Assembly (NCBI RefSeq): GCF_028369105.1
Contig: NZ_JAQNDO010000001.1
Location: 6,852,501 to 6,916,500 of the forward strand
Direction: 5' to 3'
Source of the DNA: Polyangium mundeleinium
Lineage (GTDB): Bacteria; Myxococcota_A; Polyangia; Polyangiales; Polyangiaceae
Length of the DNA stretch: 64,000 nucleotides
Shown piece after piece: positions 1 through 64,000 of this stretch. Position numbers and translations under genes: made by a program. Each line of letters begins with the position of its first letter. The first letter of the stretch is position 1. The notes under the pieces were generated by a model, which was given only the letters and a program-made list of their open reading frames with translations, searched no databases and was not told where the DNA came from.

Positions 1-56
1 GCGATACCCGCTGCGTCTCCAGCCATGGCCAAAACGACATCATAGATCCTCAGCAT
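1..56 (-). CDS. four-helix-bundle (S23-type) protein, N-terminal fragment
   Basis: An ATG at 56 on the minus strand opens a frame that runs off the left edge. Only 18 codons are visible, reading MLRIYDVVLAMAGDAAGI. This opening closely resembles, from memory, the start of the myxobacterial four-helix-bundle proteins of the 23S rRNA intervening-sequence (S23) family, which usually begin MLRIY and continue with a conserved amphipathic helix. The fragment is too short to show the later conserved segment, so the family call rests on the opening residues alone. Its upstream region holds a strong hairpin at 117-200 and a long tandem array. Confidence 0.5.
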   Translation of the reverse strand, partial: MLRIYDVVLAMAGDAAGI

Positions 57-116
57 GACGAACCCTCCACCCGACGACCCAATCGCCGGGACCCTCGTCC
101 CGGACCGTCGCGCGGA

Positions 117-200
117 GGCCTCTTCAAGGCTGCGCAGCACCGCGCGGAGCAGCACGCAGTGCTGCGAGCCCGGCGAGCACGGCTTGGCCTTGAAGAGGCC
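117..200. other. large nested hairpin upstream of the minus-strand gene
   Basis: GGCCTCTTCAAGGC at 117-130 is the exact reverse complement of 187-200, giving a 14-bp perfect stem. Inside the loop, GCAGCAC (149-155) and GTGCTGC (159-165) form a second perfect 7-bp stem with a 3-nt loop. The arrangement is symmetric enough to be a cruciform, an untranslated-region structure or a small RNA. It lies just upstream of the minus-strand start at 56. No terminal U-run is evident. Confidence 0.55.
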
Positions 201-256
201 GAGCACGACGGTACGATCGCTGTCCCCGAGCGGGGCTCCTCTGCATACCTGCCCGC

Positions 257-300
257 GCTCCCACTCCCGCTCCCGCTCCCACTCCCGCTCCCGCTTCCGT
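257..300. repeat. hexanucleotide repeat tract (CCGCTC-type)
   Basis: Seven to eight near-perfect copies of a 6-bp unit of the form CTCCCG or CTCCCA run in tandem. Similar tracts occur in this window at 54491-54530, 57303-57355, 59841-59894 and at the right edge. The 14-bp string CCGCTTTGCGTCGA follows this tract at 309-322 and follows the tract near 59881 exactly. Confidence 0.8.
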
Positions 301-320
301 CTCCGCCGCCGCTTTGCGTC

Positions 321-700
321 GAGGTCCCTCGACCTCCGGCAGGAGGTCCCTCGACCTCCGGCAGGAGGTCCCTCGACCTCCGGCAGGAGGTCGGTCCTCC
401 CCGTCAGGAGATCGTCGGCCTCTGCCCGGACATCACCCACCTCCGCCCCGAGGCCGCCTTCCTCCGCGTGGAGATGCTCCACCCCCCGAAGGAGGTGGCC
501 GATCTCCCCCGAGGGGTGCCCCCTTCTCCACCGGGAGTTCGTTCCTCTCCGACAGGACATCCCCCGCCTCCGCCACGACGTCGCCCAGCGACGGCAGGAG
601 CACATCGATCCCCGAAAGGACGTCCCCCGCCTCCGCCAGGAGCTCAACAACCCCCGCCCGCAGGTCGCCGATCCCCCGCACAACGTACCGCCCGCGACGG
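321..700. repeat. degenerate 21-bp tandem array (about 18 units)
   Basis: Three nearly identical 22-bp units (starts 321, 343, 365) are followed by diverged units starting at 387, 408, 429, 450, 471, 492 and so on every 21 bp to about 682. The unit begins GAGGTC or GACGTC and ends in a pyrimidine-rich CTCCGGCAG-like segment. The strict 21-bp spacing equals two helical turns and also seven codons, so both strands read as heptads when translated. No signal peptide or start site marks it as a gene. It reads through in frame into the pentapeptide gene, whose own start is at 745. Confidence 0.75.
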
Positions 701-744
701 TTGGCGCCGGAGTTGCAGCCTCGCGGCGGAAGGAGCCGCCACCG

Positions 745-1530
745 ATGCCCTTCCGCTCGCCGCTGCCCGCCGCCGCATCCTTCCTGCTCACCGCCGCCTG
801 CCTCGGCGCAGCCCCCGCGGCCTACGCGAACGCCGACCTGGAGAAATTACTCGCCACCGGCGCTTGCGCCGGGTGTGATTTGCGAGGCGTCAACCTGGAA
901 GGGCGAGTCATCACGATCCAGACGCTCAGCCACACGAATCTGTCGGGTGCGAACCTCAGCCGGATCGAGCTCCGGGCGCAATCCATCAGCCACGTCGATT
1001 TCACGAACGCCAACCTGCACGGCGCCCGCATCTGGGCGAACAGCATCGGCGACAGCCAGTTCGTGGACACCGATCTGAGCGAGGCCTACCTGGGCACATC
1101 GAGCGGACACGGACAACGCTGGATCTTCACGCAGAACCGCTTCCTCTCGTCGAACCTACGGAAAGCGCGGATCGAGACGGACATCTGCTACCACTCCCAT
1201 TTCGAGAACTCGGACCTCACGGGCTTCAGCATGATCTCCTACGAGGTCATCCGCTACTGCACCGTGACGAACGCCAAGGCCGACCAAAGCACCTGGGACG
1301 GCTTCTTCATCAACCAGGTCTTTTCGAAGACGAGCCTCGTCGGCGCGAGCTTCACCGAAGAAAAGCAGAGCAACGTCGATTTCCTCGGCTGCGACCTCCG
1401 GAACGCCGTCCTCGGCGACGTCGACGGACAGGCCCGCAACAACTACACGGACAGCAACCTGAGCGGCGCCAGGATCAAAGGGGTCGTTTGCGCGGAGGGA
1501 TCCGTCGGCGCGTGCAATCCGGGCTCCTGA
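745..1530 (+). CDS. exported pentapeptide-repeat protein
   Basis: A 261-residue protein with a cleavable signal peptide over residues 1-25 (a hydrophobic stretch ending PAAYANA). It is followed by degenerate pentapeptide repeats of the A(D/N)LxX type, for example NLSGANLSRIEL, DFTNANLHGA, DTDLSEAYL and DSNLSGARI. Such repeats fold as a right-handed quadrilateral beta-helix and serve as scaffolds without a common reaction. Cysteines in CAGCDLRG and near the end may form disulfides, in keeping with export. The ATG at 745 is chosen because GGAAGGAG ends nine bases upstream and the signal peptide starts there. The frame stays open to 55, but that extension is low-complexity repeat translation. 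Substrate and partner are unknown. Confidence 0.8.
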   Translation: MPFRSPLPAAASFLLTAACLGAAPAAYANADLEKLLATGACAGCDLRGVNLEGRVITIQTLSHTNLSGANLSRIELRAQSISHVDFTNANLHGARIWANSIGDSQFVDTDLSEAYLGTSSGHGQRWIFTQNRFLSSNLRKARIETDICYHSHFENSDLTGFSMISYEVIRYCTVTNAKADQSTWDGFFINQVFSKTSLVGASFTEEKQSNVDFLGCDLRNAVLGDVDGQARNNYTDSNLSGARIKGVVCAEGSVGACNPGS

Positions 1531-1539
1531 GTTCGCGGT

Positions 1540-2181
1540 TCATCTCCACGTGACTTCGCCTTCGAGCCGGCACACCGGAACGCCATACGCCGTTCCGTCG
1601 GGCTCCGCGCTCGGGAATTCGCAGTGGAGGTCCCTCGCGCCGGCCATGAGGACCATCTCCCCGCCCGCCGCGGCCATGATCGCGCCGAGCCAGCGCGCCA
1701 GGATCACGGGCACGCCGCGGACGGCGAGCGAAACCCGCCGCGGAGCGACGATCCGCGTCTGGAACTTGCCGAACGAATAATACATCGACGGGACACGCGG
1801 GGCCCATACCGCCACGCTCTCGGTCGAGACGGCCCGGAGCAGGACACTGTAAAACCCCTTGAGCCGCTCGCGCGCGTGCCACACGCCGAGCTCGCGCGCG
1901 TGCTCCTCGAAAGGCACGCCGCGGACGCGCGCCGCCGCGTCCTGGAGGTAGATGTTGGGCAGCGAGTCGTACCACGCCGACACCTCGAATCGCTGCTCGA
2001 AGAACTTCCCGAGCTCGGGCGTCGGCAGGCTTTGCCGGAGCGCGGCAAGTCCCCCCGGGACGCGCTTGTTCATGAAGTCGTGGTTTCCGCGATAGACATG
2101 GCCCTTCTGCCGGAACGGGCTCGCCCCGGGAGCAAAAGGGAGGTCGGGCGGGAGGTCGAACCGCGCGTCGGTGAGAAGCAT
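1540..2181 (-). CDS. conserved myxobacterial hypothetical (DUF2378-like)
   Basis: A 213-residue soluble protein without signal peptide or membrane segment, transcribed away from the CAP-like gene. Length and layout (a central FFEQRFEVSAWYD segment, a helical middle and a C-terminal beta-rich part ending in a Trp-Arg) resemble the roughly 200-residue paralogous family seen in many copies in Myxococcales genomes (TIGR02265/DUF2378). The resemblance is by eye and weak. No catalytic motif is recognisable. It faces the pentapeptide gene tail to tail with nine bases between stop codons. Confidence 0.55.
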   Translation of the reverse strand: MLLTDARFDLPPDLPFAPGASPFRQKGHVYRGNHDFMNKRVPGGLAALRQSLPTPELGKFFEQRFEVSAWYDSLPNIYLQDAAARVRGVPFEEHARELGVWHARERLKGFYSVLLRAVSTESVAVWAPRVPSMYYSFGKFQTRIVAPRRVSLAVRGVPVILARWLGAIMAAAGGEMVLMAGARDLHCEFPSAEPDGTAYGVPVCRLEGEVTWR

Positions 2182-2272
2182 CGGTGCCGGCCCTCATGCT
2201 ACCGGGTCGGCGCGCAGCGGGGCAACAGCGACCGCTCGTGTTTGCGCCTCCGCCGTCGCGTCCGCAATCAGC

Positions 2273-3538
2273 CTATCGACGCGCCCGTCGTCGCGCCCAT
2301 GCGGCGAGCGCGAGGACCACGAGCCCGCCGCCTGTCGCCTCGAAGCCGACGGGCGCAACGCGGCATCCGCATCCGGACGCGCCGCCGCTGTCGTCGCCGT
2401 CGTCGCTGCCGCCTGCGCCGCCGCTTCCGCCTGCGCCGCCGCTCCCCGCGCTCCCGCTCGTGCCCGCTCCCGCGCCACCTTCCCCCGAGCTCGGGGGTGT
2501 CCCGGCGCAGGGAGCCTCGAATCGCGCGGCCGAGAAGTCGGGGCACTTGTCGGCGCTCACGTTGATCGGAACGCCGAGGGTCCCGGTCGTGGGATAAATA
2601 TGCTCGGTGCCATTGCCATCGACGATGTGAAAGAAATACCGATGGCACCCCGATTCGAGGGTCATCGCCTTCTCGTAGGTGCCATGCGCCTCCGCGCCGT
2701 ACTTCAGCGCGAGGGGGTCGCAGACCGCTTCCCCTCCGTCGAGCGAGCGCACGACGCGAGCGACCTTCGGGGCCCCACCCCCAGGCAAGTAGTAGGTGAT
2801 CCCGAACGTCGGGTTCGTCACGGGCGCTTCTTTGACCATGAACGAGCCGTCACGGCTGAGGTCATAAAAATGGGTCCCGTCGCCCGCCACGGGGTAGGTG
2901 CCTTGGACGCCGAACACGAGGTGGTGGACATGGCGGTTCGCGAGGACCGCGCCCGTGCCGAGCGCGGTGACGCCGGCGCTGTTGATCGACGCCCAATGCG
3001 CGTTGGAGATGATCCACGAGAGCATCGCGAGTTCGGGCTTCGAGTTGCCTTCTTCGCCGTTCTCCCCCGTGGCGCGGTCCGAGAAGTGCGAGAAGCGTTC
3101 GCCCTGGCTCGTGACGCCGCACGTCGTCACGGCGCCTTCGCAGTGCGTGTCCTCGTCCTGCCCGACGAGCACGCAGCAGCTCGAATGATCGGCGCAGAGC
3201 GGGCACGTGGTGGTGGCGATGTGGTTCGACTGGAAGTGCGCGGCGCGGGCGAGGTCGGCGACGAGCTCGAGCGGCGGTGTCGGGCTCGGGATGGGCCGGC
3301 CCGACGGTGTGGTCCCGTCGGGGCTCGGGAGGGCATCAAAAGGCGCCGGGGCGGCGCGAATGCGGTTCGTCCAGAACCCGAGGACCCGCTCGTCGTGGTT
3401 GGGCAGCTCTCCCACGGGTTCCCCGATGGCCTGCTCTACCGAATCGTAGGTCTCCGCCGGCGTGACCGCGCAGCTCGCGAGCAGCGCCACACCGGCGAGG
3501 GGTCCGCAAAGCGTGCGGACGACGTGGCTGGTATTCAT
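2273..3538 (-). CDS. CAP/SCP-like lipoprotein with MYXO-CTERM tail
   Basis: The ATG at 3538 begins a lipoprotein signal peptide with the lipobox ALLASC; an in-frame upstream extension to 3658 lacks a signal. The mature domain has features of a divergent CAP/SCP fold: an early FWTNRIRAAP segment, the helix LARAAHFQSNHIA, a SHFSD...GENG segment and AMLSWIISNAHWASI. That assignment is inferred from motif order, not from a clear match. The C-terminus has a Gly/Ser-rich linker, the motif SGCGCRV, a hydrophobic helix and a final RRRARR. This is the MYXO-CTERM arrangement known in myxobacteria for surface anchoring after processing at the Cys motif. Lipidation and C-terminal sorting are thus both predicted on one 421-residue protein. 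Confidence 0.7.
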   Translation of the reverse strand: MNTSHVVRTLCGPLAGVALLASCAVTPAETYDSVEQAIGEPVGELPNHDERVLGFWTNRIRAAPAPFDALPSPDGTTPSGRPIPSPTPPLELVADLARAAHFQSNHIATTTCPLCADHSSCCVLVGQDEDTHCEGAVTTCGVTSQGERFSHFSDRATGENGEEGNSKPELAMLSWIISNAHWASINSAGVTALGTGAVLANRHVHHLVFGVQGTYPVAGDGTHFYDLSRDGSFMVKEAPVTNPTFGITYYLPGGGAPKVARVVRSLDGGEAVCDPLALKYGAEAHGTYEKAMTLESGCHRYFFHIVDGNGTEHIYPTTGTLGVPINVSADKCPDFSAARFEAPCAGTPPSSGEGGAGAGTSGSAGSGGAGGSGGAGGSDDGDDSGGASGCGCRVAPVGFEATGGGLVVLALAAWARRRARR

Positions 3539-3702
3539 GCCCGCAGCGTAAGCCGACTGCGTGGCGGGACGATCGCAAAAAGGGCGACCTGCCATGAAAT
3601 CCACATCCGGCGCCCCGCGGGCGCGAGCCGCGTTCGCCTGGCTGATCCACAGGGACACGCGCTGGGCTTCGCCCTCGCATGCGCGTCCCTATACTGGGAG
3701 GG

Positions 3703-5139
3703 ATGCCGCCCCGCTGGTCGCTCGACCCCGACCGCCTTTTTTCCGCGGAATCCTCGCAACGAGCGTCCGCCCGGGAGCTCTATGCCCTGGTGCGTGACTT
3801 GCCCATCGTGAGCCCGCACGGTCACGTGGATCCGGCGCTCCTCGCGGATCCTGACGCGCGCTTCGGCTCGCCCGCCGACCTGTTCGTCCTGCCGGACCAT
3901 TACGTCTGCCGCATGCTGCACAGCCGCGGCGTGCCCATGGAAGACCTCGGCCTCCCGACCCGCGACGGGAGCCGCCACGAGCGTGGTCACCGTCGCGTCT
4001 GGCAGCGCTTCGCCGACCATTTTTACGTGTTCCGCGGAACGCCGAGCGGGCTCTGGCTCTCGGACGTGCTCCTTTCGGTGTTTGGTGTGACGGAGCGGCT
4101 CGACGGAAAAAACGCCCAGCGCATCTACGATCACCTCGCCGAGCGCCTCGAACAGCCGGCGTTTTCTCCGCGCGCGCTCTACGAGAGGTTCCAGATTCGC
4201 ATTCTCTGCACCACGGACGGCGCCGCGGATTCGCTCGAACACCACCGCCGCCTCCAATCCGAGGGCCGCTTCGACGTGCGACCGACGTTCCGCCCCGACG
4301 CGGTCGTCCACCTCGGCACGCCCGGCTTCCGTGACAACATCGAGCAGCTCGGCGCGGCCGCCGGCCTCGAAATCACGACCTACGCCGATTACATCCGGGC
4401 CCTCGAAGAGCGCCGCGCCACGTTCAAGGCGCTCGGCGCCACCGCCACCGACCACGGCGCCGTCACGCCGCACGCCGAGCGGCTCGGCCCCGCCGAGGCC
4501 GAACGAATCTTTTCGCGCGCGCTTCGGGGCGAGGCGGACGAAAAAGACGCCGCCCGGTTCTCGGCCCACATGCTCATGGAAATGGCGCGCATGAGCATCG
4601 ACGATGGCCTCGTCATGCAGCTCCACGCCGGCAGCCTGCGCGACCACCACAGCGCGCTCTTCACGCGCTTCGGGCCCGATCGCGGCGCCGACATCCCCGT
4701 CGCCACCGAATGGACACGAAACCTGCGGCCGCTGCTCGAAGCGTACGGCGACGATCCGCGCTTCCGGCTCCTGCTCTTCACGCTCGACGAGAGCACCTAC
4801 GGCCGCGAGCTCGCCCCGCTCGCCGGGTATTATCCGGCCGTCCTCCTGGGCCCGCCCTGGTGGTTTTTCGATAGCCCGAATGGAATGGTCCGTTTCCTCG
4901 ATCAGGTCACGGAGACGGCCGGCCTCTACAACACGGCGGGGTTCACCGACGACACGCGCGCGTTTTGCTCGATCCCGGCGCGGCACGACGTCTGGCGCCG
5001 GGTGAGCTGCAACTGGCTCGCGGGGCTCGTCGTGACGGGCAGGCTCGACGCGGAGGAGGCCGCGGAGCTCGCGACGGAATGCGCGGTGGGCCTGGCCGAG
5101 CGCGCCTATCGGCTCGGCGCGGAGGATCTTTCCCCATGA
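3703..5139 (+). CDS. uxaC: uronate (glucuronate) isomerase
   Basis: This 478-residue protein has the length and layout of the UxaC family of amidohydrolase-fold enzymes, which interconvert D-glucuronate and D-fructuronate. The N-terminal DLPIVSPHGHVDP carries the HxH metal motif at about residues 39-41. The family hallmark WWFFDSPNGM-like segment and a late TDDTR aspartate are present. The ATG at 3703 is chosen by family length; GGGAGGG directly abuts it, and the earlier ATG at 3679 has no ribosome site. Its stop overlaps the next start as ATGA, so it is coupled to the mannonate oxidoreductase and epimerase genes. Genomic context supplies glucuronate from inositol oxygenase at 10062. Confidence 0.88.
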   Translation: MPPRWSLDPDRLFSAESSQRASARELYALVRDLPIVSPHGHVDPALLADPDARFGSPADLFVLPDHYVCRMLHSRGVPMEDLGLPTRDGSRHERGHRRVWQRFADHFYVFRGTPSGLWLSDVLLSVFGVTERLDGKNAQRIYDHLAERLEQPAFSPRALYERFQIRILCTTDGAADSLEHHRRLQSEGRFDVRPTFRPDAVVHLGTPGFRDNIEQLGAAAGLEITTYADYIRALEERRATFKALGATATDHGAVTPHAERLGPAEAERIFSRALRGEADEKDAARFSAHMLMEMARMSIDDGLVMQLHAGSLRDHHSALFTRFGPDRGADIPVATEWTRNLRPLLEAYGDDPRFRLLLFTLDESTYGRELAPLAGYYPAVLLGPPWWFFDSPNGMVRFLDQVTETAGLYNTAGFTDDTRAFCSIPARHDVWRRVSCNWLAGLVVTGRLDAEEAAELATECAVGLAERAYRLGAEDLSP

Positions 5140-5960
5140 ATCCTGCGGCGCTCTTCGACATTCGCGGCGAGGTGGCGGTCGTCACGGGCGGCAGCGGCGT
5201 GCTCGGCGCCACGTTTTGCCGCACGCTCGCCGCGGCGGGCGCGTTCGTGGCCGTGATGGGGCGGCGGCGCGAGCCCTGCGAGACCGTGGCGGCGTCGATC
5301 CGCGCGGAAGGCGGCGAGGCCCTCGTGGTGCCGTGTGACGTGCTCGACGCCGAGGCGCTCGAAGCGGCGGCGCGGCATATCGAGGCCACGCTCGGCCCGG
5401 TGACCATCCTCGTGAACGGGGCAGGGGGCAACCACCCGAAGGCGACGACGGGCCCGGATCGTAGCCTGTTCGAGCTGGATCCAGCGGGGTTCGGCGCGGT
5501 CTTCGATCTGAACGTGCAAGGCACCCTGAGGCCCTGCCAAACCTTCGGGCGTGGCATGGCCGCGCGGGGCCGGGGCAGCATCGTGAACATCACGTCCATG
5601 AGCGCCGAGCGGCCGCTCACGCGCGTGGCCGCGTACGGCGCGGCGAAGGCCGCCGTCGTCAACCTGACGCGCTGGCTCGCGGTCCACATGGCGCAGATGT
5701 ACGGCCCCCACATTCGGGTCAATGCGCTCGCGCCCGGGTTCTTCTTGACAGAACAAAACCGGTTTTTGCTCACCGATCCCGCGACGAACACGTTCACGGA
5801 GCGGGGGAGGGCGATCGTCTCGCACACGCCGATGGGGCGGATGGGCGCGCCGGTGGATCTTTCGGGCGCGCTGCTTTTCCTGGTCAGCCCGGCGTCGGCC
5901 TTCGTGACGGGGGTGGTCTTGCCGGTGGACGGCGGGTTCTCCGCCCAAAGTGGGGTGTGA
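5136..5960 (+). CDS. uxuB: SDR-type D-mannonate oxidoreductase (fructuronate reductase)
   Basis: A 274-residue short-chain dehydrogenase with the cofactor motif VTGGSGVLG near residue 17, NGAGG, the serine of NITSMS and the catalytic YGAAK. The C-terminus DGGFSAQSGV matches the tail typical of the Bacillus UxuB/YjmF type SDR that reduces D-fructuronate to D-mannonate with NAD(P)H. It starts at an ATG overlapping the uxaC stop by four bases, and the next gene begins one base after its stop. Both the neighbours and the C-terminal signature support the mannonate assignment over a general SDR. It is cytoplasmic, with no export signal. Confidence 0.85.
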   Translation: MNPAALFDIRGEVAVVTGGSGVLGATFCRTLAAAGAFVAVMGRRREPCETVAASIRAEGGEALVVPCDVLDAEALEAAARHIEATLGPVTILVNGAGGNHPKATTGPDRSLFELDPAGFGAVFDLNVQGTLRPCQTFGRGMAARGRGSIVNITSMSAERPLTRVAAYGAAKAAVVNLTRWLAVHMAQMYGPHIRVNALAPGFFLTEQNRFLLTDPATNTFTERGRAIVSHTPMGRMGAPVDLSGALLFLVSPASAFVTGVVLPVDGGFSAQSGV

Positions 5961-5961
5961 G

Positions 5962-7212
5962 ATGCTGATCGGCCAGGGTTCTCCCGGAGAGCCCCTCACG
6001 GACGAGGCCGTCCACCGGATCCTCGACGAGGCGCTCGCCGCGCTGCCGCTCACGGGCAAGCGGCTCCTCGTCCTTCTTCCCGACGCGACCCGCACGGCGC
6101 CGATCCCGCTTCTTTTTCGGCTCCTCCACAGGCTGCTCGCAGGACGCGTCGCGCGCCTCGATTACCTGATCGCCCTCGGCACGCATCCGCCCATGGATGC
6201 GGCCGCCATCGAGCGGCTCGTCGGGAGAGACGCGCCGGGTCGCGACAGTGGGCGGACCTCGATCTTCAATCACGCGTGGGACGATCCGGGCGCGCTTTCG
6301 ACCCTCGGCGTGATCGGCGAGGACGAGATGGCGCGCCTCACGGGCGGGCTGCTCGCGGTCGCGACCGAGGTGCGGATCAACCGCCGGATCTTCGAGTACG
6401 ATCAGATCCTGATCTGCGGCCCGGTGTTCCCGCACGAGGTGGTGGGGTTTTCCGGGGGCGCGAAGTATCTGTTCCCGGGCATCGCGGGGCGCGAGATCAT
6501 CGACACGACCCACTGGCTCGGGGCGCTCTCGACGAGCATGTCGACGATCGGCGTCAAGGACACGATGGTCCGGCGGGTCATCCACCACGCGGCCGAATTC
6601 GTGCCGGTGCCGGTGCTCTGCGCGGCCCTCGTGCTCCGCGGCGCGGCTCTCCACGGGCTTTACGTCGGTCCGCACGCGCAGGCGTGGAGCGCGGCGGCCG
6701 ATCTCTCCCATGAGCTCAACATCGTCCACACGAAACGGCGTTACAAGCGCGTGCTCTCGCTCCCCTCGACGAAATACGCCGACCTCTGGACCGCGGCCAA
6801 GGCGATGTACAAGACGGAGCCCGTGGTGGAGGACGGCGGCGAGGTCGTCATTTACGCGCCGCACCTCGCGGAGGTCTCGTTCACGCACGGCGCGCGCATC
6901 GATCGGGTCGGCTACCACGTGCGGGATTATTTCCTCGCGCAATGGGACCACTTTCGCACGATCCCGCTCTCCATCCTCGCGCACAGCACCCACGTGAAAG
7001 GCGCGGGCAGCTACGACGCGCAGCAGGGAGAGCGGCCGCGGATTCAGGTGACGCTCGCGACGGGGATCCCGGAAGAGCGCTGCCGGCGGATCAACCTCGG
7101 GTTTGCCGATCCCAGACACATCGATCCGGCCGCGTGGGAGGGGCGGGAAGAGGAGGGGATCCTGCTCGTGCGAAACGCGGGCGAGGTGCTTTACCGGTTA
7201 CGAGGCGCGTAG
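5962..7212 (+). CDS. LarA-family nickel-pincer 2-epimerase, probably mannonate/gluconate
   Basis: A 416-residue member of the LarA (DUF2088) superfamily. Residues matching the lactate-racemase active site are visible: R44 in PDATR, H75 in GTHPP, H158 in [10 protein letters not shown], the cofactor lysine K168 and H184. The spacing H158-K168-H184 equals that of H174-K184-H200 in the Lactobacillus enzyme. Family members described include racemases of lactate, malate and hydroxyglutarate, and a D-gluconate 2-epimerase. Here the gene directly follows uxaC and uxuB and the cluster has a gluconokinase-like FGGY kinase, so inter-conversion of D-mannonate and D-gluconate is the best inference. A GTG at 5950 overlapping uxuB is an alternative start. 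No larB, larC or larE cofactor genes lie in the window. Confidence 0.8.
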
Positions 7213-7992
7213 CTCGTGCTGGAGGTGCTCCAGCTCCTCGCCGCCCGCCATCCGCCGGACCAGCTCGTCGCGCGTGATGTCCGCCTTGGCAAAGGTTCCC
7301 TCGCAGCGGCCCCGGTTCAGGATCGTGAATCGATCCCCGACCATGTGCGCGTGGTGTGGGTTGTGGGTGATGAGAATCACGCCGCACCCGCGGGTGCGCG
7401 CCTCCATCACGTACCGCAGGACGATGCCCGCCTGCTTCACGCCGAGCGCGGACGTGGGTTCGTCGAGCACGAGCACGCGTGCGCCGAAATGAATCGCCCG
7501 CGCAATCGCGAGCGCCTGGCGTTGCCCACCCGAGAGCGCCGAGACCGGCACCGACAGGTCACGAAGCTCGATCCCCATTCGCTGGAGCTCGGCGCGCACC
7601 ACCGCCTCGCCCTCGCGCAAATCGAGGCGCCGGAGGGGTCCCACCCCGCGCGTCGGCTCGGCGCCGAGGAAAAAATTGCGAACGACCGAGAGCATCGGGA
7701 CCATGGCGAGGTCCTGGTAGACGGTGGCAATGCCCCGGGCGAGGGCGTCGCGCGGCGAGGAGAACCGGACGGGCTCGCCGTCCACGAGCAGGCGCCCCTC
7801 GTCCGGCGGATGGACGCCCGACAGGGTCTTGATGAGCGTCGATTTGCCGGCGCCGTTGTCGCCGAGGACGCACAGGATCTCGCTCGTATACACGCGCATC
7901 GAGACATCTTCGAGCGCAGTGATACGGCCGAATCGCTTGGTGATGTGCTCCGCTTCGAGGATCGGAGCCAAACCGTTCGTCTCTTGGCTCAT
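7198..7992 (-). CDS. sugar ABC transporter ATP-binding protein (single-domain)
   Basis: A 264-residue ATPase with Walker [11 protein letters not shown]-loop YQDLAM, signature LSGGQRQ, Walker [10 protein letters not shown] and switch His in ITHNPHH. It carries one ATPase domain, like FrcA, in contrast with the double-domain RbsA type. The start at 7992 overlaps the permease stop (ATGA). The 3' end overlaps the convergent epimerase gene by 15 bases. With the permease and lipoprotein upstream it forms a complete CUT2-type importer; the setting suggests a cyclitol such as myo-inositol as substrate, which is inference. Confidence 0.9.
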
Positions 7993-8978
7993 CGCCGCGC
8001 CTCCGCCGCCCGCGTCTGGACGGAGCTGTTGAGGAGCACCGCCAGGATCAGCACCGCGCCGAGGAAAACCTTGTACCAGTCCGAATCCACGCCCGAAAAC
8101 ACGATGCCCTGTTGCACCATCCCAAAAAGGAGCGCGCCACAAGCCGCGCCGACGACGGAGCCACGCCCGCCCGTGAGCAGCGTGCCGCCGAGGACCGCGG
8201 CGAGAATGGCTTCGAGCTCCTTGCCCGTGCCGCGCAGAACGTCGGTGCCGCGGAATTGCACGGTTTGAAACGTGGCGACCAGGCACGCCGCGAGCGCCGT
8301 CGTCATGAAAAGAAGGATCTTTACGCGGTCGACCGGAATGCCCAGCCGGCGCGCGGCGTCCGGCGCGCCGCCGACGGCAAAGATCCAGTTCCCGGGGCGC
8401 GTGTGCACGAGGACCCACGTCGCGAGCGCGGTGAGGCCCACCCACCAGAGCAGCGTGATCGAAAAGGGCCCGATCTGCCCGGCGAAGAGCTTCTGCGCCG
8501 CGCCGAACCCGCCCGCGTCTTCGAGGCCGCCCACCTGGGTTCGTCCGGTGATGAGGCGCGTCGTGCCAATCGTGCCGCCGGCCAGGATGAAGAGCGTTCC
8601 CAGCGTGACGATGAACGAGGGCAATCGCGTGCGGGTGACGATCAGGCCATTGACGAGGCCCACGCAGGCCGAGAGCGCCGCGGCCGCCGCGATGCCCGCC
8701 CACAAGGGCCAGCCGAGCTCGGTCGTGCACAGCGCGACGGTCATGCCGCTCGCGGCGATGGTCGAGCCGATGGAGAGGTCGAACTCGCCCGCGATCATCA
8801 AAAGCGCGACAGGCACGGCCAGGAGCCCAAGCTCCGCGGCGATGGCGAGGTAACTCGCCGTCCCGGAGAGCGTCAAAAACCCGGAATCACCGGCCGTGAC
8901 GGCGAAGAAGAGCCAGGCGGCCACCACGGCGGCCACCACGCCGAACTCGGGGCGGGAGAGCCATTTGCGCACGGACAC
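7989..8978 (-). CDS. sugar ABC transporter permease (CUT2/BPD_transp_2)
   Basis: A 329-residue polytopic membrane protein with about eight to ten hydrophobic helices. The segment [17 protein letters not shown] is the conserved signature of RbsC/FrcC-type permeases, and later segments include [19 protein letters not shown] and [12 protein letters not shown] typical of the family. It starts at a GTG at 8978, only two bases after the stop of the binding-protein gene, and overlaps the ATPase start by four bases. The three genes are therefore one tight operon. It would form a homodimer in the inner membrane. Confidence 0.9.
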
Positions 8979-8980
8979 GG

Positions 8981-9976
8981 CTACCGAATGCCTTTCTTGC
9001 TCGCGTCGATCACGGCCGCCGCGTTCTCCCGCGTGACGAACGAGGGCCCCGTGGGGATGGCCTCCGCCGCGGGGAGCACGCCGTGCTGGGCGTATTGCGT
9101 GAGCAGGACGATGGCGAGATACCCTTGCAGATATTGCTGCTGATCGATGGCGAACAGGATCTGCCCGTCCCGGACCGCCGCGAGGATCTCGGGCGAAAGA
9201 TCAAAGGTCGCGAGTTTCGTCGTGCCGAGCCGGTTCGCCGACGGAAGCGCCGCGAGGGCCGCGCGCGCGGCGGCCGGGCCCAGCGTGAAGACGCCATCGA
9301 CCTCGGGCCTCGTCGCGGCCAGGATCTTTTGCTGCATGTCCGTGGGGCTCGCGGCATTCACGGAGAGCACGCGGCCCTCGCCGCCGGCCTTCGTGAGCGC
9401 GTCGAGGAAGCCGCGGCAACGCTCGTCCTGGGACACGTTGCCGACCTCGTGGTTCACGCAGATCGCGTGGCGCACGCCGGCGCGCGCGAGGCGCTCGCCG
9501 CCGGCCTTCCCGGCGTCGTATTCGCTCTGGCCGATGTGCAGGAGCGCGCCCATCTTCCGCGCCTCCTCGCCGCCGGCGTTGATGGTGATGATCGGGATGC
9601 CCGCGTCGCGCGCGGCCTGGAGGGAGCGCGCGAGGGCGGCGGGATCGGGCATGGAGATGATGAGCCCGTCCGGCTTGCGGGCGACCTCGGCGTCGATGAG
9701 GCGGCTCATCGCGACCATGTCGAAGGCCTGGGGCGCCTGGTAGGTGACGGTGACACCCATGTCCTTCGCCGCCTGGTCGATGCCGTTTTTCACCACGGAC
9801 CAGAATGGATCGGACGCCTGGCCGTGGGTGACGACCGCGATGCGCGGGCGCTCGCGGGAATCACGCGTGGTCGCGCTCGCGCGCTCGCCCCTGCCGCACG
9901 CGGCGGCGAAGAGGGCAAGGAGGCAGCCGAGGACCCTCCACAACGCCGAGCGGCGGACGGAGAACTCTCTGTTCAT
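8981..9976 (-). CDS. sugar-binding lipoprotein of the ABC importer (Peripla_BP_4)
   Basis: A 331-residue periplasmic binding protein with a lipoprotein signal (lipobox FAAACG near residue 23). The mature part opens with [15 protein letters not shown] and shows the two-lobed Peripla_BP_4 pattern, including [21 protein letters not shown] and [23 protein letters not shown]. These are typical for ribose/inositol-type substrates. The ATG at 9976 begins the signal peptide. It is the first gene of the importer operon and lies 85 bases from the divergent inositol oxygenase gene, so both may be controlled from one short region. Myo-inositol as the ligand is inferred from that neighbour. Confidence 0.88.
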
Positions 9977-10061
9977 GTTCCCATTTCCTCGCGGAGACCC
10001 GGAGCCGCGACCTTTCGAGAATCCTAGCGCTGCCCGGCCCTTCGCGCTATTGCCCGAGACA

Positions 10062-10880
10062 ATGCAGGCGATAGAGGACAGGAAACGAGCAGGCACCGCT
10101 GTGAAAAAGGAAACCTCGGAGTTCCGCGATTACCGCGCCGAGGCGAGGCCCAGCGTCAAGGAGCTTTATCGGCTGAACCACGAGAACCAGACGCTCTCGT
10201 TCGTGAAGGAGAAGGAGCGCCAATACCTGAGCCTGCATCGGCACCGGGCGGGGATGTGGGAGGTGCTCGAGCTGCTCGATCGGCTGGTCGACGACAGCGA
10301 TCCGGACACGGAGCAATCCCAGATCGCGCACGCGCTCCAGTCCGCGGAGGCGGCGCGGCGCGACGGCCAGCCGCCGTGGTTCGTCCTGACGGCCCTCATC
10401 CACGACGCCGGAAAAATCCTTTGCCTGTGGGGCGAGCCGCAATGGGCTGTCGTGGGCGACACGTTCCCCTTGGGCTGCGCGTTCTCGGATCGGATCGTCT
10501 TCCCCGAGCTCTTCGCGAACAACCCGGACCTGCAAAACCCGCTCTACCAGACGCCGTGTGGCATCTACGAGGAGGGCGGGGGGCTCGCGCAGGTCCACAT
10601 GTCGTGGGGGCACGACGAATACCTCTACCACGTGGTCAAGGACTACCTCCCGATGGAGGCCCAGTACATGGTCCGGTATCACTCGTTCTACGCGGCGCAC
10701 CGCGAGGGGGCCTATGGGCACCTGATGAACGAGCAGGATCGGCGAATGATGGAGTGGGTGCGGCGGTTCAATCCGTACGATCTCTACTCGAAGGCCGACG
10801 CGCCGCCGGACGTCGCTCGGCTGCGTCCGTATTACCAGGACCTCATCGCGAAGTATTTTCCGGCCGAGCTCCGCTGGTAA
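10062..10880 (+). CDS. myo-inositol oxygenase
   Basis: A 272-residue protein clearly of the MIOX family, diiron HD-domain oxygenases that convert myo-inositol and O2 to D-glucuronate. All six iron ligands known from the mammalian enzyme are recognisable: H90 in AHALQSAE, H114-D115 in LIHDAGK, H184 in SWGHDEY, H207 in RYHSFY and D240 in NPYDLYSK. The segment [16 protein letters not shown] and the end [13 protein letters not shown] are close to the animal protein. ATG at 10062 is chosen; a GTG at 10101 is an alternative with little family sequence lost. It is divergent from the importer operon and convergent with the kinase gene. MIOX is uncommon in bacteria, so transfer or a specialised niche is possible. 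Confidence 0.95.
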
Positions 10881-12293
10881 TCACGGATAAAGCCTCCGAT
10901 ACAGCTCGATCTGCCGCTCCTTCGCGGCCCGATAGACGTCGGCGAGCTCCGGCCGCGGCGCGAAGATCCGGGAAGCGGACGGGGCGAGGTCGGCGAGGGA
11001 TCCCAGGCCGCGCGCCTCCAGCGCCAGCATCGCCGCGCCGCGCACCGTCGCCTCCTCGCCCATGAGATGAACGGGCGTTTGCATGGCGTCCGCGAACATC
11101 TGCGCCCAGGCAGGCGAGGCGGAGAGCGCGCCGCCGCCGGCGTGAAGGGCGCCCGTGCCGCCGAGCGCGTCGAGGATCTGCGCGAGGCGCAAGGTGATGG
11201 ATTCGTACAAGGCCTGGACGATGTCGCGCGGAGTCGTGGACAGGCGCAAGCCGTGCAAGGTGGCCGTCGCGTCCGGTCGATAGCCGGGGCTGCGCTCGCC
11301 CGCGAACATGGGCAATACGGTGAGCCCATGCGCGAACGGCTCCCCGAACACGAGGGGCTCGCCGTCGATCCTCAGATTCGCGCACGCCCAGGCGTGGGCA
11401 TTTCCCCCTTCGCTCGTGGCGCCTCCGAGGAGCTCGTGCGTCTCGTCGATGCCATAGGCCCAGAGCCCCTTCGGCACGGGGCACGGCGGAGCCTCCGCGA
11501 CACGCATCTGCCGCAGGGCCGCGGTCGTCCCGACGGTCAGCGAGGTGCTCCGCGGCGCGATCGCCCCGCTGCCGAGATGCGCCGCCACGCCGTCGCCGAG
11601 GGCCAGGAAAAACGGCGCGTCGCGGAGCGCGGGCCAGCGCTCGGCATGCGCCGGCGCGAGGCCCCTTTCGGTGTGCCGCGATCCTGCGAGCGGCGGGAGT
11701 TTTTCCAGCGCGAGCCCGAGGATGCGCAGCCATTCGGGCGACCAGCGCCGGGATCCGCGGTCGAGCAGGCCACTCCAAGCCGCCACCGAAAGGCTGCACG
11801 GCACCTCCCGGCCGAACCAGGCGCGATAGAGGTACGTGCCGACATCGAGCCACATCGCAGGCGTGATCCGCCCGCTCCGCGCATACCAGCGCAGCCGCGC
11901 GGGGTGATACGCGGTATGCAGGGGGCAACCCGTCGCCTGGTACAAGGGGGCGACGTCGACCTCGCTCCGAAATGCCTCGACATCCGCAGCCGGGCGGGTG
12001 TCGGCATAGGTGAACACGGGGGTCACGGGCTGATTCGCGGCGTCCACGCCGAGCAGGTTCCCCACGAACGTCGCCAGCGCGACCGCGTCGATCGGCGGCG
12101 CGTTCGCCACGACCCGGTCGACGCACCCTTCGACGGCGCCCCGCAGCGCGCGCGCGAAAAACTCCGCGGTGCCGTCCGCGGCCACCGTGAAGGCATGGGA
12201 TTCGGCCGATTCCGCGACGATACACGCGCTCCCATCACAAATGGCGGCGCGCACCGACGAGCTGCCGACATCGATCACGAGGACGTGCGCCAT
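10881..12293 (-). CDS. FGGY-family carbohydrate kinase, probably gluconokinase
   Basis: A 470-residue kinase. It opens with VIDVGSSSVRAAICD, the first phosphate-binding loop, and has a YADTRPAADVEAF segment, SLTVGTTAALR, and the adenosine-binding stretch TGALHAGGGALSASPAWAQM near the C-terminus. FGGY enzymes phosphorylate sugars such as gluconate, xylulose or glycerol. Substrate is inferred from the cluster: the upstream epimerase would deliver D-gluconate, and its phosphorylation gives 6-phosphogluconate. Its stop is directly next to the MIOX stop (convergent, zero spacing). No mannonate dehydratase or KDG kinase is present in the window, which fits the gluconate route. Confidence 0.8.
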   Translation of the reverse strand: MAHVLVIDVGSSSVRAAICDGSACIVAESAESHAFTVAADGTAEFFARALRGAVEGCVDRVVANAPPIDAVALATFVGNLLGVDAANQPVTPVFTYADTRPAADVEAFRSEVDVAPLYQATGCPLHTAYHPARLRWYARSGRITPAMWLDVGTYLYRAWFGREVPCSLSVAAWSGLLDRGSRRWSPEWLRILGLALEKLPPLAGSRHTERGLAPAHAERWPALRDAPFFLALGDGVAAHLGSGAIAPRSTSLTVGTTAALRQMRVAEAPPCPVPKGLWAYGIDETHELLGGATSEGGNAHAWACANLRIDGEPLVFGEPFAHGLTVLPMFAGERSPGYRPDATATLHGLRLSTTPRDIVQALYESITLRLAQILDALGGTGALHAGGGALSASPAWAQMFADAMQTPVHLMGEEATVRGAAMLALEARGLGSLADLAPSASRIFAPRPELADVYRAAKERQIELYRRLYP

Positions 12294-12372
12294 GGGGGTT
12301 TCCTACCGCGAATCACGCCGCTCGGCATCCCGGGCTCTTGCCTCGGGGGCGAGAGGCCTGGCAAGCTGGGGC

Positions 12373-12954
12373 ATGGCGTTCGCGGACCTCGTGCCCTTGC
12401 GTCGGCGTTTTCTCGTCGCAGCGAGCGGGCTCCTCTTCATGCTCGGGTGCAAGGACATGGGGCCGGAGCAGCCGAACACCGCGTCGACCGGCATCGGGGC
12501 GGCCGCGGCGCCGCTTCGCCCCCCGCCGCCGTGGCTACCGCCCAATTACACCGAGATTCCCTGGTCCGAGGCGGTCGCGCTCATCCAGCGCCAGGCAGTC
12601 GATCGCGTGTTCGGGACCAAGACCCGCCGCGTGTACGTGGTCGAGCGGAACGGCGAAAAACGCTACACCACCGCGCCCAGGCTCGGCGACCTAGCCGAGC
12701 TGATGGCGCAGATCCCCCGGGAAGAGCGCAAGTTCCTTTACAAGGACGACATCGAGGAGATCTCCTGGGCGGAGGCCGAGTCGCTCATTCGAGCCAAAAG
12801 GGTGGAATCCGTCTCGCTCACCCATTTCAGCATGGTGTCGTTGTACATGAAGGGGGGAAGGTATCCCCTCGCCATCGCGCCCTCGGAGAAGGACCTGCGA
12901 AAGATCCTCGACGAGGTGGATCCTTCGGGAAACCTCCTCGGCACGATCGAGTAA
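12373..12954 (+). CDS. hypothetical lipoprotein
   Basis: A 193-residue protein with a lipoprotein signal (LLFMLGC near residue 25), a short proline-rich stretch and a small alpha/beta domain. Two related segments, IPWSEAVALIQRQAVDRVF and ISWAEAESLIRAKRVESVS, look like an internal duplication of about 75 residues, each followed by a beta-rich part. This echoes small domains placed before membrane proteases (YRVEKLL-type helix), but I cannot name the family. The ATG at 12373 is taken because the signal begins there. It is divergent from the FGGY kinase gene. Confidence 0.7.
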   Translation: MAFADLVPLRRRFLVAASGLLFMLGCKDMGPEQPNTASTGIGAAAAPLRPPPPWLPPNYTEIPWSEAVALIQRQAVDRVFGTKTRRVYVVERNGEKRYTTAPRLGDLAELMAQIPREERKFLYKDDIEEISWAEAESLIRAKRVESVSLTHFSMVSLYMKGGRYPLAIAPSEKDLRKILDEVDPSGNLLGTIE

Positions 12955-12959
12955 CCGGC

Positions 12960-15239
12960 TTATACGGAAAGCCCCCGCACGAGCGGGATCTCGCGGATGC
13001 GTTTGCCCGTCAAGGCGAACACCGCATTCGCCAGCGCCGGTCCGACCGGCGGCACGCCCGGCTCGCCCACGCCGCACGGGGGGCTGTCGCTCGGCACGAG
13101 GTCCACGTGGATCTTCCGCGGGACCTCGCCGATCCGCGCGATCCGCGCGTCCCGGAAGTTCGATTGCTGCGTCGCGCCGTCCTTCATGGTGATCCCGCCG
13201 AAGAGCGCATTGCTGATCCCCATGACCACCGAGCCCTGCATCTGCGCGTGGGCGCGCTCCTGGTTGACCACCAGGCCGGCGTCCATGCAGATCCAGGCCT
13301 CATCGACGCGGACCTTGTTCCGCTCGTCGGGCACGACGGCCAGGACCACCGCCGTGTACGAGACGAAGCTCCGGTGCGCGGCGAGACCGTACCCGCGGCC
13401 GTCCTTCTTCCGCCCGCTCCAGTTCGCGGACGCCGTGACCCGCTCGATCACGCGCCGCAGACGGCCCGCGTCGACCGGGTGTTTTTCGAGGCTCTCCCCG
13501 TAATTCGCGAGCTTCTCGACGCCGAGCGCCGCGAGGCCCATGATCCGCGGCGGGCCGATGATGTCGAGCCACACCTCCCGCGGATCCGCGCCGCGCGCGT
13601 GCGCGATTTCATCGATGAGCGAGCCGATCCCGAAGGCGTGGAAGATGTTGTACACCGACCGATACCAGCCAATCCGCACGTGCGGCTTGGCCTGGCACGC
13701 CTCGGCGCGGACGTTCGGCACGTCGATGGCCAGATCGAGCACGCCTTGCTGGAGGTCCGTGATGCCTGGTCTGTCGTTGTCGCTGAAGAGGGAGCTGATC
13801 GGCGGGAACGCGGTCCGGTGCCGCCACGCGATCACCTTGCCATTCGCGTCGAGACCCGCGCGAATCTGCTGGGCGTTCACCGTGTTGTAATAGTCGTGGT
13901 GGATGTCGTCCTCGCGCGTCCATTGCACGCGCACCGGGACGCCCGCCTCGCGCGCGAGGAACGCCGCTTCGGCGGAGAAGTCCGCCTTCGATTTCCGCCC
14001 GAACCCGCCGCCGAGCAGCGTCACATGCACGGTGACCACGTCCTCGCCGAGGCCGAGCGTCTTCGCCACCTGCGTCCGCGCCGCCTGCGGGTGCTGCGTC
14101 GGCGCCCAGACCTCGCAGCGCCCACCGGACACCCGCGCGAGGGCCGCGGGCGGCTCCATCGAGAGGTGCGCGAGGTGCGGGACCACGTAGTCCGCCTCCA
14201 CGATCCGCGCCGCCTTGGCGAACGCGGCGTCGACGTCGCCGACGTTGCGGTACGTCGTCCCCGGCGCGTGCACGGAGGCGAGCAGGGTGTCCCGGTAGGC
14301 GACCGAGTCGTAGACCGCGTTGTCCCCGGGATCCCACGTGATGTCGAGCGCCGCGCGCCCACGCATCGCGGCCCACGTGTTCTCCGCGAGCACGGCGATC
14401 CCGCCCCAGGGCTGGAATCCATAAGGCCGCATCGCCGCGGGCATCTCGACGACGCGCTTGACGCCAGGGATCTGGAGGGCGCGCGTGGCGTCGTACCGGG
14501 CGACCTTTCCCCCGACCACGGGCGGCCGCGCAATCACCGCGATCAGCATGTCCGGCAGCTTCAGATCGGCCCCGAACACCGCCTGACCCGTCACGTAGGC
14601 CGGCCCGTCGAGGAGCGGCAAGGACGTGCTGTTCGCCCACCCGAGCTCACTCTTCGGCCGGAGTTTTACGTCCGCGCGCTTGGGCACGGGCAATTTCCCC
14701 GCCGCCTCCGCGAGCTCGCCGAAGCCGAGCGAACGTTTCGTCGGCGCGTGGACGACCATGTTCCCCCGCGCCTCGCACGTCTCGGGTTTCACCTTCCATT
14801 TCGCCGCCGCGGCCGCGACGAGCATCGTCCGCGCGGTGGCGGCGACGTACCGGAGGTCGTCGTAAAACTTCCGGATGCTGCTCGATCCGTCGGTATTCTG
14901 GTCGCCGTACTTCTTGTCGCCGTCGGCCTGGCGAATCACGACGCGCTTCATGTCCGCGCCGAGCTCGTCGGCGAAGAGCACCGGAATCGTGCTCCGCACG
15001 CCCTGGCCCATCTCGGAGCGATGACAAACGAGCGTCACCGTCCCGTCCGGCGCGACGTGGACGAACGGGTTCGGATGAAGCCCCGGGCCGTCTTCGGGTG
15101 CCGCCGCCCGCGGGCCGGGTCCGGCGCGGCCGCTCGGCTCGTCGGCGAGGGCAGGCAGGCCAATCGCGAGACCGGCCAACGAGAGGTTCAGCCCGACGAG
15201 GAACGATCGCCGGGTCACGCGCATGGCATCCTGGCTCAT
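12960..15239 (-). CDS. molybdopterin hydroxylase large subunit (IorB-like, Tat-exported)
   Basis: A 759-residue protein with a twin-arginine signal ([15 protein letters not shown]) followed by the aldehyde-oxidase/xanthine-dehydrogenase molybdenum domain. Motifs include [42 protein letters not shown] and the C-terminal [16 protein letters not shown] with the catalytic glutamate. The domain order matches the periplasmic isoquinoline 1-oxidoreductase beta-type. It oxidises aldehydes or N-heterocycles by hydroxylation with water, passing electrons to the 2Fe-2S subunit and then to the diheme cytochrome encoded upstream. Start at 15239 overlaps the small-subunit stop (ATGA); MRVTRRS at 15224 is a possible internal start. 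The substrate is not deducible. Confidence 0.88.
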
Positions 15240-15703
15240 TGCTCGCCCTCCGGCATCCCAGAGACCTTGCGGATCGCCGCGCGAATCCGCGAATACGTGC
15301 CGCATCGGCAGAGGTTGCCCGCCATCGATTGCTCGATCTCGTCGTCGGACGGCTTGGGCTTCGCCTTGAGCAAGGCCGCCGCGGTCATGATCTGCCCGGC
15401 CTGGCAATACCCGCATTGCGGCACGCCGAGCTCGACCCACGCGCGCTGGAGCGGATGGCTCCCGTCCGGCGAGAGGCCTTCGATCGTGGTGACGGAATGC
15501 CCGTCGGCGCGACGAACCGGGGTCACGCACGCGCGCACGACCTGCCCGTCGAGGTGCACGGTGCACGCGCCGCAGAGCGCCTCGCCGCACCCGTACTTCG
15601 TCCCGGTCAAGCCGAGGACGTCGCGGATGGCCCAGAGCAGGGGCATTTCGGGGTCGACATCGAGCGTCTTTTCGACGCCGTTCACGCGGATACGCACGCT
15701 CAT
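15236..15703 (-). CDS. 2Fe-2S subunit of molybdenum hydroxylase (IorA-like)
   Basis: A 155-residue ferredoxin-like subunit with the plant-type cluster motif [17 protein letters not shown] and the second cluster in [13 protein letters not shown] and [16 protein letters not shown]. Length and the two clusters match small subunits of the xanthine-dehydrogenase family. It has no signal peptide and is likely carried through the Tat system with the large subunit. Stops and starts overlap by four bases with both neighbours, so the three genes are one translationally coupled operon. Confidence 0.92.
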
Positions 15704-16344
15704 GGTTTCGCCCCTTCCGCGGGGCACTCCGCCCCGGACTCCGCCCAGGCCGCGACGATCGCGCCGAACTGCTCTTGCGTCCCCGGGACCGGCTCGCGAT
15801 CCGCCCCCGGATGCCATCCCCAGCCGACGAGCGCGTCGTGGGCATTGTGCTCGACGATCGCAGCGAGGGACTTGCCGCCGTTTCGCTTGGGATCCTTGAT
15901 CTGCTCGCAGATCTCGCGCGGCGACTTGCCGACCCACGCCATCCCGAGCGGCGCGAGCGCCCAGTGGGGCGCGCCGGGGACGCGGGTGAGCGCCTGGTTT
16001 TTGTCCTGGTGGCAGCTCGTGCATTCCATGCCGACCACGCCGTGGTTGTCGGGCCCGCGCACGGCCGGCGGGTCGTGGAGCTGCATGTTCATGCCCTGGT
16101 GGGGGATGTCGCCGTTCGGATGGCAGTTCACGCAGCGCGGGTGCGTGAACACACGGCTCGCTTCGAGGAAGAGGGCCTGCGAGCGGGCGCGCTTGTCCTC
16201 GATGCCCGCGAAGTCGGGAGGCGCGCGGAGCTCGCCAGGCGCGACCTTCCGAAGGGCTGTGGGGCCTTTCGGCGTGTCCACGGTCGGACCTCCGCATCCG
16301 GCGAACACGAAGGCCACCGCAAAAGGCAGGAGCCGCTGGTGCAT
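15700..16344 (-). CDS. diheme c-type cytochrome lipoprotein
   Basis: A 214-residue protein with a lipoprotein signal (VAFVFAGC) and two CxxCH heme motifs, CVNCH at about residue 71 and CTSCH at about residue 108. The spaced LxxM pattern and the segment [19 protein letters not shown] are typical of isoquinoline-oxidoreductase-associated cytochromes. It is the first gene of the operon with the 2Fe-2S and molybdenum subunits, and its natural role is to take electrons from them into the respiratory chain. The ATG at 16344 starts the lipoprotein signal. Confidence 0.85.
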
Positions 16345-16439
16345 GCGCGTGCATAGCGCAGAAGCGGGCGGCCGGCCATCGGCCATTCCCGCAGCGGCCC
16401 TCGTGCTTTCGCGTCGGGAAAAACCCGAGCGCACCAGGG

Positions 16440-17066
16440 TCAGAAGGTGGTGTGTCCGCGGCGCGCGGCGGCGAGGCGTCCTCGCATCTCGTCGAGCGCG
16501 TCGTCGAGGTGCGCGCGAAAGGGGGTGCGCTCGCCGGACCAGTCGATGCCGTGGTCGGTGCCCACACCGACGAGGCCGGTTCCTCGGAAGAAGCCGGGCC
16601 AGTCGTAGAACGACGAGAAGTCGAAGATACGCACCTCGTGGTCGAAGTCGCCTTCGTCGACCTGGGGTCCTTCGTCGATCTCGCCGCCGACCCAGATGTC
16701 GACGCCGTCCATGAAATTCTCCCACGACCGATCGAGGACCACGTCGAGAGGCGGCAGGAGGAGCACGCCGTCCTCCTTCGCATTCTCGATCGTGTCGAAG
16801 AGCGCGTACTCCCACGGCACCACGCCCCGCAGGAACTTGTCCTCGCGACCGACGTAGCGCGGGCTCTTCGCCGCCATCCACCGGATCTGCACGGCGCCCA
16901 CCTCCGCGTAGAAGGCGCGCACGTCGTCGGGCACGGGGCCGCCGAACCAGGCCTCGAGGCGCGCGAGCGTTTCGGCCGACGCGGGCGGCCCGAGCTCGGC
17001 GCCGAGCACGACGACCTCGGGCGCGCGGCGGAGCTCATCGATCAGGGTCGCAAAAGGGTCTCGCAT
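16440..17066 (-). CDS. SMI1/KNR4 (SUKH)-like protein
   Basis: A 208-residue acidic soluble protein. The segment [20 protein letters not shown] followed by RAFYAEVG is the pattern of the SUKH/SMI1-KNR4 fold, in which a glycine-rich turn and an LP(D/E) element precede a helix. The later half is unusually rich in Asp and aromatic residues ([13 protein letters not shown]). SUKH proteins often act as immunity proteins against contact toxins, but no toxin gene is adjacent, so no role is assigned. It has a free-standing upstream region with a palindromic site at 17125-17155. Confidence 0.55.
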
Positions 17067-17124
17067 GGTCTTCTCCCCATATCAGGCCGAGGCGACCTCC
17101 TCCAAGGTCCATCGTGTCGAAGCG

Positions 17125-17155
17125 TTCATGCACGCGATGCATCGAGGTGCATGAA
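17125..17155. promoter_or_regulatory. nested palindrome, possible operator
   Basis: TTCATGCAC (17125-17133) and GTGCATGAA (17147-17155) are perfect 9-bp inverted repeats. They enclose GATGCATC (17136-17143), itself a perfect palindrome, so TGCAT recurs three times. The site lies between two divergently transcribed genes (starts 17066 and 17269), in AT-richer DNA than the surroundings. It looks like a dimer or tetramer repressor site. No regulator gene is next to it. Confidence 0.45.
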
Positions 17156-17268
17156 ATCATATCACTTCCTTCATCGGGAAGGTTCAGCGCAAAGTCCTCC
17201 CATGTCGGAGGGCGCGGGACATCGCGACCATCGCGCTCGGTCTTGAATCACTCGCCAAGAGAATCCAC

Positions 17269-18213
17269 ATGCTGACCAAGTTCAAAAAAGAAGATGCCCT
17301 CCGGAATCAGGAGCGCAAGAGCCCCCCAAGGCACATGGCCGTCATCGCCCTCGCGCTTGGTGCTGCGACGTTTGCCAGTGGCTGCTTCGTGAGCCATGTG
17401 GACCGGGTGGGGCCCGAGTGGGACGTTCATGCGGACGAGAAAACGCTCGCCGTCGACGCCTCCCCCCAAGGCAACGATGACCTCGCGCCGCTGAGCGACG
17501 AATTCGAGGACGCTTCCACGCTGCAGCAGTGGGCAAAGCTGAGCGACGTGGAGGGATGGCCGGATGAGATCAAGAAGCTGGACGTGAGCACGGCGAACCC
17601 AGGAAATCTCACCTTGGAACCCTATGCGAGCTTCTGGTTCGGCGATTTTCACGCGCCGTTCCTCTTCAAGAAGGTGACGGGTGATTTCATCGTCACGACG
17701 CGCGTGCTGGTCACGGGCGCGACCGCAGACGTACCCGCGCGGGGGTATTCACTTGCGGGTCTGCTCGCTCGCGCGCCGCACGACGAAGGGCGCAAGAATT
17801 GGAAGGAAGGCACGGAGAACTGGATCTTCATCACCGCCGGGACCGGCGACGGTGACGGCGTCCCTCAGTTCGAGACGAAGAATACCAAAGACAGCTCGAG
17901 TCGGCTCGAGCTCAGCCCGCGAACCCCCGGCTGGGTGGAGCTTCGTATTGCGCGCGTCGGCACGCGCATCACGCTTCTTCGTCGTGCGGAGAAGGAAGAC
18001 TGGCGCGTCATGCGCCGGGAGGAGCGTCCCGAGCTGCCGCAAACGCTTCAGGTGGGGCTCATCGCGTACACGGACTACGACTCGCTGAAGTGGGACCTGA
18101 TCTTCAATCGTGTCGAGAGGTATCACCACCGCGTCATCACCGACGGAGTGCCGGACCTCATCAGTCGCTTCGACTACGTTCGCTTTCAGAGGCCACCGGT
18201 ATCCAAGCGGTGA
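17269..18213 (+). CDS. lipoprotein with DUF1349/LamG-like beta-sandwich
   Basis: A 314-residue protein with a basic N-terminus and a hydrophobic stretch ending ATFASGC, consistent with a lipoprotein signal starting at either the first ATG or MAVIALALG (17335). The domain that follows (DEFEDASTLQQW, KKVTGDFIVTTRVLV, YSLAGLLARAP, ENWIFITAG, PGWVELRIARVGTRI, LQVGLIAYT) has the strand pattern of the DUF1349/concanavalin-like regulation-of-expression fold. That fold usually binds glycans. The final FDYVRFQRP fits the same fold. It stands alone, followed by a non-coding tandem array. Confidence 0.75.
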   Translation: MLTKFKKEDALRNQERKSPPRHMAVIALALGAATFASGCFVSHVDRVGPEWDVHADEKTLAVDASPQGNDDLAPLSDEFEDASTLQQWAKLSDVEGWPDEIKKLDVSTANPGNLTLEPYASFWFGDFHAPFLFKKVTGDFIVTTRVLVTGATADVPARGYSLAGLLARAPHDEGRKNWKEGTENWIFITAGTGDGDGVPQFETKNTKDSSSRLELSPRTPGWVELRIARVGTRITLLRRAEKEDWRVMRREERPELPQTLQVGLIAYTDYDSLKWDLIFNRVERYHHRVITDGVPDLISRFDYVRFQRPPVSKR

Positions 18214-18285
18214 TCGAGGAGGGCGATGCGGTCCTAGCTTCCGCGTGCCACCCAAGATCCCGGTTGCACACGGGAGGTCCGCTTT

Positions 18286-18520
18286 GGGGCCTCCCCAAAC
18301 CTCCTGCAGGCCCCCCACGCTTCCCTTTGGGGCCTCCCCAAAGACCACCCCGACCGCCGGGACCTGGCTTTGGGGCCTCCCCATGACGCATCCCGAGCGC
18401 CCGGCTCTCGCTTGGGGGCCTCCCCATGGCACATCCCGAGCGCTCGGACCTCGCGTTGGGGCCTCCCCATGGCACATCCCGGCCGCCCGGACCTCGCTTG
18501 GGGGCCCTCCCGCTTCATTT
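18286..18520. repeat. 43-bp tandem array, six units
   Basis: The core GGGGCCTCCCCA recurs at 18286, 18329, 18372, 18415, 18458 and 18501, an exact 43-bp period. Each core is an inverted repeat (TTGGGG/CCCCAA with a CCT centre), and some units also carry the palindrome CGAGCGCTCGG. Since 43 is not a multiple of three the array cannot code a regular peptide repeat. It fills the gap between two convergent genes. The same 42/43-bp period appears in unrelated sequence at 40553-40850 and 60991-61430. Confidence 0.88.
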
Positions 18521-18528
18521 TGGAGCAC

Positions 18529-21207
18529 CTAGCGCTCCATTTTGGAGCGTTCCCGAGCGAGCTTGGAGGATCGGCGCGTCGTGCGGCGAAGGCGCGCGAG
18601 GAGGAGGGAGGCCGCAGCGCCCAAGGGCAAAAGCGGCTTCGTTTCGCCCGGAGTCACCCGACAACCACATCCCTCTCCGTCGTTGACCGGAGGAGCGCCC
18701 GCCCCGCCAGGACCACCGGCGCCGCCGGCCCCGCCTGCGCCTGCGCCTCCGCTTCCGCTTCCGCCTGCGCCTCCGCCTCCGCTTCCGCTCCCGCCTGCGC
18801 CTCCGCTTCCGCCTGCGCCTCCGCTCCCGCTTCCGCCTGCGCCGTCCGGCTCCACGAATCGCCCGAAGACGCGGTTCGCACCAAACGGCTCTCCCGGGAC
18901 GAACCGCGCGTACACCACGAGGGCTTTGTTCGCGTTTTCCGCCGCGATCACGGGCGCGCCCTCGACCCAGGTGGGTTCGGCCGAGAGCGGGACGATCGGG
19001 GTCACCGTGCCGTCCGCTTCGATCGTCCTCGCCACGAGGTCGACCGCGGCCGGATTCGTGGGCGCCGTGAGAACCCGGAACGCGACGAGCGCGCGCGGCC
19101 CCACCGCAACGAGGGACGGGCACGTGCCCTGGACGTTGCCGTGGGAAAACGCGACGTCATTGCAATGGCCGCGCGGCAGATCATCGCCGACCCGCAGCCC
19201 CGGGCTATCGAGGACCATTCCGTCGGACGTCACGCGCGCGGCGCGGAGGCTCCCCCGCCGCTCCGCCACGGCTTCCTGCCACGCGAGGACGTGGTGCGTT
19301 CCCGTGAACACCACGTCGGGCGACTCGAGCGGCGTGCCAGGCACGGCGGGCGCGACGAGAAAGCCGCCCGGATCGAGCGGCTCGCCTGCGGGCGTCAGGC
19401 GACCGGCGCGGATGCCGGTGCTGGAGGACCAGGTCACGAGGAAATTCGTCCCGTCGAACGAGAGCGCAGGTGTCGTGCCGAGCCATTCGGCCGGCGCGGC
19501 GGACAGGTCGATCACCGGGGAGACGACGCCGTCCTGGCCCACACGGAACGCGTGGAGCTTCTGGGCGCTCGCGCCCACGAACATCAGGCCCGCGCCGTCC
19601 GAGGCCACGTCGTTGAAATCCGGGAGCACGATCGGCGTGGTGTCGAGGACTTCGCCGCCCGGGCTCAAACGCGCCGCCCGGGCCGCGAGGGGGGCGTCGT
19701 ACGGAGGGAAGGCCGACTCGGCCCGCCACACGGCGAGCGTGTTCTGGCCATCGAAGTACGCGCGGGGCTCCATCTGGATCCACGGGCCGGCGGACACGGC
19801 GATGTTCTTCGGGTCGAGCAGGGTCCCGTCCGGAGACAATCGCGCGGCGTAGATGTCGTACCATCGGACGCCCTGCTCGAAGTTGCGGTCGTCGGTCCAC
19901 ACGACGACGTGGTTCGTCCCGTCGAAGGCCACCGCCGGCTGGAATTGTTGATGGGCGCTCTGCGAAACGACGATACGTGGTTCGTCGAGCGCGGCCCCGG
20001 AGGTATCGAGGCGTGTGCCGACGATGTCACCGCTGACGATCTCCGTGTAAAAATGGCTCCGCTGTGTCCAGACGGCGAGCGCACCCGCGCCAGCGCTGGC
20101 CAGGGCGATCTCGTCGACGTTCTGGCTGAGCAGGACGCCGGCCGGGGGATCGAGCGGGACCCCGGCCGGAGAGAGGCGCCCGGTGCGGAGCACGCCAGCC
20201 AGGGCCCCGTGGTAATCGCCCCACGCGAAGAGCGTGTTCACCCCGTCCTGCGCGGCGACGAGGTTCGCGGGAAGGCTCGTGCTGTCACTCGAAACCAGAA
20301 GGGGGCTCGGGTCGAGCACGGCGCCCGAGGGCGAGAGCCGCAAAGCGTGTACGTCGTTGCCCATGGCCCAGCCGAGCACGTAATGCGCGCCGTCGTGGAG
20401 GAGCGCGGCGTCCCTCGCGTCCGGGCCGGGGACGAGGACCACGGGCGTGGGATCGAGCGGGGCGCCGGACGCGGAGAAACGGCGCGCGCGGAGCCCGCCG
20501 TGCCGAAAGACCACGAGGTACTCCGTGCCGTCCGTGGCCACGACGGGGCGCGCGGGGTCGGAGGCGCCCTCGGTGGGCGCGACGAGGAAACCTCCAGGAT
20601 CGAGCACGGTGCCATCGGCGGCGACACGCGCGGCGCGGACCTCGCAGTTCGAATAGGGGCAGGTCTTGTCCCATACGACGAAAAAGCCATCGCCGTTGGA
20701 GACGACCTTGGTCTGGACATGGTGATCCGCGGCCACGAGGATCCCGCCGGGATCGAGGACCGTGCCGGCCGGGTCGACGCGCATCACGCGCACGCTCGCA
20801 GGAGCAGGTCCAGCAGGCTCCACCGTGTTGCCCGTATAGGCGAGGAGGAAGTTCGTTCCGTCGTAGGCAATCGAGGGCGCACGGCCGTCGGCGAGGTGGA
20901 GGCCGTAGGGATCGACGAGGGTGCCGTCGAGCGTCATGCGCGTGCCGAAGATACGGTCCCGACCATTGCGCTGGTCCTGCCAGACCACGAAGTACGCGCC
21001 GTCGCCGAGGGCCACCGCGGGGCGCCATTGGAGCTCGGCCGCGAAGCCGGGGAGGGGATCGCCGAGGCCGATCTCGGGGCCAACGACGGTTTCGAGGGCC
21101 GCACGGGCGAAGCCGAGCGCGGGAGACGCCGGCGCGTGTTCACCACAGCCGACAAGGAGAAGGGAGAGCAGGGACGACGCGAGGAGGCAGGGCAGGGGAC
21201 GACGCAT
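18529..21207 (-). CDS. large repeat lipoprotein with MYXO-CTERM tail
   Basis: An 892-residue protein with a lipoprotein signal (LLLVGC) at the ATG 21207. The body consists of about a dozen repeats of roughly 60 residues built around phrases like YDGTNFLLAYT, DGTxLDPGGFLVA and VVWxDxR. The pattern suggests a beta-propeller or related beta-repeat surface protein, common in myxobacteria. A long Gly/Ser linker (near residues 790-835) precedes EGCGCRVTPGE, a hydrophobic helix and an Arg-rich end, the MYXO-CTERM arrangement. The last codons contain a hairpin GCTCCA-TTT-TGGAGC (18534-18548). No enzymatic motif is seen. Confidence 0.82.
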   Translation of the reverse strand: MRRPLPCLLASSLLSLLLVGCGEHAPASPALGFARAALETVVGPEIGLGDPLPGFAAELQWRPAVALGDGAYFVVWQDQRNGRDRIFGTRMTLDGTLVDPYGLHLADGRAPSIAYDGTNFLLAYTGNTVEPAGPAPASVRVMRVDPAGTVLDPGGILVAADHHVQTKVVSNGDGFFVVWDKTCPYSNCEVRAARVAADGTVLDPGGFLVAPTEGASDPARPVVATDGTEYLVVFRHGGLRARRFSASGAPLDPTPVVLVPGPDARDAALLHDGAHYVLGWAMGNDVHALRLSPSGAVLDPSPLLVSSDSTSLPANLVAAQDGVNTLFAWGDYHGALAGVLRTGRLSPAGVPLDPPAGVLLSQNVDEIALASAGAGALAVWTQRSHFYTEIVSGDIVGTRLDTSGAALDEPRIVVSQSAHQQFQPAVAFDGTNHVVVWTDDRNFEQGVRWYDIYAARLSPDGTLLDPKNIAVSAGPWIQMEPRAYFDGQNTLAVWRAESAFPPYDAPLAARAARLSPGGEVLDTTPIVLPDFNDVASDGAGLMFVGASAQKLHAFRVGQDGVVSPVIDLSAAPAEWLGTTPALSFDGTNFLVTWSSSTGIRAGRLTPAGEPLDPGGFLVAPAVPGTPLESPDVVFTGTHHVLAWQEAVAERRGSLRAARVTSDGMVLDSPGLRVGDDLPRGHCNDVAFSHGNVQGTCPSLVAVGPRALVAFRVLTAPTNPAAVDLVARTIEADGTVTPIVPLSAEPTWVEGAPVIAAENANKALVVYARFVPGEPFGANRVFGRFVEPDGAGGSGSGGAGGSGGAGGSGSGGGGAGGSGSGGAGAGGAGGAGGPGGAGAPPVNDGEGCGCRVTPGETKPLLPLGAAASLLLARLRRTTRRSSKLARERSKMER

Positions 21208-21388
21208 GTGGCTCTCTCGCCAGCGTACCGTGGGTTTCGTTGGGGGAGCCACGGGCGCGCGAGACGATTTTTTGCCCAATGGTGTGCTCGGGGCTCCTCG
21301 CTCTCGGGTTGCCGTCGTCGAGGGCGGACGCCACCGCGGCCCTGGGAGCCCCTGGCGTCGCGGCCCGTCCTCGGGTATTGCGATCCGC

Positions 21389-21931
21389 ATGCTCAACAAA
21401 CTGGTCGGCGTCGTGAACCGCGCGGTGTACGGCAAGGCCCCCGAAGGCGGGCCCACCTCCATGCAGGAGCTCTCGCTCCAAAGGCTCGACGGGGCGCCGC
21501 TCCCGCTCGAAGAGGTGGCGGGCAAGGTCGTGCTCTTCGTCAATGTCGCCAGCCGCTGCGGCCTCACGCCGCAGTACGAGGGGCTGGTGAAGCTGCACGA
21601 GCGTTACCACGATCGCGGGTTTCTCGTGGTGGGCGCGCCTTGCAACCAGTTCCTCGGGCAGGAGCCGGGCTCGGCCACGGAGATCGCGCAGTTCTGCTCC
21701 GCGACCTACGGCGTCGACTTTCCGCTCCTCGCCAAACAGGACGTGAACGGCGCGGAGCGCAGCCCGCTCTACCAGTGGCTCATCGGCAGCAAGGCGGGCG
21801 GCGGCTCGGACGTCTCCTGGAACTTCGAAAAGTTCCTCGTCGGCCGCGACGGCGCGGTCCTCGCGCGTTTCTCGCCGCGGGTAACGCCCGAGTCGCCCGA
21901 GGTCGTGCAGGCCATCGAAGCCGCGCTCTGA
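21389..21931 (+). CDS. glutathione peroxidase family protein
   Basis: A 180-residue thiol peroxidase with all family landmarks: GKVVLFVNVASRCGLTPQY containing the peroxidatic cysteine (Cys in place of Sec), APCNQFLGQEPG with the catalytic Gln, and WNFEKFLVGRDG with the catalytic Trp and Asn. It reduces hydroperoxides, most likely with thioredoxin as reductant as for other bacterial Cys-type members. The start at 21389 is set by family length; the frame is open further upstream only because of GC bias. It stands alone. Confidence 0.92.
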   Translation: MLNKLVGVVNRAVYGKAPEGGPTSMQELSLQRLDGAPLPLEEVAGKVVLFVNVASRCGLTPQYEGLVKLHERYHDRGFLVVGAPCNQFLGQEPGSATEIAQFCSATYGVDFPLLAKQDVNGAERSPLYQWLIGSKAGGGSDVSWNFEKFLVGRDGAVLARFSPRVTPESPEVVQAIEAAL

Positions 21932-21987
21932 TCCTCCAGACGGTGCGTTGACGCAGCCCCCCCGCGCCCGCCCGCTCGTTCGCCCAT

Positions 21988-22005
21988 GTTAAGCAACTGT
22001 TAGCG
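21988..22005. promoter_or_regulatory. direct repeat GTTAAG-n5-GTTAGC, candidate response-regulator box
   Basis: GTTAAG (21988) and GTTAGC (21999) are spaced by exactly 11 bp, one helical turn, as in boxes bound by OmpR/PhoB-family regulators. The site ends 38 bases before the start of the OmpR-type regulator gene. Similar GTTAA-type pairs occur at 24122, 32276 and 36593, each near a gene of the CotH cluster. Autoregulation is inferred. Confidence 0.5.
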
Positions 22006-22043
22006 ACGCACTCCGCCCGCGGCGCGGGTGGTAGTCTGCTCGG

Positions 22044-22757
22044 ATGATGCCCGTGGAGAGGACCTCGACCTCGATCGTGTTCATCGAGGACGACGAGAAG
22101 CTCGCGCGCCTCACGGCGAGATACCTGGAATCCCACAACGTCCGCGTCACCCTCGCGACCGACGCGCGCGACGGGATCGCCGCCGTCCTGCGCGAGCACC
22201 CCGACGTCGTCCTGCTCGACCTCATGTTGCCCGAGATCGACGGCTTCGAGGTTTGCCAGCGGCTGCGCGCCCGCGTGCACACGCCGATCATCATGGTCAC
22301 CGCGCGCGGTGAAGAAGCCGACCGCGTCATGGGCCTCGAAGGCGGCGCGGACGACTACCTCCCCAAACCCTTTTCCGCACGCGAGCTGCTCGCGCGCATC
22401 CGGGCGCACGCGCGCCGCGCCCGCGGCCTCGCAGGCCCGCCGGCCGAGCGTCAGATCGTCGCCGGCTCCCTCACGATCGACCCCTGCGCGCGCAGGGCGG
22501 TCTTCGACGGGGCGGATCTCGCGCTCACGACCTACGAGTTCGATCTCTTGCATGCCCTCGCCGAGCGGGCCGGGCGTGTCCTCACGCGCGAGCAGCTCGT
22601 GGATCTCGTGCGGGGCAGCGCGGACGAGGCCTTTGATCGTTCGATCGACGTGCACGTCTCGCACCTCCGGAAGAAGCTCGGCGACGACCCGAAAAACCCG
22701 CGGATCATCAAGACCGTGCGCGGCATCGGGTATGTGTTCGCGGTCGATCGGATGTGA
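22044..22757 (+). CDS. OmpR/PhoB-family response regulator
   Basis: A 237-residue regulator. The receiver domain has the acidic pair in FIEDDEKL, the phospho-acceptor D59 in VVLLDLMLPEIDG, a conserved Thr in MVTARGEE and the Lys of YLPKPF. The C-terminal winged helix (about residues 135-235) includes LTTYEFDLLHALAERAGRV and HVSHLRKKLGDDPKNPRII with the recognition helix and TVRGIGYVF. It is followed after three bases by the sensor kinase. The GTTAA-type direct repeat upstream suggests it binds its own promoter and those of the neighbouring CotH genes. Confidence 0.93.
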   Translation: MMPVERTSTSIVFIEDDEKLARLTARYLESHNVRVTLATDARDGIAAVLREHPDVVLLDLMLPEIDGFEVCQRLRARVHTPIIMVTARGEEADRVMGLEGGADDYLPKPFSARELLARIRAHARRARGLAGPPAERQIVAGSLTIDPCARRAVFDGADLALTTYEFDLLHALAERAGRVLTREQLVDLVRGSADEAFDRSIDVHVSHLRKKLGDDPKNPRIIKTVRGIGYVFAVDRM

Positions 22758-22760
22758 GCC

Positions 22761-24125
22761 ATGGCCCTCCGGAACGTCCTGCGCGCACGCCTGGCCCTCC
22801 GCATTTACCTCGTGGGCCTCGCGCAGTTCGCGGTGGTCGCGGCCGGATTCATCACGCTCCTCGAAATCAACCGGCCCAAGGGGTTCCCCCACGAGCACGA
22901 GGTGCGCTTTCTTCACGAGATGATCGCGCGGGAGATCGACAACCCGCGCGAGCTCCAGCGGGTGCTCGATGTCACGCAGAACGAGCTCCACTCCACGGTC
23001 ACCGTGGTCGATCCGGACGGCGCCGTGTTCGCGACCAACGCGCCCGGCGCGCCGCGTTGCGCGCCGCTACGACTGAAGAAATTCCTCGAGGATAGGCCAC
23101 CGCCACCGCCTTGCCACGCGAGGCCCGTGCGGTTTCCCGATGGCCGCGAGGGGCGCATCGAGCAATTCGCCCCGCATCGGCCGCCAGGGCCACCCATCAC
23201 CGGGCCCCGCTTGATCACGATGGTCCTCGTGGTCGTGGGGATCTCGTCGTGGCTGCTCGCGCGTACACTCACGCGGCCGCTGCGTCGCCTCTCGACGGCC
23301 GCGCGCGCGTTCGGCGGCGGCGATTTGAAGGCCCGCGCCGCCCTGCCGAACCGCGACGAGCTCGGCGACGTGTCGCGCGCATTCGACGAGATGGCCGAGC
23401 GCGTGACCGAGCTTTTGCGGGCCGAGCGGGAGCTGCTCGCGAACGTCTCGCATGAGCTGCGCACGCCGCTCTCGCGGATTCGAATGGCCCTCGCGCTCGT
23501 CGCCGAGGCGGAGGGCGACGTCGCCGTCGCGCAGGAGATGCTCGGCGAGATTGGCGGGGATCTCGACGAGCTCGAGCGGCTCATCTCCGATGTGCTCACG
23601 GCCGCGCGGCTCGATTTCGAGGACGTGGCGTCGCACGCCGGCATTCCGCCGCTCCGCCGCGAGCGCGTGGACGTGCACGACTTGCTCACGCACGCGGCGT
23701 CGCGGTTTCGCGCGGCACACCCGCAGCGGACGTTGCGGGTCGACGTGCCGGCGGATTTGCCCTCGGTCGACGCGGATCCCGTGCTCCTGCGGCGGGTCTT
23801 CGACAACCTGCTCGAGAACGCCCACAAGTACACGGAGGAGCCGGCGGAGGCGGTCGAGCTCGTCGCGCGTGGGGGCGAGGACATCACGGTCGAGGTCGTC
23901 GACAAGGGCGTCGGGATCTCGGCGGAGGATCTGTCGCGCGTGTTTCGGCCGTTTTTCCGGGTCGACAGGAGCCGCACCCGCGCGACCGGGGGCCTCGGCT
24001 TGGGGCTGCCGCTCGCGAAGCGGATCATCGACGCGCACGGCGGCAAGATCGAGCTCGTGAGCACGCCGAACGAGGGGACCCGCGCACGTGTGCGTCTCCC
24101 GATCGCACATCTTTCGGCAGCTTAA
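22761..24125 (+). CDS. membrane sensor histidine kinase
   Basis: A 454-residue kinase with a first membrane helix at about 15-34, a periplasmic sensor of about 115 residues rich in Pro and His (DRPPPPPCHARP), a second helix at about 151-168 and a HAMP linker. The H-box is NVSHELRTPLSRIRM with H231. The ATP-binding domain shows NLLENAHKYT, DKGVGIS, RVFRPFFR and GGLGLGLPLAK. Pairing with the preceding regulator is clear from spacing. The signal is unknown; histidine-rich sensors sometimes detect metals, but this is only suggestive. Its stop codon overlaps the GTTAA-type box of the next gene. Confidence 0.93.
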   Translation: MALRNVLRARLALRIYLVGLAQFAVVAAGFITLLEINRPKGFPHEHEVRFLHEMIAREIDNPRELQRVLDVTQNELHSTVTVVDPDGAVFATNAPGAPRCAPLRLKKFLEDRPPPPPCHARPVRFPDGREGRIEQFAPHRPPGPPITGPRLITMVLVVVGISSWLLARTLTRPLRRLSTAARAFGGGDLKARAALPNRDELGDVSRAFDEMAERVTELLRAERELLANVSHELRTPLSRIRMALALVAEAEGDVAVAQEMLGEIGGDLDELERLISDVLTAARLDFEDVASHAGIPPLRRERVDVHDLLTHAASRFRAAHPQRTLRVDVPADLPSVDADPVLLRRVFDNLLENAHKYTEEPAEAVELVARGGEDITVEVVDKGVGISAEDLSRVFRPFFRVDRSRTRATGGLGLGLPLAKRIIDAHGGKIELVSTPNEGTRARVRLPIAHLSAA

Positions 24126-24137
24126 CACGCCGTTAAC
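24122..24137. promoter_or_regulatory. direct repeat TTAAC-n6-TTAAC, candidate regulator box
   Basis: TTAAC at 24122-24126 and again at 24133-24137, 11 bp apart and on one helical face. It overlaps the kinase stop codon and lies 23 bases before the CotH start, so CotH may have its own promoter in addition to read-through from the kinase gene. It is the most perfect of the four related boxes in the window. Confidence 0.5.
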
Positions 24138-24160
24138 AGGAACCTCGTATCCTCGCGGGC

Positions 24161-25291
24161 ATGCGATACCGTCTCGCCTCGATCCTCCTGTTTTCATCGG
24201 CCTTCACGGGGTGCACCGCCGAGGATCCCGTGGAGGCGGTCTTCGACCCTGCCAAACTTCACAAGGTCGAGATCACCGTCGCTTCCACGTATCTCGGCAC
24301 GCTCGCGAACGATCTCGACGAGCGCGTGCCTTGCGACATCGTCTACGACGGCGAGCTCGTCGCGGGATCCGGCATCCGGCAAAAGGGCAATACGCTCGTG
24401 GATCTCGACGACAAACCGAGCTTCTCCATCAAGTTCGACGAGTTCGACGACCAGGCCAAGCTCTACGGGCTCAACAAGCTCATCCTGAACAGCTCGAAGC
24501 AGGATCCCAGCTTTCTGCGCAGCCGGCTCGGCTCCGACGTGCACCTGCGCGCCGGTCTCCCCGCGGCGCGCGTCGCGCACGCCCAGGTGACGCTGAACGG
24601 CGTCGACAAGGGGATTTACGTGGTGGTCGAGGCCGTCGACAAGGACTTTCTCCGGAGCCACTTCGGCGAAGAGTTCGCCGAGGGCAACCTGTACGAAGGC
24701 CCGTGTTGCGGCGATTTCGTGGACGACATCGAGCACATGGAGCTCGAGGACGAGAAGAAGGACGGTAGGTCCCGGGACGATCTCCGCGCGCTCGCGCAGG
24801 TCATCCAGGACACGCCCGACGCCGAGTTCGCCACGGCGCTCGAAGAGCACCTCGATCTCGGGCAGTTCATGAAGATCTACGCCCTCGAAGCGCTGCTCGG
24901 CCACTGGGACGGCTTCGCGTTCCGAGCGAACAACCATTACATCTACAACAACCCCGCCACCGGGCGCTTCGTGTTCATGCCGCACGGGATGGATCGGATC
25001 CTGGACGATCCTTCGTTTGACCCCGAGACGACGCCCGTGACCAAGCTGCCGCTGCGGATCCGCGCGCTCACGGCGCTCGACATGGAGTTCCAGACGCAGC
25101 GCACCGAGCTCGCCCGGAACGCGTGGAACGAGACATCCATGCAGGCGGTGATCAACCAGGCAGCCGCGGTGCTCCACACGGCGGCCGCGGGCGAGCAGAC
25201 GAGCAAGGACCTCGCCGATTTCGACGAGGGCGTCACCGAGCTCCGCAACATCGTGACCGTACGCAGCGACAAGATCGCCCCCACGAACTGA
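24161..25291 (+). CDS. CotH-family kinase lipoprotein
   Basis: A 376-residue exported protein with a lipoprotein signal (FSSAFTGC). The CotH fold is indicated by KHVEITV-like start, GIRQKGNTLVDL with the P-loop-like part, KPSFSIKFDEF, KLILNSSKQDPSFLRSRLG, a VTLNGVDKGIYVVVEAVDKDFL segment, and the metal/catalytic stretch HGMDRILDD. CotH proteins are atypical Ser kinases that act outside the cytoplasm, known from spore coats and found widely beside VTC and DUF4956 genes. The next gene begins 14 bases after its stop and encodes a VTC-domain protein, so the two are co-transcribed. Confidence 0.85.
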   Translation: MRYRLASILLFSSAFTGCTAEDPVEAVFDPAKLHKVEITVASTYLGTLANDLDERVPCDIVYDGELVAGSGIRQKGNTLVDLDDKPSFSIKFDEFDDQAKLYGLNKLILNSSKQDPSFLRSRLGSDVHLRAGLPAARVAHAQVTLNGVDKGIYVVVEAVDKDFLRSHFGEEFAEGNLYEGPCCGDFVDDIEHMELEDEKKDGRSRDDLRALAQVIQDTPDAEFATALEEHLDLGQFMKIYALEALLGHWDGFAFRANNHYIYNNPATGRFVFMPHGMDRILDDPSFDPETTPVTKLPLRIRALTALDMEFQTQRTELARNAWNETSMQAVINQAAAVLHTAAAGEQTSKDLADFDEGVTELRNIVTVRSDKIAPTN

Positions 25292-25305
25292 ACGCGAGGC
25301 GCGCC

Positions 25306-26061
25306 GTGGACAACGTCATCGAGCGGTACGAATACAAATACCTGGTGCCGGAAGGGCTCGTGCCCGGCATCCGCGCCACGGCGCGCGCGACCTCCAAGAT
25401 CGACAAATACGCCGGGCCCGACGGGACCTACCGCATCCGCTCGCTGTACTTCGATACGGACCGCTACGACCTTTTCTGGGCGAACGAGCGGGAGCAAGCC
25501 GATCGATTCAAGCTCCGGGCGCGCTGTTATCCCGCGAGCACGGAGAGCCCCGTGTTTCTGGAGGTCAAGCGGCGCGTGCTCGACGTCATCGTCAAGACAC
25601 GCGCCGCCATCCCCGCAGCCGCATGGCGAGACGTCCTCGCCGGCAAGGAGTCCGCGCTCGCCGCGCTCTCCCCCGGCGCACGCTCAGGCGCCATGCGGTT
25701 TCTCGCGCCGTATCACCGGCACCACATCCGCCCGGTGCTGCTCGTCGAATACGAGCGCGAGGCCTACATCAGCGAGATCGACACCTACGCGCGGCTCACA
25801 TTCGACCGCAAGATCGCCGTGCAGCAGCAGGAATCGATCGATCTCGAAGCCGTCCCGGGGCGGTGGCGCCCCATCGATCACCGTGCACAGACGCGGACCC
25901 AGGAGCCAGTATGCGTGCTCGAGCTCAAATTCGAGCGGCGCCCCCCGCGCTGGATGGTCGCCCTCGTCCAGCGCCTCGACCTGATCCGATTTTCCTTCTC
26001 AAAGTATTGTTACGGCGTGACCGCAGAGCTGACGCTCCCGGAAGCACGGATTCCCGGCTGA
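25306..26061 (+). CDS. VTC-domain protein (polyphosphate polymerase-like)
   Basis: A 251-residue cytoplasmic protein with the VTC catalytic-tunnel pattern: ERYEYKYLVPEGL at the start, YRIRSLYFDTDRYDLF, DRFKLRARCY, VFLEVKRRV, RPVLLVEYEREAY, RLTFDRKI and VLELKFERRPPRW. The Arg/Lys/Glu residues lining a triphosphate-tunnel fold are therefore present. Eukaryotic VTC4 makes polyphosphate from ATP; the bacterial relatives are commonly found with CotH and DUF4956 genes, with an unproven role. The start is a GTG at 25306 with GAGG seven bases upstream. A 300-bp dispersed repeat follows. Confidence 0.85.
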   Translation: MDNVIERYEYKYLVPEGLVPGIRATARATSKIDKYAGPDGTYRIRSLYFDTDRYDLFWANEREQADRFKLRARCYPASTESPVFLEVKRRVLDVIVKTRAAIPAAAWRDVLAGKESALAALSPGARSGAMRFLAPYHRHHIRPVLLVEYEREAYISEIDTYARLTFDRKIAVQQQESIDLEAVPGRWRPIDHRAQTRTQEPVCVLELKFERRPPRWMVALVQRLDLIRFSFSKYCYGVTAELTLPEARIPG

Positions 26062-26077
26062 GGATGGAGGCGCCGCG

Positions 26078-26381
26078 CTGGGGCGTTGCCCCAGGCCCCA
26101 GCAGGGGCTGTCCGCCCCTGCACCCGGACCAGCCAGGGGCTGGACCCAAGTTCGATGAACTGCGCTCCGCGCAGTTCATCGAACAGGCCCGGTGAAGACC
26201 GGCAGCAACCCTGCCAACCGAGCCAGCCGCGCTGCGGGGTCGGCTGGCAACCCGGGTTCTTCGTCGGCCTGTTTGAAAAACTGCGCGGAGCGCAGTTCTT
26301 CCACCTTCGGTCCAGGCCGTGCCTGGTCCGGGTCGAGGGGCGGATAGCCCCCGCGGGGCCCGGGGCAGAGCCCCGGCGCGA
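26078..26381. repeat. dispersed palindromic element, copy A
   Basis: About 300 bp that begin with the inverted pair GGGGCGTTGCCCC and end in GGGGCAGAGCCCC, with two internal hairpins. Hairpin 1 at 26151-26183 has a 15-bp stem with core ACTGCGC-TCC-GCGCAGT. Hairpin 2 at 26275-26301 has the same core with different flanks. Left and right halves are rough inverted copies of each other. Related copies lie at 36659-36922, 40859-41090 and 44060-44366, with a fragment at 39680-39722. No gene is inside. Confidence 0.85.
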
Positions 26382-26407
26382 CGCCCCCCGAAGCCCCCAC
26401 GCTCAGG

Positions 26408-27841
26408 TCACGGCGCGCTGCGGGAGACGCCCGCTGGGAGGCGGCCGCCGACGGCGCGGCGGAGCTCGGAGACGGCTGTGCGATAGCGGCGTATGAGGGC
26501 GAGGAGGCGGAGTTCGACTTTGACGCGTTGTGCGTCGACGGAGAGGGCTTCGATCACGTCGACGTTGCGACCTTCGAGGGCTCGTTTGGATGCGGATCCT
26601 GCTTGCGCGGCGGCGGGGAGTGCGCGGGATCGGAATGCGGTGACGAGCTCGCTCGAGACTTCGGCTTCGCGCAGGCGGGCGCGTACTTCGCGGGCGACTT
26701 GCTCGACTTCGGCGGCGAGTGCGCGCTGTGACGAGTTCTTCGCTGCGCCTGCGGCGGCTGTGCCTGCGCGGTTTGTGTCGAAGATGGGCAGCTCCACGCC
26801 GGCTGCGAATGTCCAGGCGAGGCCTGTCAGCGTGCCTGGCGTGGGGAGCGTGCCCGGCGTGAATTGGTACCCGAGCTCGACGAACGAGAACCACGGAAAA
26901 CGGCGTGCGCGCTCGGCGTATGCGCGTGCGTCGGCCGCGTCGATCCGCGCGGCTGCGATGGCGACCTCGGGCCTGCGCCGGAGTGCCTCTTCGATGAGCG
27001 CCTGCTCCGAAGGCAGCGCTGGGGGCGGCCATGCGAGTGGCGGCTCGCCGACGACCTCCACGGATGCCCCGGGTTCGAGCCCGATGCGATCGAGCAATTC
27101 GCCGAGCACCTCGCGCCGGTGCGCCTGTTGCTCGGCCAGATCGGATTCGGCCTCCACGGCCGCGAGTTCGGCCATCGTCTCGTCGATCGACGTCGCTTCC
27201 GCTGCGGCGACGCGGGTCTTCATTTGTGACGCGAGGGCCCTTCGCGCCTCGGCGACGGCTTGGGCCGCGGCGATTTCGGCGTCGATCAAGGCGACGTCGT
27301 CGAAGAGCCAGCGGACGTCGGCTTCGATCGTGATCGCCTCGGCGCGCGCCTCCGCCTGCGCCTCCGCTTGCTCTGCGCGCGCCTCCGCGACCTCTGCGTC
27401 CACCTCGCCCGGCCGGTCTGGCGAGAAACGGAGCGCGGTGCGGATCCGCGGCTCGCCCTCGACGAATTGATCGAGGCGCATTTGGGTGATACGAAGCTCC
27501 GGGTTTGTGTGCCGATTCGCTGCGGCGACCTCCGCTTCGGCCGTGGTCGCGGAGGCTTCGAGCGCGGCGAGCTGCGCGCTGTTTTTCTTCGCCAGGGCGA
27601 CCGCGTCTTCCACGGTGAGCACGCGCGGCGCCGCATCGGACGTGCTCGCCGCGCGCGCCGCCGCGCCTCGGCGGACGGATTCGTCGCGCCGCACGGTGAG
27701 CGCTCCTCGGGGCCCGAGGCTCTCGCGATACATGGCAATCGCGCGCTCGGAGCCCGAGAGTTGCAGCGAAGGGGAGCAACCTGCGAGAGCCGGGAGCAGC
27801 GCTGCGGGGAGCAGGGCTGCGTACCTTTTCAGCGCGCCCAC
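26408..27841 (-). CDS. TolC-like outer-membrane efflux lipoprotein
   Basis: A 477-residue protein with a lipoprotein signal (ALLPALAGC) and the duplicated helical pattern of outer-membrane efflux proteins (OEP). Signs are VLTVEDAVALAKKNSAQLAALEA, NPELRITQM, long Ala/Glu-rich coiled-coil helices and a second-repeat segment SEQALIEEALRRRPEVAIAAARIDAADA. The GTG at 27841 is chosen because the signal follows; it overlaps the upstream HlyD/DUF3616 gene by 13 bases. With that gene it would give a periplasm-spanning channel, though no pump gene (RND, ABC or MFS) lies in the operon. Confidence 0.82.
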   Translation of the reverse strand: MGALKRYAALLPAALLPALAGCSPSLQLSGSERAIAMYRESLGPRGALTVRRDESVRRGAAARAASTSDAAPRVLTVEDAVALAKKNSAQLAALEASATTAEAEVAAANRHTNPELRITQMRLDQFVEGEPRIRTALRFSPDRPGEVDAEVAEARAEQAEAQAEARAEAITIEADVRWLFDDVALIDAEIAAAQAVAEARRALASQMKTRVAAAEATSIDETMAELAAVEAESDLAEQQAHRREVLGELLDRIGLEPGASVEVVGEPPLAWPPPALPSEQALIEEALRRRPEVAIAAARIDAADARAYAERARRFPWFSFVELGYQFTPGTLPTPGTLTGLAWTFAAGVELPIFDTNRAGTAAAGAAKNSSQRALAAEVEQVAREVRARLREAEVSSELVTAFRSRALPAAAQAGSASKRALEGRNVDVIEALSVDAQRVKVELRLLALIRRYRTAVSELRRAVGGRLPAGVSRSAP

Positions 27842-29853
27842 GGCACCTCCTCGAACGACGGGACGCCACTGCCCGTGTCGAAGACGACCATGAGCTTGCC
27901 CGCGGAGAGCGACGGCGCGACGCCCTCCGGCTTGAGCCCCGGAAACCGCTTCACGAGGAGCGGCGTGAGCGCTCCGGGGGCCGGGGATTCGACGCGCCAG
28001 AGCGCGCCCGCGTCGCCGTCCGCCGTCGAAGGCGTGGACGTGATCACGAGGCTGCCGTCGGGCAAAAACAACAGATCGGAAATGCCGCCTGGCGTGGGTT
28101 TGCCCGCGAGCTCCACGTCGACAGGGACGCGCGCCCATAACGAGGCGCCGGCGCTCGCGAGGGGCTTCGACGCGAAGAGCGCGCTCGGCGTCGTGACCTG
28201 CCAGATCATGGCATGGCCTTGCGCATCGAGAGGAGCTTTGAGGCCAAAATAAAGGGCGCCTTTCTGGTAGGCGAGCCCCTCGATGTCGAGCGCGCGTGTG
28301 CCCTTCGGGAGCCCGAGCGCCGCGGCCTGCGCGGGGTCCGCGTCGAGCAGCTCCGCGAGATGGGCCTCTCCGTCGACGCGGAAGCCTCGCCCGTCCTTCC
28401 GAAGGCGCAAGAGCGCCGTCCGCGCGGGCTTGCGTTTTCCTCGCTTGCTGTAGCTCTGCGACGACAGGAGGTAGATCTCGCCCGCATCCCCGGCGGCAAT
28501 GGCCTCGACGTCCGAGATCTCGTCAATGCCGTCCACCTGCAAAGGCTCCGGCTCGATCACGCCGTCCTTGGACATGCCAAAAACCCAGGGCGCGCCCTCC
28601 GTGTCCTGCTGGCCCGTATCGTCGCTGACGACGAGATAACGCCCTTCGGCCTCCCGCGCGAGGATCCCGGACGGCTCGAATCGCGTCCGCTTCGAGAGCG
28701 CGTCCGGGAGCTTCATCGGGAGCACGCTCGCCGGCAGGTTGTTTGCCGTCGCCGCCGGAGGCGCCGGGCTTGCCAGCGGCGCCGAGGCCGGCTCGAAGAC
28801 GACATCAAAGGCTTGCCCCGCGATCACGTCGAGGGGGGCGTCGAGCTCGACCGTGATTTCGCGGCCCCACATGGGAATTTTGGGCGAAACCCAGCAACGC
28901 GCGGGCAACTCCGCCACGAGCGGGCCGAGCGCGACGGTTTTTCCTCGCAGCGCGCCGCCCTGCTGCCCTCGAATCCACAGTTTCGCGCCGTCCCCCTCGC
29001 GCACGCCGAGGGACACACGCTCCGGGACGCACGTGACCACACGCGCGCCCCCGCGCACGATGCTGAGCACCGGATCCCCGGCCACGGCGACCTCGCCGGG
29101 CTGCTTCCAGATCGTCGCCACGCGCCCGCGCCGCGTCGCGCGGAGCACGTACCCCGCGCGCCTTTGCTTCAAGAGCTCGATGCTCCGCTCGGCAAAACGC
29201 ACGTCCGCGGCGAGTTTGTCCGCGGTCGCCGAGCCTTCTTGTTTTGCTGCCTTGCGCCGCGCCTCGGCCGTCTGGATCTGCTTCGCCAGGAGCTTCAATG
29301 TCCGCGGCTTCTCCGCGGCGAGCGCGGCGGCCGCGGCGTGTTGCAGGTCGACCTTGGCGAGCTCCTCGAAGACCACCTGTCGGTCCTCCACGAGCTGCTT
29401 CACCCGCGCCATTTCGCCATCGAGCACCTTCGCCTCGGCGGACACCTGGAGGTGCTCCTCGCGTTGCCGCGCCGCCTCGCGCTCGAGGGACGCGAGGTCC
29501 GCGTCGAGCTTTTGCAGGATCTCGGACTCCGAGGCGCGCACGTCCGCTTCGAGCCGCGTCTTCTCGGCCTCCGCGACGGCGATCTCGGCGTCGATCGCGG
29601 AGGTGTCGAGCTCCGCGACGATCTGCCCCGGCGTGACCTCGTCGCCGACACGCACGTGGACCGCCGCGACCTTGGCGATCTCGGTCGGCGCGATGGCCTC
29701 CGGCGTCGCCTCGGCGAACCCCACGACGTGCCCGCGCGCGCCGTCGCCGAAGTGCAGCCCCGCCGCGGCGCCGAGCGTGCCCACGAGGCAAAGCCCGGGC
29801 GCGAATCGCTGGAGGGCCGCTTGCATTCGATGGAGGGTCTTCGTCGATTTCAT
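27829..29853 (-). CDS. HlyD-type adaptor fused to a DUF3616-like domain
   Basis: A 674-residue protein with an N-terminal signal anchor (residues 15-35). Residues about 40-360 form a membrane-fusion adaptor: a lipoyl half-motif (VAAVHVRVGDEVTPGQIVAELD), a long coiled coil, the second half (GYVLRATRRGRVATIWKQPGEVAVAGDPV) and a beta-barrel part. After a Pro/Ala linker, residues about 390-674 show SGILAREAEGRYLVVSDDT, ISDVEAIAAGDAGEIYLLSS and LDIEGLAYQKGALYFGLKAP, the pattern of DUF3616, a beta-propeller-like domain. I know of no common fusion of these two. It overlaps the TolC-like gene and sits two bases from the DUF4956 gene. Confidence 0.78.
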   Translation of the reverse strand: MKSTKTLHRMQAALQRFAPGLCLVGTLGAAAGLHFGDGARGHVVGFAEATPEAIAPTEIAKVAAVHVRVGDEVTPGQIVAELDTSAIDAEIAVAEAEKTRLEADVRASESEILQKLDADLASLEREAARQREEHLQVSAEAKVLDGEMARVKQLVEDRQVVFEELAKVDLQHAAAAALAAEKPRTLKLLAKQIQTAEARRKAAKQEGSATADKLAADVRFAERSIELLKQRRAGYVLRATRRGRVATIWKQPGEVAVAGDPVLSIVRGGARVVTCVPERVSLGVREGDGAKLWIRGQQGGALRGKTVALGPLVAELPARCWVSPKIPMWGREITVELDAPLDVIAGQAFDVVFEPASAPLASPAPPAATANNLPASVLPMKLPDALSKRTRFEPSGILAREAEGRYLVVSDDTGQQDTEGAPWVFGMSKDGVIEPEPLQVDGIDEISDVEAIAAGDAGEIYLLSSQSYSKRGKRKPARTALLRLRKDGRGFRVDGEAHLAELLDADPAQAAALGLPKGTRALDIEGLAYQKGALYFGLKAPLDAQGHAMIWQVTTPSALFASKPLASAGASLWARVPVDVELAGKPTPGGISDLLFLPDGSLVITSTPSTADGDAGALWRVESPAPGALTPLLVKRFPGLKPEGVAPSLSAGKLMVVFDTGSGVPSFEEVPWAR

Positions 29854-29855
29854 GG

Positions 29856-30536
29856 CTACAGATCCAGCGTCGGCTCCTGCAGCAGCAAGGCGACGTCCTG
29901 CACCCCCGGAATGGCCTTCAGATTCGAGACGAGCGGCCCGCGCAGATCCGGCGCGCGGACGCTGATCTGGTACGCGTGCTCCATGATCGTCCCTTGCGCC
30001 GCCTCGCGCAGCGTGACGAGCGCGAAGGACCGGCAATGCGATCGCAGGATCTTCATGATGGCCTCCTCCGCCTCGGGCCCGGCGGGCGCGGCGAAGCGGA
30101 GGAGTCCGTCGGGCTGATGGCGCGCGCCATACCCGGTGAAATGAAGCAGCACGAATCCGATCGCGAAGATGATCGTGCCCAGGATCGCCGCGCCGTGGGC
30201 CTGCGCGCCGCTCGCCATCCCCACGCCCAGGGCCGCGAAGATGAAGATGATGTCGCGCGGATCCCGGAGCGACGTGCGGAACCGGACCGCCGAGAGCCCC
30301 CCCGCCATGCCGATGCCCGCGGCGATGCTACTGCCCACCGCGAGCATCAACATGCACGTGATCACGCTGCCCATGGCCATTCCGTGCACCGTGGACCGCG
30401 AGTACGAGAGGCCCCGGAAGGTCGCCATGTAAACGACCGCGATGGCCTGGCCGAGCCCAAAGGCGAGCAAGAGGGAGATGAGCGCCTTGCGCCATTCGAA
30501 TGCGTCCCCCTGGGTCAGCGGTTCAAGCCATTCCAT
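29856..30536 (-). CDS. DUF4956 integral membrane protein
   Basis: A 226-residue protein with four to five hydrophobic helices in the first 140 residues (LLLAFGLGQAIAVVYMA, VITCMLMLAVGSSIAAGIGMA, GTIIFAIGFVLLHF). The conserved GGLSAVRFRTSLRDPRDIIFIF of DUF4956 is followed by a cytosolic ACT-like C-terminal domain (ALVTLREAAQGTIMEHAYQIS, NLKAIPGVQDVALL). The family almost always neighbours VTC and CotH genes, as here, and is thought to form a membrane partner for the VTC catalytic domain. It lies between CotH and HlyD in a tight minus-strand operon. Confidence 0.88.
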   Translation of the reverse strand: MEWLEPLTQGDAFEWRKALISLLLAFGLGQAIAVVYMATFRGLSYSRSTVHGMAMGSVITCMLMLAVGSSIAAGIGMAGGLSAVRFRTSLRDPRDIIFIFAALGVGMASGAQAHGAAILGTIIFAIGFVLLHFTGYGARHQPDGLLRFAAPAGPEAEEAIMKILRSHCRSFALVTLREAAQGTIMEHAYQISVRAPDLRGPLVSNLKAIPGVQDVALLLQEPTLDL

Positions 30537-30583
30537 CGGCAGCGTGTTCCTCGTGGCAAGCGTTGGCGAGAGGTCCTATGCGA

Positions 30584-32218
30584 TCACGGTCCGAGGAACG
30601 TGGCCACGTCGGCCGGGCGCTCCTTCGCGTGGGCGATCACCCCGGCGAGGCCCTCGTCGAATGCGGCAGGCGACGCGAGGAACGTATACCCCGGCTGCTC
30701 GCCCTCCGCGCCGACGACGTAGGGCGCGATGAGGTCGTGGGCGGCCTTGAACCGCGCTTCCATGCCCGCGGCCTCGTAGTCCTTCTCGACCGCGAGTGCG
30801 ACGTAGCCGCGATATTTCTCGAGGTACACCGGATCGTCGAGCAGGTACCGGATGAGCGGCCATTGCTCGGTGATCTCGGACATCGCGAGCGACATGGCCT
30901 GCCCGCCGAACCCTCCGCCCGACGAGGCGGGGAACGCGAAGCTGTGGTCCCAGGGGATCCACGTGAATTGCGCGTCCTTCTTCGGATCGGCGTACATGTA
31001 GTAATTGTGCGGCATGCGGCCGTACTGGTCCCAATCCTCGATCACTGCGTTCAGCGCGAGCCAATGGAGGAACCCATCGACGTCGAGCCGGGCTTCGAGG
31101 CCGGCGCGCCAGGCGGCGGCGTCGGTCTTGTCGGCGTGCAGCGCGTCGAAGAGCGCCTGCGCGTCCGAAAAATCGGCCTCGTCCTCGTTGTTTTCCTTCC
31201 CGAGCGTTTCGGTGTCCAAGGTCTGCCAGCGCGCGCCTGCGCCGTCGGGCTTGTACAGGTTGCCCTTGTGGCCGCCGAAATGCGTATCCATGAACGATTC
31301 GTCCGAGGGCAGCTCGATCCCCGTGTACAGCCCGAAATACTTCACGCCCTCACCGTGATCGATGAACACGCGGTAAAACGCGGTCGCGGGCGCCGGGATC
31401 CCCGCGTTCACGAAGACCTCGGTGCCGATCTTGTCGCGCATGAGCGACGCATCGCTCGCGGAGTTCGAGAAACTCAGCGCGTCGAAGCCGTAGAACCGCT
31501 GGTTCTTCGTCTCCGGATAGGTGTCCTCGTACTTGTCCCAGTTGAAGCGCAGCGGCAGCTTCCAGACGCCCCCCTGCCAGCTCATGGCCAGGCTCGAATT
31601 GCCCTTGAAGCGGATCCCGACGTGCTGCCAGCTCCGATCCTCGGTCTTGACGTCACACTCGACGTAAATGGGCGTGCGGGGGAGCAGGTCGACGCCCCCT
31701 TCGCCGCCCGGTCCGCCGGGCCCGCCGGGGCCGCCCGGGCCGCCGGCCGGGAAGCAAAGCAGGCTGCCCATGGCATCCGTGCACGTCCCCTGGGACTCGA
31801 CGCCATTGAGCGTGACCGTGCACGCATCCCCGGCCGCGAGCCCATTGCAAGCCTCGGCGAGCTCCGGCGGTAGCCCGCCCGGCCCCCCCGGCCCGCCCAT
31901 GCCCATGCCTTCGCCGAACGTGCCGAGCATGTCGGTCATGTCGGCGACCATCGCCGCCCAGTTCTCGGGCGAGATGGTGATGTCGATGCGGGGAACCCGA
32001 TCTTGCGGGAAGGCGGCCGCATAATCGGGATCCTCCGATCCGCTGCCGCCCTCGCCGCCGTTTCCACCGCCGCCCTCGCCGCCGCTGCCGCCCGCGCCGC
32101 CGCTGCCTCCCGCGCCCGCGCCCGTCTCGGTGCTGGGATCACTTCCGCCGCACCCCTGGATCGCAAGGGCCGCCAGCGCCGCGAACGGCAGAACACAATG
32201 CAGGAACCGCATTCTCAT
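30584..32218 (-). CDS. second CotH-family kinase lipoprotein
   Basis: A 544-residue lipoprotein (lipobox ALAIQGC) with a Gly/Ser/Glu linker, then a CotH domain: PRIDITISPENWAAMVADM, HVGIRFKGNSSLAMSWQ, KLPLRFNWDKYEDTYPETK, RFYGFDALSFSNSASDASLMRDKIG, YRVFIDHGEGVKYFGLYTGIE, and the catalytic/metal stretch TWIPWDHSFAF. Insertions rich in Gly-Pro (MGGPGGPGGLPPE, GGPGGPGGPGG) are collagen-like loops unusual for the family. ATG at 32218 is preferred over the GTG at 32224 because GGGGAG is placed six bases upstream. It leads the operon with DUF4956, HlyD/DUF3616 and TolC. Confidence 0.85.
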   Translation of the reverse strand: MRMRFLHCVLPFAALAALAIQGCGGSDPSTETGAGAGGSGGAGGSGGEGGGGNGGEGGSGSEDPDYAAAFPQDRVPRIDITISPENWAAMVADMTDMLGTFGEGMGMGGPGGPGGLPPELAEACNGLAAGDACTVTLNGVESQGTCTDAMGSLLCFPAGGPGGPGGPGGPGGEGGVDLLPRTPIYVECDVKTEDRSWQHVGIRFKGNSSLAMSWQGGVWKLPLRFNWDKYEDTYPETKNQRFYGFDALSFSNSASDASLMRDKIGTEVFVNAGIPAPATAFYRVFIDHGEGVKYFGLYTGIELPSDESFMDTHFGGHKGNLYKPDGAGARWQTLDTETLGKENNEDEADFSDAQALFDALHADKTDAAAWRAGLEARLDVDGFLHWLALNAVIEDWDQYGRMPHNYYMYADPKKDAQFTWIPWDHSFAFPASSGGGFGGQAMSLAMSEITEQWPLIRYLLDDPVYLEKYRGYVALAVEKDYEAAGMEARFKAAHDLIAPYVVGAEGEQPGYTFLASPAAFDEGLAGVIAHAKERPADVATFLGP

Positions 32219-32275
32219 CGTCACTCCCCAAGTTCAAGGTTCGAGTGGACTCTATGTCGGGACTGCGGCGCAGGT

Positions 32276-32301
32276 GTTACAGGATCGTGTGCGATTGTTA
32301 A
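32276..32301. promoter_or_regulatory. GTTAC/GTTAA pair, candidate regulator site
   Basis: GTTAC at 32276 and GTTAA at 32297, 21 bp apart (two helical turns), in the promoter region of the second CotH gene. It is less regular than the 11-bp pairs at 21988 and 24122. Taken alone it would be weak; it is listed because of its placement before another CotH gene. Confidence 0.35.
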
Positions 32302-32337
32302 GCGGGCGAATCACGCGGGCGTCGGGAACGTCGCCGC

Positions 32338-34386
32338 TCACTCGCTCCCGCGGCCGGGGTAGGGGCGGGCTTGCTTGATGTAGAGCGTGGGCGTCTGGCC
32401 AGGGGCGGCCTCGTCGTCGAACTTGAACTCGATATCCATCGCATACCAGCCCTTGTTCCCCGCGGCCGGCCCATACGCGGGGGAGAAGCGCGCATGGATG
32501 GCGTCGAGGGCCACGCCGAGCGAATGGATCTGCGCCGTCGTGAGGACACGCTCGCCCTCCGCCAGCAAGCTCGAATGCGTCAGGTACGTGATCGGCTGGT
32601 TCGGCTGCGTGAAGTAATAGAGAAACTGGTCGCTGGTCACGCCGGGCGGCGGGGCCACGACCTCCACGTCGCCGCCGTACTGGACGTTCACGTAGAACGC
32701 GGGATCGACCCCCGCTTCGTCGAACGGATTCGCCGTGACGGCCACGCCGTTCGCCTCCTCGTCCGGGAAGTTGTGGTGCACGAGCAGGGCCATCCCGATC
32801 GATTTGTGATCGATGCCGTAATAGCTGCGCTCCTCGAACGTGCGGAAGAGCCAGGCGCTCGCGTAGGTCTCGCGAATGGCGTCGAGCACGTCGGCCCAGT
32901 CCGTGGGGTCTCCCGTATGCGACTCGTAGCAGCCGGCGCAGGGGAACCCTTCGAGATCCTCGCTGTTCGTGCTCGTGCGGAAGCGCATCTTGTGCGTCCC
33001 GTAGTCGGCCGCGATCTTGTCCTTCAGCAACGTCTGGAACGCGGCGTCGACGGGAGCCGCCTCCATCGCCTTGCGCAGGTCCTTGAGCTTCTGATCCCGG
33101 ACGGCCGCGTCGGCCTGGAACGTCGAATCCGCGAGCAGCGCGTCGATCTGGTCGTAGAACCCGTTCTGCTGCATGAACTGGTCGTAGTAATGGACCGGGA
33201 TCGCGAAGGCCTTCTGGATCGGGACGTTCTCGGTCCGCGTGAGGATCGAGTAATGCGCCGCCTTCCCGCCGAACGCGAGCACCGATTTTTTGATGGCGTC
33301 GCGCAGCGAGCCGCCGGCCGCCGGCTCGGGCGTCACGTCCTCGAGGTCCCACAGGCCCGTGACCGAGAGATCAAGCGTCGGGAGCACGACGGGCTCGGGC
33401 TTGTGCGCGTCCCAGAAGGCTTGCGCCTCTTCGAGCGTGACCTCGCGGACGCTCCACGTGGAGGAGCCCACCGTGAGCTCGACCAATTTGCCTTCGAGGG
33501 CCCGCAGCGCGGGATTCGTCATCGCATGACGTAGCCCCATGTTCGGCGTGCCTCGATTCTGCGAGAGCACATTGACGTGAGAGAGCGGCGTCTGGAATTC
33601 TTCCGTCACGAGGCCCTGGATGACCGAGATGTCGTTCGGCGCCTCGTCGAGGACCACGATGTCCTCGTGGGAGACGTATTCGTCCTCGAGATCCGCGGCC
33701 TTCAGGAAGCGGAGCCGCCCCATGGCCGAGCCGAGCGAGAGGGGCTGGTAATCGATGGCCGCATAAAGCTCGTCCGTGGTCTTCACGGGGACGTCGGCGC
33801 CGAGCTTGTCGGCCTCCACGGTCACCGCGTCCGACGTCGGGTGGAAGAACAGGCTCCCGCCGAAATAGGCCGACGCCGCGACCTTCTTGTAGAGCGTCGT
33901 GATCATGGCCGCCGACGCCGTGTCGTACGGGGCGATTTCGAGCGCCCATACCTTCGGGCCTTCGTAGTAGGTCACGGCACCGAGCAGGAAGCGGCGGTCG
34001 GGCGTGTAGTACTCGGTCGCGTTGAAGCTCGACAGCTCGGGCACGAGCGGGAGGTCATTGCCCGAGAGGTGCTTCGAGGCGAACTCGTAATGGATCTTGT
34101 AGAGGACGCTGTTCTGGAAGTAGAGCGCATTGCCGTCCGCCTGGTCCAGGACGACCTTGACCGAGCGCGCGCCCGGCAGATCGGCGCGCAGGGGCTCCGA
34201 GGCGAGGGCCTGAAAATCCCCGTTGCAGCCGATCGTCTGCAAGAAGTCCGGGGATTCGCTGCCGCTCGGGAGCTGGCATTCGAACACGGGGCCCGCGGGC
34301 GCCGCCGTGTCGCTGCATGCCATCGGCATCGCGGCGACGGACAAAACGAGACCCAGCGCCGTGACGGCGCGTTTGTGCAAGGACAT
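32338..34386 (-). CDS. lipoprotein with permuted PEP-synthase domains (swivel then ATP-binding)
   Basis: A 682-residue lipoprotein (signal ending SVAAMPMAC). At about residues 270-290, EEFQTPLSHVNVLSQNRGTP matches the phosphohistidine swivel of PEP-utilising enzymes (T-x-L-S-H and the following GTPN). Further on, SVLAFGGKAAHYSIL, RFRTSTNSEDLEGF and a final YIKQARPYP match the PPDK_N ATP-binding domain. In PEP synthase and PPDK the ATP-binding part comes first, so the order here is reversed. The protein is predicted outside the cytoplasm, where ATP and PEP are not normally available. ATG at 34386 is used with GGAGG six bases upstream. It lies between CotH and an endostatin-like protein. Confidence 0.78.
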   Translation of the reverse strand: MSLHKRAVTALGLVLSVAAMPMACSDTAAPAGPVFECQLPSGSESPDFLQTIGCNGDFQALASEPLRADLPGARSVKVVLDQADGNALYFQNSVLYKIHYEFASKHLSGNDLPLVPELSSFNATEYYTPDRRFLLGAVTYYEGPKVWALEIAPYDTASAAMITTLYKKVAASAYFGGSLFFHPTSDAVTVEADKLGADVPVKTTDELYAAIDYQPLSLGSAMGRLRFLKAADLEDEYVSHEDIVVLDEAPNDISVIQGLVTEEFQTPLSHVNVLSQNRGTPNMGLRHAMTNPALRALEGKLVELTVGSSTWSVREVTLEEAQAFWDAHKPEPVVLPTLDLSVTGLWDLEDVTPEPAAGGSLRDAIKKSVLAFGGKAAHYSILTRTENVPIQKAFAIPVHYYDQFMQQNGFYDQIDALLADSTFQADAAVRDQKLKDLRKAMEAAPVDAAFQTLLKDKIAADYGTHKMRFRTSTNSEDLEGFPCAGCYESHTGDPTDWADVLDAIRETYASAWLFRTFEERSYYGIDHKSIGMALLVHHNFPDEEANGVAVTANPFDEAGVDPAFYVNVQYGGDVEVVAPPPGVTSDQFLYYFTQPNQPITYLTHSSLLAEGERVLTTAQIHSLGVALDAIHARFSPAYGPAAGNKGWYAMDIEFKFDDEAAPGQTPTLYIKQARPYPGRGSE

Positions 34387-34425
34387 GTTTTCCTCCAAAG
34401 AAAGCCGAAGTCGAGCCTGCAGCGT

Positions 34426-35409
34426 TCAGGGGACCAGCGAGAAGCAATAGAAGCCGCCGTACCCGCCGCCGGAGCCGACGGTGACCGAGCCCGGCTGGGG
34501 TCCGCCCATTTCGATGAGGTTCACACCCGGCGCGCAGCCAGATTCATTGAGCGAGGACATCCAGTTCGCGGCGCTTCCATCGCCGCCGCCCGGTCCGCCG
34601 CCGCCGCCGCCGCCGAACCGCGGCCACGAATGCCCCACGCGCGGCCGGCCTTCGCTCGCCAGATCCCCGAGGTTGCTCGTCCAGTCCTTGCACGTCGCGG
34701 TCGCGCTGAAGAGCGCGCCCTCGTCGTTCGTCCCGGTGAGCATGTCGTGGTTGTCGACCTGCGGCTGGTTCGGATCCGGCTGGTGGTTCGGGACGCCGTC
34801 CTCGTTCGGGAAATCATTGATGATGGCCGCGTCGGCCCCCGCGGGGCGCTCCTTCAGGAGATCGGTCTTGTTCGCCGCGAGCAATCGCCCGAGCCGGTCG
34901 TACCAGGGGCCTTCCCCGATACGATCCCGCGCGTTGACCTGCTGGCCGTCCTCGCCGGCCGTGGCGCTCAAAAAGGCGCGCCACGGCTTTTGCCCCGCGC
35001 CCGGCATGCTCGTTTCGGCGATCGTCGCGCAGATCTTGTCCGCGCCGCGCAGCCCCGCGCCCGCGCCCGTCTCGCCGAAGCGGAGGTCGCCGCCAAACCC
35101 CTCCGGGTTGCCCGAGAGCTCCTGCAACGCACGGAGGCTCGTCACGAAAAAGCTGAACTTTTCCGTCGTGCCGCCGCCTGCGCCCGCGTCGCCGCCGCTC
35201 CCGCCATTGCCGCCCCCATTGCCGCCCGAGCCTTCGCCGCCCGTACCGCCCGTGCCGGCCGAGCCGCCGCTTCCCCCCGACGCGGAGGACGAGCTGCTCC
35301 CGGAGCCGCCGTTCCCGAGCCCGAGATCCCCATTGCTGCTGCCGCAACCCATGACAAACGAGAGCACCACGCCGCCCAAGAGGGGCAGCGCAAATCGGTG
35401 TGCGTTCAT
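34426..35409 (-). CDS. exported NC10/endostatin-like (DUF1554-type) lipoprotein
   Basis: A 327-residue lipoprotein (LSFVMGC) with a long Gly/Ser linker to about residue 80. The following domain has the order seen in DUF1554/collagen-NC10-like C-type-lectin folds: FFVTSLRALQELSG, GLRGADKICATIAET, KPWRAFLSAT, NARDRIGEGPWYDRLGRLLA, MLTGTNDEGALF, CKDWTSN and a Cys near the end (FYCFSLVP). Such domains are probably ligand-binding. It lies 39 bases upstream of the PEP-synthase-like lipoprotein gene, same strand. Confidence 0.7.
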   Translation of the reverse strand: MNAHRFALPLLGGVVLSFVMGCGSSNGDLGLGNGGSGSSSSSASGGSGGSAGTGGTGGEGSGGNGGGNGGSGGDAGAGGGTTEKFSFFVTSLRALQELSGNPEGFGGDLRFGETGAGAGLRGADKICATIAETSMPGAGQKPWRAFLSATAGEDGQQVNARDRIGEGPWYDRLGRLLAANKTDLLKERPAGADAAIINDFPNEDGVPNHQPDPNQPQVDNHDMLTGTNDEGALFSATATCKDWTSNLGDLASEGRPRVGHSWPRFGGGGGGGPGGGDGSAANWMSSLNESGCAPGVNLIEMGGPQPGSVTVGSGGGYGGFYCFSLVP

Positions 35410-35486
35410 GACAAGCTCCTTTCTAGAGCCCGCTGGATTCGTCCCAGCTCCTTCCTCGGATGCGCGGCATCCAGAGGGAATTCATT

Positions 35487-36497
35487 TCATTTGCAGGTGA
35501 GATCCGCCTGGCAGACCTGACCGTTCGGGCAATCGACGTCGCTGAAGCAGGACGTGAGCCCCGGGATCTGCACAGCCTCTTCGAGCGACGAGGAGACGAC
35601 GAGGTCGATGCGCCCCTCCTTGATGGTCGCCCCGCCCGTCGTTTTTCGAACGACGACAATCGAAGGGAACCCCGCGACGCCGAGATCGAGGAGTTTTCCC
35701 ACGAGCGCCGCAGAAATCTCCAGAGAACCCGTGTCGTCCGCGTCGCACTCGATCATGCCCTTCGTGCCGCCGTGGTGGCTGATGTCGAGTTTTACGTAGA
35801 TACGAGAGCTACCGGCCTTCGCGGGCGGGGTCCAGGTGAGCGCGATGGGTTTGCCGGATTCGAGCGTGAGCGTCTCGCCGGCGAGCACGAGCGGGGCGAT
35901 GCCGGTGCCTTCGAGCGTGAAGGAGCTGTAGTAATCGCCGCTCGCCTGGAACGTGAGCGCCTCCCCCTCGGCAAACGCAGGGAAGGGGAGCTTGACGCTC
36001 GCAGGAGGCTGATAAGCATTCACCACGGGATCCATGCTGAAGCCATCGTCGCCGGATTCGGTGTGCAGGCCCTTGACCGTGATTTTCCCCGCGCTGTGCG
36101 CGATCGGGTACGCCTGGCAGGTGTCGTCCTCCACGCAGGCAGCGCTTCCTCCACAAGGCGTGCTGCAAAAAGGAACCCGCGGCGTGGAGAGCTTGCAAGC
36201 GCCCTCCTTGGCAGCCTCCTCCCATATCACCTGCGAAGGCGTGGGCCCGTCATACACCTTGCCAAGCACCGCCGTGCTCCCCGGCGTCGCCGGCGTATTG
36301 TCGGTCGCGGGGACGGGCGGGACGAGGCGCACCTGGAAGGCGCCGATAAGGATGGAGGAGTCACCAGGCTCCGCATCCGGCGGCGCGCCGCCTCCACCGC
36401 CCTGGCCGCCGCTCCCATCCGGGGTTTCGCCGGAGGTCGAGCAGGCGACGAGAGGCAAACAAATCAGCCCAGCGAGGGTGCGAGCGGCCCGCCGCAT
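35487..36497 (-). CDS. hypothetical lipoprotein of the CotH cluster
   Basis: A 336-residue lipoprotein (signal ending ICLPLVAC) with a Gly-rich linker and two beta-rich domains; cysteine pairs occur at FCSTPCGGSAACVEDDTC and at the C-terminal CFSDVDCPNGQVCQADLTC, a small disulfide knot common in myxobacterial surface proteins. I do not recognise the central domain (EALTFQASGDYYSSFTLEG, PIALTWTPPAKAG). ATGs at 36548 and 36566 are open in frame, but the signal peptide begins at 36497. A GTTAA-type pair lies 96 bases upstream. Confidence 0.7.
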   Translation of the reverse strand: MRRAARTLAGLICLPLVACSTSGETPDGSGGQGGGGGAPPDAEPGDSSILIGAFQVRLVPPVPATDNTPATPGSTAVLGKVYDGPTPSQVIWEEAAKEGACKLSTPRVPFCSTPCGGSAACVEDDTCQAYPIAHSAGKITVKGLHTESGDDGFSMDPVVNAYQPPASVKLPFPAFAEGEALTFQASGDYYSSFTLEGTGIAPLVLAGETLTLESGKPIALTWTPPAKAGSSRIYVKLDISHHGGTKGMIECDADDTGSLEISAALVGKLLDLGVAGFPSIVVVRKTTGGATIKEGRIDLVVSSSLEEAVQIPGLTSCFSDVDCPNGQVCQADLTCK

Positions 36498-36592
36498 TGA
36501 AGTTTTTTTCCGCGGATCTCGTCGTAAGCCAGGCCAAAGCATCGTCATGTGACGACCCTGCGCCAACCTGGTAAAGGTGTTGTTGTGTTCCC

Positions 36593-36609
36593 GTTAGCGA
36601 TTGTTAACG
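36593..36609. promoter_or_regulatory. GTTAG/GTTAA direct repeat, candidate regulator box
   Basis: GTTAGC at 36593 and GTTAAC at 36603, 10 bp apart, followed by a further GTAAC at about 36619. It lies upstream of the minus-strand lipoprotein gene that heads the 36.5-to-26.4-kb gene series. Confidence 0.4.
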
Positions 36610-36658
36610 CGTCGCGTGGTAACAGCAGTGCCCAGCATTGGTTCCCATTGAAGTCGTT

Positions 36659-36922
36659 GCGCCGGGGCGCCGCCCCGGACCCCGCGGGGGGCTGTCCGCC
36701 CCCTCGACCCCGGACCAGGGCACGGCCCTGGACCGAGGGTTGAAAAACTGCGCTCCGCGCAGTTTTTCAAACAGGCCCACGAAGACCCCGGGTTGCCAGC
36801 CGAACCCGCAGCGCGGCTGTCTCGGCGGGCAACGTCGTTGCTGGTCTTGACCCGGGCCTGTTCGAGGAACTGCGCATCGCGCAGTTCCTCGAGCTTGGGT
36901 CCAGCCCCTGGCGGAACAGCAG
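36659..36922. repeat. dispersed palindromic element, copy B (inverted)
   Basis: Reverse orientation relative to copy A. Its two hairpins have perfect stems, TTGAAAAACTGCGC-TCC- (36749 on) and TTCGAGGAACTGCGC-ATC- (36869 on). The core ACTGCGC/GCGCAGT is the same as in the other copies but the outer stem bases differ, and they differ in matched pairs. It ends at CAGCCCCTGG, lacking the distal arm present in copies A and D. Confidence 0.82.
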
Positions 36923-37073
36923 GCTACGACGGGCTGAGTGACCTCCACGCCCGCGAGCATGCGCGCCGCGGAGGCGTCCCGCCACGACGGGGTTCATGCA
37001 GGGGATACCGTCTCGCGAGTCCCGGGTCGGGCGTGGCGCCGATGCGGGTCGCGCCTTGCCGCGACGGTCCCCG

Positions 37074-37982
37074 TCACGCGTACTTTTTGCCGCGCCTTCT
37101 ACCTATCTTTAGAAATTCGATTAGCACCTTGAGCTTGGGGGCGAGGTTCAGCCGGCTCGGGTAGTAGAGGAAATAGCCCGGGATGTGCGGGCAATACCCA
37201 TCGAGCACCCGCACGAGTCGCTTCTCGGACACGAGCCCGCTCACCATGTCTTCGAAGACGTAGGCGAGTCCGACGCCCTCGACGGCGGCGTCTACCAATA
37301 CCGATCCGTCGTTGGTCACGACGCGGCCGTCGACGACCAGCTCGAACTCCTTGTCGCCCTCGACGAACTTCCACCGGGCGACTGCGCCCGTCGACATGCG
37401 CAGACCAATGCACTCGTGCCCGTGAAGCTCGCGCGGATGCGTGGGCTTGCCTCGGCGCGCGAAGTAGTCCGGTGAGCCGACGACCACGAGGCGCTGGTCC
37501 GGGCTAACGCGAACAGCGATCATCTCGCGATCGAGGCTGTGGCCGAGGCGAATCCCCGCGTCGAAGCCTTCGACTACGATGTTCGACAGCGCCTCCTGGA
37601 GACAGATGTCGATTCGGATGTCGGGGTACGCGGCGAGAAAGGCCGCGAGCTTCGGCTTGATGACGTCGTTGTAGCCGGTTCGGAGCATCGTCAGGCGCAA
37701 CAGACCCGATGGGCGTCCGTTCATGGCCATGAGCGACTCGAACGCGGCGTCGATGCCGTCGAATGCAGGCCTGAGCTGCCCGATGAAGTGCTCACCGGCC
37801 TCGGTCAAACCGACGTTGCGTGTGGTTCGTTGAACCAGGCGCACACCGACGCGCTCTTCGAGGGCGCGAACGATCTGACTAACGGCAGATGGCGTCACCC
37901 CCAGCTCGGCGGCCGCCGCCCGGAAGCTCCGCTTTTCGGCCACGCAGAGGAGGGCCCGAAGCCCGGATAGGTCGTCACGCAT
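37074..37982 (-). CDS. LysR-family transcriptional regulator
   Basis: A 302-residue regulator with an N-terminal winged helix-turn-helix (ALLCVAEKRSFRAAAAELGVTPSAVSQIVRALEERVGVRL) and a LysR substrate domain starting near residue 90 (GLLRLTMLRTGYNDVIKPKL, NIVVEGFDAGIRLG, IAVRVSPDQRLVVVGSPDYF). It is divergent from the SnoaL-like and SDR genes, the usual arrangement for control of a target operon. The inverted repeat at 37986-37998 next to its start is the likely site. Its coding has somewhat more mixed codon use than neighbours, which fits an acquired module. Confidence 0.92.
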   Translation of the reverse strand: MRDDLSGLRALLCVAEKRSFRAAAAELGVTPSAVSQIVRALEERVGVRLVQRTTRNVGLTEAGEHFIGQLRPAFDGIDAAFESLMAMNGRPSGLLRLTMLRTGYNDVIKPKLAAFLAAYPDIRIDICLQEALSNIVVEGFDAGIRLGHSLDREMIAVRVSPDQRLVVVGSPDYFARRGKPTHPRELHGHECIGLRMSTGAVARWKFVEGDKEFELVVDGRVVTNDGSVLVDAAVEGVGLAYVFEDMVSGLVSEKRLVRVLDGYCPHIPGYFLYYPSRLNLAPKLKVLIEFLKIGRRRGKKYA

Positions 37983-37985
37983 TGT

Positions 37986-37998
37986 TTAGCCTGGCTAA
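37986..37998. promoter_or_regulatory. LysR-type inverted repeat
   Basis: TTAGCC-T-GGCTAA is a perfect inverted repeat with the T-to-A spacing of LysR boxes. It lies four bases upstream of the lysR start and about 85 bases before the divergent SnoaL-like gene, in AT-rich DNA. Confidence 0.5.
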
Positions 37999-38082
37999 CT
38001 ATAGCATGCACGATTCCGCGCGTTCTCTTTTTTGTTTGGCGAGCTAGTGTCTCTGAAGCGAACAACGCAGAGGAGAACACTC

Positions 38083-38412
38083 ATGACGCCCGCACTCCCC
38101 AAACCCATAGCCGCCTATGTCGAGGCAAACGCACAACTCGATGTGGACGGCATGCTGAAGCCTTTTGCCGCCGATGCGGTCCTCTCGGACAACGGAAAAC
38201 GTCACGAGGGCCACGCAGAGCTGCGAACCTTGTTTGAAGACGAGGTGATCGCCGTCAAGGCGATCTTCACGCCGGATGCCGTTCGCCACGAGGACGGTCA
38301 GGTCGTGGTCGAAGGTCTTGCCCATGGCGACTTCAAGGGCAGCCCGATCCGCTTCACCTATCGCTTCACGCTCGAAAACGACGCCATCAAAGCACTGAGG
38401 ATCACGATATGA
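38083..38412 (+). CDS. SnoaL-like nuclear-transport-factor-2 fold protein
   Basis: A 109-residue single-domain protein with the pattern of small SnoaL/NTF2-like proteins: PIAAYVEANAQLDVDGMLKPFAADAVLSD, HEGHAELRTLFEDEV, and a beta-rich end (VVVEGLAHGDFKGSPIRFTYRFTLE). AGGAG lies eight bases upstream of the ATG at 38083. It overlaps the SDR start by four bases. The pair is a frequent bacterial module for modifying small hydrophobic compounds, with substrate unknown. Confidence 0.85.
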   Translation: MTPALPKPIAAYVEANAQLDVDGMLKPFAADAVLSDNGKRHEGHAELRTLFEDEVIAVKAIFTPDAVRHEDGQVVVEGLAHGDFKGSPIRFTYRFTLENDAIKALRITI

Positions 38413-39197
38413 ACATCAAAGCGAATCCCGCGGAGTTCGCTGGAAAACGTGTGCTCGTCAGCGGCGGCAGCAAGGGTCTGGGCCGCGCCACCGTCGACCG
38501 CTTCCTGGCCGGGGGCGCCCGGGTTATCACTGCAGCCCGCGGAACCCTGGAGCCCATCGACGGCGTCGAGTTCGTCCGCGCGGATCTGACGACGGCCGAA
38601 GGCGGCGAGACCCTGGCCAAGGCGGCGCTCGAGCGTATGGGCGGCGTCGACATCCTCGCCCACGTGATCGGTGGCTCGGCCTCGCCGGGCGGCGGCTTTC
38701 TCGCGCTGACGGACGATCACTGGCTCGCCGAACTGAACCTGAACCTCATGGCCACGGTCCGCCTTGATCGCCTCTTGGCTCCGCAGATGATGGAACGGGG
38801 TGCCGGCGCGATTGTGCATATCACCTCTATCCAATCCATCCTGCCGCTTCCCGAATCGACCACTGCCTACGCCGCCGCAAAGGCCGCGCTCAGGACCTAC
38901 AGCAAGTCGATCTCCAAAGAGCTGGGGCCGAAGGGCGTGCGGGTCAACGCCGTCTCCCCCGGCTGGATCATGACCGAGTCGTCCGTCGACCTTCTGAAGC
39001 GTCTGCAGGCCGCCAATGGCGGCACGGTCGAGGAGGCGCGGCAAGTAGTCCTTGATGCTCTGGGCGGTATCCCGATCGGGCGTGCAGCCGAGCCCGAAGA
39101 GGTTGCCGATCTCATTGCCTACTTGGCCTCGGATCGCGCCGCCGCGATCCACGGCGCCGAGTTCATCATCGACGGCGGCACCGTCCGGACCGTCTGA
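38409..39197 (+). CDS. short-chain dehydrogenase/reductase
   Basis: A 262-residue classical SDR with the cofactor motif SGGSKGLGRA, catalytic Ser in ITSIQS, YAAAK and the C-terminal IDGGTVRTV. The Arg/Thr pattern after the nucleotide-binding strand (TAARG) suggests NADP(H) preference. Cytoplasmic. It is translated coupled with the SnoaL-like gene through ATGA and probably regulated by the divergent LysR gene. Confidence 0.92.
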   Translation: MNIKANPAEFAGKRVLVSGGSKGLGRATVDRFLAGGARVITAARGTLEPIDGVEFVRADLTTAEGGETLAKAALERMGGVDILAHVIGGSASPGGGFLALTDDHWLAELNLNLMATVRLDRLLAPQMMERGAGAIVHITSIQSILPLPESTTAYAAAKAALRTYSKSISKELGPKGVRVNAVSPGWIMTESSVDLLKRLQAANGGTVEEARQVVLDALGGIPIGRAAEPEEVADLIAYLASDRAAAIHGAEFIIDGGTVRTV

Positions 39198-39269
39198 CGT
39201 GGGCGTCTGCGCCGGGACGCTGTACCGGTGGTGGCATGATAGGCTGCACGGCCTTCTGGTGAAGGACGA

Positions 39270-39650
39270 GTGATCCCGCTCTTGTATGTGATGATCGATG
39301 AAGCGGGCGGGAGCGGGCTCATCTGTCCGATCAACGTCTACAAGGCGTCAGACGCGTTCCGTAAGTACCTCGACCGCGCGGGGCTGACGCGCCCGGACCT
39401 GCGCCAGCGAACGAGGATGCACATCCCGTTGACCATGCACGGCTTGCGAGCGACGGGCGCGACGTGAGCGGCGCGGTCGGGACGCTACGGGGCGATCGAG
39501 CTACGCCGGATCCTTGGCCATCAGAAGCAGGAGACCACGGACGTCTACTTCGATGAGGCCCAGCTCATGGGGCGGAACGTGGGCGAGGTCTTCCCCCCGC
39601 TGCCCGCTTCCCTCCTGAATCGTTCCGGAAAGCGTGCGAGCGGGGGGTAA
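39270..39650 (+). pseudogene. tyrosine-recombinase C-terminal remnant with internal stop
   Basis: The frame encodes the end of a phage-type integrase: EAGGSGLICP, a basic linker, LTMHGLRATGAT (box II HxLR), then a TGA stop at 39465-39467 where relatives have Trp, then ILGHQKQETTDVYFDEA with the second His and the nucleophile Tyr. Reading through the stop continues to 39650 without further interruption. The N-terminal half of the protein is missing. It lies 3' of the LysR/SnoaL/SDR module, suggesting that a mobile island once ended here. Confidence 0.75.
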
Positions 39651-39679
39651 GGTCTCGGATTTGTTGGGGGGCGGTTCCT

Positions 39680-39722
39680 GGGCGGACAGCCCCCTCCTGG
39701 GGTCTGGGGCAACGCCCCAGCT
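39680..39722. repeat. dispersed palindromic element, fragment E
   Basis: GGCGGACAGCCCCCTCCTGG and GGGGCAACGCCCCAG match, in reverse complement, the left arm of copy A/D only. The hairpin parts are absent, so it is an end fragment. Confidence 0.6.
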
Positions 39723-39798
39723 CCGCGGCTTCCCCTCGACGAGGGCCTTTGCGGTCCCTCTTGCGTTTTCCGGCTCACCGGCTGTACCGTCCGCTTTC

Positions 39799-40536
39799 AT
39801 GAGATACCTCTCCCTCGCGGCCCTCAAGGTCGCGTTCGCGGATCTGTTCGGGGAACGTCATGCGGCGCTGGTCCAGTCGGGCGCGGGCAAGACGTACGAG
39901 CCCATTCTCCTCGCGAAGAAGCAGCAGATCGACGCGCTCCCGGTCGCCCTGACGGGGGGCAAGCCGCTCGCCGAAGCGATCGCGGAGGCCGACGACATGC
40001 ACGACGGTTTCGGCGCGGCGATCTGGCACCTCACGGAGGCCTATGGCCGCTGGCCCAAGGCCCCGCCGCACGTGCGGACCGCGATCGAGCGGGTGCGGGC
40101 GGCGTTCATTCCGCAGCTCGATGATCTCCAGGCGACGTACGTGAAGGAGGTCCACGCCGCGATCGAGAACCGGAAGCGGCTCGAGTCCCTGAAGGCAGAT
40201 TTGCAGCTCATTCCCGTCGCCGATGGGCGCACGCTCCTCGATTGGGTGGAAGGGTACGTGGGGGCCGCCGAGCAAATCGGCGCGCTGCTCAGCCAGCGGG
40301 CCGACGCGGACACGGGCGCGCGGCGCGACGCCGGCCGGATCCGCACGGCGACCCTGGCAGTGCTCGGCCGCTTCCGGGGCGCGCTCGGAGACGAGATCGC
40401 CGTGAACCCGGCCCTGCCGAGGGACCTGGACGCGCAGGTCTTTGGCTTCATCGACCAGCTCGGCCAGATGCGCGCGGACGCGCTCGCGAGCAAACACGCC
40501 TCCACGGCCGAGCCCGCTCCGGAAGGCATGCCCTGA
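39799..40536 (+). CDS. hypothetical alpha-helical protein
   Basis: A 245-residue, mostly helical soluble protein with no signal or membrane segment. Phrases such as LAEAIAEADDMHDGFGAAIWHLTEAY, IENRKRLESLKADLQLIPVADG and RDLDAQVFGFIDQLGQM suggest a four-helix bundle. I do not recognise the family. The ATG at 39799 is chosen because upstream residues are low complexity. A 42/43-bp tandem array begins 17 bases after its stop. Confidence 0.65.
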   Translation: MRYLSLAALKVAFADLFGERHAALVQSGAGKTYEPILLAKKQQIDALPVALTGGKPLAEAIAEADDMHDGFGAAIWHLTEAYGRWPKAPPHVRTAIERVRAAFIPQLDDLQATYVKEVHAAIENRKRLESLKADLQLIPVADGRTLLDWVEGYVGAAEQIGALLSQRADADTGARRDAGRIRTATLAVLGRFRGALGDEIAVNPALPRDLDAQVFGFIDQLGQMRADALASKHASTAEPAPEGMP

Positions 40537-40552
40537 CGATCCCCGCCGGGTC

Positions 40553-40850
40553 CGAGCGATCGCACAGCGGAGAGATGACGATGACCTCCGGGGCCGATCG
40601 ATCGGACATCGGGGAGCATGGCGACCACCCCCGCGTGCGATCGATCGGGCGTCGGGGTGGTCGCCGTCATGGCGCATGTACGATCGCTCGCACGTCGGGA
40701 GGGATGAGATCACACCGGCGTGCGAGCGGTGGGACGCGGGGAGGATGGCGTTCAGGACCGATGCCCGATCGAGCGTGCTTCGGAGGGAAGGTCATCCTGT
40801 GGGTGTGCGAGCGCTCGGGAGGCGGGGTGATCCGGACGTGGTTTTTGGCT
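40553..40850. repeat. 42/43-bp tandem array, seven units
   Basis: Units start at CGA(T/G)CGATCGG-type palindromes at 40553, 40595, 40638, 40681, 40723, 40766 and 40808, with spacings 42, 43, 43, 42, 43, 42. Each unit has a small palindrome (CGATCGATCGG or CGAGCGCTCGG) followed by a G-rich segment. The mean period of 42.5 bp is close to four turns of B-DNA. The palindrome of the last unit (CGAGCGCTCGG) also occurs in the array at 18286-18520. Confidence 0.8.
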
Positions 40851-40858
40851 TGGTCGTC

Positions 40859-41090
40859 GCGCCGGGGCGCTGCCCCGGACCCCGCGGGGGCTATCCGCCC
40901 AAAGGCCCGGACCAGGCACGGCCTGGACCGAAGGTGGAAGAACTGCGCGATGCGCAGTTCTTCCAACGGGCCCGTGGCAAGACCATCGAGGTGGGTTCCA
41001 AGCTGGCAACGGGCACACTGCCCGTTGAGCCCGCAGCGCCGCAGTCGCTGCTGGCAGGATCGTTTGCGGTCTTGTGCTCCGCGGCCCCCA
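40859..41090. repeat. dispersed palindromic element, copy C
   Basis: Same orientation as copy B. The hairpin GTGGAAGAACTGCGC-GAT-GCGCAGTTCTTCCA (from 40936) again keeps the core and changes the outer stem in paired fashion. The far part is more diverged than in copies A and D. It lies directly after the 42/43-bp array. Confidence 0.78.
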
Positions 41091-41218
41091 TAAGGTTGAC
41101 CCGAGCAGCAACACGCCCCACCGCAATGATTGATCCGCCAGCAGGCGCGTGATAGACGCCACAGCGTCAACGGGCTGACGTGTGTCTCGTCTGGCCGTGC
41201 AACCTTCTGGTGAACCTG

Positions 41219-42052
41219 ATGAAAACGACCATCTCGACGCGGAGGAGCGGCCTCCTCGGGCCGCTGTTCCTTTTGCTCGCGTGTGCAGGGCAGCTCGGCT
41301 GTGGAGCGCTGATCGCCGCCGTGACGGACTCCAATGGCGCGGATACGGACGAGGGCAAGGCGTGGCGCGCAGACTTCGCGAAGAAGTACAATGCCACCGT
41401 CGAGGCGTCGAAGAAGGACTTCGACTCGATGGAGGCGTACTTCAATGCCCTCGTCGAGGCGCAGGCCTGCTCCGATGCCAGCCACGGGACCCTGGAGGAA
41501 GGGTGGACCGTCGACACGGTCGAGGGGCCGATAAAGGTCGAGGAGGCCGAGCGGAACTGCGGGAAGATGCGGGACGCCATCCGCAAGAAGGGATCGACCG
41601 AGCAGGCATGTGGATATGCCTCGCTCTACGTGCGCGCCGGCGAGCAGCACCCCGGGACGGAGTGGACCACGACCATCATGCCCCTCCGGAACATCGGCAG
41701 CATGTCCGCGCAGAGATTCGACGGCGCCCGCCAGATCGTGCCCTGTGACCGCATGCCCGCGAAGGGCAACAAGCCAGCTCCCATCTGGAAAAAGGAGCAC
41801 GTCGAAAAGGCCGAGTGGATCTGCGAGAAGGGCTCGGTCATCGTGTACGATTCGACCGATTGGGAGATCGAGACGACCACGCAGGACAACGAACAGTATC
41901 TCGTCCGTCACCTCGACGGCGTCTGCTGGTATCCAAAAGCGCCGGTCGGCGAGGAGTTCGACGTGCCCCCGCCCTGCCGAGACGACGGGACCCCGCCAAA
42001 CGACGAGACATTTAGCTGTCTCACGAAGGCGGGGAAGCTCGTCGTCAAGTGA
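41219..42052 (+). CDS. hypothetical lipoprotein
   Basis: A 277-residue protein with a signal ending CAGQLGC and a mature part rich in charged residues and cysteines (EAQACSDASHG, AERNCGKMRD, STEQACGYASLYVRAG, EWICEKG, DGVCWYPK). Eight or so cysteines suggest disulfides outside the cytoplasm. I do not recognise the fold. The ATG at 41219 begins the signal. Its stop is directly followed by the convergent stop of the lipase-like gene. Confidence 0.7.
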   Translation: MKTTISTRRSGLLGPLFLLLACAGQLGCGALIAAVTDSNGADTDEGKAWRADFAKKYNATVEASKKDFDSMEAYFNALVEAQACSDASHGTLEEGWTVDTVEGPIKVEEAERNCGKMRDAIRKKGSTEQACGYASLYVRAGEQHPGTEWTTTIMPLRNIGSMSAQRFDGARQIVPCDRMPAKGNKPAPIWKKEHVEKAEWICEKGSVIVYDSTDWEIETTTQDNEQYLVRHLDGVCWYPKAPVGEEFDVPPPCRDDGTPPNDETFSCLTKAGKLVVK

Positions 42053-43987
42053 TCACTTCGTAAAGTCGCAGTTCCCGCCCGCGCAGCCTTCGGGCACGGT
42101 GATCTTCGGCGCGCCGGCCCAGACCGATTTCAGGTACGCCGTGATCTGCTGGCGCGCCGCGTCCCCGGCCGGGCCGCCCGTCGCGGCAAAGCCGTGGATG
42201 TCATACGCATCCTTGTCCGCCGTCCTGTATTGCGTGAGGCCGCTCTTGCCGACGATCTCGGAGGCCGTCTCGACGCCGAGGATCGGGCTCAAGACCGCGC
42301 CGACCTGGCCCGCGCCGACCGCGACCGAAAGCAAGGCGGTGCCCTCGTTCGGCAAGATCGGGTCGCCCATGCTCTCCTGAATCAAGTACGCCGTCGGCTC
42401 TTCGGGCATGCGGTCCGCCCAGCTCGATCCGTCGACCTCGTCCCAGTTCGATTGGCTGAGCGCGAGCGCAAACCCGACGTCGAGGTCGCCGCCGTACGTC
42501 GTGCGCAGGAGGCCTCGGACCGTGGAGTACACGTTCGAGCCGGGGATGAAATGGGTCCAGCCAGCGCCTGGGACGTTGAGGACGCCGTAATGCATGTCGG
42601 GGTCGACGGAAGCGTAGACGAGGCCGAGCGTGCCGCCGAGCGACCCGCCGGCCCAGACCGGGGTGCTGCTGTCGGGCTTTCGGCCGATGAGCGGGTTCGC
42701 CCCGCCGTCGAAGGTGGGGCCCGAGAGCAGCTCGCCGAGCGTCGTCTTCATCGCCGCCTGCACGGCCGCGCCGTCGGCGATGGCCTGCATGAGCCGCGCC
42801 GTGGAGCGGTGCGTGGCCTCGGCCATACGCGTCATCCCGACGAACGTCTCGATGACGTCGTCGCCGGTCCAGCCGTCGAAGCGAATGCCGACCTTGCCCG
42901 TGCCATTCAGGCCGAGCTCCTGGTCGAACGAGCTGTCGTCGACGTCGCCGCCCATGCCGTGGCCGAACATGACGAACCGGTAATTGCCCGTGCCGGCCGG
43001 GACCATGACGCGGAAGGGCGCCTCGTGCGTGCCCTTGGCGACGACATTGCCGGCCTCGTCGACCAAAAGATCACGGTCGTCTTCGAGGAACGACGGGAGC
43101 CCGACGAGCCGGCCCCGCACGACGGCCGCGACGGCCGCATTCGGATCCCACGAAACGGAGTCGATTTCGATGGTGACCTTGCCCTGGGAGACGGCCTCGA
43201 TGGCGCCCTTGCGCATGGCCGTGAGGCGCTTCGTAGCGTCGTCGCCGGAGCGGGTCGTGAAATCGAAGACACGAAGGACACGCGCCGGATCGATGCCCGC
43301 CTCCGCGAGGAGTTTCCGGGTGGGCGCGTGGTAGGCGCGGAGGTCGGCCTCGGCCTGCGAGGTCGGGGTGGCGAGGCCAAGCGCGACGCGGGTTTGGTGC
43401 GTCGGCGCAATGGCGGCGCCGTCCTCCATTTTGAGGTCGTCGAGGACGACGGCCACGTAATCGGCGCCGGGTTCGAGCGGGCGCAAGGGGTAGCCGAGGA
43501 GGAGCGTCTCGGTGGCCGGATCCTCGCCCGGAATCGTGGAGAGGCGCACGGGGACGGCTTCGCCGCGGCGCGCATGGTCGTGCTGCGCGAGGAGGAGGCG
43601 GACGGGTCCCTCGGTGGGGGAGGCCGCGGCGGGCACAGCGACGGGGCCGGCAAACCCCACGGCGAGCGGAGTTACGCGGGAAAAGCCGTCAGCAAGGGCG
43701 AGGGAGCGAGGATCGTCGTCGACAGGGAGGCTCTCGGCCTCGACGTGGAGGCGGACGCCCGTAGCCGTGGAGGCGTCCTTGGCGAGGTGGGCGCTGGAGG
43801 GCCAGGGCAAGAGGCACCGAAGCTCGTCCGGGTCGCCACACGGGGCCGTGAGAGGCGCACGGGCCCCCTCAGCGCGGTCAGGCGCGGTGAAGACGGGCGT
43901 CTCCTCATCCCCGCCGCAACCGGCGAGAGCGAGGGCGAAGGCGAAGAAAAAGCGCGGCGCGCGGGCGCCAAGGGAATGGATGGGCAT
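42053..43987 (-). CDS. alpha/beta-hydrolase lipoprotein (lipase-like)
   Basis: A 644-residue lipoprotein (LALAGCGG). The N-terminal 300 residues (LRCLLPWPSSAHLAKDASTATG, RLLLAQHDHARRGE) resemble the beta-sandwich that precedes bacterial virulence-type lipases. The hydrolase domain shows FVMFGHGMGGD as the oxyanion/His-Gly region and GGSLGGTLGLVYA as the nucleophile elbow (G-x-S-x-G). Asp and His of the triad are likely DPILPNEG and the segment YDIHGFAA. It would hydrolyse esters at the cell surface. C-terminal CAGGNC suggests a disulfide. Confidence 0.75.
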   Translation of the reverse strand: MPIHSLGARAPRFFFAFALALAGCGGDEETPVFTAPDRAEGARAPLTAPCGDPDELRCLLPWPSSAHLAKDASTATGVRLHVEAESLPVDDDPRSLALADGFSRVTPLAVGFAGPVAVPAAASPTEGPVRLLLAQHDHARRGEAVPVRLSTIPGEDPATETLLLGYPLRPLEPGADYVAVVLDDLKMEDGAAIAPTHQTRVALGLATPTSQAEADLRAYHAPTRKLLAEAGIDPARVLRVFDFTTRSGDDATKRLTAMRKGAIEAVSQGKVTIEIDSVSWDPNAAVAAVVRGRLVGLPSFLEDDRDLLVDEAGNVVAKGTHEAPFRVMVPAGTGNYRFVMFGHGMGGDVDDSSFDQELGLNGTGKVGIRFDGWTGDDVIETFVGMTRMAEATHRSTARLMQAIADGAAVQAAMKTTLGELLSGPTFDGGANPLIGRKPDSSTPVWAGGSLGGTLGLVYASVDPDMHYGVLNVPGAGWTHFIPGSNVYSTVRGLLRTTYGGDLDVGFALALSQSNWDEVDGSSWADRMPEEPTAYLIQESMGDPILPNEGTALLSVAVGAGQVGAVLSPILGVETASEIVGKSGLTQYRTADKDAYDIHGFAATGGPAGDAARQQITAYLKSVWAGAPKITVPEGCAGGNCDFTK

Positions 43988-44059
43988 GGCGAGACCACCC
44001 TAACGGAGCGGTCAAGCCGAAGACAACAGGTGGATTTTCGCAGCGGGAGCGGCGCAGAG

Positions 44060-44366
44060 CTGGGGCGTTGCCCCAGGCCCCAGGAGGGGGCTATCCGCCC
44101 CCTCCACCCCGGACCAGCCAGGGGCTGGACCCAAGCTCGATGAACTGCGCTCCGCGCAGTTCATCGAACAGGCCCGGTCAAGACCGGCAGCGACCCTGCC
44201 CACCAAGACAGCCGCGCGGCTGGTTCGGCTGGCGACCCGGCTTCTTCATCGGCCCGTTTGAAAAACTGCGCGGAGCGCAGTTTTTCAACCCCCGGTCCAG
44301 GCCGTGCCTGGTCCGGGTCGAGGGGCGGACAGCCCCCGCGGGGTCCGGGGCAGCGCCCCGGCGCGG
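44060..44366. repeat. dispersed palindromic element, copy D
   Basis: About 307 bp, the closest match to copy A and in the same orientation: GGGGCGTTGCCCC at the left end, hairpins with cores at 44146 and 44266, GGGGCAGCGCCCC at the right end. It separates the divergent lipase-like gene from sdhC. Confidence 0.85.
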
Positions 44367-44375
44367 CGGCCTCAA

Positions 44376-45029
44376 TCAGGCGCCGGCGCGCCAGAGGGCG
44401 TAGATGGCGCCCCAGGACATGGCGAGCAGGACGACGAAGAAGGCGTAGGAGAGACGCTCGATCGTGCGGATCGACTTGCGGCTTGCGGCGAGGCCCCAGC
44501 CCATCGCGAAGGTGCCGATGCCATTTGCGAGGTGGTAGGCGACGCCGAGGGTGCCGAGGATGTAGACCACGAGCGTCGGCATGTGGTGGTGCATCTCGTG
44601 CGAGATGTCCGAGAAGGCCTCGGCGTGGCCGAGCAGCAGGCGCGGACGGAGCATCGCCAGCCAGATGTGCGCGCCGAGGAAGAAGAGCACGCCGACGGCG
44701 CTTGCGCGCTGGAGGATGTACCGGAGGTTGGCGAAGTAGCCGTAGCGCTCGTTGTTTGGGCGCATGCTCTTCAGCCGGCCGAGGCCCCACACCGTGTGAA
44801 TCACGAGGGGCAACAGGACGACGAGGAGCGTGATCCCGTGCGCGACGGGGTGCGCATGCTGGGTGACCGACGTCTGCCATGCCTCGGCGCCTTGGAAGGC
44901 CGCGAGGTTGTCCCACACGTGGTTCACGGTCCAGACGCCGAGGGGCGCCACGGCGAGGAGCGATCCGAGGCGCGAGGAGACGAACGTCCGGCGCGCGCCG
45001 CGGGAAACATCGAGGGTCTCGGCCGACAT
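44376..45029 (-). CDS. sdhC: succinate dehydrogenase cytochrome b subunit
   Basis: A 217-residue integral membrane protein with five hydrophobic helices and the layout of the Bacillus/epsilon-type diheme SdhC. Signals are SSRLGSLLAVAPLGVWTVNHVWDN, HPVAHGITLLVVLLPLVIHTVWGL, YILQRASAVGVLFFLGAHIW and HLANGIGTF. The conserved histidines in several helices are candidates for heme ligation. The catalytic subunits sdhA and sdhB are not next to it; the neighbours are a dispersed repeat and DNA polymerase IV. The gene for the soluble subunits may lie elsewhere. Confidence 0.85.
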   Translation of the reverse strand: MSAETLDVSRGARRTFVSSRLGSLLAVAPLGVWTVNHVWDNLAAFQGAEAWQTSVTQHAHPVAHGITLLVVLLPLVIHTVWGLGRLKSMRPNNERYGYFANLRYILQRASAVGVLFFLGAHIWLAMLRPRLLLGHAEAFSDISHEMHHHMPTLVVYILGTLGVAYHLANGIGTFAMGWGLAASRKSIRTIERLSYAFFVVLLAMSWGAIYALWRAGA

Positions 45030-45080
45030 GCGCTCGCCTTAGTAGCTTTGCGCGGGAATGACAAGAGGGCTTGCCGACCC

Positions 45081-46340
45081 TCACCCGCGGCCCCTCTCCC
45101 GCCGGGAGGGGGAGATGGGGGAGGGCGCGTCGAAGCGCGCGGCGCCGATTTTCCGTCGGGCCTCGTCGTCTGCGCCGCTGCCTTGGCCGAGGCCTGCGAC
45201 GTCGGCTGGGATGACGGCGGCGGGGCCGAAGCGGTCGGCGATGCGGTCGAGGACCTGGTTGAGGCGCTTCGAGCGCTGCGCGCCCTGGTCGAAGAGCGGG
45301 AGCTGGCCCCCGCCGCGGCTGAGCTCCTGGGCCGAGACGCCCGTGAGGCGGACGCGGCGGGACAGGGGCAGGCCGTCGAGGAGCGCGAGGGCTGCGCGGT
45401 GAAGGAGCGTTCCGTCGTCGGTGGGCTCGTCGAGCGTGGTCCGGCGCGTGACGAGGGTGTGGTCCGAGAGCTTGATCTTCAGGACCACCACCCGCGCCAC
45501 GAGGCCTGCGCGGCGCAGGCGGCGGCCCACGCGCAAGGCCTGGGCGTGGACGTGCGGGGCGAGGGCGGGGGCGCCCTGGAGGTCCTCCTCGAAGGTGTCC
45601 TCGGCGCCGAGGGATTTTTGCTCGCGGTCCGGGACGACGGGGCGATCGTCGCCGTGCCCGGTCGCGAGGGCGTGGATGTGCGGGCCGAGCTTGCCGAGCA
45701 GGACCCCGAGCGAGACGGGATCCCGCGCAGCGACGTCGCCGATGGTGTGCAAGCCCTGCGCGCGCAGGATCTCCTCGGTCTTCGGCCCGACGCCCCAAAG
45801 GCGCGAGACGGGCAGGGGCGCGAGGAAGTGCGTCGTGTCCTCGGGCGCGACGATTCGCTGGCCGTTTGGTTTGGCGAGGTCGGAGGCGATCTTTGCGACG
45901 AGCTTCGAGGAGGCGACGCCGGCCGAGGCGGGGAGGTGCACTTCGTCGGCGATACGCGCGCGGATGTCCGTGGCGATGGCCTCGCCGGTGCCGAAGAGCG
46001 CGCGGGAGGCCGTGACGTCGAGGAAGGCCTCGTCGAGCGAGAGGGGCTCGACGAGCGGCGTGACGGACTCGAAGATGGCGTGGATCTGCTCGCTCGCCTC
46101 GACGTACGCGGCAAAACGTGGGGGGACGACGACGGCGGAGGGCGCGAGGACGAGCGCGCGGGCCATGGGCATGGCGCTGCGGACGCCGAAGCGGCGGACC
46201 TCGTAGGAGGCGGCGAGGACGACGCCGCGGCGCGGGTGGCCGCCGACGATGACGGGGCGGCCGCGGAGGCGTGGATCGTCCCGCTGCTCGACGGAGGCGT
46301 AAAACGCATCCATGTCGACGTGCAGGACGACCCGGCTCAT
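45081..46340 (-). CDS. dinB: DNA polymerase IV
   Basis: A 419-residue Y-family polymerase. It opens VVLHVDMDAFYASVEQ with the first metal Asp, then VIVGGHPRRGVVLAASYEVRRFGVRSAMP, SLDEAFLDVT with the second Asp/Glu, LPASAGVASSKLVAKIASDLAKPNG and GVGPKTEEIL of the HhH. The C-terminal little-finger domain and a beta-clamp-like QLPLFD motif follow. It performs translesion synthesis in the cytoplasm. The ATG at 46340 is the family start. The last 25 residues are extra and low complexity. Confidence 0.94.
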   Translation of the reverse strand: MSRVVLHVDMDAFYASVEQRDDPRLRGRPVIVGGHPRRGVVLAASYEVRRFGVRSAMPMARALVLAPSAVVVPPRFAAYVEASEQIHAIFESVTPLVEPLSLDEAFLDVTASRALFGTGEAIATDIRARIADEVHLPASAGVASSKLVAKIASDLAKPNGQRIVAPEDTTHFLAPLPVSRLWGVGPKTEEILRAQGLHTIGDVAARDPVSLGVLLGKLGPHIHALATGHGDDRPVVPDREQKSLGAEDTFEEDLQGAPALAPHVHAQALRVGRRLRRAGLVARVVVLKIKLSDHTLVTRRTTLDEPTDDGTLLHRAALALLDGLPLSRRVRLTGVSAQELSRGGGQLPLFDQGAQRSKRLNQVLDRIADRFGPAAVIPADVAGLGQGSGADDEARRKIGAARFDAPSPISPSRRERGRG

Positions 46341-46480
46341 GGGCCCACGGTATGACACGGCCGGAGCCGCCGCGAGAATGTTCGCATCCGAAAAACGCGG
46401 CCGGGGACGCCCGCGCGTGGCGGCGGGCCCCGGTGTTGCTTCCTCGGCGAGGCAGGGGTTCGACAGGGGGGTCGGAAGCC

Positions 46481-48820
46481 GTGGCGACGAGCGAGGTCGA
46501 CATCGGCGCCGCGGCGCTCGACATCAGCGCCGAGGCGCTCGAGGAGTGCGCGCGGGAGCCGATCCACGTCCCGGGCTCCGTGCAGCCGCACGGCGCGCTG
46601 CTCGCCGTGCGCGAGGACGATCTGCGGGTGGTGCAAGCAAGCGAGAACACCCGCGCCCTCGTCGGCGTGGACGCGCGCGCGCTCCTCGGTCAGCCCCTGC
46701 GGGCCTTCCTCGATCCGGGGTCGTGGGATCAGTTCGAACGAGCCCTGCGGCAACCCTCGCTCCGCAAGGAGAGCCCGCTCTTCCTGCGCTTCGCAGGGCT
46801 CGCCTTCACGGCGATGCTCTACCGCTCGGAGGGGCTCGTGGTGCTCGAGCTGGAGGCGTCGGGGCCACCCGAGGAGAACCGGATCGCAGGCACGCTGCAG
46901 GTGCTCCTCGCGCGGCTCTCGGGCGCGCGGACGGTCGTCGACCTGCTCCGCAGCGTGGCGAACGAGGTCAAGGTCCTCACGGGCTACGACCGGGTGATGG
47001 TCTACCGGTTCCACGAGGACCAGCACGGCGAGGTGGTCGCCGAGGCGCGCGAGCCGGAGCTCGAGCCGTACCTGGGGCAGCACTACCCGGCCTCGGACAT
47101 CCCCGCCCAGGCGCGCCGGCTGTACACGAAAAACCTCGTCCGGTGCATCCGGGACGTGGAGGCGATCCCTTCGCCCCTCGTGCCGCCGGACAACCCGCGG
47201 ACGGGCCGCCCGCTCGATCTGAGCGACGCCTGGCTGCGCAGCGTCTCGCCCGTGCATGTGCAGTACCTCCGCAACATGGGCGTGAGCGCGTCGATGTCGA
47301 TCTCGCTCCTCCGCGATGGAGCGCTGTTCGGGCTCGTCGCGTGTCATCACCGCGCGCCCCGGCTGCTCGTGCCATCGCTGCGTGGCGTGTGCGAGGTGCT
47401 CGGGCGCGTGGCGTCGTTCCAGATGGAGATGCTTGATCAGAAAGAAGCGGCAGAGCAATCGGTCCGCGCGAGCACGCTGGCACAGCGCTACGTCGAGCGG
47501 GTCGCGGCGCAGCTCGGCGCGGCGACCCACCGCGCAACCGCAAAAGGCGAGGCCGAGAGGGGCCTGCTCGGGCAGGTCTCGTCGCTGCTCGGGTTCGTCG
47601 AGGCGACGGGCGTGGCCGTGGTGGACGAGGCGCAGGTGGCGACGGCCGGCGTGACGCCCGCGGCGGAGGACGTGCGGAGGATCGTGGCGTGGCTGCGGGA
47701 GACGATGAAGGAGCCGATCTTCGTGACGGACGCGCTCGGAGCGGAGCTGCCCCTCGCGCGCGCGCTCGCGCCCGTGGCGAGCGGGCTGCTCGTGACGTCG
47801 TTCAGCCCGGAGGGGCGGACGATGTCGATGTGGTTCCGGCCGGAGATCGAGCGGACGATCTCGTGGGCCGGTGATCCGCGGAAGCCGGTGTCGCGGGATC
47901 CGAACACGATGCGGATCGAGCCGCGCCGCTCGTTCGAGGTCTGGCGGCAGACGGTGAAGGGGTGCGCGGAGCCCTGGAAGCCGTGGGAGATCGAGGCCGC
48001 GAGCGCGCTGCGCGCGGCGGTGGTGAGCATCGTGCTCGGGCAAGCGGCGGATCTCGCGCGGCTCGCGACCGATCTGCGGGCCGCCCTGCGCGCGCGGGAC
48101 GATTTCCTCTCGGTCGCGTCGCACGAGCTGCGCACGCCGATCGCGACGCTGCGGCTGACGCTGGAGGCGCTGCAGCGCGCCGCGGCGCGGGGCGGGGAGA
48201 GCGGGCTCAGCCGGGCGGACGCGATGCCGCGGATCGAGATGGCGATGCGGCAGGTGGAGCGGAGCGCGGCGCTCGTGGATCAGCTCCTCGACGTCTCGCA
48301 GCTTTCCTCGGGCAAGCTCTCGCTTTCGTTCGCGGAGACGGATCTCGGGGCGCTCGTGCGTCGGGTGGCCGAGCGGCTTTCCATGCAGGCCGCGGCGGCG
48401 GGCTCGACGCTGGAGGTGCGGACGGAGCCGGACGTCGTGGGGCAATGGGACGAGGGGCGGCTCGATCAGGTGGTGACGAACCTGCTGACGAACGCGATCA
48501 AGTACGGCGCGGGGCGGCCGGTGACGATCGAGGTGAGGAGGGGCCGGCGCGAGGCCGAGCTCGTGGTGAGGGATCGGGGCATCGGCATTCCGGCGGAGGC
48601 GCAGGCGCGGATCTTCGAGCGGTTCGAGCGAGCGGTGTCGGCGAGCCATTACGGCGGCTTTGGCCTCGGGTTGTGGATCGTGCGGCAGTTCGTGGAGCAA
48701 ATGGGCGGCCACGTGTCGGTCGCCTCGACCGAGGGGCAAGGCGCGACGTTCACGGTGTGCCTGCCTCTCGCCCGGCGCGCCACGCCCGAGGGGGAGGGCC
48801 AGGGCGTTGCCGGGGCGTGA
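46481..48820 (+). CDS. bphP: bacteriophytochrome histidine kinase
   Basis: A 779-residue red/far-red light sensor. C23 in EECAREPIHVPGSVQPHG is at the position of the biliverdin-binding Cys of Deinococcus BphP. A PAS domain, the GAF domain with the PASDIPAQARRLY motif and VHVQYLRNMGVSASMSIS, and the PHY domain with the PRRSFEVWRQTVKG tongue follow. The kinase has FLSVASHELRTPIATLRL as H-box and NLLTNAIKYG, DRGIGIP and GGFGLGLWIV in the ATP-binding domain. The GTG at 46481 is chosen because the bilin-binding Cys follows at the normal distance. Its stop overlaps the response regulator start region. No heme oxygenase for biliverdin is in the window. Confidence 0.92.
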   Translation: MATSEVDIGAAALDISAEALEECAREPIHVPGSVQPHGALLAVREDDLRVVQASENTRALVGVDARALLGQPLRAFLDPGSWDQFERALRQPSLRKESPLFLRFAGLAFTAMLYRSEGLVVLELEASGPPEENRIAGTLQVLLARLSGARTVVDLLRSVANEVKVLTGYDRVMVYRFHEDQHGEVVAEAREPELEPYLGQHYPASDIPAQARRLYTKNLVRCIRDVEAIPSPLVPPDNPRTGRPLDLSDAWLRSVSPVHVQYLRNMGVSASMSISLLRDGALFGLVACHHRAPRLLVPSLRGVCEVLGRVASFQMEMLDQKEAAEQSVRASTLAQRYVERVAAQLGAATHRATAKGEAERGLLGQVSSLLGFVEATGVAVVDEAQVATAGVTPAAEDVRRIVAWLRETMKEPIFVTDALGAELPLARALAPVASGLLVTSFSPEGRTMSMWFRPEIERTISWAGDPRKPVSRDPNTMRIEPRRSFEVWRQTVKGCAEPWKPWEIEAASALRAAVVSIVLGQAADLARLATDLRAALRARDDFLSVASHELRTPIATLRLTLEALQRAAARGGESGLSRADAMPRIEMAMRQVERSAALVDQLLDVSQLSSGKLSLSFAETDLGALVRRVAERLSMQAAAAGSTLEVRTEPDVVGQWDEGRLDQVVTNLLTNAIKYGAGRPVTIEVRRGRREAELVVRDRGIGIPAEAQARIFERFERAVSASHYGGFGLGLWIVRQFVEQMGGHVSVASTEGQGATFTVCLPLARRATPEGEGQGVAGA

Positions 48821-49208
48821 GCGCCGCGTGCTGGTGGTGGACGACGACGAGGATCTTCGCCGAACCGTGACGATGGTCCTCGCAGAGGAAGGGTACTCCG
48901 TCCTGGAAGCCGCGAACGGCGCCGAGGCGCTGACGCGGCTGCACGACGGGCCGCTGCCGGACGTGATCCTGCTCGACCTGATGATGCCGGTGATGAACGG
49001 GGAGCAATTTCGCCGCGCGCAGCGGGCCGATCCGTCGCTCGCGGAGGTGCCGGTCGTGCTGATGACGGCGGCGGGGTCACGCGCGGTCGAGCCGCTCATG
49101 GCGCTCGGCCCGACGCGCGTGCTGCACAAGCCGGTGGGGCTCGAGCCGCTCCTGGAAGCGGTGGACGAGGTGGCGTCAGGGCGCGGCCGCAACGGGCGCG
49201 CGAAGTAG
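48807..49208 (+). CDS. single-domain response regulator
   Basis: About 133 residues, a receiver domain only: VLVVDDDEDLRR, phospho-acceptor near D57 in VILLDLMMPVMNG, VLMTAAGS and the conserved Lys of VLHKPVGLEPLL. It is the likely partner of the phytochrome kinase, whose stop it overlaps. The TTG at 48807 has a GGGGGAGGG nine bases upstream; a GTG at 48828 would begin directly at VLVVDDD and cannot be excluded. The 3' end overlaps the convergent P450 gene by 33 bases. Confidence 0.8.
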   Translation: MPGRERRVLVVDDDEDLRRTVTMVLAEEGYSVLEAANGAEALTRLHDGPLPDVILLDLMMPVMNGEQFRRAQRADPSLAEVPVVLMTAAGSRAVEPLMALGPTRVLHKPVGLEPLLEAVDEVASGRGRNGRAK

Positions 49209-50555
49209 CTCGGGCTTCGGCGCTGGCTCGTACGCGACGACGACGGGGCCCTGGGGGCGGAGGGTGATCATCGGCATGAGCGAGAGCGGGCGCCGTTCGA
49301 GGAGGCGGACGCGGACGCGGCGAAGGATCGTGGCGAGGACGATGGTGGCTTCGAGGAGGGAGAACTGGTTGCCGATGCAGATGCGAGGTCCGCCGCCGAA
49401 GGGATAATACGCGAAGCGAGGGAGCGAACGTTCGAGGCCGCCGAGCCAGCGTTCGGGGAGGAAGCGCTCGGGTTCGGGGAAATACCGGGCGTCGCGGTGG
49501 TTGACCCACTGGCTGATCCAGAGCTGGGTGCCCTTGGGGATGCGGTAGCCGGCGAGGGAGGTCTCTTCGATGGCCTCGCGGCCGATGGCCCAGGCCGGCG
49601 GATACAGGCGCAACGTTTCGAGGATGACGGCGCGGGCAAACGGGAGGCGCGCGAGGTGCTCCGTGGTCGGGAGGGCGTCGCCGAGGACGGCGTCGCTCTC
49701 GGCGCGGAGGCGCGCCTCGACGTCGGGGTGTTTCGAGAGCTGGACGAACGCGTAGGAGAGGGCGAGGGCGGTGGTCTCGTGGCCCGCGAGGAAGAGGGTC
49801 ATGAGCTCGTCGCGCATCTCGCGATCGGAGAGGCCACGGCCCGCGTCATCCTCGGCCGCGAGGAGCATGGAGAGCAGATCGGAGCCGCCGCCGCCGCGCG
49901 CCCGCCGCGCGCGGACGACGCCGAGCAAGACGTCGTCGAGAACGGCAATGGCGTCGCGGGAGCGGCGGTTGTCGGGCAAGGGGAGGTGTTCGAGCCAGGG
50001 GAAGAGGGTGATCGAGCCGTCGCCGAATCGATCGACGACGACATGAAGGGCGCGGGCGACATCGGCCGCGCGCGGGCCGACATCGCTGTCAAAGAGGGCC
50101 TTGGCGACGATTTCGAGGGTGAGGCGCATCATGTCGGCATGGATGTCGCGGACTTCGCCCGGCTGGAGGGAGCGGGCAAAGCGGTCGGCCGCGAGGGCCA
50201 TGTCGTTGCCGTAGGCGGCGATGCGCTCGCGGTGGAACGCGGGCGCGAGGAGGCGGCGGTGGCGGAGCCAGATGTCGCCTTCACTGGTGAGGAGGCCATC
50301 GCCGAGGACACGGCCGAGGCCGCGGGTCATGCGGTCTTTCCAGAAGCGGCGGTGCTCGGAGACGAGGACACGTTCGATGTCCTCGGGCTCGCGGAGGAGG
50401 AAGGCTTCGATGGGGCCGAGGCGCATGCCGACGATGCGGCCGCGCGCGGCGAGGTTCATGAGGAAGCCGAGAGGATCCTGGCGGTAGGCGATGATGTGGC
50501 CGGCGAGGGGAAGGGCGCCGGGAGCGAGGGGCGGCAGGGGGGCGGGCGGGGACAT
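49176..50555 (-). CDS. cytochrome P450
   Basis: A 459-residue P450 with the I-helix AGHETT, the K-helix ExxR in ETLRLYPPAW, PERF/ERW and the heme loop FGGGPRICIGNQF with the axial Cys. The overall form is closer to the bacterial CYP102/CYP110-like or eukaryote-like class than to CYP107-type. Length and the absence of a signal or membrane anchor suggest a soluble enzyme needing separate ferredoxin partners, which are not nearby. Hydroxylation of a fatty acid or secondary metabolite is likely. The gene is convergent with, and slightly overlaps, the response regulator. Confidence 0.9.
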   Translation of the reverse strand: MSPPAPLPPLAPGALPLAGHIIAYRQDPLGFLMNLAARGRIVGMRLGPIEAFLLREPEDIERVLVSEHRRFWKDRMTRGLGRVLGDGLLTSEGDIWLRHRRLLAPAFHRERIAAYGNDMALAADRFARSLQPGEVRDIHADMMRLTLEIVAKALFDSDVGPRAADVARALHVVVDRFGDGSITLFPWLEHLPLPDNRRSRDAIAVLDDVLLGVVRARRARGGGGSDLLSMLLAAEDDAGRGLSDREMRDELMTLFLAGHETTALALSYAFVQLSKHPDVEARLRAESDAVLGDALPTTEHLARLPFARAVILETLRLYPPAWAIGREAIEETSLAGYRIPKGTQLWISQWVNHRDARYFPEPERFLPERWLGGLERSLPRFAYYPFGGGPRICIGNQFSLLEATIVLATILRRVRVRLLERRPLSLMPMITLRPQGPVVVAYEPAPKPELLRAPVAAAP

Positions 50556-51570
50556 GCGGGCATCGTAGCCGGAAGTGGGGGGAGCGGAAGCGGCAAAGGA
50601 AATCTGATTGTGTACCGTTTCGAAGCTGCGCTATCGCCCGTCGAAGCTGAGCATGTCGACGAATCGACCAGCGGGAGCGTTGACCTCGCTTCCGCGTCCG
50701 GACTCCGCACAAGCTCCGCCCCTTGTCGCCGCCTTGAAAACGTATATTGTCGATCGGGTGAAAAAGACGGCCCTCCTCGCGCTTTCCATGGGCATCTTGG
50801 CTTGCGGCCCGAGCGTTGAAATCACCGAAGCGGCTTCCACCGGGGCTCGCCCTCGCCCCGATGCATGCACTCCCGGTGCGGCTCTGAAGCTCGCGTCGAT
50901 CGACCGGAAAGAGCTCTCGCCGCCGCCTGCCCCGGTGGGCTCCATGGTCCTCGATCCCAAAGCGAGCCGCGCGCTCATCATCGGCGGCATCGCGCTGAAG
51001 GGCGGTGGTCCTGCGAAACAGATCTCGGCGCTGGACCTCGCCTCGCTCGAGCACCACGTCCTGTCCCTCAAAGGCGATTCGGTCGAGGTGCCCACGTTCG
51101 CCGCGGCGATATGGGATCCCGAAAATGAACGCGCCGTCGTCATCGGCGGCACGGGAGGCGCCGCTGATCTGGCGCAGGTCTTCGCCGTACGTGTCGAAGG
51201 GGATGCGGCGATCATCGATCAACTCCCCGAGTTCCCGATCGGCTCTGCCTCGGCTCCCACCGCCGCGTACGATCCAATCGGCAAAAGGGCCCTCGTTGCA
51301 GCGTTCATCCATGCAGACGATCCAGCGCTCACGCTCGCCTACCGCGGGACCTACGCGCTCGACCTTCGGCCAGGCGCCGAGAGTTGGTCAACGCTCGTTC
51401 CGGGGGAAGCCGGTCCGCCAGCGCCGCAACTGGGCGAATCGCGGCAAATGGCTTATGATCCCGCGCTCGATCGGATGGTGATGGTCCGGAGCGGGAAGTC
51501 TGGGCCGGCTGGCGTGTGGACGCTCGACCTTCAAAACCCCACGTCATGGATAAGTTTGGCGGGGACGCTC

Positions 51571-51574
51571 CCTG
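51571..51574. repeat. target-site duplication, left (CCTG)
   Basis: CCTG immediately before the left end of the IS element, repeated right after it at 53252-53255. Confidence 0.8.
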
Positions 51575-51845
51575 TGTACTGGTTCCCCGTGAACAGGATG
51601 CGGTCCCGGTATAGTAAAGTAAAACCTCTCCAAGGCAAGTCACAAGCGGCCTGAATTCGCGAGGCCCACGCGCCACCGAGAGTGCCACCGTGCTCGCGTT
51701 GGGCAACTCGCGTCCTCGCCATCCTCGCCGGGTTTGGCTTCCAGGCGGCCGCGGTTGCTGCCCGGCGCAGCCCCGAGCATCTCGCCGCGGCTGCGGGTGG
51801 CTCCGGGCGCGAGATTGCCCTTTGCTGCGCGCGGCGGCTCCGCGA

Positions 51846-52865
51846 TTATGCGGGCGATGGGCAGACGGAGCCTCCGGCGGGGGCTCGGAGCTCCGGATGC
51901 GCAGCCGCCCTCGCTGCCAGGCGACGCTGCCGCCGCGCCTCACGAGCTGCCTCGAGCTTCGTGTCACGTGCGGCCCAGATGATATCGGCTCGGCCCGCGA
52001 GCGCGTCGTTCGGTGTGATGTACCCGATGGCGCTGTGCAAGCGCACGCCGTTGTAATGGTCGACGAAGCGCCCGACGATGCGGCGGGCATCCGCGAGCGA
52101 TGACGGCGGCGTCACCCGAATCGCGTCGCTCTTCAGCGTCCTGTGCCAGCGCTCGATCTTGCCATTCGACTGGGGGTAGTTGACCGAGATGCGCACGTGC
52201 GTCATGCCCGCGATTCGGATGAACTCCTTGAAGTCCTTCGCGATGAACTGCGGGCCGTTGTCCGAGATGATGCGTGGCCTTTCGTCAGGGTACTTCTCGC
52301 GCGCACGCTGTGCGATGCACTCGACATCCAACTCGGTCATCGCTTCGCGAATCTCCCAATGGACGATCGCGCGGCTGGCGCCGTCGAGCAGCGAGCACAG
52401 GTAATAGAACGTGCCAGCTACGTTCAGGTAGGCGATATCGATGTGCCAGTGCTCGTGCGGCCTGAGCGGCTGCACGAAGCCGGTGCCCTTCTTCGACGCG
52501 CCCCGCTTCCAGCGGTCGAGGCGGCCTGCCGCCGACAGCACCCGATAGGTGGTCGAAGGACTGACGGCGACGACGTCCTGGTCCAGCATCATGAACGTCA
52601 ATCGGCGATAGCCCTCGAGCGGGTTCTTTGCGTGGAAGTCGAGCACCTTCTGCCGCTCCTCGGGCCCGATCCAGAAGTCGCGTGGCACATCTGCATTGTG
52701 CTCGTTCGCCTTACCGTAGCGCTTCTTCCAGTCGAAGAACTTGCTGCGCGCGACGCCGAGCCAGCGAATGAAGCTCTCCCCGATGATATTCGTCTTGTCG
52801 GCCCACACGCGGACGAAGTCGACGACCTCGTCACGCGTGTCGTGGGGAACCCACCGGCCGGTCAG
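51846..52865 (-). CDS. IS3-family transposase OrfB (DDE integrase)
   Basis: A roughly 339-residue DDE transposase with an HTH_21-type start (TGRWVPHDTRDEVVDFV) and an rve core holding D in HWHIDIAYLN, D in RIISDNGPQF and E in SNGKIERWHRTL. The nearest in-frame GTG is at 52808, but the family start is around 52865 where the sequence reads CTGACC and overlaps the orfA stop (TGA at 52862-52864). It is in the -1 frame relative to orfA, so it is probably made mainly as an OrfAB fusion by frameshifting at the A run 52880-52885. The end is rich in Arg and Ala. Confidence 0.88.
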   Translation of the reverse strand: MTGRWVPHDTRDEVVDFVRVWADKTNIIGESFIRWLGVARSKFFDWKKRYGKANEHNADVPRDFWIGPEERQKVLDFHAKNPLEGYRRLTFMMLDQDVVAVSPSTTYRVLSAAGRLDRWKRGASKKGTGFVQPLRPHEHWHIDIAYLNVAGTFYYLCSLLDGASRAIVHWEIREAMTELDVECIAQRAREKYPDERPRIISDNGPQFIAKDFKEFIRIAGMTHVRISVNYPQSNGKIERWHRTLKSDAIRVTPPSSLADARRIVGRFVDHYNGVRLHSAIGYITPNDALAGRADIIWAARDTKLEAAREARRQRRLAARAAAHPELRAPAGGSVCPSPA

Positions 52866-53185
52866 GGCTCCCCAAGTTCTTTTTTCAGCTTGACGTATTC
52901 CTCGGAGATCTCCGCGATCACCGCGTCCTTCTTCGAGAGCTTGGCCTCCAGCTGCGCGACGCGCGCTTCGAGCTCACGCTCGCGTGCCGAGGGCTTGTCC
53001 TTCGGCGGCCCATCGAACACGACGGCCGCGTTCTCGAACAGCTGCCGCTGCCAGGTGTAGAAGAGGCTCGGCTGCAGCTTCGTCTCGTCGCAAAGGCTCG
53101 AAACGGGCACCTTCTCCACGTGGTGGCGCTTCAGCAGCGCGGCCTTCTGCTCGCTCGTGTGGTTTCTTCGGATTCGCTTCGGCAT
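52862..53185 (-). CDS. IS3-family transposase OrfA
   Basis: A 107-residue protein with an N-terminal helix-turn-helix (SEQKAALLKRHHVEKVPVSSLCDE, LQPSLFYTWQRQLF) and a C-terminal leucine-zipper-like coiled coil (ELEARVAQLEAKLSKKDAVIAEI). It binds the IS ends and regulates transposition. The ATG at 53185 lies just inside the right end of the element. Confidence 0.9.
   Translation of the reverse strand: MPKRIRRNHTSEQKAALLKRHHVEKVPVSSLCDETKLQPSLFYTWQRQLFENAAVVFDGPPKDKPSARERELEARVAQLEAKLSKKDAVIAEISEEYVKLKKELGEP
52880..52885 (-). other. A6 slippery run for -1 frameshifting (orfA to orfB)
   Basis: On the minus strand orfA reads CTG AAA AAA GAA at this point, an A6 run 16 bases before the orfA stop. 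orfB is in the -1 frame and open across the site. This is the usual location and type of programmed frameshift site in IS3 elements. Confidence 0.6.
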
Positions 53186-53251
53186 GAACGGTTTGTCCTC
53201 GACCGTGTAGCACGGCGGTCAGGTTTGTCCCGTTCCGAGGGAGGCAGAACA

Positions 53252-53255
53252 CCTG
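53252..53255. repeat. target-site duplication, right (CCTG)
   Basis: Second copy of the 4-bp duplication flanking the IS element. Confidence 0.8.
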
Positions 53256-53621
53256 CTCTCCCCGTGTCCACGCCGTCGCTCCTCTGGGACGAGGTCTCGT
53301 GCTCGTTTCTCTCGTTCACGCGTACCCCGAATGCGTGTGGCTTCGACGCTTGGGCGATCGACGCCGCTGCCACGCTCTTCGCACCAAGCCCCCTCGGGAG
53401 CGCCATGTTTGGTCCCGGTGGGCCCGGAAATGGAAGCGTCTTGCTCGATGCCCCTCGAGATCGGCTCCTGATCCTAAACGGCAGCGATTGCACGGAGGAT
53501 AACTACCTAAATACCGTCGAGATCGTCGGAATCGAGCGAGGGCCGTGACTGTCATGCAGCGATTCGACGCGCGGGGAAACAGGGTGGAACGAACGACCCG
53601 TCCCGTGTAGCATGGGCACGC

Positions 53622-54473
53622 ATGCCCCTCGAGAGCGTTCCCGCCGCCGCCACTGCCGAAAGGCTCGTCGAGGTTCTCGAACGCGACGGCGCCGTCATCG
53701 TCGAGGGGCTCGCGACGCCTGCGGCGATGAGCCGCATCGGCGATGAGCTTGCGCCTTGGCTCACACTGCCGATCGAAAAAAGCCCGCTCGGCAACGATCG
53801 CTTCAAGGGCATGAAGACGCTACGCACCTCGAGCCTGATCGCGAAGTCGCCGGGTTGCCGCGACCTCGCGACGACGCCACGCGTGCTCGAGGTGCTCGAC
53901 CGCGTGCTCGGCCCGCAATGCGCGACCTATCAACTGTCTTGGACGCAAGCGATTCGCATCGCGCCGGGCGAGATCGCGCAGGTCGCGCACCGCGATACGA
54001 ACATGTACCCGTTCGCGCGCCCCGGGCCCGAGTGCTTCGTGAATACGATCTGGGCGCTCACCGAGTTCACGAAAGAAAACGGCGGAACAGTCGTGTACCC
54101 CGGCAGCCATCTGTGGTCCGACGCGCGCGTGCCCACCCCCGACGACGAGGTCGCGCACGTCGAGATGGCGCCCGGTTCGGTCGTGATCTACTACGGCTCG
54201 GCGTATCACGGCGGCGGCGCGAACGTGACGACCGACCGCGATCGAATCGGCATCGGGCTTGCGTACACGCTCGGCTGGCTTCGCCAAGAAGAGAACCAGT
54301 ACCTCGCGTGCCCGCCCGAGATCGCGCGCGATCTGCCCGAAGCGCTACGTAACTTGATCGGCTACGCGGGGCACTACCCGTTCTTGGGTTGGCACGAGGG
54401 CGCCGACCCCGCGCTGCACAAGGGCGCGGGGCAACGAAGGAAGTACACGACGAATCTCAAGGGCAGGGGCTAA
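53622..54473 (+). CDS. phytanoyl-CoA dioxygenase (PhyH) family protein
   Basis: A 283-residue Fe(II)/2-oxoglutarate dioxygenase. The metal motif HxD is in VAHRDTNMYP and the distal His in GSAYHGGGANVT; R in DRDRIGIGLAYTLGWLRQEENQ would bind 2-oxoglutarate. The segment GGTVVYPGSHLWSD is typical of PhyH. It hydroxylates small-molecule substrates, often in secondary metabolism. The ATG at 53622 is chosen. It stands alone between the IS-disrupted gene and a hexanucleotide repeat. Confidence 0.88.
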   Translation: MPLESVPAAATAERLVEVLERDGAVIVEGLATPAAMSRIGDELAPWLTLPIEKSPLGNDRFKGMKTLRTSSLIAKSPGCRDLATTPRVLEVLDRVLGPQCATYQLSWTQAIRIAPGEIAQVAHRDTNMYPFARPGPECFVNTIWALTEFTKENGGTVVYPGSHLWSDARVPTPDDEVAHVEMAPGSVVIYYGSAYHGGGANVTTDRDRIGIGLAYTLGWLRQEENQYLACPPEIARDLPEALRNLIGYAGHYPFLGWHEGADPALHKGAGQRRKYTTNLKGRG

Positions 54474-54490
54474 GAGCGCCGAGAATACAC

Positions 54491-54530
54491 CGGGAGCGGG
54501 GGCGGAAGTGGGAGCGGGGGCGGGAGCGTC
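54491..54530. repeat. hexanucleotide repeat tract (GGAGCG-type)
   Basis: About six copies of GGGAGCG/GGGGGCG-like 6-bp units in the intergenic space between two convergent genes. Confidence 0.7.
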
Positions 54531-54580
54531 AGGGCACACCGCCCCATCGCGCCCGCTTGCGCGGTATCGTGGGCACCTAC

Positions 54581-56857
54581 TCAGAGTCCGTTGGGGACCA
54601 CGGTCACGGTGCCAGAGCCCCTGTTTGTCAGGATGAGGTCGGCGTACCCGTCCGCGTCCATGTCCGCGGTGGCGATGGCGTTGAGGCCAGGCGAGGCGCC
54701 GGTCGTGACGACGGTGCCCGTGGTGAAGCTTCCGTTGCCGTTGCCAGTCATCGGGCGGACGCCGCCCGAGGCTGTTGTAACGAGGATGTAGGCGTCGAGC
54801 TTGCCATCGCCGTTGAAGTCATCGGCCACGACGCCCAGCGCCGAGTTGACGGCTGTCGTGGGCGCGGCGGCGGACTGAACGCCGCTCGCGAAGGTGCCGT
54901 TGCCGTTCCCCTTGAAGAAGAAGAGGTACCGGCCGGCCGCGCCGTTCGAGAGGATGTCGAGCGTGCCGTCGCCGTTGGCGTCGCCAAAGGCGATGCCCGC
55001 CGTCTGGCCGTTGACGGCGTTGGTGTAGGAGACGGGTGCGGCGAACGAGCCGTTGCCCTGGTTGATGAGGGTCGACAGGCGTGCGCTGGCGGGGCTCGTC
55101 ACCACGAGATCGGAGAAGCCATCGCCGTTCAGATCACGGCAGGCGATGGTCGACTGCACGCCGCCGGTGTTCGGGATGGTGATGAACGTGGGCGCGCCGA
55201 AGCTGCCCGCGCCGGTGCCGAAAAGCACGCTCACCTGGCTCAGGGTCACGCTGGTGGTGGCGATGTCGACCAGCCCATCGTGATCGAAGTCGCCGGCGCA
55301 GAGGTGGACGGAGCCCGGGGTGCCGGTGGTGAAGTTCGTCGGCGCGTCGAAGGTTCCGGGCGCGCTCGGGCCAAGGTTTCGGTAGACGCTGATGCTCCCG
55401 TTGCTGAGGAGCAGGTTGGTCTGGCCGTTGACGGTGACGGCGTCGAGCCACCCGTCACCGTCCACGTCCGCGGCCACGACCGCGTTGCTGGAGAGCGGAG
55501 CGCCCGTGTAGTTGACCTCCGCCTGGACGGTTGCGTCGCCGTTGCCGAGGAAAGCGGAGAACGAGCCGGAGGGGGTCACGATCGATCCGGATTCGGCGTT
55601 GGCCACCAGGATGTCGAGCTTGCCGTCGCCATTCACATCGGCGACCGCCGGAGCCAGCGGGTTGTGGTTCGCGGGGACGCTGATCGGCGTGCCGGGGACC
55701 TGACCGGAGGGCGCGGCCTGGCAGGTACCGTTCGAGCAGATTTCGCCCGTCGCGCACGCGATGCCGCAGGCGCCGCAGCTATCGGCGTCGCTCTGGAGGT
55801 TCACCTCGCAGCCGTCGGACGAGTTCCCGTTGCAGTCCCCGAGGGGGCCGGTGCAAGCCTCGCAATGGGTCCCCTCATAGGTGGGCGCGCACTGGCAGGT
55901 GTAGCTGCCCACGCCGTCGGTGCAGCTGCCGCCGTTCTGGCACGGGCTCGCGGCGCACTCGTCGATATTGGTCTCGCAGTTGGTGCCGGTGTAGCCGGGA
56001 GCGCACGCGCAGGTGTAGCTATTGATGCCGTCGGTGCATGTGCCGCCATTCTGGCACGGGCTTGCGGCGCACTCGTCGATGTTGGTCTCGCAGTTGGTGC
56101 CGGTGAAGCCAGGCGCGCATTCGCAGGTGTAGCTATTGATGCCGTCGGTGCATGTGCCGCCATTCTGGCACGGGCTTGCGGCGCACTCGTCGATGTTGAT
56201 CTCGCAGTTGGTGCCGGTGAAGCCGGGAGCGCACGCGCAGGTGTAGTTATTGATGCCGTCGGTGCATGTGCCGCCGTTCAGGCACGGGCTTGCGGCGCAC
56301 TCGTCGATGTTGGTACAGCTCACGCCGTCGCCCTCGTACCCCGCGTTGCAGGCGCAGGTGAAGGAGCCCGTGGTATTGGTGCAGGTGGCGTTTGCGTCGC
56401 AATTGTCGGTGCCGGCGGCGCACTCGTCGACGTCGACGCAGGTGCCGCTCTGGCACGTGAGGCCGTCGCAGCAGGGCACCGTGGCGTCGCACGGCGCGTT
56501 CACGGGCAGGCAGCCCAGGCCGCTGCACGTCGGGTCGAAGAGCGGCGAGGTCGGGTCGAGGCTGGTGACGTGGTCGCCGTTGTGAGAGCTATGCGCGTTG
56601 ATACACGCCTGCTCGCTGACTCGGATGATCGTGTAGGGATGCTTCGTCGAGCTGGTCTTGTGGCAGATCTGGACCGTACCGTTGACATCGAAGTAGTTGC
56701 ACTGCTCGGCGGTGAGCGCGTCATGGACCTCGCCCACGGCCTCGTCGCCTTCGTGGCTATCGGCCTCGGAGGGGTCAGCGCTGGCGCAGCCCGCGAGGAG
56801 CAGGGCGGAGAGAGTCGGGATCGTCAGATAGGAGAGAGAGCTTTTGAGATAACGCAT
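54581..56857 (-). CDS. surface lipoprotein with EGF-Ca repeats and FG-GAP/VCBS repeats
   Basis: A 758-residue lipoprotein (LSALLLAGC). After a Cys-rich part it has five EGF modules (about residues 142-334) with the Ca-binding form NIDECAASPC...NGGTCTDG, four of them nearly identical 38-residue copies. It then has an FG-GAP/VCBS region (about 370-758) with at least six Ca-loop motifs such as VADVNGDGKLDILVA, AADVDGDGWLDAVT, CRDLNGDGFSDLVV, FGDANGDGTLDILS and ADMDADGYADLILT. Both parts bind calcium and usually mediate adhesion. Such EGF arrays are more frequent in animals than bacteria, but occur in myxobacteria. Confidence 0.9.
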   Translation of the reverse strand: MRYLKSSLSYLTIPTLSALLLAGCASADPSEADSHEGDEAVGEVHDALTAEQCNYFDVNGTVQICHKTSSTKHPYTIIRVSEQACINAHSSHNGDHVTSLDPTSPLFDPTCSGLGCLPVNAPCDATVPCCDGLTCQSGTCVDVDECAAGTDNCDANATCTNTTGSFTCACNAGYEGDGVSCTNIDECAASPCLNGGTCTDGINNYTCACAPGFTGTNCEINIDECAASPCQNGGTCTDGINSYTCECAPGFTGTNCETNIDECAASPCQNGGTCTDGINSYTCACAPGYTGTNCETNIDECAASPCQNGGSCTDGVGSYTCQCAPTYEGTHCEACTGPLGDCNGNSSDGCEVNLQSDADSCGACGIACATGEICSNGTCQAAPSGQVPGTPISVPANHNPLAPAVADVNGDGKLDILVANAESGSIVTPSGSFSAFLGNGDATVQAEVNYTGAPLSSNAVVAADVDGDGWLDAVTVNGQTNLLLSNGSISVYRNLGPSAPGTFDAPTNFTTGTPGSVHLCAGDFDHDGLVDIATTSVTLSQVSVLFGTGAGSFGAPTFITIPNTGGVQSTIACRDLNGDGFSDLVVTSPASARLSTLINQGNGSFAAPVSYTNAVNGQTAGIAFGDANGDGTLDILSNGAAGRYLFFFKGNGNGTFASGVQSAAAPTTAVNSALGVVADDFNGDGKLDAYILVTTASGGVRPMTGNGNGSFTTGTVVTTGASPGLNAIATADMDADGYADLILTNRGSGTVTVVPNGL
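55856..56311. repeat. four 114-bp tandem copies inside the EGF gene
   Basis: The 38-residue EGF units are repeated nearly exactly at DNA level, unit length 114 bp. This implies recent in-frame expansion, and copy-number variation between strains is likely. Confidence 0.85.
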
Positions 56858-57532
56858 GTCGAGTTCTCTGTTCTTGTTAAAGTGTGGGCTGCCGCGCGTC
56901 GAGCCGGCGCTGACGGAGAGGCGTCAGGTCGTCAGTTCAAGAACGATGCCACCGTGGAATACGGCTTCGGGAGGTGATGTCGAGGCAGGCCCCTGCCCGT
57001 CTTTCGGCGCGCCGGCCCGGTATCGCGGACACCACGACACGGAGGACGACGGACCTCGGACCCAGTCTCCATCTGCTGCTGCTGCTGCCTGAGCGCCTCA
57101 GCTGCGGAGAATGAGCATCACCATCCCGAGCGATCGCGGCTGCTCCGTCGAGAACGAATACGGAGTGTCGGTCCGCCAGCATGCAACGGGTCCGTGAGTC
57201 CCGTGGCAGAATAGAAGTTGTCGCGGTCATGCGCCTACGACGTCATCCGGACACATGGAAGAGCCGTCGAGGCGCCTGAACCTCATGAGGTAGGAACGCC
57301 GGCGGGAGCGGAAACGGGAGCGGAAGCGCAAGCGCGAGCGCAAGCGCAAGCGGGACGGGGATTCAGGGGATCCCGCTCGAGGACGGGGGTCACGGCATCG
57401 ATAAGCGGAGGATATCGCGGTCTCCGATCGATGGACGCTGAATGGAACGGCGCGGCGGTTGCCGCGCTCCTGCGTCCATACGCGCGCCGCAGGCGCCGGG
57501 GGGCGCCCCAGGAGCCACCGGGCGGCGAGAAA
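56858..57532. other. gene-free 675-bp interval with hexanucleotide tract
   Basis: No frame here has a start site, composition or family signature of a gene. It holds the upstream region of the EGF gene (a single TTTAACA element near 56875), a short CTG run near 57079, the hexanucleotide tract at 57303-57355 and a GC-rich hairpin GGCGCC-n4-GGCGCC near 57500. The last may act as terminator for the gene ending at 57533. Confidence 0.6.
57303..57355. repeat. hexanucleotide repeat tract (GGAGCG/AAGCGC-type)
   Basis: Eight or nine tandem 6-bp units of the forms GGGAGC, GGAAGC and GCAAGC. The same tract type as at 257-300, opposite strand. Confidence 0.75.
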
Positions 57533-59020
57533 TCACCATTGAATGGCGAACACGGCGCCCTTCGGCTGGCCGGTGCTGCTGCTCGCGCGGATGACGGCGC
57601 GGTACGTGGCGCCGTCGTAGATCTCGGGTTCGATCCAGGGAGTGGGGCCCGTGGTGACCTTCACGGAGTCGCAGTTCATATCCGAGGTCAACACGTACTC
57701 CATCATCCCTCCCCCGACGCGGAACGCGTGGCCGTAGCCGTCTATGCCGTAGATGTCGACGTGCGCCGTGTCGCCAACTTCGCAGTCCCACACCGCGGTG
57801 ATCACCTCTTTCGGGCGGTTCAAGGGGGTCGACGGGACCTCGATGTCACCGATGAAACGGGGGCATTCGCCGTCGGTCGCATAGTCGCCGTTCGTAGCGT
57901 AGACGACGGTCTGCTGGCCATTGGTTTGATCGGCGTAGTCGTGTACGTCGGAATCGTCGGCGGGGTCCAGCAAGCAGTCGTAGACCGAGCGGACGGCGTC
58001 CCTCGCCTTCTCGCGCCGCGTCGTGCTGTCGAGCACGGCAGGGCTCTGCTCGATCTGGACGCCGCCGTACGACCCGATCCAGTTGACGTAATTAAACTGG
58101 TTGCTGCCAGCGAGATCGCATCCACTCGTGTTGGACCACGCGATGTCGAGCCCTTCCCCTTGCAAGTACTCGCTGAGGATCTCCGCGACGCCCTGCCGGA
58201 ATTCGGGGAAGATACTGCCGCCGACCTGGATGTCCACGCCCGAGCACGCATGTCGATGGAACGACACCGAGTAATAGACCTGGTTCGGCACGAAGCTCTG
58301 GAGCAAGGGGAAGCTGCGCCAGCTGATGTCGGTCGAGGTGATGTGGAACTTGGCGTCTGCGCTGGGATCGTTGCTGTTGATGCCCACCACCCAGGCGCCA
58401 TTTCGCGTCGGGTTGTGGTTGTAGATGCCCTCCACCTGGTCGAAGGTGTAGTCCTCGAAGGGATGGGGCGCCGTGTAGACCACCTTCGTGTTCGCGTCGC
58501 GTGACAGGAACTCTCGGACCTTGTTCGACGAGCTGTTCTTCACCGCCGAGATGGTCGTCGCCGGCTCCGCGATCGCGGGCGCGACCCCTGACGCGTACTC
58601 GTTCGACACCGTGACGCCCGTGGCCGAGGTCGTCTCGCCGGCGAGCGCGACCCGGTTGGTGAAGAGGGTCTGGCTCACCTGGATGTCGCTCGTGGAGCTC
58701 GCCACGCCGTCCACGGTACAGAGGCCTCGGAGCGTGGTGCCGCGCTTGATGAGAAGCTGCTCTCCATAATGAAACTTGGTCGTATCGTAAGTTTCACCAG
58801 GCGCCACATAGGAATTGGCGTGCATGCTGTCGAACATCGAGGAAGGCACGCGGCACCGCTCTTTGCTGGTCATGCTCGAGTCCACGGTGACGGTGATGCT
58901 GCTCTGGTTGAGCGCCGCCTGGTTCACGCCGATGGATTCGATTCCATCACCCGCCTGCTCACCACCGCAAGCCGCGAGGGCGCAGGCGAGGACCGGCACG
59001 ATCATAGATGCATTCTTCAT
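57533..59020 (-). CDS. poly-gamma-glutamate hydrolase-like lipoprotein
   Basis: A 495-residue lipoprotein (CALAAC). The central part has the order seen in PghP-type poly-gamma-glutamate hydrolases: VVYTAPHPFEDYTFDQVEGIY, KFHITSTDISWRSFPLLQSF, YYSVSFHRHACSGVDIQVGGS, RQGVAEILSEYLQGEGLDIAW. These would supply the zinc-binding His/Glu residues of this M14-like fold. A C-terminal beta-rich domain (TAHVDIYGIDGYGHAFRVGG) is added. A surface or extracellular role in degrading poly-glutamate capsules of prey or biofilm is plausible. The ATG at 59020 is chosen for the signal peptide. Confidence 0.6.
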   Translation of the reverse strand: MKNASMIVPVLACALAACGGEQAGDGIESIGVNQAALNQSSITVTVDSSMTSKERCRVPSSMFDSMHANSYVAPGETYDTTKFHYGEQLLIKRGTTLRGLCTVDGVASSTSDIQVSQTLFTNRVALAGETTSATGVTVSNEYASGVAPAIAEPATTISAVKNSSSNKVREFLSRDANTKVVYTAPHPFEDYTFDQVEGIYNHNPTRNGAWVVGINSNDPSADAKFHITSTDISWRSFPLLQSFVPNQVYYSVSFHRHACSGVDIQVGGSIFPEFRQGVAEILSEYLQGEGLDIAWSNTSGCDLAGSNQFNYVNWIGSYGGVQIEQSPAVLDSTTRREKARDAVRSVYDCLLDPADDSDVHDYADQTNGQQTVVYATNGDYATDGECPRFIGDIEVPSTPLNRPKEVITAVWDCEVGDTAHVDIYGIDGYGHAFRVGGGMMEYVLTSDMNCDSVKVTTGPTPWIEPEIYDGATYRAVIRASSSTGQPKGAVFAIQW

Positions 59021-59067
59021 ATTGGATCTGCAATGCAGTCGCATGGAGTCTCCGGGGTAACACGTAG

Positions 59068-59108
59068 AGCGCCGAACGGTTCGGCGCTCTGCGAGATCGC
59101 GAAGCGAG
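59068..59108. repeat. 41-bp repeat, copy 1
   Basis: Begins with the near-perfect palindrome AGCGCCGAAC-G-GTTCGGCGCT, then CTGCGAGATCGCGAAGCGAG-like bases. Exactly repeated at 59726-59766 in the same orientation. Confidence 0.85.
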
Positions 59109-59725
59109 CTCGCCTCGGGGGGTGAATCGTCTGGGCTTTGCCCGGACGAGAGGGGGACGCGAGGCGTCCCCCTCGGGACGAAAGAAGGCAAGAACATCGA
59201 GCGGTTGTCAAACCGACCGATGTTCTTGGACAAATCTCACGCGGGGGCGTAGCACGCTCCTCGCGTGGCGATCGTCGGAATCTTGCTCCACGCGGATCGA
59301 ACGACTGTTTGCCGCCCGGCTGGCGTGGGCGCAGGGAAGGGGAGCGAGCGGCAACCCATCGGATATGCGGCGGCGCAGGACCTTGTGCCGCTGCATGGGG
59401 GGCGTTGCATACCAGGTTCGGGGAATCTGTGCCGTCGCGAAATCTATGCCGTCGCGAAACGCAAACACGTCAAGGGAACCGGCCTTTGGCCATCGAGATC
59501 AAGACGCGGGCCGCATCGCGCAGCCGCTCGGGTCCTTCCGGGACCCGCGCGCCTTCCAGCGGTTCGCATGCCCAGCACTGTCCGTCTTCCTTACGAACGC
59601 GCCGGTTTCCGAACGAGACGCCCGTCACCTCCCGCGAACGCGGTGGAGGAACCGGCGGGAGCCGTTTGAACATGCGCGGTGCCCCGAAGAAGGCCCATCC
59701 AGCCTTCAACCGCAACAACAGCGGT

Positions 59726-59766
59726 AGCGCCGAACGGTTCGGCGCTCTGCGAGATCGCGAAGCGAG
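59726..59766. repeat. 41-bp repeat, copy 2
   Basis: Identical to 59068-59108, same orientation; the two are 658 bp apart. Confidence 0.85.
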
Positions 59767-59840
59767 GGGCACGCAGGCGGAATCTGTCGGGGTTTCCGTA
59801 GGAATACGGCCAAGTGCCGTAACCGCTCGACCCGAAGGGC

Positions 59841-59894
59841 ACTCCCGCTCCCGCTTCCGCTCCCGCTTCCGCTACCGCTACCGCTTTGCGTCGA
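59841..59894. repeat. hexanucleotide tract followed by CCGCTTTGCGTCGA
   Basis: Seven or eight CCGCTC/CCGCTT/CCGCTA units end in the 14-bp string CCGCTTTGCGTCGA at 59881-59894, also found after the tract at 257-300. Confidence 0.8.
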
Positions 59895-59922
59895 CGAGTC
59901 ACCGCAAAAAGGGGTTGGCCCG

Positions 59923-60717
59923 TTATGTCGGCTCCTCGGGAATCTCGGGCGAGCCGGGCCAGGTGATGCCCACCTTCTGAAGGCGCCATCGAGCGCCGAG
60001 CACGCGCTCCGGTTTGGGCGTGGGGAGAAGGAGCGTCTCGAGCTCGGCGGGCGTGAACTCCGTGGGGCCTTTCAGCCTCCGGTCGACCACTGCGTCGATG
60101 ACTGCGTGGGCGGGGGCGTCTTCCGGGCGGTCGTGGTACGTCACGATCCACCCGGGGCGTGGACGATACGACTCACACGACAGCGGCAAGAGCCGCCCCT
60201 TGTGGAGCAAGCCCCACGCGGCCAGCCGGCGGGCGCCGTAGGGCGTCGGATCGTCGAAGAGCGTGCCTCCCACGCGATCGCCGTGAAGCCAGAAGCCCAC
60301 GCCGGCCCACCTCTCCCCATGCTCGTCCCCCACGTAGAGCCAACCGACGGCCATCACGAACGCGGGCTCGAGCTCGGCAGGGAGCCCTGGCACGGCCGCA
60401 CGCACGTCGTCCGGGCCGCCGGTCACCGCGTCGACCGAGAGGCGGAACTGCTGGATCGGCCCCCACCCGCTCTCGCACGCGAGGCCGACGACGCCCGCCT
60501 CGGTCCACGCGACGACCTCGTAGTTTCCTTCTACGTCGACGTTGTAGATGGCGCCTCGCTGGAGGTCGCCCGTCCACTCCATGCCGTCGGAGGCTGGATA
60601 CCAAAAGCGCGCGATCCGCCTGAGGTAGCCTTCGACGTACGCGCGCAGCGCGGCGCGGACGATGGCGTCTCGGTCGAAGACGAGGCGTCCGAAGTGGCGG
60701 GTGACCCGTTCGATCAT
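59923..60717 (-). CDS. hypothetical protein
   Basis: A 264-residue soluble protein with no signal peptide, rich in Trp and Gly (YPASDGMEWTGDLQRGAIYNVD, WTEAGVVGLACESGWG, GWLYVGDEHGERWAGVGFWLHGDRV, LLHKGRLLPLSCESYRPRPG). The Trp-rich and strand-like layout is reminiscent of myxobacterial proteins of unknown function near SUKH genes, but I cannot name it. The ATG at 60717 overlaps the stop of the small lipoprotein gene by four bases, so the two are co-translated. Confidence 0.7.
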   Translation of the reverse strand: MIERVTRHFGRLVFDRDAIVRAALRAYVEGYLRRIARFWYPASDGMEWTGDLQRGAIYNVDVEGNYEVVAWTEAGVVGLACESGWGPIQQFRLSVDAVTGGPDDVRAAVPGLPAELEPAFVMAVGWLYVGDEHGERWAGVGFWLHGDRVGGTLFDDPTPYGARRLAAWGLLHKGRLLPLSCESYRPRPGWIVTYHDRPEDAPAHAVIDAVVDRRLKGPTEFTPAELETLLLPTPKPERVLGARWRLQKVGITWPGSPEIPEEPT

Positions 60718-60830
60718 GGTGTTTCGCCTAGAGGCCTTGGATCGAGAGGCGACCCGCACGCACCCATCATCGCTGCCCCACCGAAGCCCAGCACCAGCAC
60801 GCCCAGCATTGCCGAGCGGCGTCTCGTCAT
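60714..60830 (-). CDS. very small lipoprotein (38 residues)
   Basis: Too short for most gene finders. MTRRRSAMLGVLVLGFGG is a basic N-terminus plus hydrophobic segment, then MMGAC as lipobox and a 12-residue mature tail (GSPLDPRPLGETP). An alternative ATG lies three codons upstream (60839). The stop overlaps the start of the next gene as ATGA, which makes it more likely to be a real leader gene than chance. The role is unknown. Confidence 0.5.
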   Translation of the reverse strand: MTRRRSAMLGVLVLGFGGAAMMGACGSPLDPRPLGETP

Positions 60831-60990
60831 TGCTTGCATGAAGGAGCGGATCGCACGTTGCTCGGCCGGGCGACAAGAGAAAACGAGCCAGGGGGGCTCA
60901 CGATGCGCCCGGGAACCGAGCGTCCCATGACGGTGACCTGGCGGCGGGATCCGGCGGGAGCCGCGGGAGCCGTACACAATCAGATTTCAC

Positions 60991-61430
60991 TTGCCGACAA
61001 CCGCGGCGAGCATGTCGACGAAGCCCCCGGCCCTTGCCGACAACCGCGACGAGCTCGTCGACAAGACCCCAGCCGTTGCCGACAAGCCCGGCGACCATGA
61101 CGACCAAGCCCCCGGCCCTTGCCGACAAGCCCGGCGACCATGTCGACCAAGCCCCCGGCCCTTGCCGACAACCGCGGCGAGCTCGTCACAAGGACCCCAG
61201 CCGTTGCCGACAAGCCCGGCGACCATGTCGACCAAGCCCCCGGCCCTTGCCGACAAGCCCGGCGACCATGTCGACCAAGCCCCCGGCCCTTGCCGACAAC
61301 CGCGGCGAGCTCGTCACAAGGACCCCGGCCGTTGCCGACAAGCCCGGCGACCATGTCGACCAAGCCCCCAGCCGTTGCCGACAAGCCCGGCGAGCCCGTC
61401 GACCAAGCCCCTCCTCGTTGCCGACGAGCC
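60991..61430. repeat. 42/43-bp tandem array, eleven units
   Basis: TTGCCGACA recurs at 60991, 61034, 61076, 61119, 61162, 61204, 61247, 61290, 61332, 61375 and (as TTGCCGACG) 61418, with spacings of 43, 42, 43, 43, 42, 43, 43, 42, 43, 43. Inside each unit the phrase G(C/T)CGAC(C)AAGCCC occurs twice, 21-22 bp apart, so the true repeat may be half the unit. The alternation of 42 and 43 keeps the average at 42.7 bp, four helical turns. Individual units differ by substitutions, so the array is not freshly amplified. Confidence 0.88.
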
Positions 61431-61599
61431 CGTCGCGCATGCCTTCCTCGCGTCCTACGGCGTGCTGTCATCCATGGGGGAACGAATGCCCGACCTGGCC
61501 ACCGAGCTCCAGACGGTGGTAAACGTCATGGCCACCGGGCCGCGGAAGAAGTCGCCAACGACCTGGAAGGAGCCCGCCGCGGGGCAGGCAAAGCCCTGA
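60991..61599 (+). CDS. possible repeat protein with a non-repetitive C-terminal tail
   Basis: One frame stays open across the whole 42/43-bp array (no stops to 61599). The part after the array reads ADEPVAHAFLASYGVLSS, then MGERMPDLATELQTVVNVMA, which looks like ordinary protein and not GC-bias noise. The repeat unit length shifts frame every few units, however, so the upstream part cannot be a regular peptide repeat. No start codon with ribosome site is visible. It may be a decayed gene whose 3' end is still intact. Confidence 0.22.
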   Translation: MPTTAASMSTKPPALADNRDELVDKTPAVADKPGDHDDQAPGPCRQARRPCRPSPRPLPTTAASSSQGPQPLPTSPATMSTKPPALADKPGDHVDQAPGPCRQPRRARHKDPGRCRQARRPCRPSPQPLPTSPASPSTKPLLVADEPVAHAFLASYGVLSSMGERMPDLATELQTVVNVMATGPRKKSPTTWKEPAAGQAKP

Positions 61600-61609
61600 A
61601 CGGTACACC

Positions 61610-61939
61610 ATGACAATTCCCAGGAAAGGGCGCCGGATCGTTCGCGTGGGGGACACGGACTATGCCTTCCGTATTCGGAAGAAGCCAACGTACCGCCAAG
61701 CTGCCTTCCAAGCGTCGATGACGCTCGCCATTCAGCCGCGCGACGCCGTCTCCGGAAGCGTGCTCATGGTCGACCTCATGGTCAGCCGCCCGGACAACGG
61801 GTTGAGCACGCATCAGACGGCCGTGAAGCCGGCGATGGTCCGCGAGATGATTGCGGGGGCCCTGGCGAGCGGCTGGCAGCCTTTCCACGCAACCGCGCCG
61901 TTTTTCTACAGATACCCCCTGATCTGCGATGGCTCTTGA
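61610..61939 (+). CDS. small hypothetical protein
   Basis: A 109-residue protein that starts at an ATG eleven bases after the frame ending at 61599. It has mixed composition (IVRVGDTDYAFRIRKKPTYRQAAFQASMTLAIQ, MVREMIAGALASGWQPFHATAPFFYRYPL) with beta-rich start and helical end, no signal or membrane segment. I do not recognise the family. Codon position bias is like a real gene. Confidence 0.6.
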   Translation: MTIPRKGRRIVRVGDTDYAFRIRKKPTYRQAAFQASMTLAIQPRDAVSGSVLMVDLMVSRPDNGLSTHQTAVKPAMVREMIAGALASGWQPFHATAPFFYRYPLICDGS

Positions 61940-62006
61940 GGTGCGCACCGGCTCAAATCCCGTCGGGTGCGAGCCCCCCACGCCCCGGTGCGCGTCGTCG
62001 TCGGGG

Positions 62007-63383
62007 TCACCCCTTGGGCTTGCATTCGATCTCGGAGGGCGTGCCCTTTTTCACGTCGCACGAATAGACCGCGCTCTCCTTGCACCCGATGAGCTTGATC
62101 GTGCGCTGGTATCGGGATCCCGACCTGTCCTCGGCGACGGTGATCTGCGTGCCCGCACATCCATGCGCCTTCCCGAAGTGCTCACGCGCCATCGCCCGGC
62201 CCTCCACGCCGACGCGCGCGTGCATTTCGTCGAGTCCACACGTGAGGGCCTGCGTGTCCGGGTCGCGATCGCAGACGAGCCGCAGGGCCGTCGGCTCCTG
62301 CCCGCAGGTGGCGTCGACGTCGACCTGCGCCACGAGCTCGCCGGGGGATACGGTTGGGGCCTGGAGCCGGCAATCGGGGCGCAGCTTGCCCAGGACCTCC
62401 TGCGCTTTCGTGCGCACTTTCTCGCGGTCGAGCTTCTGCAGCGCCTCGCAGCTCACCTGCCGGGAGCGCAGCTTCCACGCGTAACAGCGCAGGGTCGCTC
62501 GTCCTCGGCAGCCCTCGGCATGCCACACCTGGCTCCAGACCCCCTTCGGAGCATCGTACCCAATGGGATCCGCCCGCAGGCGCGGCGTCGCGCCCAGGGC
62601 GCTGCATTGCGCCTCGTCCGCGTAATACCGCTCGGCGCGCCTCTGGCTGTCCGCCACCGCCTCGGGCATGGGAGGCTCGGGCGCGCATTGCCCTGCGTCG
62701 TTCGCCGCGGCATCCAGCGCGCAGGTGATCGGCATGAGCGTCCCGCAGCCCGAGAGAAACACCTCGATCACTCCATCCTGGGGAATGGGCCCGGCGCCTT
62801 GTGGGACGAGCTCGATCGTCTTGCAGCCCGTCTCGGCCTGGAAGACGGCGCGCGCGTCCGCCACCGCTGCTGCAAAGGCCTTCACCTCGGGCGGCGGGGG
62901 CTCGCATTGCGGACGAATTTTGCCTGTCTCGCAAACGTACCGCGCTTCCTTGCCGCAGCCCTGCACGACCAATCGGTGGCCGTTCGAATCGGCCACCCGG
63001 AACCTCCAGGCGAGCGCGTCGTCGTCCGACGACTTCGCTTGGTCGAGCGCGCACCCCGTCTCCCGCCAGAACATCGCGCGCGCGACGAGCGACCTGTTGT
63101 GGAGCGATTGCACCTCGTCGACCTCCCGGGTGCATTCCTCCTCGTTGACCTTACCGTACAAAAGCGCGGTCTCGTACGTGCAGTTCTCCGTCACCCACAA
63201 CCCGCCGCAGGCCTGCAGCTCGCGGCCCGTTTGCACGAGCGGCGCCGAATCGACGTTGCAGGACAAGATGTCGTCGGGCGTCGTGGCCACGGGCGCCGGG
63301 CCCGAGGGCCAGACACGCCCACCGCCGCACGCCGAGGCGAACACGACGCCCGCGACGACCCACCACCCCCCATAGGTCTTCAT
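62007..63383 (-). CDS. cysteine-rich repeat lipoprotein
   Basis: A 458-residue lipoprotein (GVVFASACGG). The body is built of about five modules of 75-85 residues, each with a pattern like A..FA..TGC......G......L.GC....Y.C, for example ARAMFWRETGCALDQAK, ARAVFQAETGCKTIEL, ARVGVEGRAMAREHFGKAHGC, IKLIGCKESAVYSCDV. Each module has three or four cysteines. I do not recognise a named domain. The ATG at 63383 begins the signal. A further small lipoprotein gene lies just upstream in the same direction. Confidence 0.75.
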   Translation of the reverse strand: MKTYGGWWVVAGVVFASACGGGRVWPSGPAPVATTPDDILSCNVDSAPLVQTGRELQACGGLWVTENCTYETALLYGKVNEEECTREVDEVQSLHNRSLVARAMFWRETGCALDQAKSSDDDALAWRFRVADSNGHRLVVQGCGKEARYVCETGKIRPQCEPPPPEVKAFAAAVADARAVFQAETGCKTIELVPQGAGPIPQDGVIEVFLSGCGTLMPITCALDAAANDAGQCAPEPPMPEAVADSQRRAERYYADEAQCSALGATPRLRADPIGYDAPKGVWSQVWHAEGCRGRATLRCYAWKLRSRQVSCEALQKLDREKVRTKAQEVLGKLRPDCRLQAPTVSPGELVAQVDVDATCGQEPTALRLVCDRDPDTQALTCGLDEMHARVGVEGRAMAREHFGKAHGCAGTQITVAEDRSGSRYQRTIKLIGCKESAVYSCDVKKGTPSEIECKPKG

Positions 63384-63399
63384 GACCCCCGATGCTACC

Positions 63400-63777
63400 T
63401 CAGCCCCCGGGGCCGCGCGCAACGGCGACGTAGAGGAACGCCTCCTTGCAGCCGTAGCCTTCGCGCAGCGTCGTGTCGACGCAGAGATCCCGCACGCGAT
63501 ACTGACCGCCGCCGCCGCCGTCGGGCGTCTCGATGGTGATGACGCAGTCGAGATCCACGGCTGGCGTCTGGACGGCAAAGAACTGCCCTGCGGCTCGCAT
63601 CGGCTGAAGCTTCGTCCTTTCGCCGACCGGACAGTCGATCCATACCGAAGCATCCGCGAGGGGCTCCCGAACGGGCCCCGCGCCGTCGCGCACCACGGCC
63701 ACCCGAAGGTGACCGGCGGGGTCGCAGGCCATGAGCAAGAGGGGGAGGAGCGCCCCGAGGGAGACGATTTGCTTCAC
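63400..63777 (-). CDS. small hypothetical lipoprotein
   Basis: A 125-residue lipoprotein: GTG start at 63777, hydrophobic segment and lipobox LLLMAC, then a beta-rich domain (LRVAVVRDGAGPVREPLADASVWIDC, FFAVQTPAVDLDCVITIETPDGGG, DLCVDTTLREGYGCKEAFLYVAV) with four cysteines that could form two disulfides. The fold looks like a carboxypeptidase-regulatory or transthyretin-like sandwich, without certainty. It lies 16 bases upstream of the Cys-rich lipoprotein gene. Confidence 0.62.
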   Translation of the reverse strand: MKQIVSLGALLPLLLMACDPAGHLRVAVVRDGAGPVREPLADASVWIDCPVGERTKLQPMRAAGQFFAVQTPAVDLDCVITIETPDGGGGGQYRVRDLCVDTTLREGYGCKEAFLYVAVARGPGG

Positions 63778-63865
63778 AAGATGGGAGTACCACGGAAGCG
63801 TCGGCGTTGAGGAGGGGAACCACCTTCGCGCCGCGCCCAAGAAAGGGTACGCTCGACCCCGCGCC

Positions 63866-64000
63866 ATGACGCCGCGTCCCGACCCCACCGCCCCCACGAG
63901 GCGCACGCTCGCCGCGGCCGCCGCGCTCGCTCTCGGCCTGCTCACCGCCGTCGCGGCCGCCGACGAACCCGCGTCCGCTTCCGCCGCCGCTCCCGCTCCC
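63866..64000 (+). CDS. exported protein, N-terminal fragment
   Basis: An ATG at 63866 begins a typical signal peptide (basic TRRTLAAAAALALGLLTAV, cleavage near AAADEP) followed by an Ala/Ser/Pro-rich tract encoded by a hexanucleotide-like repeat that runs off the right edge. Only 45 codons are visible. Function cannot be judged. It is divergent from the small lipoprotein gene at 63777. Confidence 0.5.
   Translation, partial: MTPRPDPTAPTRRTLAAAAALALGLLTAVAAADEPASASAAAPAP

Follow-up and report, generated by a model that had tools for sequence, protein, structure and literature searches.

In the myxobacterium Polyangium mundeleinium, genes for a VTC-domain protein, a DUF4956 membrane protein and an HlyD/EmrA-like adaptor stand together with two CotH kinases, a dikinase-like lipoprotein and a TolC-type channel. 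VTC, DUF4956 and HlyD form a cassette without a pump gene whose linkage is conserved across many families of Myxococcota, and the VTC protein keeps the catalytic residues of yeast Vtc4. We give an even chance to the reading that this locus encodes a synthase-exporter which makes polyphosphate and carries it across the envelope, with attached kinases acting at the surface.

Gene content and layout of the cluster

The source genome has a size of 13.25 Mb. Within the window, i.e. the whole stretch of 64,000 nt analysed here, the cluster comprises eleven genes at positions 22044–36497 in two convergent blocks. The plus strand carries an OmpR-type response regulator (22044..22757; Response_reg 99.6 bits, Trans_reg_C 96.9 bits), a HAMP/HisKA sensor histidine kinase starting 3 nt past it (22761..24125; HATPase_c, HAMP and HisKA above cut-off), the CotH-family kinase CotH1, a predicted lipoprotein (24161..25291; PF08757 125.7 bits, cut-off 23.8), and the VTC-domain protein, a predicted cytoplasmic polyphosphate polymerase (25306..26061; PF09359 141.2 bits, cut-off 23).

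The minus-strand block begins with X36, a Cys-rich lipoprotein without a Pfam family (35487..36497; weak Myxo_Cys_RPT similarity, 18.5 bits vs 25), and a DUF1554-like lipoprotein (34426..35409; PF07588 E 2.6e-4, 21.3 bits, below the cut-off of 27.5). They are followed by the dikinase-like lipoprotein with N-terminal, phosphohistidine swivel and ATP-grasp domains (32338..34386; PPDK_N 86.7 bits, cut-off 27), the second CotH-family kinase and predicted lipoprotein, CotH2 (30584..32218; PF08757 179.9 bits, cut-off 23.8), and the DUF4956 protein with its hydrophobic stretches, the proposed inner-membrane passage (29856..30536; PF16316 40.0 bits, cut-off 30.6). The block ends with the HlyD/EmrA-like adaptor bearing a C-terminal phytase-like domain (27829..29853; HlyD_3 25.9 bits, cut-off 22.2; Phytase-like 28.5 bits, cut-off 27.6) and the TolC/OEP-type outer-membrane channel (26408..27841; PF02321 84.5 bits, cut-off 22), for which a GTG start is proposed and whose gene overlaps that of HlyD by 13 nt.

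Pfam reproduced the gene list of a preceding sequence-only reading (two CotH, VTC, DUF4956, OEP, HlyD, PPDK_N and the two-component pair), which had named these families but not the phytase-like domain. Both CotH matches of the genome, its sole VTC and its sole DUF4956 all sit in the cluster, hence the clustering exceeds chance. The two-component pair, placed by the same reading at the centre of the cluster, is present here, but phmmer found it beside the cluster in Polyangium loci only, and it was therefore rejected as a conserved part.

Repeat elements occur on both sides of the minus-strand block. An inversion of this block by the flanking repeats was considered and found no support: loci L104 and L106 show the same convergent order, with the ends of the VTC and OEP frames about 10 nt apart, and a repeat element is therefore unnecessary for such a layout.

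Conservation across Myxococcota

The VTC-centred sample covered 60 of 106 VTC-positive Myxococcota genomes, taken roughly by score down to an E-value of 2.9e-30. Outside this sample lie genomes G230, G158, G243, G167 and G239, as well as any second copies and the lower-scoring half, and G000, G012, G041, G049 and G054 were examined separately from it. In 55 of the 60 loci DUF4956 shares its strand with VTC at a distance of no more than 1.5 kb, and HlyD was located within 6 kb of VTC in 52 (50 without two weak HlyD matches), leaving eight with no HlyD nearby. In 48 loci HlyD directly follows DUF4956; it also follows DUF4956 in three loci in which the gene order is rotated and the linkage kept. 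No HlyD match was found with the VTC-DUF4956 genes of G041, G049, G050 and G054. The median gaps along VTC-DUF4956-HlyD are 111 and 129 nt. An independent distribution of the genes, named beforehand as the observation that would speak against a common system, was not seen: of the 23 families sampled, 18 show linkage of VTC, DUF4956 and HlyD.

The reported wide co-occurrence of CotH, VTC and DUF4956 was recovered over 59 genomes (Fisher tests 1e-9, 1e-10 and 2e-6, with kinship ignored), and the triad is also present in L102, L104, L106, L107, L110, L111, L112, L115 and L116. The proposal of one joint system stood in part: trans-envelope parts accompany the VTC-DUF4956 core, but the dikinase was near only 2/60 and CotH near 14/60 VTC loci, the former count ruling out the dikinase as an obligatory part. 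The locus thus has three layers, namely the core cassette VTC-DUF4956-HlyD, a frequent, non-obligatory lipoprotein module (dikinase, DUF1554, X36) and CotH.

VTC, DUF4956 and the envelope-spanning parts

For the VTC protein a GTG start is proposed at 25306, with the frame open upstream; residue numbering is counted from 25288. Triphosphatases and VTC belong to one fold class. Structures of Vtc4 were among the matches of the VTC protein, and its residues R77, R79 and E212 align with yeast Vtc4 R264, R266 and E426. In an alignment of 15 sequences R77 and E212 are invariant and R79 is kept in at least 90%. According to sections of PMC9911596, changes at the yeast positions inactivate the yeast complex. 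Pfam recognized VTC alone, with neither an SPX domain nor a C-terminal membrane domain, and the 257 aa contain no hydrophobic stretch above threshold. Polyphosphate is the probable product of this enzyme. The source genome encodes PPK1 as well; VTC is commoner in genomes lacking PPK1 (6/9 vs 13/50, P 0.025, uncorrected), which fits a storage substitute.

Residues R85, R87, R94 and D95 of DUF4956, the putative channel, are conserved across 87 sequences. The predicted model of the adaptor (pLDDT 84.8) displays an EmrA-like fold, with EmrA itself as the best match (4tko, E 9.4e-17); against DevB, a model of ABC-exporter adaptors, it scores weakly with 39 bits, far under the cut-off of 129. Its phytase-like domain was absent from the 50 fold matches listed, so that the assignment rests on Pfam. 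This domain is fused to the adaptor in the window and encoded by a separate neighbouring gene in L138, L154 and L196.

No MFS, ABC or RND pump is encoded among the eleven cluster genes, and the VTC-DUF4956-HlyD gaps in the sampled loci are normally too short for a pump gene. Within 5 kb of the 52 HlyD-linked loci, an ABC-ATPase-like ORF was found in eight and an ORF with at least eight hydrophobic stretches in nine, and a pump not linked to the cassette may use this adaptor.

An adjoining outer-membrane partner was found in 25 of the 52 HlyD-linked loci, including two phosphate-porin-family matches. An OEP lies downstream of the cassette in 18 loci by profile, and five more loci (L247, L253, L255, L268 and L288) have an OEP or OEP-like gene. 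In six loci of family f37 the long downstream ORFs listed resemble other proteins; L201 has an ORF without Pfam match at the expected OEP position, and the ORF at this position in L196 is under the cut-off (17.3 vs 22). A phosphate porin as the general third part was rejected, since PF07396 directly follows HlyD in only two of 30 genomes searched (G240 and G145, the latter with one internal stop). In G151, G269 and G241, weaker PF07396 matches share a contig with VTC and lie no more than about 7 kb from it.

CotH kinases and the lipoprotein module

CotH2 possesses counterparts of both catalytic Asp residues of Bacillus CotH (D228 and D251), while CotH1, whose signal and lipoprotein Cys were judged by eye, keeps the first (D250) and has the second replaced in the alignment (PHGMD vs PWD). 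The Bacillus mutants behind these two positions are described in parts of PMC7821199, where the source of ATP for CotH in the spore coat is presented as an unanswered question. The kinases of the cluster are proposed to act at the surface.

The assignment of one lipoprotein as PEP-synthase-like, with a phosphohistidine domain, was supported by fold search and by the invariance of His270. The ATP-grasp fold matched with Z 29.6 to 5hv1 and 28.0 to 2ols, and residues 212–332, for which Pfam gave no swivel-domain match, resemble Enzyme I and the pyruvate-kinase C-domain (Z 10–11). The N-terminal domain spans about residues 40–210. His270, Lys375, Arg470, Gln672 and Arg674 are invariant in 42 sequences, an alignment that represents part of the dikinase loci and excludes L125 as well as L204, whose selected frame contains a stop. 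The protein stops after the ATP-grasp domain; a PEP/pyruvate-binding barrel was not detected and PPDK_N was the sole Pfam match.

Among loci centred on the best 80 of 528 dikinase relatives, X36 was near 65, DUF1554 near 49, and VTC or DUF4956 occurred in 33. As judged from this gene neighbourhood and from alignments of the two proteins, X36 and the DUF1554 lipoprotein are conserved partners of the dikinase. None of 20 paralogous dikinase loci used as a control had VTC, DUF4956, CotH, X36 or DUF1554, a comparison in which several control loci were shorter than 18 kb and the X36 and DUF1554 profiles were derived from ortholog loci. Twelve of these controls sit in genomes having VTC or DUF4956, and against them the comparison becomes 17/34 vs 0/12 (P 0.0015 in place of 5e-5). 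With broadened profiles, an HlyD and OEP pair was detected within about 10 kb in four of the 20 control loci, all from Polyangium genomes.

Proposed export route and alternatives

In the proposed synthase-exporter, the cytoplasmic VTC protein would polymerise the gamma-phosphates of ATP to polyphosphate at the entrance of an oligomer formed by DUF4956, and the growing chain would drive the polymer through DUF4956 in place of the usual pump of tripartite exporters. From there the path to the surface would run through the EmrA-like adaptor and on through the TolC-like protein, with the phytase-like domain gripping or trimming the polymer. Outside, the CotH and dikinase lipoproteins would transfer phosphate to constituents of the surface; a glycan or the lipoproteins DUF1554 and X36 are conceivable targets. 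In favour of this reading stand the recurrent linkage of VTC, DUF4956 and HlyD, the OEP genes or phosphate-porin matches next to it in some loci, the phytase-like domain fused to the adaptor or encoded beside it, the Vtc4 residues kept in VTC, the higher frequency of VTC where PPK1 is missing, and the EmrA match of the adaptor model. A bolder version, combining polymerisation-driven polyphosphate export over both membranes with the exported polymer replacing ATP as the phosphoryl donor of CotH and the dikinase, we consider improbable. Counting against export are the fold class shared with triphosphatases, the inconstant CotH and dikinase neighbours, the eight loci and the VTC-DUF4956 pairs of G041, G049, G050 and G054 without HlyD, the outer-membrane partner seen in only 25 of 52 HlyD-linked loci, the possible use of the adaptor by an unlinked pump, and the S. 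intermedius VTC deletion, for which the portions of PMC7112168 and PMC12345266 report no Pel or aggregation effect.

It is rather unlikely that VTC, DUF4956 and CotH are accessory to an exopolysaccharide, tuning or phosphorylating a matrix polysaccharide, with HlyD-OEP and an unlinked pump exporting a glycan or glycolipid. Such a role would agree with the triad's place next to the pel genes of streptococci, clostridia and bifidobacteria, and with the altered Pel amount or aggregation upon deletion of CotH or DUF4956 in S. intermedius (portions of PMC7112168 and PMC12345266); the low DevB score also counts in its favour. However, no polysaccharide synthase is among the eleven genes, and PelG was found in only one of 59 genomes, G024, which is without a VTC, DUF4956 or CotH match. 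A Pel accessory locus in the strict sense was rejected, as PelG (PF16933), the sole Pel protein sought, was not found in the source genome; the polysaccharide concerned may be a different polymer.

Unlikely, too, is that polyphosphate is made as a store or for stress and goes no further than the periplasm, or does not leave the cytoplasm at all, HlyD-OEP carrying other cargo. The excess of VTC where PPK1 is absent, the VTC-DUF4956 pairs without HlyD and the frequent absence of a recognised outer channel from sampled loci agree with this, whereas the PPK1 of the source genome and the position of HlyD, directly behind DUF4956 in 48 of 60 loci and also behind it in the three rotated ones, speak against it. 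Chance neighbourhood in a large, paralogue-rich genome might be invoked given the many lipoproteins and kinases of large myxobacterial genomes and the repeat elements beside the minus-strand block, but the linkage recurs over many families and in the dikinase-centred loci and is missing from the paralogous controls, which makes this explanation extremely improbable.

With the synthase-exporter reading, the locus makes testable how a bacterium could place polyphosphate outside the cell, and from where CotH kinases acting outside the cytoplasm obtain phosphate; the cassette is a short gene list for deletion or expression.

Comparison with known systems

Glucan, water dikinase combines ATP-grasp and phosphohistidine swivel domains, with the His domain before ATP-grasp. 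The dikinase-like protein shares these two domains with PEP synthase, PPDK and rifampin phosphotransferase; it differs from these in being a predicted lipoprotein, in having its His domain ahead of ATP-grasp and in that no PEP-binding barrel was detected. The CotH proteins belong to PF08757 like the Bacillus spore-coat kinase, yet are predicted Gram-negative lipoproteins, CotH1 deviating at the second Asp.

The yeast VTC complex (Vtc4 with Vtc1/Vtc3), in which synthesis is coupled to membrane passage according to sections of PMC9911596, has the same VTC domain with the Vtc4 active-tunnel residues. In contrast to yeast, the protein here has neither SPX nor membrane domain, DUF4956 is the membrane partner, and an envelope adaptor and outer channel are added. 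EmrAB-TolC and MacAB-TolC resemble the locus in the adaptor fold, nearest to EmrA, and in the adjoining OEP gene, but the cassette has DUF4956 and VTC instead of a pump gene and the adaptor bears a phytase-like domain.

No report of VTC-DUF4956 with HlyD was found in the open-licence PMC papers searched. The triad of CotH, VTC and DUF4956 is already known from Gram-positive pel clusters, where the same three families occur (parts of PMC7112168 and PMC12345266). The present genome, that of a two-membrane host, has no PelG match, and its triad includes two CotH genes and is joined by HlyD, OEP and the dikinase module. A triad reported beside pel is thereby placed in bacteria with two membranes, where it has its own envelope-spanning parts.

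Gene content and layout of the cluster

The cluster at 22044–36497 belongs to a genome of 13.25 Mb on two contigs. The gene list of the sequence-only reading was borne out, with Pfam recovering every named gene. On the plus strand, Pfam assigned, from 5′ to 3′, an OmpR-type response regulator, a histidine kinase, the CotH-family kinase CotH1 and the predicted polyphosphate polymerase VTC (25306–26061). The minus-strand block (26408–36497) is transcribed in the order X36 (a Cys-rich lipoprotein), DUF1554-like lipoprotein, PEP-synthase-like lipoprotein (dikinase), CotH2, DUF4956, EmrA-like HlyD adaptor with a C-terminal phytase-like domain and the TolC-like outer-membrane channel OEP. At the extremes of spacing within the two blocks, HlyD and OEP overlap by 13 nt, and dikinase and CotH2 are 119 nt apart. 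Visual inspection shows an N-terminal signal peptide and lipobox-like cysteine in CotH1, CotH2, dikinase, DUF1554, X36 and OEP. DUF4956 has several hydrophobic stretches above the threshold, and a hydrophobic-stretch scan of VTC returned none.

The window's convergent layout is common to the fetched Polyangium loci and the gene set extends more widely; among fetched loci, those of Polyangium alone showed the regulator pair. One relative (G036) has the single collinear block CotH2-DUF4956-HlyD-OEP-CotH1-VTC. In another (G023), X36-DUF1554-dikinase-DUF4956-HlyD-OEP-CotH1 and VTC-DUF4956 lie on separate contigs, and a third (G033) has VTC-DUF4956-HlyD-phytase-like-X36-DUF1554-dikinase-OEP, with VTC truncated by the contig end.

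An intergenic palindromic element, at most 344 nt long, occurs at 26062–26405, 36655–36912 and 44051–44371, two copies flanking the minus-strand block; it has 87 matches in the genome, many sites being matched on both strands. At 18529–21567 (minus strand) lies a frame of 1012 aa that has features of a secreted protein, a Gly-Ser-rich stretch and, at its C-terminus, a Cys-containing tail resembling a myxobacterial surface-sorting tail; a Pfam search with this frame gave zero matches.

The VTC-DUF4956-HlyD cassette

In a VTC-centred sampling, in which loci were not picked via the dikinase, 235 genomes of the phylum were searched and VTC was present in 106. One VTC locus each was taken from 60 of these, nearly by score order, and annotated with profiles built from earlier loci. 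In 55 loci DUF4956 shares the strand of VTC and lies no more than 1.5 kb from it, and in 52 HlyD does so within 6 kb (50 without two weak matches of 21 and 26 bits), the HlyD-linked loci spanning 18 of 23 families. A phytase-like domain was near VTC in 21 of the 60 loci, OEP in 18, CotH in 14 (within 10 kb, either strand), dikinase and X36 in two each and DUF1554 in none. The order VTC-DUF4956-HlyD, with or without further genes, is kept in 48 loci; the others have DUF4956 first and VTC last (three), VTC-DUF4956 alone (six), VTC alone (two) or HlyD-VTC-DUF4956 (one). HlyD was looked for in four genomes with lower-scoring VTC-DUF4956 (G041, G049, G050, G054), with zero matches. The cassette is very probably a real functional unit. 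The proposal of the sequence-only reading, a system that would make or move a phosphate-rich polymer and phosphorylate surface proteins, is partly supported and sharpened: the HlyD linkage speaks for it, the low counts of dikinase and CotH qualify it.

Between profile envelopes, the VTC to DUF4956 gap has a median of 111 nt (largest 221, n = 55) and the DUF4956 to HlyD gap a median of 129 nt (two above 300, largest 518, n = 50), leaving no space for a pump gene in between. Within 5 kb of the 52 HlyD-linked loci, an ABC-ATPase-like ORF was present in eight, an ORF with at least eight hydrophobic stretches in nine, and neither in 38.

An adjacent outer-membrane partner was assigned in 25 of these 52 loci, namely 18 by profile, five by Pfam or hhalign and two of porin type. 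Pfam scanning of ten genes downstream of OEP-less loci yielded two OEP (L288 and, slightly under the cut-off, L268), one Porin_O_P (L248), one weak ExbD and one photolyase-related match, and zero matches for five. An alignment of the downstream genes of L268, L247, L253 and L255 matched the OEP alignment with an hhalign probability of 98 (E 2e-13). In G145 a Porin_O_P match containing one stop lies immediately 3′ of HlyD. The phosphate-selective porin family PF07396 takes OEP's place after HlyD at L248:3–1325 (minus) and G145:C17:33651–34448, in two genomes of one genus. In family f37, six loci have listed downstream ORFs that appear to encode other proteins.

Genome-wide searches of the window's genome gave two CotH matches, both inside the cluster, and one each for VTC and DUF4956. 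Across 59 genomes, the window's own included, 19 were positive for VTC, 18 for DUF4956 (17 above cut-off) and 19 for CotH. With kinship ignored in the Fisher tests, VTC shared 16 genomes with DUF4956 (P 1.2e-9) and 17 with CotH (P 9.6e-11), and DUF4956 shared 14 with CotH (P 1.7e-6); all three occurred in 14. Among 14 control genomes, VTC and DUF4956 both matched Bacteroides ihuae, Corynebacterium glutamicum and Methanosarcina acetivorans and no others, and CotH matched three (C. glutamicum, M. acetivorans, Bacillus subtilis).

The dikinase and the lipoprotein module

The dikinase alignment, run against GTDB contigs, retrieved 528 relatives. Around the best 80 of these 528, we found X36 in 65, DUF1554 in 49, VTC and DUF4956 in 28 each, HlyD in 18, CotH in 17 and OEP in 12; VTC or DUF4956 was near 33, including 17 of the 18 with HlyD. 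By title, the hosts of these 80 were Myxococcota, Fibrobacter, Fibrobacteres, one Chitinispirillaceae and one Phycisphaerae MAG. In L196 (Chitinispirillaceae) and L201 (Fibrobacteres) the dikinase is adjoined by DUF4956, HlyD, phytase-like and VTC genes, OEP being weak in the former and unrecognised in the latter. Possible surface partners are proteins with a lamin-tail domain (PF00932) encoded next to the cassette or lipoprotein module (L173:7454–8041, L196:20898–21887, L201:16982–18562).

Twenty paralogous dikinase loci from relatives (28–40% identity) served as controls, and VTC, DUF4956, CotH, X36 and DUF1554 were sought there with zero matches. VTC or DUF4956 occurred in 17 of 34 ortholog loci (at least 18 kb, outside Polyangium) versus 0 of 20 controls (P 5e-5; P 0.0015 against only the 12 controls whose genomes carry VTC or DUF4956), and X36 in 30 of the 34. 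Broadened profiles detected an HlyD-OEP pair in four of the 20 controls, hence such pairs by themselves are not rare. The wider dikinase-like family (L212–L231, 28–40% identical) is located outside this cluster.

In the dikinase model (pLDDT 85.3), fold searches matched residues 341–682 to rifampin phosphotransferase (Z 29.6) and PEP synthase (Z 28.0), and residues 212–332 to Enzyme I and the pyruvate-kinase C-domain (Z 10–11). All 42 aligned sequences share His270, Lys375, Arg470, Gln672 and Arg674. Glucan, water dikinase has the same domain order, with the swivel domain before the ATP-grasp.

Predicted activities

VTC of the window matches yeast Vtc4 structures, and 15 aligned sequences share 18 invariant positions. 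R77, R79 and E212 (counted from 25288) align with Vtc4 R264, R266 and E426, numbered via the full-length chain 8i6v, which a passage of PMC9911596 names as altered to inactivate the yeast complex; R79 is kept in 90% or more of the 15 sequences. Judged from sequence, VTC is probably a polyphosphate polymerase. In DUF4956, R85, R87, R94 and D95 are conserved (87 sequences), and the Streptococcus intermedius homologue is described with four TM segments and a cytoplasmic ACT domain (PMC12345266, in part). The adaptor model (pLDDT 84.8, pTM 0.49) comprises an N-terminal helix, two helices of ~72 residues each and a beta-rich C-terminal part, with EmrA as top PDB match. Adaptor and phytase-like domain are separate adjoining genes in L138, L154 and L196; the window's adaptor therefore fuses two parts that are linked anyway.

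CotH2 has counterparts of the two catalytic Asp residues of Bacillus CotH, mutation of which inactivates the enzyme (PMC7821199, in part). CotH1 (24161–25291, plus strand) retains the first and has, in place of the expected PWD, a PHGMD shared by its orthologs in L102, L132 and L136, and is possibly, by its sequence, a pseudokinase or has a variant active site.

Discussion

In the mechanism we propose, VTC at the cytoplasmic face would synthesise polyphosphate and deliver the chain into DUF4956, onto which the HlyD adaptor would dock, the path continuing to the outer-membrane channel. We give polyphosphate export via DUF4956, HlyD and a channel an even chance. A rival reading is storage. PPK1 is encoded elsewhere in the window's genome, so storage alone does not require VTC. 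VTC was commoner in PPK1-less genomes (6 of 9, versus 13 of 50 with PPK1; P 0.025, uncorrected), which fits a polyphosphate enzyme as well as a storage role. In the six VTC-positive relatives without PPK1 match (G011, G012, G014, G031, G045, G057), VTC possibly replaces PPK1. One result speaks against VTC as a driver: passages of PMC12345266 on S. intermedius give effects of deleting DUF4956 or CotH, and none of deleting VTC. The boldest reading, that exported polyphosphate is the phosphoryl donor of the surface kinases, appears improbable; a passage of PMC7821199 terms the ATP source for spore-coat CotH unanswered.

VTC in eukaryotes is the subject of PMC10657179 (in part), and an earlier report of the VTC-DUF4956-HlyD cassette was not found in open-licence literature. 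CotH, polyphosphate polymerase and DUF4956 are described as adjoining Gram-positive pel in a section of PMC7112168, and an excerpt of PMC2879425 places VTC and CotH genes within a single Clostridium perfringens locus. The authors of PMC12345266, in the part concerned, did not find the CotH-VTC-DUF4956 triad together outside Pel; here it is complete both in the window and at nine loci of relatives (L102, L104, L106, L107, L110, L111, L112, L115, L116), in whose genomes PelG, the one Pel protein sought, had zero matches. In Gram-positives, the triad's reported neighbours are pel genes and an outer channel is not needed; in these two-membrane bacteria, in contrast, the cassette carries an adaptor and often a channel. 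It is this contrast, together with the lack of a pump and the catalytic residues, that argues for export.
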